Shown here: positions 1 to 64,000 of the stretch, one piece after another
Layout: each line of letters starts with the position of its first letter
Numbering within the stretch: position 1 is the stretch's first letter
Origin: Rhabditophanes sp. KR3021
Lineage: Eukaryota > Nematoda > Chromadorea > Rhabditida > Alloionematidae
Direction: 5' to 3'
Length of the DNA: 64,000 nt
Assembly: GCA_963281155.1 (NCBI GenBank)
Contig: CAUJLY010000002.1
Coordinates: 2,170,001-2,234,000, forward strand
Made by a program: the position numbers and the translations under genes
Notes under the pieces: model-generated
The model's input: only the letters and a program-made list of their open reading frames with translations
Database searches by the model: none
Told to the model about the DNA's origin: nothing

Positions 1-16
1 ATTCTCATATTTGTAG

Positions 17-1851
17 TACTTTCCTGAGGCAGTCAAATTTTGTGCTTCCATATCTACCAACAAAAATAAACGATCTCTGGATAAAGACAAGCAAAAAACT
101 ACCTTTATCGAGCCTATCGTTAAGATTGTTTTTAATGCTATTAATGCTGAATATTCTTGTGATATCCAATATACTGGCTATCATCAGGAGTATAGGTTTA
201 GTCCAGATTTGGGATTTTACACATCCTGTCAACACAGTATCGCCCAATATATTTCATCCCTAGTAGAAGGCAAAAACACCCTCTTCGACGTCAAAAACCC
301 GTCCTGTCCAATTCAAAAGCTACCTCAAACCGTAATTAAGGAAGAAGAATAAAACGTTTATTAAAAAAGGGGAGATATTAAAAGTTACCATAAATATTGG
401 TGGGAACAATGCTTGAGAGCCTTTTTACAATTGTGGCATGCTTCTTCCATCCTCCAACTGCCTCAATGTATTAACCACTAATTCAGCAAACTCTTCATTT
501 CACTTATCTCAGCAATTAACCTGTACCTTAATTTGCATTAGTGCTTTTACTATCCGTAGGTGGTACTTTCTTTGCTTCCTTCATGACGTGATTTTACTTA
601 TTTCAAAGTATTGTCGTTTCCTAATAGTAACCTCGGTAAAACAGTAAGAGCCACTAAACTTTTCTTTTTTCATATCTTTACAATTGTCTTGATCTTTGTC
701 TGTTTCCTCGAGATCTTAAATCAACAATAAGTTGAACCGTTCCTTAAGCTTCTCATCAGATATAATACGGAAATCAGCATCATCCTAGTACTCTCGAATT
801 GACCCAAAATGACGGATCATAATCAGTCGAAACAAAGGCTGAAGTTTTTCCAGGATTATTATCAAAAAGAAAAGAAGGAAGATTACAGCCTGGTTGTATT
901 TGTTACTGGAAATCCATCCTCTAAAATATTTTCAAAGAAGTGATTATGATATTTGTTAGTATTGTCATCAAGATAACTTTCAATTATATCAAGCTCGTTC
1001 TCATCCAAGATACCTTTTAAATTTCCTACTACTGAGATATACTCTTCTTGTAGAGTCAGTTTAGTAGCTGCCACAGTTGAGACTCTTCACATGGCTGTAG
1101 TCAGTATTTCCAAGTCTACAAGTTTGTCTAAACGCTGACAACTTACCTTCAGCTACAATTTCTAGCTTATTGCGGCACTTATCTTAGAGATGGACTTCTT
1201 TTTGGGGCTACATAGCCATTGGCATTACCATTTCGGCGTCTCATCTTTTGCTTCTCAAATTGAGGGAGAATAACTGTGTAATGACGAAGCTTAAAAACAT
1301 TTGGTTCAAATTTATATTCTAATATAATATTATCAAAGATTGAAAAGTCACGAGAGCCACAAATACTTTACAAAATACACTACATAAATATATTTAAAAT
1401 CAAAAATGAGTAAATTTAATTAGTTTCATTCCAGGCCCAACAATACCAGGCTTGTGATTTATTACAACACACATGGTACCAAGTTTCATTTCATTCCCAA
1501 ATTAGATTCGAAACATTTAAAAACAGACTGTACCACAAACATTCATCAAACTACACAACCTCATACATTTTTAAACCGGACCTTATGGTGACGAAAAGTG
1601 GGAATGAAAGTGAATGGCTGAGGAGTTTAATAAATTTCAACGTACACCAAACCAACTGCACCACCGTCAAGTTTCTCCTCCAACTAGACAAAGATTGGCC
1701 TATCCCAATTGTAGCCATTTTCGACTACAAAATCAGAGATGCCAATTCTCTCAAATACATTAGGCGTATTGACAATGGCACATTAATTCATTGGTATAAT
1801 GGAGAATTTGAGATGATCAGAGATTTGAGGAGTCACGAATTGTGTGTGCAG
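17..1851 (+). CDS. unrecognised gene, two putative internal exons
   Basis: Two open stretches on the + strand look like exons of one gene. The first follows an acceptor (TTTGTAG) and is open from 17 to 331, where an ACC|GTAATT donor can be drawn; without that splice it would run to a TAA at 350-352. The second follows TTCATTCCAG and is open from 1435 to a CAG|GTAAAT donor at 1851/1852 (unspliced stop at 1986). Both are phase 0, so they can be joined. The products are about 105 and 139 residues with no motif I recognise; the second is rich in aromatic and charged residues (for example HWYNGEFEMIRDL). No start codon, signal peptide or further exon was identified. The interval between them holds decayed minus-strand coding sequence resembling the intron-nested family. 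Function is unknown and the exon model is tentative. Confidence 0.35.
430..1300 (-). pseudogene. decayed minus-strand coding region, possible copy of the intron-nested family
   Basis: Minus-strand reading frames in this interval are protein-like but broken by stops and frameshifts. Seen pieces include an open stretch at 1074-883 (contains VVGNLKGILDENELD), a stretch near 780-590 (contains DADFRIISDEKLKERF), and a C-terminal piece near 500-430 (contains NEEFAELVVNTLRQLE). The last resembles the family signature (SFEEVxxMNP) in position and spacing, and TIRKRQYFEISKI resembles the preceding [11 protein letters not shown] segment of the 30.7 kb copy. If the flanking + strand exons belong to one gene, this would be another antisense intronic copy. 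The match is weaker than for the other copies. Confidence 0.35.
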
Positions 1852-1986
1852 GTAAATTATCGAGATATATTTATTAGGGTCGTTAAAAAGAGATCCATCT
1901 CCCTCCTTACCATTGACAAAATAATGCCAATTAAAAGGAAAACTTTTTTGATTTATTATAATGGGCACACTATTTTTATAGGTTAG

Positions 1987-4397
1987 TTGGAAAAACTCTC
2001 ATAAAAAACATTTATTATGTCACACCTTCGCTGATTATGGGGAATGTGCTAGAGAAAATGGAGGAACATCGATCACCGCAAATCATTTCATTTTGGTGTT
2101 AATTTGTTCTATATATTTTTATACTTAATTCATACAACTTAACACAATAGTCGGAAATAAGACATTTTCAATTTTAAACATGCCAATTTCCTTTCTGTTA
2201 ATTTGCTTCAATTTACTTTTTTGCTAAATATGCATCTATTCTTGTTGCACTCATTTGTTGTACTCATTTTTGATACTCGTTTATTGTATCTAATTTATTG
2301 TACCTTAATTTAAAGGACACATTTTTGTCACTCAAAACAACAATGTGAGAGGTTTTTGTCAAGCACCTGGTGCAATAAAGATACATAAATTAGGATTAAA
2401 ACATCTGTTTCTACTAACAAGGTAAAGACACTTCCTAATGCTTTTTCAATTATTTTACTTAACCACAAAAGCAAATAAATTCTTTACATTAATTATATTC
2501 TAATGTTGTTTCCATTACTATCATCATTCAAAGACATTCACATTTATTCCTCACTATTTGATTGCTAATTACATTAGATGGCGATTCAATAAGCTTAAAT
2601 TTATGACTAAACAAAAAAATGTCGTTTGTGTTTAAAAAATTATGTTAACAAAGAGGGTGAAATAAATTGTACTGAACTATATACAAACATACAGATTTCT
2701 ATATGCATGATTTGTATTCATTGGATGATTTATATTATTCAACACGGTAATAAATTCCCACCATTGTGCATAATTCTTTTTTGAGCAGACTACTCTCACC
2801 AACACCTTTTATTGTATTAAAATTTGCTTCGGATTATCTGTTTATTCGTAACATTTTGAATTAATTTTGATTCAATTTATGCCTTTATAGATCATTCTAA
2901 AGAGAGTAATGCTTACCATGCTCTATGCCCTTTTGAAATGCAATTTCCTGCGTTGCTTTGATTTTGAAGCTTGATAATGAGTCTTTTTGATGTCATGTCT
3001 AAGGTTACGCAATCTATTAGATTCTTTTATTAACAGGTTCTTACTATAAACTTTGTTATATGGCATGCTTTGACAAAACTTTCTTCTTTATTAACATCAA
3101 AGTAGATGATGCCGACATTTTTTTAACACAAAGAAAAAATTGAACAAGGTATCTTTAATCTCTTAATTGCTTAATACTATTGGTGATATTGTTTTTTGTT
3201 AGTAATTAAACCGATTAATTAAGCGGAGACTTTCTATATTTAAACTAACAAAAAGTGTAATCTAACACTAAAATCTGTGATTTATAACACTTTTTCCTAT
3301 AAAAATACACCATGTTTAGCCAAATGATATACCTTACTACCAATTAAATGATGCTCATAAAAAAGTGATCGTGTATCTGCACACAAAAATACCATTAACT
3401 TTTATATCTTTTTATAGTCCATTAAACTTCTCCTAATAATAACTTTAGTTATCCATAAAGTAATATCAATTGTAGTTATCCATAAACTAATTATTATTTT
3501 AGTTATACATAAACTAATAATAATTTTAATAACAATCTTACTTATCCATAAACTAATTATTATTTTAAGTCAGACACACACTAAAATTTAATAATAATTA
3601 CCATATGATGGTTGCGGTGGTCTTTTAAACTATTTATCTATATCAAAATTAATATTTTTATTATTGCCTTGCCTCTAATCAGTTAATGCTGTTCGGTACA
3701 TTCCTTTGATCTTTTTCACACTTTTGAAAAAGACGAACAAAGTCATTTTTTGAGAATTTTCTTCTTTGACGTTAGCTTTTAATTTATTGGGTATTGTTGA
3801 GGATGTAATACCATTAACAATGACTAAGGTTCAATTAATTTTAAATAAATTCCAACAAAAGTTGAATTAATTTTAAATAAAGTTAAAGTAATTTTCATGG
3901 CCCATATTTCAAATTTAAGTTGGGTCAAGTTTATTTATTAGTCCGTTAATAAATTATTCCTCGCCGTTAGGAGAATCAGTTTATTTTTGACAACAACGGT
4001 CATCACCACCGACAACACACCATACCGCCTAAATTATTTTGTCTTGTACTTCTTCAGCAATATATATCGTTTTGGCGATGGTTAAGTCTTGGTGACTTTA
4101 CCTAGGGTACGCCTTTTTTTATCTTCAATTTGTTAACCCCTTCTTTAATCGTCATTTTGAAGACACACGAAAAAAGCCATAAATATAATGGGCCTTTTCT
4201 TAGTTTGCTTTAAAGATATGACCCAATCAAAATGGTATCCATTTAATCTTTTTCTTTGTTATTCCCAGCCAATGTATAAATATAAGTATACATACCACAT
4301 CTCCCGGACATCAATTTATCTATTTAATTTATAATCAACATATAATTAACATGTTTTTTAGCAAAAATCAAACACATCAACAATACGACACTTTAAA
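1987..4397. other. AT-rich non-coding stretch with short tandem repeats
   Basis: No convincing coding sequence on either strand. Short degenerate tandem repeats occur at about 2240-2320 (TTGTACTCAT-like units), 3440-3565, and a duplicated TTGAATTAATTTTAAATAAA block at about 3830-3885. The right end is the presumed promoter of the Frizzled gene. Confidence 0.5.
3440..3565. repeat. degenerate tandem repeat, about 30-bp unit
   Basis: The unit is close to AGTTATCCATAAACTAATTA followed by TTATTTT, repeated about four times with point changes and small indels. It lies in the non-coding gap upstream of Frizzled. Confidence 0.6.
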
Positions 4398-7300
4398 ATG
4401 AAGGGAACGTTTATATTTCCCCTACTAATACTGACAATATTCACTACCACCATAAAATGCTCTATTTTCGATCAAGTAAGTTGATATAAAATTTAAACAT
4501 CCTCTCCTTGACAAAGGCAAATAAAATTATTTTATGGTACCAATAAAAAAAGTAATTTGATTAAGTCTTCTCGGTGTGGCGCGTCACCTGGCGTCATTTA
4601 TACTTTAACGCATCTTATTTAACAATTTAACTTACCACTAATTTTAGAATTCGGAAAAGAAATGCATACCCATTGATATTGGCATTTGCAAAGATATACC
4701 CTACAATTATACCTTTCCTAATCCCAATTTTTCATATGACACTTCCATTCTTCACACAGATCATTTTAAACCACTGATTAGGACTAATTGTAATCCACAT
4801 ATCAAATTTTTTGTTTGTTCCGTCTTTGCACCTATGTGTCCTGTGGGCCTTCCACAAGCCGTTACTTCATGCAAATCAGTTTGTGAGGAAATTAAACGCG
4901 ACTGTATTAAAATATTTACTGATTTTGACATGCAATGGCCAGAAGTTTTAGATTGTTCCAAGTTTCCGGAAGAACCGGATCTCTGTATGAAGCCTAATCC
5001 TATTGAAATGTCCTACCAACGAACATCCGACTACCTAGCTAATACGGATACTATTTTCACTAAACATGTCCCTACATGTCCTAAAGACTTGATTAATCTA
5101 GATGGAGGTAATGCTAATGGTTCATGTGCTGGCAAATGCCACCAAGATTTATTATTCAATGTCAAAAACAAAATTGATGTGCAATATTGGTTGTTTGTGT
5201 TTGGAGCTATTAATGTGGCAGTTACCTTTTTTACTGTCTTGACGTTTTTAATTGATAAGAAAAGATTTAGATTTCCTGAACGGTAAGTCATGCTTTATAA
5301 TTTTCTGCCAAACTTTATTTATATTTTTTGTCATTTGGGCAAACACAAAAAGTCGTAAAAAGTTGATGGGACGTATGTTTTGTCCTTTTTTGTGAGTAAG
5401 ATACATTTTATGATTCTGTTTATGATGTCCATTACTGAGATTATAACAATTTTATAGCTTTTTATATGTCTTGGACCGAGAAGGGTAAGATATTCTAAAG
5501 ATTGTCCAAAGATACTTTAAAGATACTTTTTAAGTGTTGTCATCATCATAAAAAGATACAAATACACAAACAAATATATCCATCTCATAACAAAACGAAT
5601 TTATCCATCTCATAACAAACGAATTTTGCAACCCTTTTGTCTCTTTCAACAAAGGTTTAGGGGGTGTCGGCATCTTTTTATTTAAGGATATCATCTCTTG
5701 CCAATGATAAATTGTTATGGTTAGGGGTGTTTGAAGTGCTTCAATATAAAGAAACATAAATTATGATTATGGGGCTGCTAGTTTAATGAAATGGGCGATA
5801 AATTAAACTATCCAGATTAAAAACTGATGATATAGATGATAATTTTGAAAATGTCTCATAAATTATTTATTTTACATTTTTTATTGTTTAGGTCAATATT
5901 TTACATCGCAGCATGTTATATGTTTTATTCTGTACCGTATCTATATCAACTCCTGTATACGTATGATGATGTTGCCTGTGGATCAACTACTACTGGAGCA
6001 AGGTACTTGATAGAATCCGGAGTTGAGAATAAACTTTGTGTCGGAACTTTCCTGCTTACTTATTACTTCTCAACAGCTGGAGCATTATGGTGGTTGGCTC
6101 TGAGTATTACATGGTAAGTGAATTTCCAAACGACCCCCAAAAGAGATCCAATAAATTAGAGGAACATATTTAAGTGAATGCATCGTCTCTTTTTAGCGAA
6201 AATATATATTGCATTTATAAAACATTTAAATACATGTTTTAGTGTATCTCATTGACATCTGTTGACTTGACAATAAAAAAAGTATTAGGGCAAATGGTCT
6301 TTTAGGCAAGACATGCCATTAAGACAATATAAACAGTATAAACAAAAAGTTGAGTCTTTTATTAGGCTATATAGGACCTTTTCTTTATAAATAATTACGA
6401 ATATATGAGAATATATTGAGAACATATAGTCTTCTCAGTGCTTTTATTGTTTCGTGTAATTTATATGGGGAAAGTTTATTTAATTTTCTTTTCTATTTTA
6501 GGTACTTGTCAACTGGGAGAAAATGGGTTCCCGAAGGTATTGGTTTATTAAAATATCACAAAAATGCTTTGTTAAAATATCACAAAATATCATTTATTAA
6601 AATTGCAAATGCGCAATATCATAAGTATCAACGAACTCGCCAATGATGAGGGCGGCTACCTTCCTGTTAAGACCCGAGTTCATTTTGAGAACCTCTTCAA
6701 AAGAAGCATAGCCAGAATCCGAGTTCTTGATTTGATGTCTGAATGCCCTGATCAGGATAGCTTCGATGTTGTTAATGACTTCCTCCGATTGGTATTTCAT
6801 TCTTAAGACTGGGATTTCTTTTTTAAACCTAATATTGCTTACATCCTCCTCAAACTTCTAAATCTGTCACTAGCATTGGAGATAGATTCAGGCGCTTCAA
6901 GCTTTTCACTTCATCTTTTAAATGAAGAGTCCTTTCATAATTCTGGTAAAACTTATCAATAGGTGTCTGCTTATCGAAGCACCAGTTCAACTCTTTGTCA
7001 ACTAAATTACAACCCTGTTTTCGGCTTGTCGAACCATAGTGGTTAATAACTCCAATCTAAGGCGTTGTTGTAGCACTAAAATTTAAATAGTAAAGGTACA
7101 ACGTTTTAGATTGTTAGAGTGTTTGACTAAACTGATAATTAAAAATTAAAAACATAGACACAATCTCTTTCATGAAAATATTTAATGTATTATCGGATTT
7201 TAGGAATTGAATCTTGTTCGAATTATTTGCATTTATTTGCATGGGGATCGTCTGCTATTTTAACGTTGGCTGTATTGGTTGGCAATAAGGTAAGTGACAA

Positions 7301-8318
7301 ATTGTGGCAACAGCTTTAATTAATCACAGCAAGGCATTTTAACACAATTGGTTTCAATTAATCGTTTGGTAATTGGGGTTGGCTTTCTTTTTGAAAGAAT
7401 GTTTAGATAATTGGTTGGTTATTAGGGAAGGAATTATGTTTGAATGATTAAAGGGATCGTTGCGCCTAACAGCTGTGGTTATATTAATAAAGTTGAGTGT
7501 AAATATGCGAAAGTTTTTTGATGTTATGCAATGATTACAGTAGGAAATTTATAAATGCATAAACACGCAAACACATAAAATCTATTAAGTTTTATTAAGT
7601 TTTTTAAACCCATCAATTTTAGGTTGATGCATTCGAATTAACTGGAATCTGCTCAGTAGGCAATAGTGACCCATTTGCGTTGATTGGATTTATAATCGTT
7701 CCAAAGATTGTAGTACTAGCAGGATCCATTTTTATTATCCTTGGCTTCAGTAGTATGCTGGGAGAAAGAGACTTATTTAAACAAAGAGGTACCGACACAT
7801 CAAAGCTAGACAAATTGCTAATGAAAATGGGAATTTATTCGTTGATGTTTATTGGGCCAATGACTGTGGCATTAGCCTGTGATGTATACCATTATTATGT
7901 CCTTCAAGAATGGTTCCCTTCTACGTTTGGCTGCAAGCAATATGGCGGTGCTGAGCGAGGAGGCTGCCGTAGACCACAAAAACCACAATATGAAGTTTAT
8001 TTGTTAGGCCAATGTATGCAGTTAATCATCGGCATCTCCACAAGTATCTGGATATTTTCGTCTAAAACTTGTTCTAGTTGGAAGCATTTGATATGCCGTT
8101 CAAAGAAAAAAGATTGCCTCATCGAAAAGAGTGGATCAAAGAAAATAATTATGCATAATGGTAATAATCAAGTTTTCCATCCTCTTCTTCCAAATAGCAA
8201 TCCACCATCCATCCCGCAAAATGGAGCTACCACGACGAATTCAGTTCATTACATTCCTTGTACAATAAATAGCCAAGGGTCCAAAAATGGTGCATGGGGA
8301 ACTGGAAAAATGGTTTGA
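4398..8318 (+). CDS. FZD: Frizzled family Wnt receptor
   Basis: A seven-pass plasma-membrane receptor that binds Wnt through an extracellular cysteine-rich domain and recruits Dishevelled. Exons: 4398-4475, 4648-5282, 5892-6113, 6502-6536 (only 35 nt), 7204-7289, 7623-8318; all joins are GT-AG and in frame, giving about 583 residues. Residues 1-20 form a signal peptide. The CRD spans about C32-C139 with all ten cysteines, including FVCSVFAPMC. TM1 is at about 206-228, and the family sequence around RFRFPER is present. KTCSSW near residue 500 matches the KTxxxW Dishevelled-binding motif just after TM7. The C-terminus (GKMV) lacks a typical PDZ ligand. Intron 4 (6537-7203) contains an antisense copy of the dispersed family. 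Family assignment is secure; the subtype is not. Confidence 0.95.
5565..5632. repeat. short tandem duplication in Frizzled intron 2
   Basis: A roughly 26-bp unit around ATCCATCTCATAACAAA(A)CG is present two to three times in tandem. It creates an apparent minus-strand ORF that I do not consider a gene. Confidence 0.6.
6597..7085 (-). mobile_element. decayed copy of the intron-nested family (Frizzled intron 4, antisense)
   Basis: The minus strand encodes a broken protein related to the copies at 10.6-11.4 and 26.4-26.8 kb. Reading from 7085 down: GVINHYGS, then KELNWCFDKQTPIDKFY and NYERTLHLKDE (near-identical to the 11.0 kb copy), then a frameshift into the C-terminal module NNIEAILIRAFRHQIKN, ASFEEVLKMN and VAALIIGEFVD, which ends at 6597. 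Only the last 67 codons are open. The host intron is 6537-7203, so the copy occupies most of it and reads opposite to the receptor. The 3' flank (AAAATTGCAAATGCG) resembles the corresponding flank of the PDP-intron copy. Confidence 0.75.
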
Positions 8319-9362
8319 TTCTTATTTAGTAATGAATGTTTCGATCTAATGGCACGGGTAAATAATATTTTTTGTAATGAATAATAATTGTTTGTTAATT
8401 TATTGAGCAATTTTGAGTAAAAAATATTTTCTTTATAATAATACAATATACTGATACTAAATTTATTGTGTAATTTTATTCCAATCAAAAAATGCACTGT
8501 GAAACATTTCATCCACAAAGGATGTTAAAGTTTTTGCATATCTTTTTATTAACAAACAATACACAGTTTTTGGCACATATGAACATCTATCTTTTTTATA
8601 GATTTGTAAATGTAAATTATATATTTTTATCATGTAATCACGGGGTAACAAAATCCTCTGGTCTAATTGTTTTGCTCAAGCAGTCTTCTTTTCACCAAAC
8701 ATGTAATCATCTTCCGTATCATTTATGGTTTTATAGTCTGCAATCCTCTTCTGATATTGAGCAGGATGTTGTCGATTTTTGTTTGGCTCACTTTCAAGCT
8801 TGCATAAGTAACAAAAAAATTCGAACATTGGTCTTTTAACCAAAAATTGTAGATTCACATAAAGTCAGTAGTAAAATAAATATGAACTTTTACTTTAGCA
8901 ATCTCTCCACCAGTCATCATATCAAATCCATTTTCGTTGATTTTATCAATTTCTAGAAGTATTTTGTTCAAGAAAAATTGCATTAGAAATCGTGTATCTT
9001 TGCCAAACCAGAAAGCTATGATTGATAGAGCCAAGAACGGATGATTTGTATTTATTAAGCGAGGCTGGATATTAAACTTGGTAGATTCTTGGGCGGAATC
9101 ATCAGCAATACAATAGTTAGTGTAATATGTACCACCAATTTATTGTACTAGATGAAGCCAATTTCAAGACCAATATTTGTATAATCTTCTCAAATAATGA
9201 ACTCAATAATATTTATAATTGTAGTGATCATTTTACAGTGTCAACCAATTAGTCCAAAAAGTTTTATTAAGCATGGCAATATATTATAACACTATATAAA
9301 TTATGTATAATTTGTTTCTATTAATAAAGTACCCTTAAAAGGCAACAACAAAACAACGCCAA
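8319..9362. other. tail-to-tail gap between Frizzled and PDP
   Basis: The 3' ends of two convergent genes face each other here. About half of it (8676-9130) is decayed minus-strand coding sequence listed separately; the rest is AT-rich 3' flanking DNA. Confidence 0.5.
8676..9130 (-). pseudogene. decayed coding fragment, possibly transposase-derived
   Basis: From 9130 down, one frame is open for about 85 codons and ends at a stop at 8855-8857. It contains FNIQPRLINTNHPFLALS, IIAFWFGKDTRFLMQFFLN and GGEIAKVKVHIYFTTDFM. A second frame then continues (8858-8676) with FEFFCYLCKLESEPNKN and a basic tail. A hydrophobic/aspartate segment followed by FFCxxC and a charged stretch recalls DDE-type transposases of invertebrate elements, but this is a memory-level resemblance and no catalytic triad could be placed. 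It is not related to the intron-nested family by eye. No start codon or upstream exon was found. Confidence 0.4.
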
Positions 9363-11656
9363 TTATTGGCTGTCTGTGCTTATGGCATCGGTATCAGTTT
9401 CGTCAGTCAAAAATTGCTGATTAAAATGAATTACGATGACCGTCATGTCATCTCTATAGTTTCTGGCAATTCCTTGAGGATGATTCAATTGGTCTTTCAA
9501 ATTGGCATATTGTTCATCTAAAGACTTTGTTACTCCTCCAAGAGCATGGCGAACAATATGTGTTGCTGAATTATCATCTATTGGTTTTTTGTTGGAACCA
9601 AAGCGTCTGGAACTTAATTCTTCTATTACTTTATCAAGAGTAATTCCATTCGTGGGTTTGTAAGCTGTTAAAGTTTCTCGACCTCTGCAGTGATCATTTA
9701 CAATTCTAACAACTGTATCTGGATCTAGAAAATCAAATATGCCATCTGAGCAAACAATCAGAAATTTGTCATTAGGTGTCAGTTGATGATAGAACACGTC
9801 CGGTAAAGCAGTCAAGTATGGAGGAGTAGTTAAATTCTGCGGGACGTTATATCCTAAAGGAGCTAAAATAATCTTCTGCAAATCTCGAGACCATTTAAAT
9901 TGAACATCTCCGAAGGCTCGTAGTGGAATTAATTCTCCTAACAATCTCCCGTCTAAACGAAATTCAATGTTAAATTAAAGATCTAAATGTGAACTCACTT
10001 TTCAAGATGGTTCCTCTCTCATTTTGCGGATGAGCTTGCCTCACCCTTTTCACTTCATCTGCATTTTCAGGATTGTGAAACCTCGTAATCTGTCTCGACA
10101 CAATCGTTCCATTATTTAACACCCCCATAACAGCGGCCGAATCTCCTATATTTGCTACATGCAAATTGGAACTTCTAATATGTGCCACAGTTGCACAAGA
10201 TCCACTCGCTGCAATTGCCGCACTCTGTCTACAAAAATGGCCCTTAATATCGGGAAGGGCTCCATTTCCAATATCATCATCTAAGGCAACAAAGGCCGCT
10301 TGAATAGCCTTCCTTACAGTAAAAGAACTGCTAGATTTTTGAAAATTCTGATAAAAAGCTCGCACATTCTTTTCATGTTTCAATTCAAACAGTTGAGGTA
10401 ACTTATGCACAATACTAGACGAAATCCACTTTAGTCTTTCCATAATTGGTATATCCTCCTTCACGACATGTTTCTTAAGGACTGCCGCGCAAATATAATC
10501 AAACAATCTAATAGAAACATTCCTACTGCACGTATATCCTCCAAAGGTTAATTAATATTTTTGAATTTTAATCTTTATTAGTTCAAGATGTTTATCCCCA
10601 TATTACGATGACACCTCGTACATTTAATATTAGCTGAAAGCTACTTGTATTTTGGCGATATTATCATCAAATAAAGCCTTATTAATATTGTTTCTGTATT
10701 TTAGTGAAAAAACATTGCACCATACTTGGCGTTATTAGCTATTATGGCTCGACAATTAGGAAGAAAGAGTGAGGTGCGTGATTTGATTGATGAATTTACA
10801 AGACATGCCAGTTTGGAGGAAAAGCCACCGAATAAAACATCCAGGAATGAAGAGAGTTTGTCTTTTGGCGAAAGTGTACCTTTTATAGGGAATGTTCAGT
10901 TTAAAAGCCAATTCTATTATGATAAATCTGTTTTAGATAAACATGAAAGTATGGAAGACAGAACGGAGATTTGCAGTTTCGTAGATAGAGGGCTGAACTG
11001 GTACTCCGATAAGCAGACGCCTATTGATAAGTGTTACAAGAATTATGAAAGAACTACCTATTTAAGAAATGAAGGCTCTGCTTTATGAAAAGTTGCAAAT
11101 ACCTGAATCTATCGCCAAGGCTAGTGACAGATTTAGAAGTTTGAGGAGGATGTAAACAATATTAGGTTTAAAAAAGAAATCCCAGTCTTAAGAATGAAAT
11201 ACCAATGGGAGGAAGTCATTAACAACATCGAAGCTATCCTGATTAGAGCCCTTAGACCTCAAATCACAAACGCAGATTCTGGCTGATCTTCTTTTGAAGA
11301 GGTTCTCAAAATGAACTCGGGTCTTAACAGAAAGGTAGCCGACCTGATCGTCGACGAGTTTACCTATGCTCCTAATTGTTCGTATTTAAAATTTTAGTAA
11401 AGATTATTTTTAATAATTTACCTCCATGTCCATCAAAGATTCCAAAAAGCGAAGCATCCGAACTCAAACACCGCGCAATGGAAAAATTATCCTCCACAGG
11501 AGCATTTGCAGCTAATTGACACACATCTACCCGTGCCACAGCTCCCTCATTAATGGTATAACTTCTTTCAAAAGCACGTATCTTGGCATCAATAGTAGCT
11601 CGAGTTGTAGCTCCACGTTTTGGTCTTATTGATAAAGTACTTCGGCAAAAAGACAT
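9363..11656 (-). CDS. PDP1: pyruvate dehydrogenase phosphatase, PP2C type
   Basis: Mg/Mn-dependent PPM phosphatase that reactivates mitochondrial pyruvate dehydrogenase by dephosphorylating E1-alpha. Exons on the minus strand: 11656-11422, 10538-9999, 9952-9363, giving about 454 residues; vertebrate PDP is about 530. The N-terminus is basic and Ser/Thr-rich, as for mitochondrial import. PP2C metal motifs are present: VEDN (about 55), IFDGHGG (73-79), VANIGDS, CSDGIFDFL and YRDDMTVIV near the end. RLLGELIPLRAFGDVQFKWS and TPPYLTALPDV are characteristic of PDP rather than other PPMs. Intron 2 is only 46 nt (9953-9998); intron 1 (10539-11421) is almost filled by an antisense family copy. The start at 11656 is the first ATG of the frame. 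Confidence 0.92.
10600..11380 (+). mobile_element. decayed copy of the intron-nested family (PDP intron 1, antisense)
   Basis: One of the longest copies, on the + strand inside a minus-strand gene. In order: LILAESYLYFGDIIIK (matches MLAERYFGDIMIKYSF at 26.8 kb), GVISYYGSTIRKK, then in another frame the open stretch 10726-11088 with SFGESVPFIGNVQFK (compare PFGESKPFVENGMFK at 46.8 kb) and DKQTPIDKCYKNYERT, then after frameshifts NNIEAILIRALRPQITN, a stop, SSFEEVLKMN and VADLIVDEF near 11360. At least three frame breaks make it a pseudogene copy. It lies 40-60 nt from both ends of the host intron. Confidence 0.8.
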
Positions 11657-12638
11657 TTAATTAGGAATAAAAACGATGTTAAAAGCAGGAATTTTGTAGT
11701 ATTTTTGATTTAAACACCAATTGGCACGACTATTTTTGTTATCTGAAATAATAGAAATCATTGTTCGGCTTTTGGCACACAACTCTGAGACGAGAAAAAT
11801 AGTATATACTATTAAATGATAGATCAATTGGTTAGCTACATAAATATAGCCTCAGACAATAAATAATTATATGTAAATGCTTGCTAAAAATGATGGTCGT
11901 CACAGCGAGTAAAAATATATTTAATAGTTCTAAAATTTGAATGTATGGATTTTAAACAAAAAAGAAACGTTAATACATAAACAAACAAGTAAATAAGAAA
12001 AAACATTAAGCTTAATAAACAAGCGTCAAAGTGAATAAAACTCTAAAATATTAAAGCGAGTCACATGCTAATCTTGTTTTGTCTGAGCTATTTTGTTTAT
12101 TTGATAAAAGTATGTCTATTATTATTGAAGGAAGCAGTATTATCACCTGAGTTTCGCCAGATGAGTCTAAAACACACCTGTATGCAGGGTTTTTGGGTGA
12201 TTGCTGGTAAGACATTATTTGTTTCTTCAAAATTGTGGAAACTTAATTATGCACGTACTAAACATAATTATTTGTGATTATCAAGAAAGTTGAAACTTTA
12301 ATAGACGAAGGTAGATGCAAAATAAGACGTGTGTATGATGAGACAAGTATCATACAATAATATATTTCCTTCTATCATTCAAAATTAGTGTCATATATAA
12401 AAAATTGTGCATTATCACAACAAAAATAGCTATCACAGCCCACTAACCATTTTTTAAGCACTCATCTTGGCTGGAATAAAAATGGTCTAAAGTATATTAG
12501 TACGTAGTTACACATCAAAAAACAAGACCATCTCCAATCAACGGTCTATATGCATGTTTGTTCATTCATTTGTACAACTGATTTGTGATATAATAAATTA
12601 TTTTCAACTTACTTATTATCACCCTATCTTAAAGACTA
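11657..12638. other. divergent intergenic region PDP / ARFRP1
   Basis: AT-rich sequence without supported coding potential. It should hold the promoters of the minus-strand phosphatase and the + strand GTPase. A 70-codon + ORF at 12065-12277 has no recognisable features and was not called. Confidence 0.5.
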
Positions 12639-13342
12639 ATGTTCACCCTTGCGCAAGGCTTGTATAATCAGTTCACTGTCAAGCCTGAGTATAATGTGAT
12701 AGTTGTGGGGCTGGATAATGCTGGAAAGTCGGTGAGTAGAAGATTAAAGACGTGGCAGTATTATTTATTCTTCAAGATTTGTATTTTTAGACTTTTGTTG
12801 AACATGCTAAAAACATTTGTGTAGTTAATAATCATGCTAAGAAAGATTTGACTAAAATTACGCCGACTGTGGGATTGAATTTAGGGAAAATTGATAGGTA
12901 CGAGTTGATCTTAAATTTCTGGGACCTTGGAGGACAATCGGGGCTAAGAAGTTTGTGGCAGAACTATTTAAGTGAATGTCATGCGATCGTTTTTGTGATA
13001 GATGCTAATGACATTGCTAGATTCGATGAAGTAAAAGAAGCTTTTGGTAAGTAATAAGCATATTTATTATGTACAACAAAATGAGCGTAATATATGAAAA
13101 AATCTACTTTAGATTCGTTAACAAAAAGCCGTGACTTGTCTTCGATTCCTGTTCTTGTGATATTCAATAAACATGAGATATGTGACATCGCCTCGGCTGA
13201 AGATTTAAAAAAGAGTTTCCAAGCTGCAGACCTAGAAGATATGGCCGTGTTTTATACCAGTGCTGTGGATGGAACTAATGTTGAAAGATGCATAATTTGG
13301 CTCGAACAGACGCTACGTGGCCGTGAACCTTTTCAATCATAG
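12639..13342 (+). CDS. ARFRP1: ADP-ribosylation factor-related protein 1
   Basis: A Golgi Arf-family small GTPase that in other animals acts upstream of ARL1 in trans-Golgi trafficking. Exons 12639-12731, 12791-13046 and 13113-13342 join in frame to 192 residues (human about 201). Motifs: MFTLAQGLYNQF start as in ARFRP1, P-loop GLDNAGKS (24-31), switch I ITPTVGLNLG, WDLGGQSGLRSLW (switch II), then SECHAIVFVIDAND. The G4 guanine-specificity motif reads NKHE where NKxD is usual. There is no N-terminal Gly2, consistent with ARFRP1 being acetylated rather than myristoylated. An AG acceptor-like site sits directly before the start (CTTAAAG then ACTAATG). The last 68 bases overlap the coding end of the convergent Nudix gene. 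Confidence 0.93.
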
Positions 13343-14442
13343 AACTCTGGCGAGGCTTAATCTTTATCCTTGCCTCGCTCAATTTTAACCAAGAACGGGT
13401 TCGTCCTCGACGTCCATCTTCCCACTCGGGCAGAATTTGAAGCGGCCTTAATACGTACAAAAATGTCCGTTGTTTTTTGATTTCATCCTATAAAAGTGCA
13501 TTAGTAAATAATTTAAATCATGAATAAAAATAAATTAATCCAAAATTACCCTAAATTCTCCTACAGTTAAAATAATCTCCCCAACAATTCCAGCTTCCTC
13601 CATCGTTTCTCGCAAAGCTGCTTCTTTCGACGACTCCCCCGGTTCGAGGCCCCCTCCAGGAATAATATAATTAGTCGCTATCTTCATACCCGAAACAAGT
13701 AATACCTCTGAAATGACGTAAGTAATCAAAATGTAAATAAACGTTTCATTTTGCTTAATAATTGTCAAACTTAGTGCCTGCATACCAACTCTTCTTTGGT
13801 ACTTTGCAAAAATATGAACATTATGCCTAGACGCTCCAAGGTACTTCACGTCTAATCATGTTTAAGCCATAGTTTGATTTTTATTAAAAATTTATATTAT
13901 TTGCCTCAACTTCGCTTTTTTAGATGGCGTTCGATAGATTTAAAATGGCTAAGGAAGAGAAAAAATAGTGAAACTGATACAATCAGGCAGTTAAAAGTTA
14001 AGTCAAGCAAGCACTTCATAAGAGTCTGGAAAAATGGCTCAGACCAAAAGGAGTATTCGAAGAAGTGAACCTTTTGTTGAATTAAGTATCTTTTAAAGAT
14101 TCTATTAACTTTAATTATTTCATTTTAGATGGAGGAAATGCCTATTGAATCTAAATCATCAATCTTTCTACTGTTTGTGTAAGAGGTATTAAAAACTCAA
14201 AAAGAAGGTTATGAACTATTTTGCTCTGATTTATTTAGTAGCCATTTTTTATTACCTGGATCATTGACATCTTTTCCTTCCCTCATCACCAAACCAGCTG
14301 CTCGTAACCTGTAGTTATTACCATCTTTCAGTCTTTCCCCGCCATTATTAGATTCGGACGAAGGCGAGGATTCCTCTAATTCAAAGGAAGAACTAGCCTG
14401 GGCCTGGAGACTTTTAGAACCGACTTTAGCCTCATTGTACAT
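13275..14442 (-). CDS. NUDT3: diphosphoinositol polyphosphate phosphohydrolase (DIPP-type Nudix)
   Basis: Nudix hydrolase that removes the beta-phosphate of inositol pyrophosphates and may also act on dinucleoside polyphosphates. Minus-strand exons 14442-14256, 13707-13550 and 13487-13275 give about 185 residues. The Nudix box GLEPGESSKEAALRETMEEA (then GI) is complete (Gx5Ex7REUxEExGU). IPGGGLEPGE, EVLLVSG and the later EWEDGRRGRTRSWLKLSEA match the DIPP subfamily. The N-terminal 40 residues are Ser/Glu-rich and look unstructured. I start at the ATG at 14442; the frame is open a little further upstream. Its last 23 codons lie opposite the last 23 codons of ARFRP1. Intron 2 (13708-14255) contains weak coding-like debris on the + strand. 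Confidence 0.9.
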
Positions 14443-15394
14443 CACATGCACTGACCTGAATCGAGATTTGTAAAGTTATTTTATTAAACAAGATAGGTAG
14501 ATGTTAATAATAATAAAGCGATATAATATTTATATTGCAGCCCAAATCACGAGCAAATAAATCAAAAGCAAAAAACAGAATGTGTCGTAGGTTTATATCT
14601 TGTTCAAAATATTATGTATTCTTCAAAGCTTTTGGTACTTTTGTCATGGACAAATAGGTTTGATAAGATCATTAGTGGTACTAGTAACTATTTATTCTTT
14701 ACAAATGTTTCCTTTTTTACTTTGCAGAACCGCCTTTTGTTAAGAGGCAGCAATCGATGGGTAATGGTTGGAATGTGAATTTATGATATTTTAAAAAATG
14801 CATATACTTTATACTTGTATGAAATGGATGAATGGTTATGTCAGAACACACAAGGGCAATTTGACTATGTAACAATTTTAAAGAGGAACAAAGGCAAATT
14901 AATTTTGGGAGGAAAGTCATTTCTTGAGACTTTTCTATTAAACTAAATGAGTAAGGATAAATAAGTGTAAGCAGATGTGCAAATCATCATTGACACCAAT
15001 GTTTGAAGAATGATGCATCGATGTCTAAATAGCACATATATTTTAGTCTACACACAAACAAACAACCTACCCAATTTTTTTCCTGGCCAATTTTATAAAT
15101 CGTTTTAAGACGTGACACAGAACGATGAGATGCGATGATGATTAAGATTTGACGTTTACTTATGCATGCTAAAAAACATATCTAAAATGAAACAAATAAT
15201 ATACACACTTGGTGAGAGAATGCTAATAATAGTGTTTGCATCTAATCATTTGTGTTATCATGGCTTTTAAACTGTTTCCTATCTATTATATACAAATTTT
15301 ATACATTTCCCCCTCTCTATTATTATCCAATTTTACTTTCAGGTTAAGCTGCTGATGACTAATTATTTTGATATTCTGCTAACATATTAGTATC
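14443..15394. other. divergent intergenic region DIPP / ANKLE1
   Basis: AT-rich DNA with no supported gene on either strand; presumed to contain both promoters and the 5' UTRs. Confidence 0.5.
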
Positions 15395-16976
15395 ATGGAA
15401 AATCAATCGAATCAACTAGGATTGACTATATCTAGCGTCTCTTTACATGCACTAGCTCAGCAGAAAACGGAGTCGGCCATGACTTCTGTCAAACTACTGA
15501 TTGAGCAATATGCACACAAAGTTTCAGAACATCGAATAGACGATGGGTCGACTCCACTACATTTAGCGGCATTTTGCGACAATTTGGCAATGGTGAAACT
15601 ACTGATACATATGGGTGGTGATATTGACGCATTAGATTCATTTGGCAGGACGCCAATTACTCTTGCTGTTGGAAAGAGCCATGCATATTTAAGGGAACTC
15701 AAACAAGGTCCACCCAACCAACAAGTAAAAGACAAAAAGAAGAAATTTAACTTTATCTCCAATTTATTACCAAACTTCGGTAAGCCTAAAGATCCAAACA
15801 AAAAAGAAACGCAAAACAAGTTTAAAAAATTTTTCGGCAAAGGCCAAAAAGTTGTTACGTGTACAGAAAATGAACTGCCGGGTGAAGGCAGTGTAATTAT
15901 TCCGAATTTTGAGCCACCACCTGAATCTACTGCAACTACTGGAAACCTTGATGAAGATCTGGCACAAAATGAGAAGGAGAATATTGAAAAGTTATATGCG
16001 CCTATCATTAAATCACCCAAGCAATTGGCATTTAATCCATTTTACAAGGAGTCACCCAAAGAAATGGCCCCACCTAAACCTCCAAGACGTGACTACAACT
16101 GTACAGAGGAGTTAAAACCAAATGGAACGGAAGAAAACGATGTTGCAGCTATCGAGGAAAAAGGTCCACCACTGCCGTATAGAAATTTGAAAATTTCGTT
16201 TGTATCGGATGATGAGGGCGACAAGTCAACACTAGTGAACGACTCTTTCAGATCTGCACTAAATAGTCCAGTTGATCATATGGACGAAATGTCTTTCCTG
16301 TGCAACAACATGGGTTCTGTAAATATAAATGAACCTCCAGCAACTATTCCTGGGGGAAAAGAAAGTGCCAGTTACACTCTATTCTCCTACTTTAAATCAG
16401 TTTATTATGAATTCGAGTGATAGCTCAATGTACTCTGATGGAGTGATGTTAGATGGCCAGTTGAAAGATGAATTATATTCAGATGCAACTCCGCAGAAGA
16501 AAAACAAATTACCTAATTATTTCTGTTACCTATTGCTAGATCCAACAATTTTGAATGGCGTAGATGGTATGATAGGCTTTGACAAGTTTGTGGAAAGTGT
16601 CTTCTATGCCGGCAAAGGCACTAATGCTAGAACAAAAGCTCATCTCCTAGAAACCTTGAAGAAAAGAACTGAAAATACACCATTATGTGGCAAAACTCAA
16701 AAAATCAGTGATCTCTGGGATCAAAAAGTAGGAGTAATTCAACTTCAAATAAATCAATCTATCAACGAGGCTGAAGCCCTATGCCGTGAAGCTGCCATCA
16801 TCGAAGCCGTAACTCTTTCTAAATTGACAAACAAGAAAAAAGGTGAGTTTTATGGGAACTCTGCCATCTGGTCTGCTAAAGAAAAACAATTACTTGGGTG
16901 TATTTGCTTAGATCGTGCCTTCAAAATGTATCAAATTGAAAATATAAGACCTATCCATGAACATGACTTAAAATAA
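15395..16976 (+). CDS. ANKLE1: ANKLE1-like ankyrin / GIY-YIG endonuclease
   Basis: Structure-specific nuclease related to animal ANKLE1 and nematode LEM-3, which cut branched DNA and chromatin bridges. Two exons, 15395-16318 and 16401-16976, joined by an 82-nt GT-AG intron, give 499 residues. Ankyrin repeats occupy about residues 30-110 (DGSTPLHLAAF, FGRTPITLAV). A charged low-complexity middle contains proline motifs (PPKPPRRD, GPPLPYRN). The C-terminal GIY-YIG domain has FCYLLLDP, FYAGKGTNARTKAHL, the catalytic-glutamate helix REAAIIEAV, and LTNKKKGEFYG. I see no LEM domain before the nuclease, unlike vertebrate ANKLE1. Without the intron the two frames would not join. Confidence 0.9.
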
Positions 16977-17159
16977 TTATTTTTGTAACAAATAAACGCC
17001 TATTAATTACTTGATTTTTGAAAATAATTACGAGTTTTAATGCCCAAGGTTAATCACTGAAAATTAAGAACAAGTTTAAACGACACATTTTAATAATTTA
17101 ACAATTTTATTATCTCTATTTAATTGTATAACGATTCTAGTCTCTTCTAAATAATTAAT

Positions 17160-19637
17160 TTATGAGAAAGTAAATCCAGAGGTGGAGTAAACAGTAAATA
17201 CTCTGTGGATGGACAAAGCATAGGCAGCAGTTCTAAGATCAAGTCCAAGATTGTGCTTTTGGGCAGTCTTGATGATATGGTTGGCAGATCTGGTCATGGA
17301 ATATTCAAGACCGGAGTGGACGATATCCTTTTCGGAGGCTCCTTCGATACGCTTGGCGAATGAGGAGTTTGGAACGATTTGGACGTCTTTTCCGAGGGCA
17401 GTAGAGATGGACTCTTTGACGGATTGGAGGAGATGGTTGTTGGTGTCTTTTTCGTACTTGAAGGTAAGTCTTCCGTAGGAAACGTGGTTCAAATTCTTGA
17501 GCCATTCGAAGTAAGAGACGGTTACTCCGCCACTGTTTATGTAAAGATCGGGAATGATCAAACAATCTCCACGAGCCAATAAGATCTTTTCGGCGGCAGG
17601 GGTGATTGGTCCATTGGCAGCTTCAGCAATAACTTTAGCCTTAATTTGGTGGGCATTTTCTTTGGAAATGGCCTTTTCACAGGCAGCGGGAACGAGAATA
17701 TCACAGTCCTTGTACATGAGAGTTTCGTAATCAGGGACATCGGCAGCTCCTGGGAATCCCTTGATGGTTCCGTTCTTGATCTTGTAGTCTTCAAGTTCCT
17801 TTGGATCAATTCCGTCTGGGTTGAAGAGGCCACAATTGTACTCTTGAATTCCGACAATCTTGACTCCATCTCTGTGGAGATATCTCATGGTGTGAAGGCC
17901 GACGTTACCAAATCCTTGGATAATGGCTGTCTTTCCCTTGTATCCGATTTCGAGTCCGACTTTGTCCATGTATTCTTTGTTGTTGATGAATACTTCCATC
18001 CCCTTCCAGACTCCACGGCCAGTAGCTGACACACGTCCATGAATTCCTCCAGAGACAATTGGTTTTCCAGTAACACAGGCAGAGGCATCTCTGTCTTGGT
18101 GCCCAGTAGTTTGGGCATAAGTATCAGAGATCCAAGCCATTTCGCGCTCTCCTGTTCACAAGAAAAATAAAATTTTAGATCATCATTTTATGTGTTATTC
18201 ATTTTTATTAGCAAGTGCTAGTTATTTTATATCATTGTATCTAGTATCAAATTTAAACAGGCTAACTCTATTTTGGAACGATGCTTAACTATTGTCGATC
18301 CCTTTTCAACCAACTTGGAACTAGGAACAACTAAGGAGGACTTGATCATCATGCTCGATTACAAAGCAGTTTAATTGGCAGGAGATTATCTAAGCCGCGT
18401 GCTTTATCAAACGGGTACAAACGAATCAATCCGTTTATCAAAAAAGTTGATCTAAGTCACGGATACTGCAAAGGAAACATTAGCTAAAGCTGTAAAAGTC
18501 AAGAAACTATTGGATCAACTCAAAGCTAACAAGGAAGACGAAGCATGCTGTGTTTGCTCGTTTTTAAATTCTACTTCTCTTGCTAATGGATGATGAACAA
18601 GATGCCATGAAATATGCTGGTGAATCCGAGAAAATGCCAAATCACAGAGGTAGCTTCAATACTCCTCAAATTAGTCTTTGACAAGAAGAGATTCCTGAAC
18701 AAACTTGTCAGTGCAGGAAAGAAGTTGGTTGTTATCAAAAAAAAAGATTGTTGAAAACATTCAAGCAGTTCTTATCAACGGTCTTCGTAGTCAACTCAGC
18801 AACAGCCAAGGCGGAAAACCATCCTTAGGTTTTGTATTAAGCATGAACCCCGAGTAAACTCACAAGTTGCTCAACTTATCCTGACGGACTTCTCAGAATG
18901 TGGATACGAAAAGCATATTATGAAGTATTAATATGTTTTGTGTTTTAACTGAATTTTTATGCCAAATTACCGGTTCCCATGTCTGGGGCTGGGACATCTA
19001 CTCCTGGTCCGAGGAATCCCTTCTTGGAGAATTCGATGGCGATTCTTCTGGTGATCTTCTCGATTTCATAGTCGGTGTATTTCTTTGGGTCGATCTTTGA
19101 CACCTCCTTTAGCTCCTCCGAATGGAACATCAACCACTGAGCATTTGAATGTCATGAGAGCAGACAAAGCCTTGACTTCATCTTCACAGACGTCCAAGGA
19201 GTATCTGATTCCTCCTTTGGTTGGAGTCTTGTGTTCAGAGTGCTGAGCTCTCCAGGCTTCGATAATTTCGTACTGTCCATTTTCTCTTCTGATTGGGAAA
19301 GTGATGTAAAGGACTTTGTTGACTGGCTTGATGGTAGCTAAAACTCCACGAACGAAGTTTTCCTTGTTTTCAACAGAGGCGTTTTGTCTCTTGTCTTCCT
19401 TGATGAGAACTGGTTCGAGGACAGCAGCTCCTTTGTCGTAGTAGTATTCGACCATCTGGAAAAGCATTATTACGTTGTTAAGTAAAATCGAGTTACCTTG
19501 AAGAAAGAAGGGTTGATTTGCTCATCCATAGGCTTCATTTCATCGTTAACTTGGGCATGGGGATCCAAGTGAGCAGACATGAGTCTGGAGCTGGTGGCCA
19601 AAGTGGCCTTAGAAATTTGATTAACGCGAGTCAACAT
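17160..19637 (-). CDS. GLUD1: mitochondrial glutamate dehydrogenase
   Basis: NAD(P)-linked oxidative deamination of glutamate to 2-oxoglutarate and ammonia in the mitochondrial matrix. Minus-strand exons 19637-19497, 19455-18971 and 18151-17160 give about 538 residues. The first about 45 residues resemble a mitochondrial presequence ([18 protein letters not shown]). Signatures: [18 protein letters not shown] with the catalytic region [37 protein letters not shown], and NAD-binding [16 protein letters not shown]. One extra base at 19095 breaks the frame between GGAKGGVK and [13 protein letters not shown]; both sides are otherwise perfectly conserved. Codon choice is visibly more C-rich at third positions than in the neighbours, as in highly expressed genes. 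Intron 2 (18152-18970) carries an antisense family copy. Confidence 0.93.
18280..18935 (+). mobile_element. decayed copy of the intron-nested family (GDH intron 2, antisense)
   Basis: The + strand frame begins near 18290 with [19 protein letters not shown], continues with [16 protein letters not shown] and [17 protein letters not shown], breaks several times, and ends with the family C-terminal module: [30 protein letters not shown], a frameshift, then [20 protein letters not shown] and a stop near 18932. Multiple stops make it a pseudogene copy. It covers most of the 819-nt intron and is opposite to the host gene. Confidence 0.75.
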
Positions 19638-21830
19638 ATCTATAAGAATAAACTATTAGCAGTGCCCAAGATTTATGGACATGTACAAAATAATATTTTG
19701 TGTTATAAAATGATAAAAGGATGACAAATTTAAATTACTAAATGTAAAATTAATACCAAATGGTTTCGAAATGGGATCGAGTCAAACTGCACCACTCTCT
19801 TGCAAAGAAAACTAAGCATGGTACGATTTGTGTAAGATCCCCTTTGAGGTTAATGAGGAGGCGATGCAAAATTGAAATGTAATGCAGTGTGTACTAATAA
19901 AATGGCCTGATCATCGCGAGATTTGATATCAAAAAAACAAATAATAAACAATTAGTTGCAATTGTTGATAAATACATTTTGCAAAAGATATTAAACAAAT
20001 ATTTATAGTTAAGTGAAGGAATTAATTGGTCTAAATATATTTAATATCAGCAAATCGTTTGCTCTATTAAACCGATTAATTGTACTATGTTTATGATCTT
20101 TTAATGACATAAGCCAACGTTATGTGCATCTTTCTGGATAATCATCCTAAAGATTATGGTGATTGAAACAATAAAAAACATCAATATCGAAAATGAACTA
20201 GCTTTGATTCGGAACCAATTCCTAGATTATGAAGGCAATTTGGTCTTCCTAAAAATGAAGAATCATTAAATGGCGTTCATCAAACATGTGTTCAATCATT
20301 TGATGGGTCCGCAACAGACTTACTTCATATAAGAACACAACCTGCAAATGTTACTTGTGGAAATAATGAACCATGTGTTACAACAAGCACTGTAATTAGA
20401 AACAAAACCTTAAAGATTTGAGGATGCAGAGAGTTAGTTAAAAGACTTTCTCCTAATGCTGATATACCAGTAAGTTAATAACATCAAATTCATGAGGCTG
20501 TTTAAATTCATTTTAATCAAACATTTGCGAAAATTTAAAAATTGTTATTTTTGATCATCCTGAAATACACTTCCAATTACACGCTTGTTTCTGTACTTCA
20601 GATAGATGCAATGCTTTAATTGGAAATAATCCCTGACTAATTATACTCTTTAAAAGTTAATTCCTTCTTTGCTATTCAATCAAATTAAAGTGATGAATAC
20701 TTAAATATTCAAAAATTACGTTCTTTATTGTTTTAAGTATTTTTACATTATCCTAAACAAATAAAGAATTTCACACATTATTAAACCTCATCTTTAATGA
20801 AACATAAATAATAATTAAAATTATAAAAGGTGATCAACATGACTTTTCCTCATCAAAATGATTTTTGTTTTAAACGGACTCACACTATTTGAATTCGTCT
20901 GACTGAATGTATGTGCAGTAAGTTGATATTTGCCTTGCTTTAATTAATATTCACGAAATAGAATTCAAATAATAGTATGTATTTTTATTTTGTACCTATT
21001 TAAGGAATCCAAGAGTTATACATTTTTAAATCGAATTTTTTAACACGCATTTTGATTTCAATTAAATAATTACTTAATCTCAAAAACTATGATGTTTATG
21101 CGCTTATTTAAGTGAGTGTAAGTTGAATATCATAAAATGGATTCTTTTTTATCTTTCTTTAAGTATCGTCTTAAATTAAAATGTTGCCGTAAAAAAGAAA
21201 CATCCGTTCAAATAACAAATAAACACTGAACAAACACTCAATCATCTTAAATCTTCTTTTTTACCTTTAATCAAAGAGAGACAGATAAAAGAGTTTATGA
21301 TTGTGACAACAAAAAAATCATTTATCTTTTTATCGGTGTCTCTACCTCGCAATATTCTCTTGCTGCTGCCATCATTTTGATACACAAGAAAAGATATCAA
21401 TGGATATATGAAATATATGTCCGATGTAATATCTCCGTCGACATATCTGTGCAAAAGTGAAAATGCAAATCAATTTGTTGTCTATATTCTTGCCTTCAAC
21501 TCTAGCACCCTTTCTTTTATCATAAATATATTCACGTTTATTTATTGTTATTATATCTATCTTTATTTTAAAAATATATTTATTTGTATTAATATAAACA
21601 CATATAGATAGCAGTAACTACTTACATTGAACATTTTTACCTTCAAACAAGTTCTATCTTTACAAATCAACCAATACATTATAATATTTAAAATATATAG
21701 ACACAAATTATATTTATTTTCAAAAATCCATTTTTGACCTGCCTGTGCAATTTTCCCCATTTTTTATGTCGTTGCAAATCAATCAGTAGGTAGTCGGTAG
21801 CAGTAGTTAATTTTATTAGTACAAAATATC
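19638..21830. other. divergent intergenic region GDH / CYB5D2
   Basis: Long AT-rich gap. It contains one coding-like fragment (20110-20470, listed separately); the remainder shows nothing supported. Minus and plus ORFs of 65-70 codons at 21.2-21.8 kb are compositional. Confidence 0.5.
20110..20470 (+). pseudogene. cysteine-containing coding fragment, decayed
   Basis: One + strand frame reads FGLPKNEESLNGVHQTCVQS, then TDLLHIRTQPANVTCGNNEP, CVTTSTVIRNKTLKI, a stop, and GCRELVKRLSPNADIPVS, with earlier stops upstream. Spaced cysteines and N-glycosylation-like NVT suggest an extracellular domain, but the family is not recognised and no start or intact frame exists. It could also be an exon pair of an undetected gene, with a donor at the GTAAGT near 20470. 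Confidence 0.3.
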
Positions 21831-22850
21831 ATGGCAATACTTCAACGAGTTTCCACTTCTCCCGATCTCTATGCTAAACTGCTCATTTTATTTTCAATAT
21901 GGACCGCTATAGTTTCTTGCTTGGTAACATATTACGATGTTGACATTCCGGTTGGGCCCTGTCTGAAGTGGATAGCTGTCAGTATTTCCCAAATCGGGGT
22001 AGTTAAGAATTCGATTGAGCGAGTTGAAGCATTGGCAGGATTTGCCGGACAAACGGCTAGGATGTTTCAAGAGGAGGAGAAGCCTGTCTTTGAGGATGAT
22101 GTCTTTGTCATCAAGCACTCAGAAGGTACTTATTCACAGTCTTTTATTTACCTACCAATTTCAGGCTTACCCATTCTCACGAAAGAACAACTTTCTTTAT
22201 TTGATGGGTCGCGACCTTCTAAACCTGTATGCTTAGCAATCCTTGGCCGGATATACGACGTCTCCCGAGGTATAAAACATTACGGGCCAGGTGGAAGTTA
22301 CCATCCCTTGGCAGGAAAAGACGCTACGAGAGCCTTTGTTACTGGCGACTTGACGGAAGATGGCTTAATTGATGACATTGAAGGTCTAAATGATCAAGAC
22401 TTGCTCAGTATTTTTGATTGGATCAAATTTTACGAAAAAGATTACAAATTAGTGGGTTATTTGAATGGCAAATACTTTAATGCAAAAGGTGAAAGGACCA
22501 AAGAAGGAGAAGAAGCGATGGAAATGTTGGATAAGGCTGTCCATTTCAGGTCTTCGCAAATAGAAGAATACGAGGCTTTTCCGCCTTGTAATTCAGAGTT
22601 TCATCAAAATACTGGCGGCAGAGTTTGGTGTTCTAACAAGTCAGGTGGTATTAATAGAGACTGGGTAGGAGTTCCCCGAAAACTGTTTCAACCATCCTCC
22701 AAATCATTCAGATGTGCGTGTGTAAAGAATTTTGGTGATTCATTGGTTAATCCCGAAACAAAGGGAAATCGTGGAGACCTAGACTATGCCCATTTGGGAG
22801 AGTATGATAATTGCTCCCCAACGTCAAATAGTTGTAGATTGATCAAATAA
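21831..22850 (+). CDS. CYB5D2: neuferricin-like cytochrome b5/heme-binding MAPR protein
   Basis: Membrane-associated progesterone receptor family protein with a cytochrome b5-like heme domain; neuferricin is linked to heme binding and neurogenesis in vertebrates. Open from 21831 to 22850 (339 codons). Residues about 17-36 are a hydrophobic anchor (ILFSIWTAIVSCLVTYY). The heme domain covers about 115-220, with LAILGRIYDVSRGIKHYGPG and AGKDATRAFVTGD. The C-terminal part with FPPCNSEF, WCSNKSGGINRDWVGVPR and NRGDLDYAHLGEY is diagnostic of CYB5D2. A 39-nt in-frame segment (22126-22164) has a GTACTT donor and TTTCAG acceptor and is probably a retained-looking mini-intron; removing it gives 326 residues. 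Confidence 0.92.
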   Translation: MAILQRVSTSPDLYAKLLILFSIWTAIVSCLVTYYDVDIPVGPCLKWIAVSISQIGVVKNSIERVEALAGFAGQTARMFQEEEKPVFEDDVFVIKHSEGTYSQSFIYLPISGLPILTKEQLSLFDGSRPSKPVCLAILGRIYDVSRGIKHYGPGGSYHPLAGKDATRAFVTGDLTEDGLIDDIEGLNDQDLLSIFDWIKFYEKDYKLVGYLNGKYFNAKGERTKEGEEAMEMLDKAVHFRSSQIEEYEAFPPCNSEFHQNTGGRVWCSNKSGGINRDWVGVPRKLFQPSSKSFRCACVKNFGDSLVNPETKGNRGDLDYAHLGEYDNCSPTSNSCRLIK

Positions 22851-23915
22851 CGCATTTTATTATCCTAATTTAATAAATACATTTATCAATTGACTATTTT
22901 TTTAATTTAATAAATACATTTATCAGTCGACCATTTTTTTAATTTAATAAATACTTTATCTGCAATCACACATTTAATTATTTGGTATCGATAAATAGGA
23001 AATGATATCAAATTTTATTTGTTCGTATATTAATTTATTTGTGCATATACGGCCGGACAACAAATAGATACTGCAATACTTCTACCTATAACGACAACTG
23101 GATAATAATCGCGGAATAACAAATATGTATTATTATAAACTTTATTATTGCTATATTTATGTTGTTTTATAATAAGAATAAGTTTAAAACAACTTCGTTT
23201 TTAAATACTTTTCCCAGTACTTTTGCATTTGATATGTTGCACTATTTTTGAGGACATGTTATTCTTTTATATGCCCCAAAAAGTAAACATTCAAAAAGAA
23301 GCTACACTTCTGGCCCTCACCAAAATAAAACCATTCTGATAGTTAAATAATATTAGAATTGTTTTATTGATTGGCAACATCTCTTGCGTATTTGTGTGAT
23401 ATCAATTTACATTAACTTAAACTTGATTTAGAATTCACTTTTTTGTCTTCAATTATTAAATGATCATATTTAGGGTGTGAGTCATGTCATATATATTACA
23501 AATACGAAACCTGTTCCACCACGTACCACATCCCCTAAATATTCGCTTTCCTCATCCATAAAACTCACCCAACCATTCTTTGAGCATATTCTTTTACCTT
23601 TTAAAAATCAACTTAAAGTAAATACCTCCAATTAATCACATTCTCTTAATCAAACAACCATTCCTAACCTATGAATCACCGCCTAATTCACAGTAAATGG
23701 GATCATATTTTTAGCAACAACTTTTCCCCTATATGATTAAATTTGTACCATCCAATTGTATATAATATTATATTTAGATATTGATTGAATTTGTGAATGG
23801 TATTGCACACCTCCTCGTTATTTGATTTTAATTTTCGCAGTATTTAGTTATTTTTGTAGTAGTAATGGGGATTTTTTAAATAAATAAACACTTTATTTTA
23901 TAGGATCCTTCCTAC
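22851..23915. other. intergenic region with tandem repeat
   Basis: AT-rich sequence between two + strand genes. The 3' flank of CYB5D2 carries the tandem repeat listed at 22866-22962; nothing else was supported. Confidence 0.5.
22866..22962. repeat. tandem repeat, about 45-bp unit, roughly two and a half copies
   Basis: The unit TTTAATAAATACATTTATCA, then a short variable spacer (TTGACTATT or GTCGACCATT) and a T-run, is repeated in tandem with few changes. It sits just after the stop codon and contains AATAAA, so it may supply several polyadenylation signals. Confidence 0.65.
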
Positions 23916-26900
23916 ATGGAGTCAGATCAAGTTACTTACTCTCAATGTATGATTACGACCAAACCTTTAAATGGATACAAATTTGACCCCACTCTTAATA
24001 GAATCATAGAGAAAGTAGACTTAGTGAAAGGTTCTTTGATACGTTATAGTGATCCTAAGAAAACAATTGGAATATTTAGTAAATTAGAAAGCTATATTTT
24101 ACATTTTGATGATAATGATGGTATGCACGAGAATGCGCTCCATGCTGAAAGCATTGAGTATCCAAATATCTTTGTTGTGCTTAATGAACCGACGGTTAGT
24201 TAAAATTAATGGATCTAAATTATTTTTTTTAAAGAAATCAGTCCTTTACGCGTCTAAAATAGAAACTCAATTGTTACATGCAATATCAGACCCTACCACA
24301 AGATTCCTCGTATTTACAAACAAACAGAGAATGAAGTTTCTGATGGAGCTAATTTGCGGATCAGAATGCTACGCGAAGATAGGCTCGAATGATTTCATAC
24401 CAGTCACAATTAAAAGGGTTGAACAAAACCTAGTTGCCAACAAGCCTGGTCTTCATTTCGAAGTTGCCCCAAACGTAAGTAAACAACTATCAAAAATGAA
24501 ATATAAAACTTAGGAGTAAAAAGTTAAAATGTAAAAAATTAGAATATAAAAAATGCGTCTACTATTTTTTGTTATTTAACACTAAATGGATGCGATTGGC
24601 TAGGATGATGTTTATAATAGAAGGACACGACCCCTCCATCACCACTTTATTCCGAATTTAGTTCTATTTAGCTCTTTTCCTAAGCAAATTCCTATTCCGA
24701 GTTGAATGAATGAAAGATGATGTAGCAATGTAGCTATGTAGTTGTTTTTGGGTGTACCACCAAATATATATTTTACATATACAATATAAATATATACTTA
24801 AGGCTAAAGGCACTCTGTCGCAACAACCAGTCAAAATAAATTGTCCGCTATTTGAGGCTAAAGTATGCATACTCCGAGGGCCCACCAAAATGTTTGCAAA
24901 TATATTTGTATTTCTTTATTTTTTAAACTATCACGCTATAACCTAATATTTATTATTATACCTAAGCTTATAATGTAGATATTGTATTTTTGAGGAGCAT
25001 CGCCACTAGCATATTTATTTGATTTAAGCATAGCAGTGACACTTTTACCAATTATTTACGTAACCTCAACAAAATTAGAAACAAACATTAGAACACTACT
25101 GATCAATGGAGAATGGTATGGTCGCGTCTTTGTCTTTAAAAATTGTCGAAGCATACTTATTATTTTTAACTCATTATTTTCACCACATCATTTTTGAGTA
25201 AAAGACATTAGGTGCAAGGTCTTTATGATCTATACTAAAATATTTTCACTTTTGTTTACTGTGTTTCAAAAAAACATGCCTTGTTTTTTGAGTTAACGTC
25301 TCTTTTTGTGATAAAGTGGTAGCCTTTCTTTTCTTGTTAAAAAATAAAATATCCTACACACACAACAATATATTCGACATTCTTTCCTAAATATTACCCC
25401 TTTTCAATGTCAATGGTGTTATTTAATTAGACTAAAATAAATATTTTTACACAAACCTGTATCCTTATTGTCAAAAAAGAAGAGTGTAATTTGTTTTAGA
25501 CAAAATAATTAAGAAAAGAACTTTGGTGTTGTTTGAATATATATTTTTATTTATGTGTGTTATATGTATTATTATAACATTTCTAACCGTACATATACTA
25601 TTTAATTCGGAGGATGTATTACTTTCAGGGTACAAATAATACCACAACAATGTATAATTCTGCTTATGGCAGCAAAACAAGTCATTTTGGAACAAATGGA
25701 ACCATCAAGAATGGGTTTGTTTTTCCTCCTGAATATTTAGTTCCCTATCCTAGTCAGGAATCCTATCACCCTAGAATGGCACCACAAAACAGTTATCAAA
25801 ATTCAAGTTACAACCAACAACAACCGCCACTCCTAATGAATGGTAGGCCGCGATCTAGCTCACACAATTCAAACGGAAATAATCATGTGACGCGAATAGG
25901 TCTGCCAAAATCAAATATTGTCGTTCATAATATGTATGTTTGTAAATAATTAAACAATTAAATAATAAAACAAATGATTGCATCTTTAGACCCATCACCA
26001 GAATACCCAACTCCTCGTCAATGCAATTTTCAAAGGATGGCTTTGCCGATCGAATGCCATATGATCAACAACCGATGTCGCCGACTCATACATTGATGAT
26101 GTCACCAGATCATTTTAACTATCCTGCGAATCATATCCCGCCATTAGTTAGTAAACGAACCATGCCAGTTTCCAATACTTATGATGGCCTATCTGGCCAT
26201 ACCAATAATCAAATTGCCAAAGAAAAGAAGGTGGCTTCGCATGGGTCATTGCTGACAAAGTCTAATGGAGAGGATAGAAGTTTTGTGAAGATGATGGGTA
26301 AAGGTTTTGAAAAGATAAAGGTAATTTTGATTGACAAGATAAAAGTTTATTGTTACAAATGCATGGAAAATAGTGATATACTCTAATTAGACAGACTATT
26401 AACAACTTTTTAATTCCACGTACGACAATTCAGAAGCATCCACAAACTGATGATGACGACATCCGCTACTTGTGTAATGAGAGTTCATTTTAAGGACCTC
26501 TTCAAAGGAAGAATAGCCTTAACTTGAATTAGTGATTTGGGGTCTAAAGGCTCTGATCAGGATAGCCTCGATGCTTTCAATCACTGAATTTGCTTAGTAC
26601 TTGACCAACTTCCACCGCCTGTTTTTCATAAGTAAACATGAAAATCCCTCTTTTCCTTACCCATTCTCTCGATGACATCTAAGTTAATTGCCAAACCATA
26701 GTAGTTAATGACACCAATAGGAGGCGATTTTATTGCACTAAAATAATAAATAATATTAGCAAAGCTATATTTGATCATAATATCGCCAAAATATCTTTCG
26801 GCTAACATTCAAATCTATGAGATCTCATTGTAATGTTGAAATAAAACATCCTCAACTAACAACCACTTAAATTCAAAAATATATTTAATATGTTGATATA

Positions 26901-29258
26901 ATTAAGGCTAAGACTACTCCCGCTCCTGGACCTGTTGAGACGAGGGTCTTTGATTCAAACTCTGGATCGTATTGTTCACATAATAGACCAGGCTCATTCG
27001 CTCCCAATGATAGATTTGTGTTTGTGGATGTTAATAAACAAGTTCATCGAGGTTTAGTCAAATATACGGGAATCTTTCCTCAAAGTCATCTGGAAAATTA
27101 CATCGGTGTTGAATTTGATGAACCAATCGGCAAAGGAGACGGCATATGCTCAGGAAAACAGATGTTCAATTCAAAAGACAATCATGCAGGTTTAATCCAC
27201 GCTTCAATGTGTAAAAAAGAACTTGAATATGAGAGAGACTTGAAGGAAGTAGTAAAGACTAGTCACAACATTGATCAAATTAGACTTTCCCCAAAAATAG
27301 ACAAAGGAGAGACGGTGATGATTAATCATCTGGGGTATAATTTCATTGGACGAGTCATTACTCACTTTTACAATTCCTCCAACATCAACAGCAAATGGGT
27401 TGTTTGCCAATTGTTGAATGCCAAAGTTCCGGAAAATTGGAAGAAATTAGACAACAAAGACAGACCCTTTTGTCCAGACTCGGCCATTCATATGCTGGAG
27501 GCTAAGCCAGACCAATGTACAATTGTGCCTTTGGATTGCATTAGTCCTTACATTGAGGTTCTTACAAATGGAAACAGTTCAATGAAAGCGGAACCAATAA
27601 CTTCTTTACCATCTTATTCTGCCAATAATTTAAGCTATGCTCCCAATAATTCAAATTATGGCTCCAATTACTTGCCTCCTAGCTATGCAGACTCACAAAG
27701 ATCAACTCCACAAGTACAATCATATAATGGGAATGGGCACCTCAAGAATTTCGGCTCAATTGATAGTGGTATCGAGGACAGGCCAGCAATGCCATGCCGT
27801 GACTTTGATGCTTTATATGGGAAAATGAAAGGAATCCAGGGTATGTTTGACAAATATTTAGAATTCACTATATTAATGTGCATGAGATCAAATACATATA
27901 TTACTGTTTGCAATTCGAGGAAACAGCTATCTTGTCTCTATTAACTTAAAAAACTTTTGCAAGTAAAGACATTATAGTTTCAATGAAATTATTATTGTTG
28001 GTACTGGTATATTTGTACCAGAAGTATGACATTTTATAAATGAACGGAAAAAATTAAAAATGCAAAATAAATATTGATGTGATGTAATTTAATTTCAGGA
28101 CACAATAATAGTTGTTACCTGGATGCTACTCTGTATACTATGTTTTTGCAATCGAATATCTTCGACGATCTAATTCTAAATAAGAAAAGAGACGCAGATG
28201 ACATTCCTGAGTTTGAAGAAGCTCAAAGAATTCTGAAGTCTGAGATTGTCTATCCACTAAGAAAGTTTCACTTTGTCAGAGCAGATCACGTCTTGAAGCT
28301 ACGAATTTTGTTGGGAAAAGTATTAAATGATCAAGTTGGAATGACAAGCGATGAAAAGGATCCTGAAGAATTTATGACGGCTCTGTTCGAGAAAGTTTTC
28401 AAGGTCAAGCCTTTATTAAGGTTGCAGAATATGTCAGATAACAAAGCCCATGATACTTATTTGTGTCCGTTAATTGCCGATGATGCCTGGACTCCACGTC
28501 AACTTCAACTGATGAATCTACAGTATTTATTTGACAGATCTATGTACTCTTCTTCCGTTGAATTTGCTAATATCCCAAAGGTTTTAATTGTTCAATTGCC
28601 AAGAAGCGCGGAGCAGAAGGTTTTTGACAGAATTTTGCCTACGATGACATTGGATATTTCTTCATTCCTTCATAATACAGTCAGGCCATGTGGATTTTGT
28701 CGAAAGGCACCAGCGAAGCTAAAGTGCAATGAATGTTTCTTGACTAAGGAGTCTTACATGAAGGATGTCACTTTTTGTCAGAATTGTTTCGACAAGTGCC
28801 ATACTGATAATGAAGCTCATAGACATGTCCCAACTATTATTAACAGTAATAGTGGGCAATCTCCATCGAATGTGTTGTTGAAATTATCAGGAGTTTTGTG
28901 CATCGAGACTTCACACTACGTAACTTTTGTCAATTGCAATGTCAACTCCGCAACGCCAGAAACTGATAAATTTGTTTTCTTTGACTCGATGGCAGATCGT
29001 GAAGGGACCACCGACGGCTACAACATCCCCAAGGTAGAACCGATTCCGGATGTAGCCAAATGGCTGACTGCCGACGGAGCGTGTCGCCTTTCCTCCATTA
29101 TCCAAGACTACGGAACTCTTTCCGATAAGTCTCCCGAATATCACCCCAAAATTAAACGCCTCCTGAATGATTGTTACATCTGCATTTATCAATATGTAGA
29201 TGAACTTAATTATAACGATGCTAATTGTATGTACGGTCGAACTACGTCTCGGGTTTAA
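23916..29258 (+). CDS. CYLD: CYLD-type deubiquitinase
   Basis: Deubiquitinase that removes K63- and M1-linked ubiquitin and restrains NF-kB/JNK and Wnt signalling. Exons 23916-24194, 24235-24474, 25629-25933, 25990-26320, 26907-27840 and 28099-29258 join in frame to about 1082 residues (human 956). Intron 1 is only 40 nt. A degenerate CAP-Gly region lies in exon 2, and clearer ones in exon 5 (ENYIGVEFDEPIGKGDG and GYNFIGRVITHF). Exons 3-4 encode a low-complexity N/Q/S/P-rich linker. The USP core has the catalytic cysteine in NNSCYLDATLY (about C702), a B-box-like zinc module (CGFCRKAPAKLKCNECF ... CQNCFDKCH), the histidine in SHYVTFV, and FFDSMADR. A TTTTATAG acceptor-like site precedes the ATG. 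Intron 4 holds an antisense family copy. Confidence 0.93.
26395..26810 (-). mobile_element. decayed copy of the intron-nested family (CYLD intron 4, antisense)
   Basis: Minus strand from 26808: MLAERYFGDIMIKYSF, then SAIKSPPIGVINYYGLA (matching both the 7.05 and 10.7 kb copies), then after frame breaks VIESIEAILIRAFRPQITN, GYSSFEEVLKMN and a truncated end. The DNA upstream of the start (26820-26890) aligns well with the equivalent DNA of the PDP-intron copy (10550-10610), sharing AAATTCAAAAATAT about 20 nt from each host acceptor. The element therefore reaches to near the intron edge. Confidence 0.75.
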
Positions 29259-29489
29259 TAATATATATCCAAATATTATGTATAATTATATGTTTTCTCT
29301 TTGTTATTTTGGGAATAAAAATTTATTCTTTATTTAAATAACAACTATTTTAAATTAGAAGAAGTAAATATTATAAAAAGAGTTTCGAGAGTGTGTGTGA
29401 TTCTGTTATGAAAAATGTATAAGACACATGTTCTAGGGTGAGTTTTTCTTATAGTTGAAAAGTGACATTCAGGGTTGTGTTCTTTGAAT

Positions 29490-31296
29490 TTACAAGCCTT
29501 TGTTGTAATAGACAACTTTAGGTGCGTTTTCTAAGGCTTCGATTTTCTTTCTAACTTCAGGTTCGAGAGCAGACACCTCAATACTTGACAGTTGAGGGAA
29601 AATGGCGCAGCAGAGAGGAGTGGAGAAGACGAGAATCACACCACAAATCGCGACTTGGATTGGAAGAGATAACCATGGTCTTTTGATGAACCAACTCTTC
29701 TTTTCGAGTTTTTGGACAATCATCGGAGTTGCAATCATGTAAGGCATGGCCATGGCTACTCTGGACATTACAACCATCGGAATTGCTTGCTTGGCTACTT
29801 CAATTGAAGATCCTACTTCTTTTCCATTTTCATCTTGTAAAACGATTCCTTCAATAAATTCCTTTTGTCTCATCATGGGAATATTTATTGAATTGGCAAT
29901 TGCTACGGCTGCGAATGGAACTAAACGGGCTACGAGAGGTGGGAAGCTCTAAAATCATGATAAAACATCAAATAACACCAACTTAATAACAAAAATAGTA
30001 ATAACGACTTAGTAACACAACAAATTAATTACAAAACATATTAACGCAACTTACAACTTTCTTTACTAAATGATTCAATCCTAAAGCAGCTGTCAAAGCT
30101 CCACCAGTGGCAGCCATATAACTGAAAGCAATCGTTTGGATTCCCTGCAACAAAAAAAGAAATAACCACTGATTATAAGGAAATAAACATACGTCATCTT
30201 GTTCAATAATCTTTCCGTTTTCATCAACCCCAGGAGCAGACGCAGATCGATTACAATAATTGACAGTCGAATTGTACGTTTGATTCAGCCATTGCCAGAA
30301 GATGACACTTGGCGTAGTTTTGTAGAAAGCGAGTAATCCTCCTGTAATAAAAAATATATAGGTAATTTGTTAGAATGAGGTCCATGTTTGATGCCATTGA
30401 CACTAGAACTTAAGATCAGCTTCCGACGTCAGAAAAGAACTTAATGGAAAGGATAAGTATACTTTGAATCAAAAGCCTTGTGATGTTTATCTGATACCAA
30501 TCCAAATATCGCTGAAGCTGAATGAAAAGTGTATGAGCTTGCCAAGAAACACGTTTTGCATGTAGGTGAGTATGTAGACATCGTAGGACGTTAATCACTC
30601 ACATCTTTTGCTACAACAAAAGTTGCAGGGAGTTTGTTTTTGATGACAAAAAATGACGATGCGCAAAGTCTTCTTTGTTGGTGAAGAAATCATTGCCTCG
30701 AAAAGGACTTATGTCTCAGAGGATCATGCCAAGAACATCGAAGACATTATCATCGACTATTGCAGAGACAATGTCAGTAACAGCGACTTGAGCAAGCCAA
30801 CTCATGACACCGTCATGAAAATGTTGCCAGAAAGAAAGATGAAGTTGCAAAACTAATCTCCCAAGACTCCTTAGATGCATGAATGAGTTGATTTAAGAAA
30901 ATGAGCAAATGCTCCCTAATTATAATTTTATCTACACTTTTGAGCCACATTTAAATGAATATAAGTATTCCTACCAGTAATTAACATGTTAGCAGGCATT
31001 TGAGAAGACATTCTTCCGAGAATAAAAGTCTTTTCTCCTGTTCCAGCATGAAAGGCCGAATCGTAGAGAATCTTGGCTTTCCACAACTCGTCAACAGTCA
31101 GATTCTTGTCAACGATTCCCTTCTTGTAGTTGTCAACGGTTTGTTTACACTCGTCTAATTTTGCATCGGAGACGAACAGATTCAAAGGATTGGTAACTCC
31201 GAAAAAGTGTTTAGCTCTGTTAATATATGTGGATTGATCGAGGCGAGGCTTGCTAATATCGGGTCTAGTGACCAACGCATGTACGAGTTCTGACAT
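29490..31296 (-). CDS. SFXN1: sideroflexin (SFXN1/3-like)
   Basis: Inner mitochondrial membrane transporter; SFXN1/3 import serine for one-carbon metabolism. Minus-strand exons 31296-30975, 30341-30193, 30144-30055 and 29948-29490 give 339 residues (family about 320). Matches include [15 protein letters not shown] near the N-terminus, [15 protein letters not shown], the conserved [13 protein letters not shown] helix, [18 protein letters not shown], and the C-terminus [10 protein letters not shown]. The family HPDTGEK motif reads HAGTGEK here. A TTGTTTTAG site lies 5 nt before the ATG, suggesting trans-splicing. Intron 1 (30342-30974) contains an antisense family copy; introns 2 and 3 are short. 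Confidence 0.92.
30410..30905 (+). mobile_element. decayed copy of the intron-nested family (SFXN intron 1, antisense)
   Basis: The + strand has an open stretch at 30653-30856 with [37 protein letters not shown] and [15 protein letters not shown], then a one-base shift near 30836 into [14 protein letters not shown] and a stop. Upstream, [16 protein letters not shown] is readable but interrupted. The open part is closely similar to the 46.5-46.7 kb copy ([46 protein letters not shown]). The host intron is 633 nt and the copy leaves about 68 nt on each side. Confidence 0.8.
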
Positions 31297-34200
31297 CTTC
31301 TCTAAAACAATACATTAAATTAATTGTGCTTTTAGTAAAATTGACGCAACATTATCATTTCAAAAATAATATACATTTTCTTTGACGTTGTAACAATTAT
31401 TTGATCTTTGCACAGGCCTTCCGTCAATTATATATAAACATTCATTTATTCCAACCTCTTTTCTTCTCCGATCTAATGTTTAAATCACAAGAATTTAGAT
31501 ATTTTTTAACAACCCTTCTGATTATACGCACAAACACCATCATCAATTTGTCCTCACGTGGCCCTGTGAACAACTAACTATAATGTCTGGAGGGAAAGAG
31601 TTAGACATGCTTCAAGAAAGTAAATTGTCCCAAAGACATATTGTATTATATCACATAATTTAGCACATATCTTATCATATATTTTAGAACTATTTTATGA
31701 TATTAGTTGTAAGTAGGATACATTTGTTGCTAAAGAATTGGGTAAGTTTTTATTTGGTTAAGTAAATTATATCTACGAGTTTTTCCCTTACTTTAATTAG
31801 CAAAGACTGGAATGCCAATATGGCTCGTACGCAAGTCCTGTAATGAATTTACACCAGATTACACTACATTCTTATCTATTTATGGCTATTTAGTATTTAG
31901 CCATAAATTTCAAAATTAATGAAAGAGGCAAATATTTGAAAGACGGGTAAGAATGGCGAAATGAGAAGGTACAGAGTGACGACATTCACAAATTCATGTT
32001 ATCAAAAAGATCACAAATATGTATGTGCATACAAATACACGTGTGTGGAAGGCTGATGCAATAAAATATCTTTTTTGTTAACCTAACAGACCCATTTATT
32101 TTGTTGCAACTTTATGTAAAACAAAATAAGCGATTAAATTTAAGCTATAGAGAATAAGCAGTTAAAATTAATTAAAAAACGATGACCGAAAAAAGATGTT
32201 TTCAAATTAAGTATTTAAAACAAAATAGACTTTGATAATATTTTTCATCAAAAAGGAACGCATTCAAAAAAGACACACTACCAAGAGTACGAACTTTTTT
32301 ACTAAAGTCGTGTTGAATCAAAAATTAAGGTGAGACAGAGTAAAATTGGATGTCAGCAAGTGCTTACTTTAATGTGGCGATAAATTAGTTTGGTCAAACA
32401 AGGATTTATCAACAAGTCTACATGGTCCCCTTTGCCTAAATAAACAAATAAGCCAACAACTGTTGAAGGCTCTCTTTGAGACTGACGTCCTTTCAACGAA
32501 AAAAGTATTGACTTTAATCGACAAAAGTGATATGGAATACTTTTGATCGACACAACAAGATAGTATTATTCAAATATATACTGATTAAATGACACTAAAA
32601 TAATTTAAAAAATTCAAAAGATCAAAAAAACAATTAATCAAATTCAAAATAATATCTTATTTATTTAAACATTAATGCATACTTTTTTATTTAAATTATA
32701 CCAAATTTATATTATCAAATTGAATAATTCAAGTTGTTATATTCGTTGTTATTTGTTGGAAACTATAAATTTATCTATTTTGTATCTAAATAGTTAAAAT
32801 GTAATTGAAGACACTCATACACATCTAAATTTCATTTTTTAATAAATAAATGTATATTCCTTTACATAAACCACAAGTTATAACAATAGTGATGTATTTG
32901 AGAGAGAGACAACATAAAATATGACATAATAATCATCAACCCATCATATCTATTTCTATGGCAAGTAAATGAAATGAAAAGATATGAACACTTTGGCGAG
33001 GTGTGCAGAAACAACCCTAATTTTATGTGGCTTTGCTCAAATTATTTAAAATCTTTTACGTTAAAAATGGATATTATTTGAAGAAGTGGATTTATAAATT
33101 TGAGTGTGTTGGTTTGTTCTTCCCGTACAATGGAAGTACACATTTACCCTTTAACTCAGGACAATTCTTTGTAAAATGATTTGTGAAGAAGCATACGCAA
33201 AAGGGTGCCGTAGACATGTTGTATAATACTATACTCTTATTATTTTGGGGGTATACAATTCATTTTAAAACATATGTGTTAAGGAAACCACAAATGTAGT
33301 CTTCTTTGCCTTCATCACGCAATTCCTTTTTTACGGGTTCTAGTCTTTATGATATTACCATTATCTTCTTGAATTTGCATATCCAAAACATATCTTTATT
33401 CATTTTCGCTACCCCAAATATATTCAACACATACTTCATTACCAAATACTCCATTTAGTTTTCCTTATTGTCTTGCCTTTTCCAAGGGTAAAAAGTTATT
33501 TTTTGTTACTCGTACAAATATGGGTATAACTAAAATAATAACACTTTTAAAAGAAAATATTTTATTAATGATAATGGTAGTGGTTAGAGGTTGTTGCTTT
33601 TGGCATACCAATAATGTATATTCATAACATATAATACTTTATAACTTCTTATGCCAAAAAGTAAGAAGAAGTGATGATGTATTTGTGGTGACGATGCTTG
33701 CAAAACACTTAATCCTATCTATTTTCTCCTAAATGTTTTGTTGCTCACAAAGTATCACAAGAGTGTAACACCAAAATCATATTATGTAAATCAAAGAACT
33801 TTGACATGGGCGTCGTCATTGCATTCATCATTTCATTCATTAAACTTATTCAATTACATAAATTTGCGCCACCAAATTATATGTTTATACCTTTTTGACG
33901 TTTCCATGGCATCATAAATATACTTTCACCACATATACACAATAAAAAATCCTGCATTTAATAGATTTATGTAGTGGCGCCTTACATAATACTTGCCACT
34001 TATTCATTAATCTCTTTTCCTTTCTTTTTTGTTTACTTAAAGCTTATCCCCTACTTCTATTTTGTGTTTTAATAAAATTTTATGTTTGCCTTTTTTAATT
34101 AATAATAATTCTATTGATATTGGCCTCACAAATTATGCTATTACATTTGGGAAAGAATCCCGATAATATACTTATTTTTATTCTTTTAGTTGACGACAAC

Positions 34201-34349
34201 ATAAATTCTTTTCTATCATTTATTCGGTCTTTCTTTTTCAGAAATAATGGCCACTACCATAACCTTCAACCCGAAAAGAGAAAGTCGAGTTGACAGCCTT
34301 AAACGTGGATCCGTTCTCGGCTACCTTTCCCAGTATAGTCATCAATGAC
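31297..34349. other. long intergenic region SFXN / ELMOD3
   Basis: Strongly AT-rich, divergent arrangement. No family copy and no convincing gene. A short ATG-led frame at 31583 ending in a GTAAAT donor and an open piece at 31801-31920 were seen but not supported. A 33-codon upstream ORF begins at 34247 and ends at 34348, one base before the ELMOD3 start codon. Confidence 0.5.
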
Positions 34350-35520
34350 ATGTCACGAAACTCCAGTTACTACGAGTCAGAAGGAGAATACCCGAGTGTG
34401 GGTTTCATGGTCATTTGGACTAAACTGGCATCTGACGACCTGACCACCGAAAAGATCAAAGCTAAGGAGTTGATTGACCAACACAAGGAAGCAATCATCA
34501 GGCGGAACAAGGCCTCCTTTGTCAGGTCAATTTGTTCAATGGATTGGGTGAGGCGTTGTGCTTGCAAAGAAACTGGTAAAAGTTATGTTGTAACTGATAA
34601 GGTATCCGGAAATAGCTTGCAAGATGAAAGGGTCCTGGTAATGGCTCTTAGCTTGTGTCCTTACTCAGATGACAATCCTATACATTGGGAATTACTTTAC
34701 TCCGTGTATAAAGCTACCACGGATGAACCAGTGTCCGCAAATATTGGACGGTATGGGAATCACTGGGAGAAGATTGGCTTCCAAGGTAAATAATGTAGAT
34801 TTTAAATGAAAAAGTTTGTTAGAAATTATCAATCAAGTAGTTTGGTGTAGCATTAAAGTGAAATAATTTTTAAGGATTAAGTTAGACAGAATCCATTTCT
34901 TCGGACTTGATAGTTGACTTCTTTTCCTTTGGATGCTTTCTTAATCCAACACGTAGATTAGAATCTAACAATGCTTGGAATATGAGTCGGGCGACTTGAT
35001 CTTTCCGAAACAGTTGGGTAATCATTCCTAAGTTTCAAATTCACTGCAAACTATTAAAGAACTACAGCCACTGTGGTTTATATTAAAAGATATAAACATT
35101 TGTACTAATATATTGGTTCCAGGTAACGATCCGTCTTCTGATTTACGAGGAGTTGGAGTGTACGGACTATGTCAGCTACTTTTTTTAATGTCGAATTGTC
35201 TCAGCCACAATGTAAAATGTGATATTTTAGCTTTATCCCTTGATAAGACTCAAAATTTTCCTTTTGCTGTGGTAGGATTAAATTTCACCAACATAATTAT
35301 CCAAAGACTTAGAACAGGAAAACTAGATCAACTTGCTGACAAAGAAAAGACATATTTTTCTGTTGTTAATGGCATTTATAGAGGAGTTTGGCTGATGTTC
35401 TATAGAATTTGGAAGAGTAGAAATTGCACTATCAAAGATTTTGGACATGTTCTAGAAGGTAAGGAATTATTTGCTAGTCTCCTTTTAATAAATGATTTCA
35501 GAACTAAGCAGAATGGTTAA
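34350..35520 (+). CDS. ELMOD3: ELMO-domain protein, ELMOD3-like
   Basis: ELMOD proteins act as GTPase-activating proteins for Arf/Arl small GTPases. Exons 34350-34785 and 35123-35520 join in phase 1 to 277 residues. The ELMO domain covers most of the protein: HWEKIGFQGNDPSSDLRGVG crosses the splice junction and contains the conserved GAP arginine region, followed by QNFPFAVVGLNFTNIIIQRL, which fits ELMOD3 best. The open frame extends upstream of 34350 only to a TAA near 34264, so I use this ATG. Another ATG at 34247 heads a different frame. The upstream TTCTTTTTCAG could be a trans-splice acceptor. Intron 1 contains an antisense family fragment. Confidence 0.88.
34882..35040 (-). mobile_element. 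truncated copy of the intron-nested family (ELMOD3 intron, antisense)
   Basis: The minus strand reads NLGMITQLFRKDQVARLIFQ, then ALLDSNLRVGLRKHPKEKK and a stop at 34884-34882. This aligns with the end of the 46.5 kb copy (NMLPKKKDQVAQLILQEFLD then VKQPVNLKK). Only about 50 C-terminal codons remain in this 337-nt intron (34786-35122). Orientation is opposite to the host. Confidence 0.65.
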
Positions 35521-35699
35521 ATCACGACCGAAATACTTACTTGACATGGCGGTTCTATAAAAACTACGATATAAATACCAATCTTTGCTTATCATCATCT
35601 TCTATTTATTGCTTTATATAAAATTTTATTAAGAAACGATATGTACAGAAAATATATACATAAACTAGAAGAAAATGAAAGGAAATATAGAGAAGTTAA

Positions 35700-36002
35700 T
35701 CAACATATTTCTACAAAACCCGGTGCCATCATTGATCCACTAGATTCATATACCCTGGCAACTTCTGCTTCATCAGCGACCTTCACACACTTAGATTGAG
35801 CTTTCAGCTCTTGATTGAAGTTGTATTGCTTGACTTTTCTAAGAATGTATCTTGCGATAGAATTAACGGTAATTAGGAGAAAAAATATTAGCAGGATAAT
35901 GGCAGTTCCTATTCCTATATTAGGGTCATAAGTGTCGGGATTTATGATGGTAAAATCTCGTTTCTCAAGATTCTGACAATTAGGAAAACACTGCTTAGGC
36001 AT
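35700..36002 (-). CDS. small single-pass membrane protein, unrecognised
   Basis: A 100-codon frame starting MPKQCFPNCQ. One strong membrane segment lies at about residues 29-50 (IGIGTAIILLIFFLLITVNS), followed by a basic stretch (RYILRKVKQ), so the tail should be cytosolic. The N-terminal part has two cysteines, the tail one near the middle and one at the end. I do not recognise the family. It converges on ELMOD3 with a 179-nt gap. AT composition can create hydrophobic ORFs, but the balanced tail and clear topology favour a real gene. Confidence 0.55.
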   Translation of the reverse strand: MPKQCFPNCQNLEKRDFTIINPDTYDPNIGIGTAIILLIFFLLITVNSIARYILRKVKQYNFNQELKAQSKCVKVADEAEVARVYESSGSMMAPGFVEIC

Positions 36003-36935
36003 TTGATCATAATAGGTTTATCTGAAAGAACAGAACAATGTTAGCTTTATTCGAAAAAGAGCAATAAGATCGTATATGGTAGGCATGAATGAAAATTGAA
36101 GTACATCAACTGCACCACCCGACATTCCCAATTTTCGGGCGAAGGCAAAAGTTCACACGCCTGGCATACAACTAATTCCAAGGCAAATAAAGAAAGAAAG
36201 TTGTTTGCTTAGGGAAAGCTTCAGCTCCACGGATGAAACAAACTTTGTATTATATTTTTGATATATTAAAAAGAACTATTTGTCCCAACTACTAAATTGT
36301 CCCCTTCCTTAGTTGTTGTTGCCATAACCTTAAGCGAATAGACAAAGCAAGTATAATTTAATTTATTGATAAGACATTCTTTTTTGTGAAAGTTCTTTTT
36401 GTCAAGAATAATAATAAAACATCCTTCACACATCTTTTTACTTTTACACCTTCAATGACTAATCGTCACCTATGGCTATAAGTGTTTGTGGATGTGAACA
36501 TATAAAGATAAGGCTTGAAACAACATACAATCTCAGCATGACTGTAAAAGAAGATGATATTTGAATGAAAAGCATACATAACAAACGAATAAATACCCTA
36601 ATGGGCTCTTAATTGGATTGTGTTAACCAAAATTTGATAAAAAATCATATCAAGCCTGATAATGAATATATTTATTTTATTGGTTTGACATTAAATTTGT
36701 GGAAAGGGTGGAATGTGTAAGTGGATAAAAATAGTTATGTATTCATTTCTTAAAATATATACCTTTTCAACTGATGGTTGAATATGGTGGTGTGTGCATA
36801 AAGTTTTGAGGATACCTAAATGTACATTTTCGATTAATTACGACTTAATATTTATTTATTATTTTATTGAGTGGATATAAATGTTTTTTAGTTAATTTTA
36901 ATGGTATTTGTCTATTTAGTTTAGAAAAAGAAGAG
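36003..36935. other. divergent intergenic region
   Basis: AT-rich sequence between the small membrane protein and CHP1; no supported gene. Confidence 0.5.
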
Positions 36936-38431
36936 ATGGGTTCAGGCAGTTCTCACCAACTTTCTTCGGATGAATTATCTTCCTTAGAAGGTGAAAGTGG
37001 TCGTAAGTAAACTAATAAAATTATTCTCTTTTAAAGCATTTACTTCATCATAATTAAATGATGTAGTATAAAGTAAAAGATGTATTTTATCAACATTTGC
37101 CCCCTCCTTAACAATAATCCAATTTAAAATATTTTCTAGTCTCTAAACAATCAATCCAGCTTCTTCACAACCGTTTCCTGTCATTAGCAAGACTCAGAAA
37201 CCGTGACACAAATGAACTTTTTATTGTGAAAGAAAACTTCAACGAAGTGAAAAATTTAAAATTTAATCCATTAGGACAGCGTATTGTTGAAGCTTTCTTT
37301 GCCGATGCTGAGTAAGTTTTGGGTGTTATGAAAATGTATTTTTTAGGCATTATAAGTTTTTATTTTGGAAAGATTTATTTAGTTAGGGTGTGGGTGTAAT
37401 AAAATTTGTTTTAATTACATTTGGGGCTTGGAAGTTTTGGGTTATTGAACTTTTAACAAACACAATACAATAAAGACGACTGTAATTGGTTGTCGTTTAA
37501 GAATATTCACAGCTAAAGTACGTCATTGCAATCGTAGCATATTCAAGAAGTCACTTCATGACATCATTTAGTATTTTAGTATGATTTTTTGATGATAACA
37601 AAAAATAACTTTTTAAGCTTGCTCTTCAAAGTACGAAGTTGCCTTTTATTCATGTATTCTTTGTGTTTACCGGTGTGCATTAAGAATTATTATTATCAAA
37701 GAAGCATTAAATGGGGGGTCTCTAACGAAAAATAAACATTATGAAAGTCAAATAACGAATGAGATTAACAAACTTAAATAATGACTAAGATTATAAAAGT
37801 TATGTAATGAAATAAAATAAGATTATAAAATTAAACATAAATAATGTGTGGGATGTTTTCATCTGTGGATGAATGAATATAAAGTATGTGAATACACATA
37901 ATAGATATCAAACTTATGAGCAACTTAATTGGGTATTCAAGAGCATTATCATGGCATGGTGTTGTTGATTAAGATAAAGACCGTGCAATTTTAAAATATG
38001 TTTTTTCCAGTGCTAAGGAAAGGTTATATTTCCGAGACTTTGTCAAGGTCCTCGCTCATTTCCGCCCTATCAACAAGAATAAACCTCATCCATGGAATTC
38101 ACGGGAATCTAAATTAAGATGTAAGTTGTTGTTTTAAAAAAAGACTTGTGTATGGGTAATTCTGATTATTAACGTCGTCAAATGTTTTGCAGTTGCCTTT
38201 ACAATGTATGATTTGGATAAGAGTGGAACCATTGCAGTGGAGGAATTTTCAGACATTCTCAAACTCATCATTGGAGCAAATGTCAGCCCAGAACAAGTGG
38301 AAAGCATCGCTGCTCAGACTATGCATGAGGCGGATCGGGATGGAGATGGAAGCATTACATTCGAAGAATTTTGCCATGCTATGGAGAAAACAGACATCGA
38401 ACAAAAGATGAGTTTTAGATTCTTGACGTAA
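36936..38431 (+). CDS. CHP1: calcineurin B homologous protein
   Basis: EF-hand protein that is an obligate partner of plasma-membrane Na+/H+ exchangers and resembles calcineurin B. Exons 36936-37002, 37140-37311, 38011-38120 and 38193-38431 join in frame to 195 residues, the same length as human CHP1. MGSGSS is an N-myristoylation site. Conserved segments include FNPLGQRIVEAFF, FRDFVKVLAHFRPI, MYDLDKSGTIAVEEF (EF3), HEADRDGDGSITFEEF (EF4, canonical ligands) and the C-terminus IEQKMSFRFLT. The first two EF-hands are degenerate as expected. An acceptor-like TTTAG lies just upstream of the start. Confidence 0.95.
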
Positions 38432-40463
38432 TTTAGTATTCACATAACATGGATAAATACATATAAGTATCTTTTTGTAATAAGTAGTAAAGTAAAACAT
38501 GAACTTGGCGGAAGTTATGGCAGTAATAACACTGAATAATGTATCAAAACTTTTTTATTCTTATAAAATATACTTTTTCCCATAATAAAAGGTGTAGTAT
38601 AATGTACATTATAAATAGAATCGAAACGAATGAATATGCAATTTATTTGTAATGTATGACATGATATCAGTTCATGGTTACGGCACAAAAAATAAACAAA
38701 CTTTGCAGGGATATGTAATAAAAGCATATTATCAATACTGATAATCATCGCTTCCAACCGAAAATATCCCAATATAAATGTCTCTAGGCTTTGAATATGT
38801 AATAAATAATTTTTTTACTTGTCATCATTTAATTACTCTTATCGTCCACCCTCACCCGGAGAGTGTAAGCGTTTATAGATAAGCTTGCTCGTAGACATGT
38901 TTTATAAAACAATAATAAACATGTTAATATTATGTTAAGTGATATATTAAAAATGTGAAGAGAGATTAACATCTAACAAAAGTTATGCCATTTAACTTTT
39001 AATAAAGGAAAAAACTAAATTATGGCTTTTATAAGACATTTTCACAAATTACAAAAAATCTTTTTCAGCTTCTTGTATATATTTTTTCTGCTAATTTTAT
39101 ACACATGACTAAGAAGAATTCATTTTGTTCGTTAAGAAGAAGGATATATATGTATTAACAATCTAGATGATTGGGCAGATGCCGTGCTTTTAAAAGTTTG
39201 CACTATCATTAGACATAATAAAAATAAGAATATCCTTTCAACTTGTCCTCTAATACACCTATGACATCCAACAAACAATTAAGAAATCTTTTTGATGTCA
39301 ATCAAAAGCTCGAAGAATACATATACTTATTATTGAAAAAAGTTCATAAACGCCAACAATCAAAACTACATCTTAAACTGGGAAGACACTTAACAAACAA
39401 AAAATCTATTTGAATAAACTTTTTTCCTTACCCCAAATCATTCAACGCTCTAATGGATAAAACCCACAAATGGGTAATAAATTTTTTGTTAAACTAAACT
39501 TGTTGGTTGCAAAGTAGTATATAATATAGTGAATACGTTTTCTATCGAGACCCAAAAAAGGCATCCTGATAATAGTGAAAATTGGTGTATGTGAACCTTA
39601 GTAAAGTCTCTGCAGTTTTGTGGTATATTAAGTTTTATTACCAAAGTATGTTAGTTATACCCTTAGTAAGGGTGTAAAGATATAGAGTATATAATTCTGT
39701 ATATATTCACATAAAACTAAATAGATATAAAATAAATAAACAAATATATACAAATTGTCGAAGGGACGATTAAAAAGTCAATTTGACAAAACAAATCTCG
39801 AACCAACACTTCTTTTTTAAACCTTGTCCTAAGGACATATATTTATTTGATCGAAGTCCATACTTCAAGTCAAAAAGAAGCAAAACATATGAAGAGACGA
39901 GTTAAAGTGTTGGGCTTGTTAATTGTGCCCAATTCATACTTTCTCTTTGTCCACATATTTTTCTTTATTTATTCACTTTACAATCAAAAAGGCAACATCT
40001 TTGGATGTAGAACAAACAAAAATTCAACAATCCCATCAAATTATATTTACCAAAAATTGTCGTTTCTGGTCCAGATAAATTAAATACATAATATTGCAAA
40101 TTTAATTTAAATAATTTTATTGCTAGTTTAATTCCAAATAATGCAATGCTAGTATAATTCAAATAGTTTTATCTCAAATAACTTTACATCAACTAAATTC
40201 ATATCAAACAATTTTGTTTAAAACTAATTTCAAATACAAATTATTTTATTTTTAATCACAAAATTAATTTCAAATATAAAGCAAATAAATCAAAGCTGTA
40301 TGCAGCTTAATTTCTTTTGACCCGGAATATATACATTGAATATGTTATGATTATTCTTTGTTTTTAAATAAAGTGAGCCTTAAAGGTTTTCTTGTAGGTT
40401 TCTTGTTGTTGATGGTTATTGATAATATATTATATACGTATTCTATACCACACCCTCTAATTA
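38432..40463. other. tail-to-tail intergenic region CHP1 / HEXD
   Basis: About 2 kb of AT-rich DNA. A degenerate repeat of TTTCAAATA/AATTTTATT-like units occurs at about 40120-40290. No coding sequence or family copy was supported. Confidence 0.5.
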
Positions 40464-43400
40464 TTAAAGCTCTTTGTAATGAAGGAAAGGACGTTTGGGG
40501 AAATTCTTGGCTTTTAGAATTTTTTGAGCAAATGCAATACCGTCGGTTATTTTTTTGTGGATTCCACCTGCATTGGTGAATAAAAACTCATCGGCAGTTT
40601 CGTTGAAATACATTTTGGAGAGTTCCGTTCGGAGGCGAGATGCCAAGTCCTGAAGTTGCCACAATTCATTATTTAAGGTTTCTTTTAGTTTTTCTACTCT
40701 CATCGGTTGGGTTATTTTGAATTGTGTACTGTATTCAGTCAGCCAACCACCATACTCATGATCTGTTTCAAAGTACTTGTTAATCCGCACCTCAAAACTT
40801 CTAAACTCATTTACTAATTCATAAATTTGAGATCCTGGAAATTCACACCCATATTGAAAGTTTCCATCTTCTATGGGCACCATGCACTTCAATATCTGGT
40901 TGGTCTTTTCATATTCAACTAGACCCCTTCCGGCCATAATTGTTTCCACGGACATTGCTAGTGTAGGCAATGCTACTGGCATAAGTTCAGTCAACATTGC
41001 CATGTGATCATACCTTGACCATGCTGAGAAAAAGAGGCCCTGGAATGAGTCAAACATCGGATAGGCAATCGTCATTTGTTTGGTCCAACTGATGTGATTC
41101 TTCACGTAATGGGCAGCATTTGTATGATAACGACGTGGGCCGTCGGCTCCCTTAATCGCCGAAGCACCCCACACTTTCTTAAAAGGCTTTAATGAAAGCC
41201 ACGTTTGATAAGGCAAATATTGTTCTAAATCCTCCGCATATGACCAAATTATTGGTTCTATCAATTGATCTAGCTTGAATTTGTACAAATACTCAGGCGG
41301 CACTTGCACTAACATGTCGTGCCACGCATGTACTGAAACACCGTATCTGAATTTGACATAATCAGCCGTCCTAGCAATGTGCCAAAGCATAATCTATGTT
41401 GTATGTATTTTATTTAGACAGATGTTATATTGCTTGTTTAAGTGTAAATTTTAACTGAATATATACCAAACATATCTTTTTAGAAGAATATTTTTTGAAT
41501 TTTGAATATTAGTTACTTTCAAATCTATTGTCGTTTGTAATGTATTTATATTGTTATTAAGCTCTAACGTTTACTATTTGTGGACAAGGCTGGTCATTCC
41601 TACGGTGACTGTAGCAAAGGACTAATTATGGTGATGAAACTAATGATCTTCTTCGACAATGATGAGGCATTGTTTATTCCTCTTTTTGATAAAGCTAGAA
41701 ATGAGAAAGCAATCAAGAGACGTGAGAGAAATACCTATTGTGCTCACTGCGATTGGTATTTCCCTAGCCATGACCACTTCGTCAATGCTACTTGCACGGT
41801 CTTGAAAGCTCAAGGAAACTAAAAAATCTAAGTTTGAATGTAAGAAGTGCCATCTCAAGAACTTTTCGAATCTCATTCTGAAGCAAAGAAATGTTCCGAA
41901 GAAGTCCATTGTACACACTGTAAGTTGGTTATCAATGGTTATAGTGGATTAGCTGATCACATCAAATTACGTCAATACGAAAAATTGTGTAAGAATGAAC
42001 TAAAGTACAACACCAATTTCAACGCTTTCACCTCTTTGGACAAAGTTTGGCCAGGTTGGAAAACTGCTTCTCAGGAATACCAAGCTTACGTATATTTTCT
42101 ACTCGACTCAAGAAACGCCGACGACATTTTCTCCCACAGTCAAATTTCCTATGTAGAGGAATCACGAAAGGATGGAAGAATTGATCAACACGATCAAAAG
42201 TGGAATTGTACTCTTAAGAAAGGTGATTTGCTTGATAGAAAGGAGTCAAGAATGGACAAGATCCATCCAGCCAAAACTCTCCTTCTCAATTCTGTCAATG
42301 CATGTGCAATTGCTGGCAGCTTGACCGAAAAGATGTTTAAACTCAAGATGACTAGTGATGACTAATTTTAATATGTGTTTGATTCCCCGTTTAACTAGTT
42401 TTGTTTGAATAAATATTTTGTATGAATTTATACCTGTATTTGGTCGTATCCCTTTTCAGACATTAAACTTATTGTTTCAGGACATAACCCAATTTGATAT
42501 ACTTCATCTGCACCAATATTGAAATACTTCATTCCATACTTTTGATGGACTTTTGCTACCTGATCTATCATCTTTTTGACAACTGCAAAAGCTTCTTCTT
42601 TGCCAATGCAGATAGCTTGTGGATACGGCTGAGCTTCTCTGAGATAAGCATATTTTTCAAGCTTCAATAGCCACTCTAAATGACCAAATGTCTGAACAAG
42701 TGGAATAACTTCCATCTGGTAATCTTTAATAGCAGACTTCAAGATTCCTTCAACCTGTGGCATTGTGTAAGCATAGTCATTAACAGCTCCTTCCAGTCCA
42801 TCAGTATAAGGAAACATATCTTCCCATTCCAACAAAATGCCATTAATTCCAATCCTTTTAAAAAACAAAAACAATTTAGGAAAAACTTCCGGCCTATACG
42901 CACCCCCTTTAAGATCAAGATGAATGTATCTTCTGGATGGAATGAATGTTTTGTATGGAGAGATGTTTGGGTAACTATCATCACCACCATCTGTTTGTTT
43001 ATCATCTACTTGTTTATCGTTGATAACATCAATATTATTATTTGGCAGGTCTCGCAACTCATGAACATTTTTCATTGATTCCTTGAACATTTTAAGAGAC
43101 ATCTCTCTTGATGAAACTTCCCCACTAATTTTATTAATTTTATTGTCGCTAAATTGGCTTTCTTTGTCGAAGAGGGGTTGTTTACGTCCACCAATTAATT
43201 GATTTCTTTCCCTTTCGTCTGCTAGTTTTTGCTGGTGCGACAAGTCGTCTGCCTCAGCTAGCATCCTATCATATTTGGAGACTTTCGCTTTTTGTCTGAA
43301 CACAAACTCCGATCCATCCTTAGGCCCGTCTGCAAAAAAAATTTTCTCTGTTTTGTTGTAGCCTGTGTAAAGTCCTGCCAGTATACCAACCATTGACAGG

Positions 43401-43480
43401 TAAAAAATTAGTGCTAAACACGTGTGATTTCCGAAACTGAGAATACGAATAACTTTTCGTAATTTTGCCATTTTTCTCAT
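40464..43480 (-). CDS. HEXD: hexosaminidase D-like glycoside hydrolase family 20 protein
   Basis: GH20 exo-beta-N-acetylhexosaminidase of the HEXD type. Minus-strand exons 43480-42434 and 41393-40464 join in phase 0 to 658 residues. A hydrophobic segment at about 20-42 (LALIFYLSMVGILAGLY) makes it a type II membrane protein, likely Golgi; a charged stem of about 130 residues follows. The catalytic barrel starts at about 178 (YIHLDLKGGAYRPEVFPKLF) and has the Asp-Glu pair in FNIGADEVYQIG (about D325-E326). The second exon has IARTADYVKFRYGVSVHAWH and SWTKQMTIAYPMFDSFQGLF. The single 1040-nt intron contains an antisense zinc-finger family copy. Confidence 0.88.
41560..42365 (+). mobile_element. 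zinc-finger-bearing copy of the intron-nested family (HEXD intron, antisense)
   Basis: Two + strand open stretches, 41580-41822 and 41847-42365 (172 codons). The first holds YCAHCDWYFPSHDHFVNATC. Between the two, another frame reads FECKKCHLKNFSN. The second has VHCTHCKLVINGYSGLADHI ending in a Cys. So up to three C2HC-like fingers were present. Then follow VWPGWKTASQEYQAYVYFLL, matching [19 protein letters not shown] at 53.9 kb, and KTLLLNSVNACAIAGSL near the end, matching the start of the C-terminal module; it stops there. One of the least decayed copies; at least one frameshift at about 41820. Confidence 0.7.
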
Positions 43481-45978
43481 TTTATGTAGTAAAAATAGGC
43501 AATCAGGTGCAATATGACGGCATGTATTATGTTTTCTATAAAAAATAATAAACTATAAAAATAAACGAAAAATCGTTTTAAAAAGAAAACGTGTTAAGGT
43601 GTGTCAATCTATGTCAAGGACACTTCCTCAAAAAGAGTAAATGCCAACTAACAAAGATTTATTACTAATAAAATAGGCAAATTAGTGTAGTTTAATTTCA
43701 AGTGTAGTTAGTATGGATAATACAAAAATTAGTTATTTGGCAACACACATGTGAGGTGAGGCCTTGCCAAGTTTAGCGGATTAAACGGCATCACAAGCAG
43801 TTCTATTTATGATTAATTATGATGCATTTGTGTTGTGTTTAATCTGTGTAGATATCCATTTTCAGAAAGGCTTTCTTGTCTTTTATTAATAACAAACATT
43901 TATACAACTAAACTAAAACATTTCGTTTAGGAATAAAAGTAGATAGAAGAGGATATTAAATATGCTCAAAGTGCATTCTCATTTTTTATTAAGTGGAAAA
44001 AAATTACTTTTCCTTTTAATTATCACTCTCTTTGTTTTTTCTTAACAATAAGCTAGCTATAGTGTAACAATTTTAGTTTTATTCTGATGTGGTTGAAAAA
44101 TCCTCTAACTGTGAAAAGAGTAATGGCTAGGTAGAAAGTAATAGGACGATATATTTTAACGTTAAACGTGTATAATGGATTAAAATTTAACAAATAAAAA
44201 GTCAGCAAGTATAAAAATGAATAGATATGAAAGTTAATAAATAATTTAATGAAATCCTGTTCATGTTACCAAAAAATGGCCTGTCCTTTAGATGTTCATA
44301 AAAACGAAGGAAGTGCTTTGTGTCAGATGCCACAAAAACTGAACACAAAGAAAAGCTATTAAGTAAATTCTTGCTAAGATCATCTAATTAAGTTGTTCAA
44401 GAAAAATAAATATAGGTTCTTCTTTTGAATTGTTAAAATTAGGAGTATGTGTCACTTTAAAAGTTGTTGGCTTTTATTTTTTATGTGTGTATATACAAAC
44501 TTCTGCTGCATACACACACATCCATATCCCTTCTCTGAGATGCCCACCAAAATTAAACTATTTGGTGGTTAAGTGACAGCTTCAAACCAATCTGCACACA
44601 TATGTAACTATTTGTAAAAGTTTAGCTTAAAACATACTACGTACAAATTTTAACGTCCACTTCCGTGTGGGGCATTCTTTAACTATTACATCAGATGTGT
44701 TTAATTTTGTGTATATAAATAATTTTTTAATGTAAACCAAATAATCTGTGGTGTGCATATGCTTAAAAGATGCTAAGGACTAAGTATTATAAATAAATAT
44801 TTTTAAATAGTGGTACTTTTGCAATAATAAGGGCAGATGTCAATACTTAAGTTACGGGTGTTTCTTTTGATTAATAGCCCACATCTTAGACATATCTTAA
44901 GAGGCAAATACATTATAAAATGATGGTAAGGTGTATGCTCTGGTCAGTTAAAAGATAAGAATTAAATCAAAATAAGATATGTATATATTTTAAACAGCAT
45001 TTACTAGAATTTGTAATACAAATGTATAAATGAATTTCAGTATGGATTAGTTTTGAAAACAACAAGGATGTTCATAAAAGATATCAAAAGATTTATTAAT
45101 TTTTGTAGCTATGCTGAAAAGATGTGCGCAAAAGTTTTTTTGATAGATTACTTTTTTATAGAGTCACTTTAAGGATATAGTTAGAGTGTATTTGTTTGTA
45201 CGATTTAATTGATGTGATTTCTTTTTTTATTGATAGATGTGAATGAGATTGTAGTTCCAATTATAGCCTAGTCTAGGTAAGTAATAAACAAACGTAGTAA
45301 AATAATGTTGTGAGCATAGATTGAGTAGATTTAAGTATATATCCGACCCAAACGTGGCACCAAACCAAAAAAGAAGACCGCAACACACATCTATCTGTAT
45401 ACCTATTAGTAGTCAGTTTATAGAATTGATCAATGAAGCTCAAACAATTGGTATTATTTAAATAACAATAATTTCACGTAGTGTGCATACAACCACCATT
45501 AACGGTCGTACTCATGATAGTAATTGCGCTGATATATGACAAAAATGTAAATACATTAATATTGCCTCACTTTATATACTCAATGTTACAAATGTACTTT
45601 TGCATTCATTGTAACCAAAGGCAACTTTTTGTAGATATGACTAAAATATATAGTTGAAAGCTTAACGATGAATTGATATAGTTGAAAAGGTTTTGCTTGA
45701 TGTATGTTCGAATTATTCAGCAATATGTATTGACAGGTGTGTAATAATGTGATTCAGACTCAAAAATAATGTAATTATGCAGTTGTGTGTATTTTTTAAG
45801 GATATTAGTAGTATATTTGTTAAAACTCTTTTTGATTAGAATATCGCTGTCTGTCTTTTCCACATTATCTAATTATTGTCAAAAAGTAAATAAGAACCGT
45901 TATTAATTAATAAAATACAACATAATAATATGTTTTTTAGTTTCAGAAAGAAAGGAACATTGAAAATTAAGAAAAGAT
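43481..45978. other. divergent intergenic region HEXD / MICU
   Basis: About 2.5 kb of AT-rich DNA without supported genes. An acceptor-like TTTTTAGTTTCAG at about 45938-45950 precedes the MICU start. Confidence 0.5.
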
Positions 45979-48710
45979 ATGATGAAGGCAGTATGTAGGT
46001 GGTTGTTAATCAATCGCAGCGATTTGAGAGTAAAAGACGTACGCAATTTAATGATAAGAGAAAAATGCTGTAAAAATGACAACCACGAAGGTTATAAAGG
46101 TTATAGTTATAAAAGTGGTAGTGAAGATAAAAAAGGTTACTATGCCTTTTATGCAGGAGGATGGTTGGTGTCAGGGGTTGCGGCTGTTGGCCTTCTTAAT
46201 CCCGACTCAACTTCATATTTCCTGGGCCATAAATTAGAAAACGAGGATGATTTAAAGAAAAAGCTACACGTCAGCAAGGATTCTGTTAAATTAACAAAAA
46301 AAGAAATTATGTTCTTGGCTTTTGCATCTTGTGAGTACGATGAAGTTATTTATATGACTCCGGTAAGCAATATATAAAATAAGTGGATTATTTATTAAAT
46401 TAAATTTATTAAACTAAAAGGGTGAACAAAGATGGATAAATAAGTGAATTATGAAGACTTTTTTAGATTAACAGGTTGTTTAACATCTAAGAACTCTTGG
46501 AGGATTAATTGAGCCACCTGATCCTTCTTTTTTGGAAGCATATTTTTGACTAATTCATAAGTTGGCTTTCCAGAGACGCTGTTAATAACATTGTCTCTGC
46601 AATAATCGATCAGGATGTCTGTGATATTTAAGGCATAATCTTCTGAGGCATGTGTCTTTTTCAAGACGATCATTTCTTTGCCAGCAATGAAGACTTTGTG
46701 CATCTCCTTATCATCAAACAAGAAATTCCATCAAGTTATCTTTCTTTTCATCAGCTTTTTCACCACCAATATTAGTATGCTCTAAAAAGAAATAGTTAAT
46801 AAGTTGATAGCTTCTTTAAACATACCATTTTCAACAAACGGCTTACTCTCCCCAAAAGGGATACCTCTGTCAGTTCTAGGAACCAGACAATGTTTTGCAA
46901 CTGAAACAAATGAATAATTAAATAAGGGCTTAACATGATGACTAATGCTAAGTGATACCGAGGCAGTCTCGATTTTTTGGAATTTTCGGGTTTTCATCGT
47001 CTCGTGTCTCGACCTACATTTACCCGAGACGTCTCGGAGTTTTTAAAAAATATATACCAAGTTTCTTTAGAATTAAACATTTAAAAGTGCTTGTATCTCA
47101 TTAAAATTAAAACAATGTTTACAAAAATCAACGACTTAACCGTGAGAGAAAGCTAATTAGTTAACAGTCTATATTCTCCTTTAAACATGTTAAAACGAAT
47201 ATTATTGATAATGCAGGGGATACATGTTAAAATTCAGAAGCCTACATAAGTCAACAGTCTCTTGATTGAAATTATTCTGAAACTATTACCTTCTAAAAAG
47301 AACATTAATAACTAAAACTGTCCACGATCACATCTTTAAGAATTTGCCTTCTTATTCTTCTTCCAATTGTGAAAGATTAAATTCCTTACTCAAAAGGAAA
47401 AAATATAGTGAGATGATTATTTGAGAAAAAGTGATATATTGTTATTTGTAATATAATTTTTGTCTCGCGTCTTGGATACATTTTGAAAATGGGAAAAAAT
47501 TATGCCTTTTAGCTAATATTTTGAATGAGCAAGTTACTAAAAAGCAGTTGGTACTCAGTTACCACATTCAGAAAAAATATTAATCAACTATTACATTAAT
47601 ACAATATTAACATTTTGTATGACTCAGGACGATTTTCTGGATTGCCTGACACGCCAACATCCCCATGAACGTGTGTTTCGACGTGTGTTAGATGAGTCAA
47701 AAGTAATGGAAATGCTGAAAGCGACACCTAACTTCTCTGAAAAGGAAACAAATATGTTTCGTACACTGGGCAGCAACGGTATAATTAGCTATGCGGAATT
47801 TTTGTTCTTGCTGACATTACTCACAAAAACCTTGGCTGGTTTTCGGATTGCCTTTGCTCTTTTTGATGAGGACGATAATGATATAATTGACAAGCGCGAA
47901 TTTTTGCTTGTCCGAAGCCTAGTGACTCCCCTGCGGACAAGATCTCGGAAACAAGAAGAAATGACAGAGTATAACTTTGATCACTGTGCTCTTGATGCGG
48001 AAAATATCAATGACATCATTAATTTAATAGAGGGTTCCGTTGACAAAAAGGACGAGACCAAAATTAGCAAAGAAATTGAATACAAAAAGTCTGATCATCA
48101 AATTAAGGTCCAAGAAACAACCATATCAAAGTATTTGTTCGGGCAAAGGGGAAATCAAATGAGGTCATTTAATGATTTTAAAACGTTCTTTGAACAGCTT
48201 CAAAAAGAATTGACGGAAATTGAGTTTAGTGAGTTTTCCCGTGGCAAGGATTTCATTCTACCGGCTGATTTTGCTAGACTTGTCTTAAGGTACTCCAATT
48301 TACATCCTATAGATGAAAAAGAGTATTTGAATAGAATACACAAAAGAACTAGTCCCGGAGATGCTGGGATTTCCTTAGCTGAATTCCACAAATTTTCGCT
48401 CTTTATTAATAACCTGGATAATTTTATAAAAGCCGTCAGATTGTACACGAATGGCGAGATTCCTGTTTCGGAAGAAGAATTTATTCGAGCTGTTCAAGCT
48501 GCAACCTCACTTCAATTATCATCTAATTTAGTTCATATAATTTTTTCCATTTTTGACGAAAATGGAGACGGATGCTTGACTTATTCAGAATTTATAGCTG
48601 TGATGAATGATCGTTTAAATAGAGGTTTCAAAAAAAGGAGAGGTGGTAGCAAAGGTGTAGGTTGGGGCTATTTCAAAGATTGTGTTATCAATGAAGTTAG
48701 CCGCAATTAA
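45979..48710 (+). CDS. MICU2: mitochondrial calcium uptake protein, MICU2/3-like
   Basis: EF-hand regulator of the mitochondrial calcium uniporter in the intermembrane space. Exons 45979-46362 and 47628-48710 join in phase 0 to 488 residues. The N-terminus is basic (presequence), with a hydrophobic segment near 60-75 (AGGWLVSGVAAVGLL). Conserved blocks: FASCEYDEVIYMTP joined to DDFLDCL, GIISYAEFLFLLTLLTK, first EF-hand FDEDDNDIIDKREF (about 207-220), KYLFGQRG, and the C-terminal EF-hand FDENGDGCLTYSEF. The long form of ISYAEFLFLL and the region after EF1 fit MICU2/3 better than MICU1. The 1265-nt intron contains an antisense family copy, and its end repeats the upstream exon end. Confidence 0.9.
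46445..47000 (-). mobile_element. decayed copy of the intron-nested family (MICU intron, antisense)
   Basis: Minus strand from 46997: an open piece with PFGESKPFVENGMFKEAINL (compare SFGESVPFIGNVQFK at 10.9 kb), a frameshift near 46785, NIGGEKADEKKDNLMEFL, another shift, then the open stretch 46721-46449 with [52 protein letters not shown] and DQVAQLILQEFLD before the stop. This gives the best-preserved C-terminal module. Sequence from 47000 to 47627 is non-coding and may be its 5' region. Confidence 0.8.
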
Positions 48711-48841
48711 AACATCCTTATCATTAAAATTAGCAACTAATCAAGTTTGTAATAATGAAGTTTTTTAATAGATATAAATTTGCCCACATACTTACAACAA
48801 CATATTTTATTACTATGACAACTAATTAATTATAAAATTTC

Positions 48842-49398
48842 TTATATTTGTTCATCTAATTTATCTTGACGATTGTGATATTGCTTGTAGTTTATCCATG
48901 TTTTGTCGGTATTAATCAGTTTTGGATCGACTGTTGAATAGTCTGTTAAACAAATTCCACCTTCGGTGAGAGCTTTTAAAAAAGCAGTTTTCTAAATTAG
49001 ATTGATTAACTAATCTCGTAAATAAAACATACCTTTGCACTTCTTTCAACTTCTCCTTCCTCAAAGTCAGCAACAATATTTTGAATACCAGATTGCTTTA
49101 ACCTGTCTGCCAAAATTCTTCCAACATTCAAGGCTGCACTTCTATCTGTATTGCTTGCCAATTGACTCGATATTTGTGGTTCTTTCGTAGAGACTGTCAA
49201 AATCAATCCATTCTTGTGGTGAGTAATTTTGGCTTCAGTATGAGCCTTAGTAGCCACGAATTCAGCTTTATAAGTAGCATTTAAAGTGTGCCTTTTTCTT
49301 TCAAAGCAATTCCCAGACGGTCTCAATTGAATACCTAGCATCTCGAGGTTCCTAGGGTTTCTGTTGACATATTTAGATAGATACTTAATACCAGACAT
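48842..49398 (-). CDS. MRPL18: mitochondrial ribosomal protein uL18m
   Basis: Component of the large mitoribosomal subunit. Minus-strand exons 49398-49033 and 48991-48842, separated by a 41-nt intron, give 171 residues (human 180). Seen: NRNPRNLEMLGIQLRPSG near the N-terminus, then the uL18 fold with LASNTDRSAALNVGRILADR and the following LKQSGIQNIVADFE. Exon 2 supplies TAFLKALTEGGICL and a charged tail. It converges on MICU with about 130 nt between stops and diverges from PWP2, sharing a roughly 170-nt intergenic promoter region. Confidence 0.88.
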
Positions 49399-49566
49399 CT
49401 CAAAAGTTGCAAATTAGACAAAAATAAATCTAATCTTCCTCGTGGTCCCAACACGACAAATTTCTACCTAGCCAAACATTGGAACAACATATCTTTGCCA
49501 AATTTAAAAGTATTTAAACATCTCCCATCAAATAGGATATTTCAAAATACTTTTGCCATCTGAAAA

Positions 49567-52500
49567 ATGAATTTGGATTATCGGGTAAGTAAAAAGCATT
49601 CAAATTAATTTATAATTAAATATTCATCTGATTTAGGCTTCGGATTTACTTGGAAATGTTTACAAGAATGGTAATATTCTTTTCCATCCAGCAACGGACC
49701 AACTTTATTCGACCATTAATAATAAGATTAAAGTTTTTGATCTAAAGGACAATATTTCTTCTTTGTTGCCTTTCACATCGAATTACAATATTGTCAGGTT
49801 TACCCTTTCACCATCGGGCAGACTAGCTTTTATTGTAGACTGCTTGGGTCGAGCTCATCTTATTAATACAGCTAAGGGAGTAGCTGTTGCCTCTATGAAA
49901 GTAAGCAAAAATGTTGGTGATATCAAGTTTTCTCCAGATTCAAAGTACATGGCTATTGCTTTCGATGGAAAAGTTGAGGTTTACCTGTTGAATAAAGCTA
50001 CCTTTGACTCATTCAATCCTTGGTTCAAGACTTGCTCAGTAACTCTAAGTTCAAACAAGATTACGCACTTAAATTGGTCCGATGACGGGGAAATCATCAT
50101 TGCTGGAGGAGAAGATAAGCAAGTTGCTGTTTTTAAACCTGAAAAGACTAGCTACCAGAATCAAGATAAGAAAATGAAAATGAAGTTGATGACTTGCCAT
50201 TATGGGTCAATTGTTAGTTGCTTTTTCCTCAAAAATTCGTACGATTGCCTTTCTGTTGATGATCGTGGATATGCTATTCTCTGGAAGTCAAACCAGATAT
50301 ATGGAAAGTACGCTTCCAACCGTGATGAAGAAGGCAAAATGGGTCCTGTTTTTTTTGATAGGACAGAAAGAATTCGCCTCCAAGATGCTGCTTCCATTCC
50401 AAACAATGTCGACTGTACTAACGCTGATTTCCACCAAGCCAACAACATCCTCGTTACATCGTATGCTAATGGAGCCATCATTATCAATGAAGTTCCCACT
50501 TTTTCCATGATTCAATCCATAAAAGTAGGAGATGTCGCTGTTAAATCTGTCGCCTTCAATAAAGATGGAGACTGGCTTGGTATTGCCTCAAAGGGAGGTG
50601 CACTTGGTAAGCTTAACTTAATTTGATAAAATCTAAAATATTAGACGTATTTACATTTTTTGAGCGATTCAAATACTTGAGCTTCTACTATATCAAATTT
50701 AAATGTATCATTTATGTATGTCTGATAATTATACTATTATTTTAGGCCAAATTGCTGTTTGGGGCTGGCAGTCAGAATGTTATGTTATGAATCAACAATC
50801 TCACACACATACAATTACCTGTGTTCAGTATTCTCCTTCCGGATCACTTATTGCAACGGGTGGATTAGATGGAAAAGTCAAGATTTGGGATGCTGGGTCT
50901 GGAAATTGCCAAATTACATTTACGGAGCATAAGAATTCTGTCACATGTGAGTCAAAGCTCCCTAAACATATCACAATAAAAATTACAAAAATCAAGCAAC
51001 AGGAGTAGCTTGACCGAAAATAGAGCACATTTAGTTTAATTAAGAATTAATTGTCTCGAAAAAGACTTACAAATAGCTTATTAAAATATTTTGGGCTTAG
51101 AAATGACTTCAAGCAAGAGGTCAACGATCTCGCACGCATTCGAAGAATTTAATAAGTAGACCTGAGGATTTATGTAGAGTTATTTTGAATATACTAAAAC
51201 ATTAATTAAATGTGATATTCAAAAATCTTAATCTAAGTAAATTAGATGAGTGGAAACAACTAAATATCAACTTAGCGATAAAGCTTCTTCTAAATTTCAT
51301 ATCATTTACAGGTGTTTGTTGGACTCAAGGTGGGAACGTGATCCTCTCTTCTTCGCTTGAAGGAACGGTCAGGGCTCATGACATGAAAAGGTACAGAAAC
51401 TTCAGAACTTTCGTATGTCCTGAACAAACTCAGCTGTCTTGCGTGACTACTGACAAAACTTCTGATCTGGTGATAGCTGTTGCTAAAGATGACTACAAAA
51501 TATTCATCTGGACGATGGACACGGGCAATTTGGTTGATGTGTTGGCTGGGCACTCCTCCAGAATCGCTGCAATTGCTTTGTACGGAAACATGCTAGCTTC
51601 TGTTTCTTGGGACAAAACCATGCGAATCACCAACATCATTGACAGTTCCGTCGAAACTATCCAATTAGGCGAGGAGGCTTTATCTGTTACTTATGCTCCA
51701 TGCGGAAAATTGATGGCTGTACTTACTTACGATTCGTCTATTTCAATGTACTCCACTAGAACTTCTGCTCCTATTGGAATGATTGACACCAAGTTCGATG
51801 TTAATCCTGGGCGTGGAGCTTTTGACATCATCAAGAAGGGAACTTCTAGTCGCTCGAAGACATTTGAATACATTGAGTTTTCTCCTGATTCGAATTTGAT
51901 TTTGGCTGGTGGAAACACAAATTATGTTTGTTTGTATTCGGTTAAAGATAGAGTTTTGCTAAAGAAGATTCAGATGACAGTAAACTTCAGTTTTGACGGA
52001 GTCGCTTCAGATATCAACTTCAGACAACTAACTGAATTCGGTAATCTGGATCACGTTGAGTTGTCTTCGGACGAAGAGGGAGATGATAACGGGAAGAAAA
52101 AGAAGATGGCTCTTGCTGGAACTAAGATATCGGATGCCGGAGAAAGAGCTTACAAGCCAACAATGCGTGCCAATGACGTTTCCTACTCTCCGACTGGGAG
52201 ATCATTTGCCATAGCCAACACTGAAGGTGTTCTCATCTACTCCCTTGACAGATACGACAAATTTGATCCATTTATGCTGGATGTTGGAGTAACTCCCCAA
52301 CTAATTGAAACACTTTTACTTGCCAACGACTACCTCAAGGCAATCGTCATGTCTATGAAACTGAACGATGAACTCCTCATCACCCGCTCTCTAATGGAAG
52401 TCCCACTTGGTGATATCAAAATCATCTGCCAACAACTTCCATTCATCTACGCTGAAAAGTTATTCATCTGGATGGCCAACAATTGGAAGAAAATCACAAA

Positions 52501-52729
52501 GCGCAACATTGAGTTCATCTACCTATTCATGGAGCATCTTGTCGAATACCATGCCATGAATTTCAAAGGTAATGCCAGAGCAGTAATTCCAGCCGTTAAT
52601 GGATTACTTCAAAGTATGGAAGGACAGAAAAAATTGTTGTTAGATATCACAAAAAAGAATAAGAGTACTGTTGAATATTTGTTACATGTTAGAAAGATGG
52701 CTGACAAAAAGGCTGACATTTCTACTTGA
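49567..52729 (+). CDS. PWP2: PWP2 periodic tryptophan protein, U3 snoRNP / SSU processome
   Basis: WD-repeat protein of the UtpB subcomplex needed for 18S rRNA maturation in the nucleolus. Exons 49567-49584 (18 nt), 49637-50606, 50746-50946 and 51312-52729 join in frame to about 868 residues (human 919). It matches PWP2 throughout: LLGNVYKNGN at the start, the WD repeats (VQYSPSGSLIATGGLDGKVK, SSSLEGTVRAHDMKRYRNFR, LASVSWDKTMRI), the acidic stretch near 640, and the Utp12-like C-terminal helical domain (GVTPQLIETLLLANDYLKAI). The acidic insert found between repeats in vertebrates is shorter. Intron 3 (50947-51311) holds a small antisense family remnant. Confidence 0.94.
51081..51179 (-). mobile_element. 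remnant of the intron-nested family (PWP2 intron 3, antisense)
   Basis: A 32-codon minus-strand frame reads LYINPQVYLLNSSNACEIVD followed by LLLEVISKPKIF and a stop. It resembles the family's final module (NMLPKKKDQVAQLILQEFLD then VKQPVNL) in spacing and hydrophobic pattern, though with few identities. Orientation is opposite to the host, as with all other copies. Confidence 0.4.
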
Positions 52730-53054
52730 TTTTGTTGTTATTGTTTACTTTTTTATTGGTGCGATCCTTTCTTCAAAACCAATCATTTCGAATATTCTTT
52801 AAATTGATGGGAGACAACGAAGCTTTTAATCATTTTTAGAGTGTTTTTAATTACTAGGTTAAACCAAGAGACATTTTACCAATTTTTTCGAGTTATTTTA
52901 ATTGTTACCAAAAGAAAAATCTTTTGTTTTATTTGCCTTTTTAATATGAAATAAGAATCTATAAATTCGTCTTTTTTATTCCCCTCTGGTTGTCACCATC
53001 TTCTATTTAATTTCAAAATTATTTCTTAACTTGGTTAAAATTTTCTTTAGACAA
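52730..53054. other. intergenic gap PWP2 / RTCB
   Basis: A 325-nt AT-rich gap between two same-strand genes. TTTTCTTTAG at 53041-53050 ends 4 nt before the RTCB ATG and may be a trans-splice acceptor. Confidence 0.5.
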
Positions 53055-56000
53055 ATGTCAACTTCATTTGAAGCTGTCGTTCGTACCTACGATGAGGAGT
53101 TAAAATATATTGAACAAGTTGGACCCTGTACTTATCGTATCAAGAAAGGATTCGTTCCTAACATGAATGTAGAGGGGAAATTTTATTTGAATGACAATAT
53201 CAAAGAACATGCTTTAAAGGAGATCGAACTTTGTTGCCAAAGAGGATCGGTCGGAGGATATATTCCGGCTGTTAAGCAAATTGCAAATGTCGCCGCATTG
53301 CCAGGCATTGTCGGACAATCGATTGGTTTGCCAGATATGCATTCAGGTTTACTAAAGTTTTATAGTTTAAAAATATTCGAAAAATGTATCAAAAGCCAGT
53401 AGTGACTCCAACTTTGAGCGTAAACATTTTCTCAGTGATAAGCTAACCAATTAATAAGCACTATCAGGTGAAAGCTTGTAGACTTCCTCAAAGGAGCATT
53501 TTTCATGATCTAGATTTTTAACTTGGACGCCAAAGTACTGGTAAGAATATATTCTAAGTTCTCAGCCAATTCCGTACTTGCAGCATCCATTTTGACTACA
53601 ATTGTTTTGAAGAAGATGTATCGTGTGTCCTAAACTTCCTTCATGTTGTGTTGTTTTCTTGAGAGCACACATCGGCAATCAACACCAGTTTTGTACTTGA
53701 AAAGATGACTAGTGATTCTTGAGTTACTATCGTTAAATTTTGGGTCCGGCATTGACTTGTCGACATAATAAGCTGTTTCGATAAAGTCTGCCAAAGTCTT
53801 CACTTAAAGGTGCTGGGTTGACTCGGGCATCAAGGAATAGGTAAACAAATGCAGGATTCTGAACTGGGGATCGTTAACTTCGGGCCACATTTTGAGCAAG
53901 ATTTCCATAGCACTAAATTTTTTATTAAGTGTCTCCACAGCCTTGACTAAAACCACTTCATCGACTGCTTATTGTATTCCTTGGCAAAACTTGATCTTTA
54001 TCAAATACTTAGAGGAGATCGTAGCGGCCAATGATACGTTTGATCTTGTTCAAACCAAGCTTGAATGAGTCTTGGATGTTTCATTTGAAGCTAGTGAATA
54101 AGACAAATGATAAAATAGCTCAAACGTTGTAGTTGACTTTGTATAAGGTGCCTATATTTACCGAAATCAACTCGAATCACGAAACCACAAACTAGACAAA
54201 CAAAATTAGCGTTGCTTATTCCAAGATTTGAATAACGCCAAGCAATACATCAACTCCATTTTGAATAACTGTTTTCCGTGCTTCATCCTTCTTATCCAAA
54301 ATAGTCAATAAAGTGTTGACTAACATAACCTGTAGTGAACAATATAAATAATAATAACAAGCACTATTTTGTTAAAACAAAAATGACAAATCATCTTTAA
54401 GATATGCTATAAACAAATTTAGATGTCATATCATGCTACCTGCAAAATTAGTACAAAATATTCCTTATATTAGATTTAAAAACACAAAGTTTAAACACAA
54501 TTTTCAACTTTATAAATAATTGCATGGCTTCAGGATATGGATTTGCAATTGGAAATGTTGCTGCCTTTGATTGTGAGTCTGAGGAAGGTGTTATTTCACC
54601 AGGTGGAGTTGGGTTTGATATTAATTGTGGGGTTAGATTAATTCGAACTAATCTTTTTGAAGAGGATGTGCTACCAGTAAAAGAAGAGTTGACACAAGCT
54701 TTGTTCGATCATATTCCGGTTGGAGTTGGTTCTAAGGGAATCATACCTATTGGAACTTCCGATTTTGAGGAATGCCTTGAAATGGGAATGGATTGGACTT
54801 TAAGAGAAGGTTATTCATGGCCTGAGGATAAAGAGCATTGCGAAGAATACGGAAGGATGATTCAAGCTGATGCTACTCAAGTCACAACCAGAGCTAAGAA
54901 AAGAGGCATGCCACAATTGGGAACACTCGGAGCGGTCGGTCGTTTATTTCTATTGACTTCATCTAATAGTATTTATTTTTAGGGTAAGCAAAGGAGCAAT
55001 CAGAAATTTATTGGAAAGGGATAAAAATTAGACAAAACATTAATTAAATGATGTATTCTTGAGACAGGTCAATTTTGTTGAGAACAATTCGGGATATTCT
55101 CTTCACGGTTGTAGGATGTTTAACAAACATTACATCATTAGACTGCCCAGAGGAGTCGATATTTGCGGGAGTATCTTGTAGATCAGTGTAACAGCATATT
55201 CATAGGATAGTGCTTTATTACTAGATAAGTTGTCATGATACATGCACACAAGTTTCCTTTTACCATCAACAATATTCATAATCTTGGTTTCTTTTGGATT
55301 CAAAGAGATGAATCTTGAGAAATGGCGTTGAGTTTTTGTCCTGTGCCTATTAAATCTCGTTTCCGAAGAACCGGAGACACCGCAAAAGAAGATGGCTTCC
55401 ATAAATTGTTCGAAAGTTAACAGCTTAACGTCAATCTCTTTTGGAAGGTCTAGCAAGACATAGAACGACTGCTTCCCCGTGCATGTTTTCCTAGATGCAG
55501 CTTCTTTAGAGTTTCACTTAGTTTGTCCAGCAATTGATTGGAATCTAGTAGCTTCTTGTCTTCTTCAGATATCTTTTTGACTTCAGCTCTAAGTTTGATG
55601 CAAAGAAGGAGTTTGCAATGATAGGCAAAAGGTTCGTGATTGTTGAAGGTGTTGCCACAACTTCCACATTTCCAAGCACCACCTTTCTTATTAGTCAAAT
55701 CACTGGTGTTAGAAGAAGCATCCATAGACATTAAGTGCACGTTGTGTTCTTTTAAAGGATAGTTATACAAATATTCACCCAACGTTTGAAGTGCTTCTGG
55801 ATACAAGAACAAAATAAACTCCATTATCCTATTGGTAGCGCAGTTTGTCATTTTAGGATAATTATAGTTTATAGCATGTTCAATCCCATACGCAACATCT
55901 CTGATGAATTTCTCTTTAGAAGTAAGTATTTCCACAAACCTCACCTTTTGCGAAACAAGGAGCAAAATATTTTTGCTTTCTTGACATCGGAGCTTCATTA

Positions 56001-57330
56001 TAATTATGACATTCGATCGACACGTCATTGTTTTAAGGTTTGTCAATATCTGCCTTGCTATTCTCTAACAATTCTTTGAAATCGTCAATTGCCAAATCCA
56101 GTTGAGCCTCGTCTCTTTTCCTTCCAATTTCATTCGTGGATACCCTTGCAAAAGACTGGCTTACTGTTCGACAACTGTTAAATTAATTGATTATGATTGA
56201 TACTTGATACTTGCCTTCTGCATCTACTTCTGGCTCAATTGCATCACTCCTTTTCAGAGGCAAACTCTTGCTTGAATCTTTCTTGTCTGGTGCATCTCTT
56301 TTCTTTGGTTCCTCGTAGCTATCGGCATTTACTAATTTGTATTTTGACATGTCGTTAAAATCGAAAATTGGGTTGAGATAATTTATAAATGACCAAACAA
56401 TTTCTCTAAACACACTTTCCAATATCTCTTTAAAAGATACATTATATTCATAACATTATTTAATTATTTATCTCATCTGCTTCAGGAAATCACTATGGTG
56501 AGGTGCAAGTAGTTGAAGAGATTTACGATAAATTTGCTGCGAGAAAGATGGGAATTGAAGGTGTTGGACAAGTTGTTATTATGATTCATTGCGGTTCTCG
56601 TGGTCTAGGTCATCAAGTTGCCACCGACTCACTAGTTGAGATGGAAAAGGCAATGGCTAGAGATGGCATTCATATCAACGACAGACAATTGGCATGTGCA
56701 AAGATCAAGTCGAAAGAAGGACAAGATTATCTGAAAGGAATGGCAGCTGCGGCTAACTTTGCCTGGGTCAACAGATCATGTATAACTTTTTGTGTGAGAC
56801 AAGCCTTTGCCAAGACTTTTAATTGCACACCTGACGATTTGGACATGCATGTTGTTTACGATGTTTCTCATAACATTGCCAAGTTCGAAGAGCACATGAT
56901 TGATGGGAGACCTAAGCAGGTTTGTGTTCATAGAAAAGGGGCTACCAGAGCGTTTCCGCCTCATCATCCTTTGATCCCCGTTGATTATCAATTAACCGGA
57001 CAACCAGTAATGATCGGAGGCTCAATGGGAACTTGCTCATATGTGGCATGTGGGACTGAAAAGGGAATGGAAGAGTCTTTTGGGACTACATGCCATGGAG
57101 CTGGCAGAGCTATGGGAAGAAGTAAAAGTAGAAAGACCATTTCCTTCGAAGATGTTTTGGAAAACTTAAAGGAGAAAGGAATCAGTATTAGAGTTGCCAG
57201 TCCGAAGTTGGTCATGGAAGAAGCTCCCGAGTCCTACAAAAACGTGACAGATGTGATAGACACGTGCGAGAAAGCCGGTTTATCGAAAAAAACATTCAAA
57301 TTAAGGCCAATAGCTGTCATTAAAGGGTGA
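53055..57330 (+). CDS. RTCB: RtcB-type RNA ligase
   Basis: GTP- and Mn-dependent 3'-phosphate RNA ligase that joins tRNA exons and XBP1 mRNA in the tRNA ligase complex. Exons 53055-53346, 54534-54938 and 56486-57330 give 513 residues (human 505). Highly conserved throughout: [16 protein letters not shown] across the first junction, [14 protein letters not shown] (metal-binding Cys), [17 protein letters not shown] [23 protein letters not shown], the guanylated-histidine region [18 protein letters not shown], and the C-terminus LRPIAVIKG. At the second junction canonical GT-AG splicing inserts a valine into GTLGAGNHY; removing it needs non-canonical sites. Both introns are long and each contains an antisense family copy. 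Confidence 0.94.
53390..54340 (-). mobile_element. decayed copy of the intron-nested family (RTCB intron 1, antisense)
   Basis: Minus-strand pieces from 54330 down: [113 protein letters not shown], then [40 protein letters not shown] and [11 protein letters not shown] near 53440. Frames change several times and stops are frequent. The order matches the 55-56 kb and 41-42 kb copies, supporting one ancestral protein. The intron is 53347-54533. Confidence 0.75.
55045..56440 (-). mobile_element. longest copy of the intron-nested family (RTCB intron 2, antisense)
   Basis: Minus-strand open stretches 56422-56183, 56046-55450 (198 codons) and 55456-55130, then a short tail in another frame to about 55045. 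In order: a charged linker ([20 protein letters not shown]), a helical region with [20 protein letters not shown], a C2HC finger [20 protein letters not shown] with a further Cys, a Lys/Glu-rich segment, then the C-terminal module: [35 protein letters not shown], and [20 protein letters not shown]. This is the most complete member and shows the domain order of the family. It nearly fills the intron (54939-56485). Confidence 0.8.
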
Positions 57331-57407
57331 AACAAAATATATTGTATCATTTATTCGTGATAAAAGTTTATTTAAAATATGTGTAGAGCATTTATAAAAG
57401 TATTTAA

Positions 57408-57548
57408 TTATTCGCATGATTGACCATTCTCTAGACCGATTTGTGATTTGTGATAGTAACGCTTGAATAACTTCTTAATTAGAAAGACAATAATAATGAT
57501 GTGGAGGATTATTCCGATCGTGCAAATAAGATATATATGTTCCACCAT
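57408..57548 (-). CDS. possible single-pass membrane micropeptide
   Basis: A 46-codon frame from the ATG at 57548. It has a hydrophobic segment LICTIGIILHIIIIVFLI at about residues 7-24, followed by a basic KKLFKRYYHK and a polar tail. The frame also extends upstream. Such ORFs arise easily in AT-rich DNA, so this is a weak call. It lies tail-to-tail with RTCB. Confidence 0.2.
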   Translation of the reverse strand: MVEHIYLICTIGIILHIIIIVFLIKKLFKRYYHKSQIGLENGQSCE

Positions 57549-58052
57549 AACTTGAATATTCAAATGAAATGCTATGAATGAGAAATTTAGGCAAGTCAAC
57601 TTTTTTGATATTTCTGAGAATTAAGGATTTTTGAAACTGTCTAATTTTCTTTTTAAACATAAAGAGCCATTACTTTCAAAAGTATTTATAAACAATTAAA
57701 CAAGTAATCTAAATTTTCTACATTTCCTACATTTTTGCGAATCCTAGCACCCAATTAGGAATACCCTGATTAAGCCAATTTAATGATGTCTTTGGCGCGG
57801 CAAAACAGTTTTAGGGACTTTAAATTTTACATTTACTTTTGCAATTTTAATGCTATGTTTTGAATGGAACAATGGGAAACAGCTGATCATATAATACATC
57901 TACTTTAGTACGATATAGTCCAGATGGTGGTCTATACTTTAAAAGCCATTGAACGCTTCCTATAAACAAATCTTTATTTGAATTTAAAAGTTGACGTTTG
58001 AGAATTCGCACTTATGATCAAGTATGTATCTACTATTTGTGCAATATGTTAT

Positions 58053-58160
58053 TAATGCCATAAAAAGTTGATTTGAATAAATGCCATAAAAAGTTGATTC
58101 AGATAAATGGCATAATAGTTGATTCAGATAAATGGCATAATAGTTGATTCAGATAAATTT
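58053..58160. repeat. tandem repeat, about 25-bp unit
   Basis: The unit GTTGATTCAGATAAATGGCA followed by TAATA is repeated three to four times; the first copies have the variant GCCATAAAAAGTTGATT. Confidence 0.7.
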
Positions 58161-58946
58161 TAAACGTAAATACAAAAATATCACAATAACTATAATAAAT
58201 TGAGTTCGTGATAATTAATATTAATTGCTATGTTAATTAATAGTTATGACCAGACAATGTATTTATTGTTGATAAATTTGTGTGAATGTTCATATGATAG
58301 ACATCATGTTAGAAGATAATTGTTTTTGCTGATATTCAAAGATCAAATCTTTTTACTTCCCACTTCCTTCTATATTTTATATTTTACATAACATTTCAAA
58401 CCTCAGGGATGTCGCATAATTTTGTTTCATTCTATGTCTAAAGTAACACAATTGTCTCAGCCAAATGCGCAAGAGACTGCTCTCAATTGTCAAAAATAAT
58501 GGCGCTAAAATTTACTCCTTTATATTGTATCTATATACATTGTCTCTCTATATAAAATTTTGTTCGTACCCACCAACGAATGAATATGCGTATTTATATT
58601 CATATATAAATACATATGCAGATATAAAACAGCAGCAATACAAATTTGTAGCAGTAGAGTCGTCAGTACTAAGAGAAATAGTCGCTGTAGTCGGCTTGGT
58701 GTCGTTTATATGTGAATGTATATAGGAAGGAGTATATACATACACAGCCAAAATATTATACACGTACTAGTTAACATCGACCATTTTACACTAGCAAGTC
58801 AACTCCACCATATAAAAAGACCACCTTTTCTTCCCTTCATACACATTCAACACAGAGCGTAGCTTTACTCTTTCACGTTTTATTCCTATATTTTTAGTTT
58901 GCTTCGACTTTGTCTAAGAAAATTTATTTATATTAAAAAAATAATA

Positions 58947-59384
58947 ATGGCCCGTGCTACAAAGAGTAATAATGGTGGAGCAGCCCCAACCAGAGGAGTT
59001 TCAAAGAAAGCTAAGAAAGACAGTTCTTTGCCCAAGAGAGGACGTAGTGCCTACATGATCTGGTAAGTCCGAATTCTTTCTAAATTTTATATTCTGATTC
59101 TTTCTTGAATTCATATTCTAATTCTTTCTTAATTTCATCTTTTAATTCTTCCCTAACTTCATCTTTTCATCCTTTCTTAATTTGGTCTTTTAATTTATTT
59201 CTCATTTCAGGCTCTCTGAAGTCCGCCGAGCTTAACCAAGCCAGGTATGGGGATTACTGAAGTTGCAAAGGTAGCCGGTAAACTCTGGAACACTTTAACC
59301 GACAAGAAAAAATGGGAGCAACTTGCAGCAGAAGATAAAGAGCGTTACACTAGAGAAATGGCCCAACACAAAGCTAACCAATAA
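58947..59384 (+). CDS. HMG-box chromatin protein (HMGD/SSRP-like box), with frame break
   Basis: A small single HMG-box DNA-bending protein. Exons 58947-59062 and 59211-59384 (intron 59063-59210). The N-terminal about 30 residues are basic (VSKKAKKDS), then KRGRSAYMIWLSEVR begins the box. In exon 2 the frame breaks at 59227-59228: the rest of the box (SLTKPGMGITEVAKVAGKLW, then NTLTDKKKWEQLAAEDKERY) is in another frame and ends at a TAA at 59382-59384. Joined, it would be about 95 residues, the size of Drosophila HMGD. A one-base loss or two-base gain in the assembly is the simplest cause. A TATAAAA box lies at about 58812-58818. Confidence 0.8.
59070..59200. repeat. pyrimidine-rich tandem repeat in the HMG-box intron
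   Basis: Units close to ATTCTTTCTTAATTTCATCT are repeated about five times and fill almost the whole intron up to the acceptor, forming an extended polypyrimidine tract. Confidence 0.65.
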
Positions 59385-60189
59385 AGCCCATACAAACAAA
59401 AAGACCTCATCTTTTTATTACATACATTTTCTTTTTAACATTTTTTAATGGAAGTTCTTATGATCTCTCTTATTAAAAGTTTTTGTATTCTTATAATCAT
59501 CATGCATACCTAAATCTGAAGAAGCATGCTTCCTCTCACACGATCAATTTGTCTTCTTTTGTAATTTAATAAAACTCCTTTTGTAAGTTTGTTCAAAATC
59601 ATTAAAACTATAAAAACTAAACATTACATCCTCAAAGTATATCCAAAGTTAGTTTTAAAGTTTATTTTGGAAGTTCATCTGAATGTGTATTATTTAGTTT
59701 AAGTATTTACATATCAAAGTTACTTGACACATTGGATTCTCCGTGTCACAAATAATTTGTTTATAATAAATTTAAAACACACGCAACACCCATACATTTA
59801 TTTATATCATCAAACTATCCATATACACATACACTTTTTTATTATCATAATATGATATGTGGAAGTAAGTATATAAAGAGACACTGCCTCAAACATATAC
59901 GCATATAAAAAATTACATACAAACAAACTATAGCACCTAAATTCAACCACATTAACTAACGCACCAAATTTATTTTTTAACGTTTATTTTTAAATGCATT
60001 CAATAATATCGACCTTGATAACGATGTCATAAGAAGATGGATGACGTTTTTTTGTATTTGGCGATGGTTTGAATATGTAATTATACAAATCGTTTTCTAA
60101 TAACAACGCATAATTTGACAAAAAAAGTTTAAGCTTTCTTTGATAATCACTTAATTTTAGCTCTTTTTGAGCTTTTTAACTTTGGTTAT
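59385..60189. other. tail-to-tail intergenic region
   Basis: AT-rich 3' flanks of the HMG-box gene and the 7TM receptor; nothing else supported. Confidence 0.5.
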
Positions 60190-61237
60190 CTAATTTTTTA
60201 GCTTATTGGATATGTCATTGTTAACTCCTTTTTTTTTGAACATATTGTTATTGGATTTAGAGTTGTTAGTTGGAAGTACTTGGATAATGTTGAATTGCTT
60301 TCTGTGCAACCAAGAAATAATTGTTCTTTTCAATGAATTGTTTAACATCAAATAGATATAGGCTGGAGCTGAATGGAAGAGCAACCACATTATGTTTGTT
60401 AAGGGATAAAACCACATCGGAAATTGATACAACATTGTCAATGTATACATAATCGGAGCTGCTCCATACACAGATGTCAGCAAAATAGTTTGAATTAGCA
60501 AATTAGATTGAGATTTTATATTTGCTAAGGATATTATTTTGTCCAAATCTGAATTTTTTTAATATAAAACACACAACCATTAATAAGTAACAAAAGATTA
60601 TAGCTAAAACGACAAAAACATTAGTTGCCATGTAAAAATAATTGGTGAAGTCGGACTGGAGTTTAATTGAAGTGTATGATGCGAAAGGATTAAAACTCCA
60701 AGAATGATATTTGCTGCTGTATCCACCATTAGGCGATAATAAGAGATAGCATAAACTGTAGATTAGGATTGACATAAGCCACGGATAAATTCTGTTACCG
60801 TTAAATAACTTTTTGAATAAGGATGGATTTATTATGGATAAGACTCGATTAAAACCAAGAAGCATAGCTGAACACTCAGTATAAGCTAGTAGTGATAACG
60901 CGCAAGGACCAATGACGGTGGTGAAAGTAGCGTGATTGCAATATGAGTCTCCTCTAATCGAAAAGTAGCCAGAGGTTAAGCCAACGATGAGTAGATTAAG
61001 GATGTCGCCAAAACTAAGGAATAACATTATCTTCATTGATGATCTCCCTATGTTCTCCGAGCTTGCCATAGCGAATACAAATGGTATGTACAAAATAACT
61101 GAAATCAATGCTATAATTATGTTCAAAAATCCAACAAAAGCACTGCTGTATTCACTTGAGTTAATTTCAGCAGCATATACATTCGAACAATTATGCATAG
61201 ATCCATCCAAAATAAACTTCAACAAACATAAATGCAT
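60190..61237 (-). CDS. seven-transmembrane receptor, Srt-like, with frame break
   Basis: A rhodopsin-like or nematode Srt-like 7TM receptor of about 345 residues. The first part (61237 down to the 7-T run at 60560-60554) encodes TM1-TM5, with FVGFLNIIIALISVILYIP, SFGDILNLLIVGLTSGYFS, a Cys in GDSYCNHATF and FNRVLSIINP. The second part (to 60190) is in the next frame and encodes TM6-TM7, with NLLIQTILLTSVYGAAPIMY and FHSAPAYIYLMLNNSLKRTI and a basic tail. Removing one base from the homopolymer restores one frame (FILKNSDLDKIISLA). The start may be 61237 or the ATG 13 codons later. The chemoreceptor resemblance is from pattern and memory only; the ligand is unknown. Confidence 0.7.
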
Positions 61238-63018
61238 GGCTATATTTAAATAGAAATAATAAATTCAATTTAGTATTTTGATGTAGTTCAATAACCCAAC
61301 AAGGAAACTATTTTATAATTGTTAGTTGAAAAGTGGCATTTTTGTTTAAAAAATAGATAATTAGGATTGTATTAGGTTAATAAGTGTGATTAGAGGAAAA
61401 GAAAGAGAAGTTAAATTATGAACAAAAAAGAGGTGAAATTATAAGTGATTAAATTTTAATTTGTAAGGATGTTTACGTAATAATGGTCGATGAGGCGAAT
61501 ATCTAATTAAAAAACATGTGCATTGTAATTGAAATGTTACCACTTTCTTAAGAATCATAATGCCATAATTTTAGTTATAAAAATGACACGAACAAGCATT
61601 AAGAAAAACTTGGTCATAATTCATTGTTTCTATGATGAACTTTTGGATTACATAATTAAATACATACAAGTAGGAAACAATTTATCAAGTACAAAATAAT
61701 TAAAATTTTGATCTAGTGGAAGTTTCTATTTTTCAGAAAAACTTAGAATCTCCATAAAAGTTTCCCATTAGTTAATACAATAGCAGTCTTCAATTCTTTC
61801 AACAAAAATAGGAAATTGACCATCTAAAGTGTTTGAATAGTATTAAACTAGATCATCTTGTAGCCTTTCTATAACTTGATTTCACCTAACCTGAATATGC
61901 TAAAATTAACCTAAAATCCTTTAAGCGTATTTTACAAGCCGATGTTTTTTTGTTAATTTAAAGTATTTTAATCATCCATTCTATATCTCACTTGCTGAAA
62001 TTGTGATAAATCCAAATTAGTGTATTGTAACGACTGTTCTTCAGAATTATATGAAAGACGGCAATATTTGTTTCAATTTAGTTGTAATTTAATTGTTCTT
62101 TAGTATTGAAACTGTTTGCTTAATATAGGAAGTCAAATTTGTCGACATTTTCATTGTAACAATTTGGATGAAAAGTAAAGTTAATTCAGAATTACCTAAA
62201 CAAAGTGAAAGTTGTTCTAAAGGGAGGCATGTTTTTGTCGTATTCTTATCAATCTATTATATTACAAAAAACATGTTGTAATATGTATATAATTTATTAT
62301 TTAATTATTGTACGAATATAAGACTTTGATCTATTGAAGTTGGATCTTAAACAATTTTGTATTTATTTTGGACAACAAATCCTTATCAATTCATTCTTCT
62401 AATAATGAGTCATCTTCAAAAATAAATGAGTGATGTAAAGAGATAGATGTTATCATCCCTTTTTATATCGTCTTCTAACAATATCCTTTTAGTTTCTCAT
62501 ATATCATACTTTATCCATGTTTTATATATCTCTGTAATGTAACAACACATATAAAAAACTATGCAAAAGTGTTGCCGATGGCCCCTCCAGCAGGTTCATA
62601 CATAAGAACCGATCACACATCTAAAAGATCATTGCTGTTATTTAATATATCCTTGCTTAATAAACTCCATTATTACTAAAACGCGAAGCTTCCCTTTTGT
62701 AGACTTACAAAAAAAGTATTATCTTAAGACAACATCCAAAGCGGTTATAACAATTATATGTGTACTGGTGCATTTTTCTTACTAATAACTTAATCAAAAA
62801 ATGAACAAGTACCAAATTTTACAAATCACATAAATGTTATTTTATTAGCTGATAGATTCAAAGAAAACATCCACATTACATATTAATTTTACACAAAAAT
62901 AAACGCTTAGTTATTATTATACATGACAAATTAAAAATAAGCAAGGACATATGGACAAATATTAAGGTAGATATGCCATTATATTTAATCTGATAATTTA
63001 TTATGTTCGCAGCACATT
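61238..63018. other. intergenic region 7TM receptor / PTP
   Basis: About 1.8 kb of AT-rich DNA with no supported gene or family copy. Confidence 0.5.
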
Positions 63019-64000
63019 TCAAACGACACAAGCCTCTTCGTACTCTTTCTCGAATTTGGTCATTAAAGCAGCATAATTTTTGGTGATGATGTTTGAGTTG
63101 TTGGCTATGAATTGGAGGACGTTGTGATGGATGAAGAGGTACTGCTGATAAGTTTGAATGCTGTAGGGGCGTTGGTTGCGGATGGACTTTAGAATTTCGA
63201 TTGAAGATTCAACTAGTTCAGCCTTCACGAACTTTTGGAAGATGTACTCAATCGCAACAATTGACCCAGTACGACCGATTCCGGCACTGCAATGGACAAC
63301 GATTGGCTTGGTACTTCCTCTGACAAAGTCAAGAAGAGTGGTAGCACAGTCGTTGTTGGCGGGGACTCCGCGATCCGGCCAGTCAGTCCAATAAAAATGG
63401 TTGACTTTCATTTCCTTGGCAGAAACCTTGGACTTGACCAAAAGTTGGGTCTTGACAACGTTGGTGTATGTCTCATCAAGAGGACTGACTTCAACTGCAG
63501 TAACCTCGAAATTATCATAAGTTTTAGTTTCTCCTTTAGTCACAGGCCAATAAGCAGCACACTTTTGTTGTCCTTTCTCGACTAATCCACAAAGCATAAT
63601 GATGGAGGTACATTGTTCTTGAAGAATCATGCTAAATAAATTTGAATATAAGATTAGTGAACAGTTGATTCTACATACCGATAGAAATCTGAAATTAAAA
63701 AAGATTATCACGTGTTAATGCAAAAATGATCACTTACCCGTTATTGTTGCGTCCATTGGAGCTTGACAACAAATAAATTTCTTGTCATTAGTTGCGGTTC
63801 CGACGAAGTTTGCGTGGATGTAATCTCCATGAGCAGTTACACCTCGAGCAGTTGTCGTTGAACGTCCTGATTTGCAATTGCCGAGGATTACTCTTCCCTT
63901 ACATTGACAAGGTACGTCTTTGTATCTAAAGAAAGACGATAATTTGAATATTAGATGGTTAGACTTACCGGTTCTTTTTCTCCTCCTGTCCTTTTTTGAA
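63019..64000 (-). CDS. protein tyrosine phosphatase, partial at right edge
   Basis: Classical cysteine-dependent tyrosine phosphatase domain; the N-terminus lies beyond 64000. Minus-strand exons: 64000-63969 (partial), 63925-63738, a 10-nt microexon 63688-63679, and 63631-63019. Motifs in order: KNRYKDVPC (pY-recognition loop start), DYIHANFVG, FICCQAPMDATITDFYRM across two junctions, MILQEQCTSIIMLCGLVEKG, WPD loop in WTDWPDRGVP, P-loop HCSAGIGRTGS with catalytic Cys, and Q-loop QRPYSIQTYQQY. After the domain, about 30 residues end at a TAA. The style of the DFYRMI and KCAAYWP blocks recalls the many nematode PTPs; the substrate is unknown. Confidence 0.9.

Follow-up and report, generated by a model that had tools for sequence, protein, structure and literature searches.

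Candidate introners with an antisense GIY-YIG nuclease gene in the nematode Rhabditophanes diutinus

The origin and spread of spliceosomal introns is a long-standing open question, and a 64,000-nucleotide stretch of the genome of the nematode Rhabditophanes diutinus KR3021 (hereafter the window) raises it in a specific form: why should pieces of one protein-coding family lie inside introns and run antisense to the genes that house them? The original prediction listed eleven decayed copies of such a family, all intronic and all antisense. We consider it highly probable that these copies belong to an introner, an intron-generating mobile element of R. diutinus that carries its own nuclease gene. 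The best reading of the data is a self-coding introner, or spliceosomal homing intron, dispersed in an animal genome with its gene in antisense.

The copies in the window illustrate the arrangement. Copy 1 (6537..7203, plus strand) makes up an entire Frizzled intron, as judged from its junctions and the open spliced frame; its module lies at 6612-6851 on the minus strand, and the intron, in phase 1, splits a glycine codon (WVPE-G-IES). Copy 2 (10539..11421, minus) is likewise an entire intron of a PP2C phosphatase gene, with the element gene on the plus strand, a position at a glycine codon (DGHG|GYTC) and the direct repeat TGGAGG at both junctions. The entire glutamate dehydrogenase intron that is copy 3 (18152..18970, minus; element on the plus strand) also sits at a glycine codon (MGT|GERE), with an imperfect direct repeat, GAAC(C/A)GG. 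Copy 5 (30343..30974, minus) is a phase 1 sideroflexin intron at a glycine codon, with its module at 30629-30877 on the plus strand, and copy 7 (41394..42433, minus) is a phase 0 intron of a hexosaminidase-like gene (DQIQ|IMLWH) whose plus-strand ORF (41844-42365) reads as zinc finger plus GIY-YIG-like. RtcB holds two copies. Copy 10 (53347..54533, plus) is its intron 1, at a glycine codon (DMHS|GYGF), with TTCAGG seen by eye at both junctions and a GIY-YIG remnant at 53516-53845 on the minus strand; copy 11 (54935..56485, plus) is its intron 2, a 1.5 kb element. A glycine codon is split by seven of the nine resolved window introns.

Nine of the eleven proposed copies are supported as repeats. 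Copies 1, 2 and 4 (6.6, 10.6-11.4 and 26.4 kb) share 76-82% nucleotide identity with one another, and copies 5 and 8 (30.6 and 46.5 kb) share 74%; copies 3 and 7 are genome-wide repeats with 49 and 149 matches, respectively. Profile A4, built from 23 genome copies, was searched against the window, to which all E-values here refer: it recovered copy 11 (iE 8e-55, a 98% relative of copy 11 being inside the profile), copy 10 (6e-6) and copy 5 (1.4e-3), whereas the scores of copies 2, 7 and 1 were weak (0.03, 0.29 and 0.38). Its sole further match at E<=1 (1.5e-9) was the LEM-3 gene of the host, at 16.4 kb. Profile A1, which is smaller, found copy 8 at 0.91 and an unrelated stretch at 62.8 kb at 0.72, and the tie of copy 3 to the shared module is weak (iE 0.15 with profile A2, made from the modules of L022, L026, L027 and L037). 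Copies 6 and 9 (34.9 and 51.1 kb) gave no profile match in the window search. Both do lie within introns: copy 6 (34786..35122, plus) in ELMO, at a glycine codon (GFQ|GNDP) and with the near-repeat TTCCA(A)GGTAA at both ends, its claimed module being a short piece; copy 9 (50947..51311, plus) in PWP2/WD40, its claimed module a fragment. To treat the eleven as one uniform family is too simple, since they fall into groups without a nucleotide match to each other, with two unconfirmed. In the nine supported copies the ORF or module does run opposite to the host strand. The claim that every copy is intronic stops short at two of these: copy 8 (46363..46935, plus, right end approximate; element on the minus strand at 46484-46729), where the right-hand host exon was not placed, and copy 4 (26381..26890, minus), where the junctions were not. 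Copy 4 is a fragment of the copy 1/2 group, identified by nucleotide similarity and translation within a plus-strand gene, and may be seated in an older intron.

Genome-wide, pooled matches place the element at no fewer than 338 loci, a count that took in 414 of 437 matches; those left out were, apart from seven, second pieces of one place. Copy 1 alone has 44 genome-wide nucleotide matches, and for copy 5 there are 38 matches. Sampled loci are spread over many different host genes, many copies are truncated or contain stops, and element density is down twelve-fold on scaffold C6, the inferred X. No relative was found outside Rhabditophanes.

Orientation was tabulated at 50 loci outside the window, which are the best matches and no random sample, by calling the nearest flanking coding segments of each locus at a score of at least 10. 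Across these best-matching loci, 73 host segments are antisense to the element and nine are on the same strand. The segments are antisense on both sides at 26 loci and on the single callable side at 13; eight loci are mixed, one has a same-strand segment only, two are uncalled, and none of the 50 is sense on both sides. Among the nine on the same strand, five are at distances above 600 bp; the other four belong to L022, L029, L042 and L061, and the one at L022 resembles a further nuclease module of the element. Left out of the count were loci in the window (L001, L003, L048), the host LEM-3 gene (L009), other genes or families (L010-L015, L033, L034), duplicates (L019, L020, L023, L024, L035, L036) and L069-L079; L025 was retained despite having no BLAST match to the main family. 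The core of the original prediction holds in the loci examined: the family codes for protein, is dispersed, and lies mostly in introns with its gene antisense to the host.

Where junctions are resolved, the element is the intron itself: it ends at predicted splice sites, which move with it. Element ends coincide with splice sites, by eye, at L002, L004, L005 and L008, and homologous ends adjoin splice sites in different genes. One such pair is copy 11 in RtcB and an intron of transketolase 32 kb away, 98% identical over 1409 bp and matching again over a 28-bp end piece, with a differing stretch between the two. The homology begins 7-11 nt past the predicted donor and stops 8-17 nt before the acceptor; nearly the whole intron is common, and no exon similarity accompanies it. 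The host genes are unrelated, which argues that these introns were gained by copying. Splice junctions here are predictions from reading frames; an automatic splice-site finder was wrong for the Frizzled and PP2C junctions, and its table was left out of the counts. The spliced RtcB, transketolase and dynein peptides each align without gaps to PDB chains across the junction. Two traits by which introners are recognised are found here: introns of one genome share sequence up to their splice sites, and their host genes are unrelated, with the similarity ending at the exon border. For a further trait, recent gain with the intron missing from orthologues in close relatives, the 98% pair is an indirect hint only.

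Target-site repeats are less regular; part of the known introner families have target-site duplications or terminal inverted repeats. Across 32 junctions the mean direct-repeat run was 3.06, against 2.49 in re-paired controls (0/2000 shuffles); repeats of at least 6 occur at four of the 32, some of whose junction calls are uncertain, and by position -3 alone stands out. A constant target-site duplication was looked for across these 32 junctions and not found. One further close match was set aside: a GDH paralogue carries an intron 97% identical to copy 3, and because it occupies the same site it was rejected as a case of transposition and left out of that evidence. Its exons are identical over the 79 columns before the intron, with most windows further out at 75-88%. 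This tract is only suggestive of homing into an intronless site, and the pair can also be ordinary gene conversion.

What, then, does the element encode? The family had been put forward as unrecognised; Pfam and profiles identify its product, at the level of sequence, as a C2H2-like zinc finger joined to a LEM-3-like GIY-YIG nuclease. The Pfam domain matched in 12 of the 23 A4 copies (E<=0.01): the first A4 member scores 28.2 bits against PF22945, above the cut-off of 27, and copy 11, whose zinc finger and LEM-3-like GIY-YIG domain occupy 55071..55689 on the minus strand, antisense to RtcB, falls just under it (2.2e-5, 25 bits). At the positions that we take, from I-TevI, to be catalytic (Y, Y-x-G, R-x3-H, E, N), the residues are well kept: Y in 17/17, Y in 17/18, G in 17/18, R in 16/18, H in 18/21, E in 21/21 and N in 17/19. 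Of 239 pairs, 39 have dS<1.2, and every one of these shows dN/dS below 1, which supports past purifying selection on the nuclease; DNA cutting and mobility by the protein are putative. The nearest known relative of the nuclease is the window's own LEM-3/ANKLE1-type gene (15383..16976, plus; ankyrin plus GIY-YIG, 6e-49), which is not itself an element copy. The element profile aligns to this host gene by hhalign at E 4e-8 and probability 95, and profile A2 at probability 8.

Copy 11 has in addition an upstream module (55453..56064, minus), read as a first GIY-YIG-like region plus zinc finger and matched by profile A3 at iE 5e-82, the copy 11 sequence being itself an A3 member. The alignment of A3 with A4 is confined to their common zinc-finger region, so the upstream GIY-YIG-like region is a reading by eye; the structure model of the upstream module is poor (mean pLDDT 47.6). 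The A4 model, comprising zinc finger and GIY-YIG, reaches pLDDT 77; Foldseek returned no structure for it at E<=0.001, and tyrosinase matches in a search of solved-structure sequences (E 0.64) were taken as chance.

The host-5' end of the element has a structure of its own. In copy 11 a predicted mini-intron of 48 nt (54935..54982, plus) ends in CTAATAGTATTTATTTTTAG; next come an exon of 1 nt, G (54983), and, at 54984, a second donor, GTAAGC, which together make a predicted twin-intron or recursive-splice-like junction. The corresponding motif AG|GTAAG, closing a short intron, occurs at 30 of the 50 loci, the same loci that were read when the pattern was drawn up, and at none of the 50 on the opposite strand; shuffles gave a mean of 0.3 and a maximum of 2. 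The strict motif is missing in the other 20, five of them from the copy-1/2 group (L002, L004, L005, L007, L008). A candidate motif is present at 36 loci; in a search over 28-75 nt, 23 of them gave an in-frame pair, with mini-introns of 35-56 nt, and the 13 without such a pair were excluded. At L052, a GLUT-like gene, the frame is kept if the 1-nt exon is included and lost if the same sites are spliced directly. RtcB and transketolase may alternatively be spliced directly, at the cost of one extra residue, and the twin reading of transketolase requires a GC donor.

These observations suggest a mechanism. One strand of the element would bear the splice signals, including an acceptor at its far end and, in many copies, an intron of about 45 nt with a branch-like CTAAT and a TTTTAG end, followed immediately by the strong donor GTAAG; the opposite strand would encode the protein with zinc finger and GIY-YIG domain. 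An element that enters a coding exon in one orientation would be spliced out, restoring the host protein exactly, often where a glycine codon is split; an insertion the other way round would disrupt the gene, and the copies that survive are therefore antisense. Because splice signals oppose the nuclease gene, this orientation would arise without purging from existing introns, and the nuclease message, coming from the other strand, would escape splicing. We infer that the GIY-YIG protein cuts target exons and that repair of the break copies the element in, as ectopic homing, with the elements then spliced. Recursive splicing at AG|GTAAG would allow the first donor to be a weak GT close to the insertion. 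Sequence comparison supports the element as intron, the antisense rule, restoration of conserved proteins and copying between unrelated genes. The absence from about 20 kb of intergenic DNA that the original prediction reported would be accounted for only if insertion prefers coding or transcribed DNA. A fuller version, which we regard as evenly poised, is that autonomous spliceosomal homing introns live in the nucleus of an animal: a LEM-3-type DNA-repair nuclease, now selfish, would cut autosomal genes active in the germline, at glycine codons of their conserved motifs, and paste in an intron with an antisense nuclease gene and a recursive junction that makes almost any exon site a donor, hundreds of introns having been so made and the X-like chromosome spared.

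Could the elements be moved by something else? An introner driven by other machinery, be it an N-terminal transposase or a retroelement acting in trans, with the GIY-YIG gene as helper or passenger, is an unlikely alternative. The N-terminal region L062:153-821 has no Pfam match and yet 54 genomic matches, and known introners derive from nonautonomous transposons, mostly fitting DNA transposition in the available text of PMC9860276. Against this, Pfam recognised no enzyme domain other than GIY-YIG among the element ORFs submitted to it; GIY-YIG kept its catalytic residues and was under purifying selection; and integrase-domain matches are few (17 in the genome). No transposase or reverse transcriptase was recognised in these ORFs, which come from possibly incomplete copies with an unclassified N-terminal region, so the mobility enzyme is putative.

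An ordinary transposon landing in pre-existing introns, its sense copies purged for splice or polyA signals, which is the alternative raised in the original prediction, is appreciably less probable still. Copy 4 does not demonstrably fill its intron, and the junctions of 13 of the 36 candidate loci are not resolved, as such a transposon would allow; with old introns as targets, however, intron ends would be unrelated, whereas homologous element ends adjoin the splice sites of different genes, and RtcB and transketolase have almost an entire intron in common and no exon sequence. On these grounds we rejected older introns as the seat of every copy. We give very little credence to nested genes of the host, a LEM-3-like nuclease family that was domesticated and is housed in introns on the antisense strand: the window does hold a host LEM-3 gene and the reading frames have been under selection, but many copies are broken, loci number in the hundreds and the junction structure travels with the copy. 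Least probable as the route of spread is gene conversion between paralogues, to which the patchy tract of the GDH pair lends some colour; it could hold for single pairs, but is refuted for the unrelated RtcB and transketolase, and the sampled loci lie in many different genes.

The self-coding introner remains our preferred account, in which the introns of this worm seem to bring their own enzyme. The antisense layout would let a gene be expressed from inside an intron, its message not spliced away and the host gene unbroken, and the AG|GTAAG junction may point to a general means of rendering insertion sites spliceable. Since the nematode is grown in the laboratory on OP50 plates, as the available text of PMC10676810 describes, the question of intron spread becomes testable.

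Among known systems, mirusvirus shintrons come close: these are spliceosomal GT-AG introns with homing-type nuclease genes, including GIY-YIG, and according to the available text of PMC12768974 nuclease genes tied to spliceosomal introns had not been observed earlier. The element described here likewise is a predicted GT-AG spliceosomal intron holding a homing-type nuclease gene, and would widen the known range of such introns from giant viruses to animals. Shintrons are viral, lie mostly in virion genes and show a target-gene preference by nuclease class, in the same text; here, in contrast, the nucleus is that of an animal, hundreds of loci are dispersed over unrelated host genes, many copies have a predicted twin-intron junction and the nuclease is LEM-3-like. 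The nuclease gene here is antisense, a comparison that leaves aside the strand of the shintron gene.

With introners the element shares families of similar introns with splice sites at their ends. The available text of PMC9860276 describes introners as gene-enriched in most of their genomes, with variable target-site repeats and splice sites drawn partly from the element and partly from the target; among animals and land plants it reports them from no more than two taxonomic groups, and the word 'nematode' is absent from its main text. Unlike those introners, described there as derived from nonautonomous transposons, the present ones have a conserved protein gene aboard. Hypoxylaceae stwintrons, as portrayed in the available text of PMC8469720 and PMC12403724, offer a parallel in their nested introns, removed by two consecutive splicing reactions, and in sequence-similar families at new positions. 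The fungal [D1,2] stwintrons have a donor split between base 1 and 2, whereas in the nematode element 0 or 1 nt separates the inner intron from the outer donor downstream of it, and the element also has an antisense nuclease gene. Mobile group I introns also sometimes carry their homing nuclease gene in antisense, and in the available text of PMC9548176 they occupy nuclear rDNA, as against the predicted spliceosomal introns in protein genes here. Penelope-like elements combine reverse transcriptase with GIY-YIG, and no reverse transcriptase was recognised in the Pfam-scanned ORFs from possibly incomplete copies. The enzyme itself shares Pfam domain PF22945 with the LEM-3/ANKLE1 nucleases; unlike the host LEM-3/ANKLE1, with its ankyrin repeats, the element protein joins that domain to C2H2-like fingers.

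Compared across host genes, the element coincides with the predicted intron itself. For instance, among the relatives of copies 1 and 2 (copies are numbered along the window; these two lie in frizzled and PP2C introns), introns of different genes at the loci L002, L004 and L008, fetched elsewhere in the genome, open with GT and a common (T)TTATTAAAATT and close near TAAT(C/T)AATCTTTT.AG. A collagen intron of this group measures 249 nt and has both common ends. Similarly, copy 11, the second RtcB intron, shows 98% identity over 1409 bp to a transketolase element 32 kb away; beyond this stretch the two diverge and then share an identical 28-bp end piece, and their similarity spans the intron and excludes the exons. 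Predicted spliced peptides of RtcB, transketolase and dynein align without gaps to their best PDB chains at LGTLGAGNHY, GSLGQGL and GPSGSGKS, respectively. A glycine codon is split, in phase 1, in seven of the nine resolved window introns (frizzled, PP2C, GDH, sideroflexin, ELMO and RtcB twice), the others being hexosaminidase-like and PWP2; the nine include the ELMO and PWP2 introns, which contain copies 6 and 9, the two whose family membership lacks confirmation.

On the host-5′ side, many copies present GT, some 30–40 nt, CTAAT or a similar motif, and TTTTAG, followed directly by GTAA. A strict form of this junction pattern, composed after inspecting the same loci, matched 30 of 50 loci; on the opposite strand it matched none of the 50, and shuffles gave a mean of 0.3 matches (maximum 2). 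Mini-introns of 35–56 nt with an in-frame donor/acceptor pair (28–75 nt searched) were found in 23 of 36 candidate loci, window RtcB included, and are predicted to be in phase 1 in 15 of these 23. RtcB, transketolase and a GLUT-like gene share the junction TTTTAG/G/GTAA, where counting the lone G as exon recovers the conserved protein; in the GLUT-like gene, the same sites minus that G leave the frame not open. For RtcB and transketolase, this putative one-nucleotide exon is good but not unique evidence for a double intron, since a direct splice adding one residue is likewise open in both and the twin-intron reading of transketolase requires a GC donor. Because the module is common to copies in different genes, it appears to travel with the element.

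The host is a free-living nematode and a relative of Strongyloides; its assembly (R. diutinus KR3021) is tabulated as 44.8 Mb in 6 scaffolds with 14,331 genes (PMC10676810, Table 1), and our searches covered 44,845,725 bases in six contigs, with the window at C2:2170001–2234000. Nucleotide self-comparison of the window placed copies 1, 2 and 4 in one group and copies 5 and 8 in another, with no match among the other copies. Every copy tested by genome search proved to be a repeat: there were 44 matches for copy 1, 49 for copy 3 (in GDH), 38 for copy 5, at least 149 for copy 7 (best 150 of 267 candidates scored) and at least 157 for the protein related to copy 11 (best 150 of 590 candidates scored). 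Genome-wide, element loci number at least 338 (414 of the 437 matches, clustered at 4 kb). The original prediction placed the element always antisense to its host gene. In flanks of 1.5 kb around 50 unique loci outside the window, taken as best matches rather than at random, the nearest coding segments that did not belong to the element were antisense in 73 cases and same-strand in 9 at a score of 10 (codon log-odds trained on window exons, by which single loci may be miscalled), and 68 versus 6, 60 versus 3 and 42 versus 2 at scores of 12, 15 and 20. By locus, at a score of 10, 26 of 50 were antisense on both sides, 8 mixed, one had a same-strand segment only, two had none, and not one was sense on both sides. 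In these loci, a mostly antisense orientation is thus supported.

An ORF of copy 11 scores 25 bits against Pfam LEM-3_GIY-YIG, where the cut-off is 27; 16 of 57 genome matches to this family exceed the cut-off, among them host LEM-3 (15383–16976, + strand), two further genes that are LEM-3-like and some ORFs belonging to other families. Among 23 aligned element copies, PF22945 is found in 12 and PF01541 in 3 (E ≤ 0.01), and profile comparison of the element with host LEM-3 gives an E-value of 4.2e-8. The GIY-YIG catalytic pattern is retained, and all 39 pairs with dS < 1.2 have dN/dS values under 1 (median 0.31; the pairs are not independent). Upstream of the domain lies a C2H2-like finger and, farther upstream, a region that looks GIY-YIG-like by eye (HVYLGRA..YVGV..R..H), which Pfam did not recognise and whose structure model is poor, another motif resembling a finger, and an N-terminal region with no match in Pfam. 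Searches of 5.8 billion proteins returned three proteins with one sequence and four with a 23-row profile, all from Rhabditophanes, and no relative outside it.

Beyond host LEM-3 in the window, two near-identical LEM-3-like GIY-YIG copies lie on contig C1 (L010) and near one end of C6 (L011, whose match contains one stop). Further GIY-YIG ORFs on C6 (L012), C5 (L013 and L014) and C2 near 7.5 Mb (L034), of which L013 and L034 carry C2H2-finger arrays by eye, are possibly free-standing relatives. Another GIY-YIG family, at L025 and L033, does not match the main family by BLAST; L025 lies antisense inside a gene that by eye resembles an immunoglobulin-domain gene. At L018, a retroviral-type integrase ORF (2459–3418, − strand; PF00665, 7e-15) adjoins an element copy, and PF00665 has 17 matches genome-wide.

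C6, the largest scaffold (11.2 Mb), holds 7 of the 338 element loci against 84.5 expected by length, a roughly twelve-fold depletion; kinase matches show none (38 of 128; Fisher p = 4e-17 for the difference in C6 share). Kinase ORFs have longer open frames on C6 (median 440 versus 341.5 aa, p = 0.003), so its genes may be intron-poor. PMC10676810 describes R. diutinus Chr6 as syntenic with S. ratti ChrX. Going by numbering and size, C6 is probably this X-syntenic Chr6. The X chromosome is germline-silent in nematodes. Taken together, depletion on C6 and germline silence of the X would fit insertion into germline-active genes.

How the element moves may be read from its junctions, where direct repeats exceed re-paired controls in length, as with TGGAGG in PP2C and a ten-base repeat in dynein, but are mostly short; this pattern suggests that the ends of the break vary, and not a fixed transposase. 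The GIY-YIG protein would cut the target and repair would copy the element in, a route that we think somewhat favored. GDH paralogues 218 kb apart (window 18152–18970 and L077) bear on this: their introns are 97% identical, the 79 exon columns immediately upstream are all identical, and the next 60 columns upstream are only 46/59 identical. Outer exon windows mostly reach 45–53/60, with one downstream patch at 56–60/60, so that the intron is closer between the paralogues than the outer exons are. Homing with co-conversion is a possible source of this pattern; plain gene conversion, also expected to yield it, is possible too.

In a mainly open-access literature with few subscription papers, we found no report that nematodes have introns of this kind or that the spliceosomal introns of animals carry GIY-YIG genes. 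Judged from the published descriptions, the element appears to work like introners (PMC9860276), and resembles the shintrons of mirusviruses (PMC12768974) in harboring its nuclease gene within the intron. By the same descriptions, it is set apart by its host, its copy number, its antisense gene and its double-intron end.
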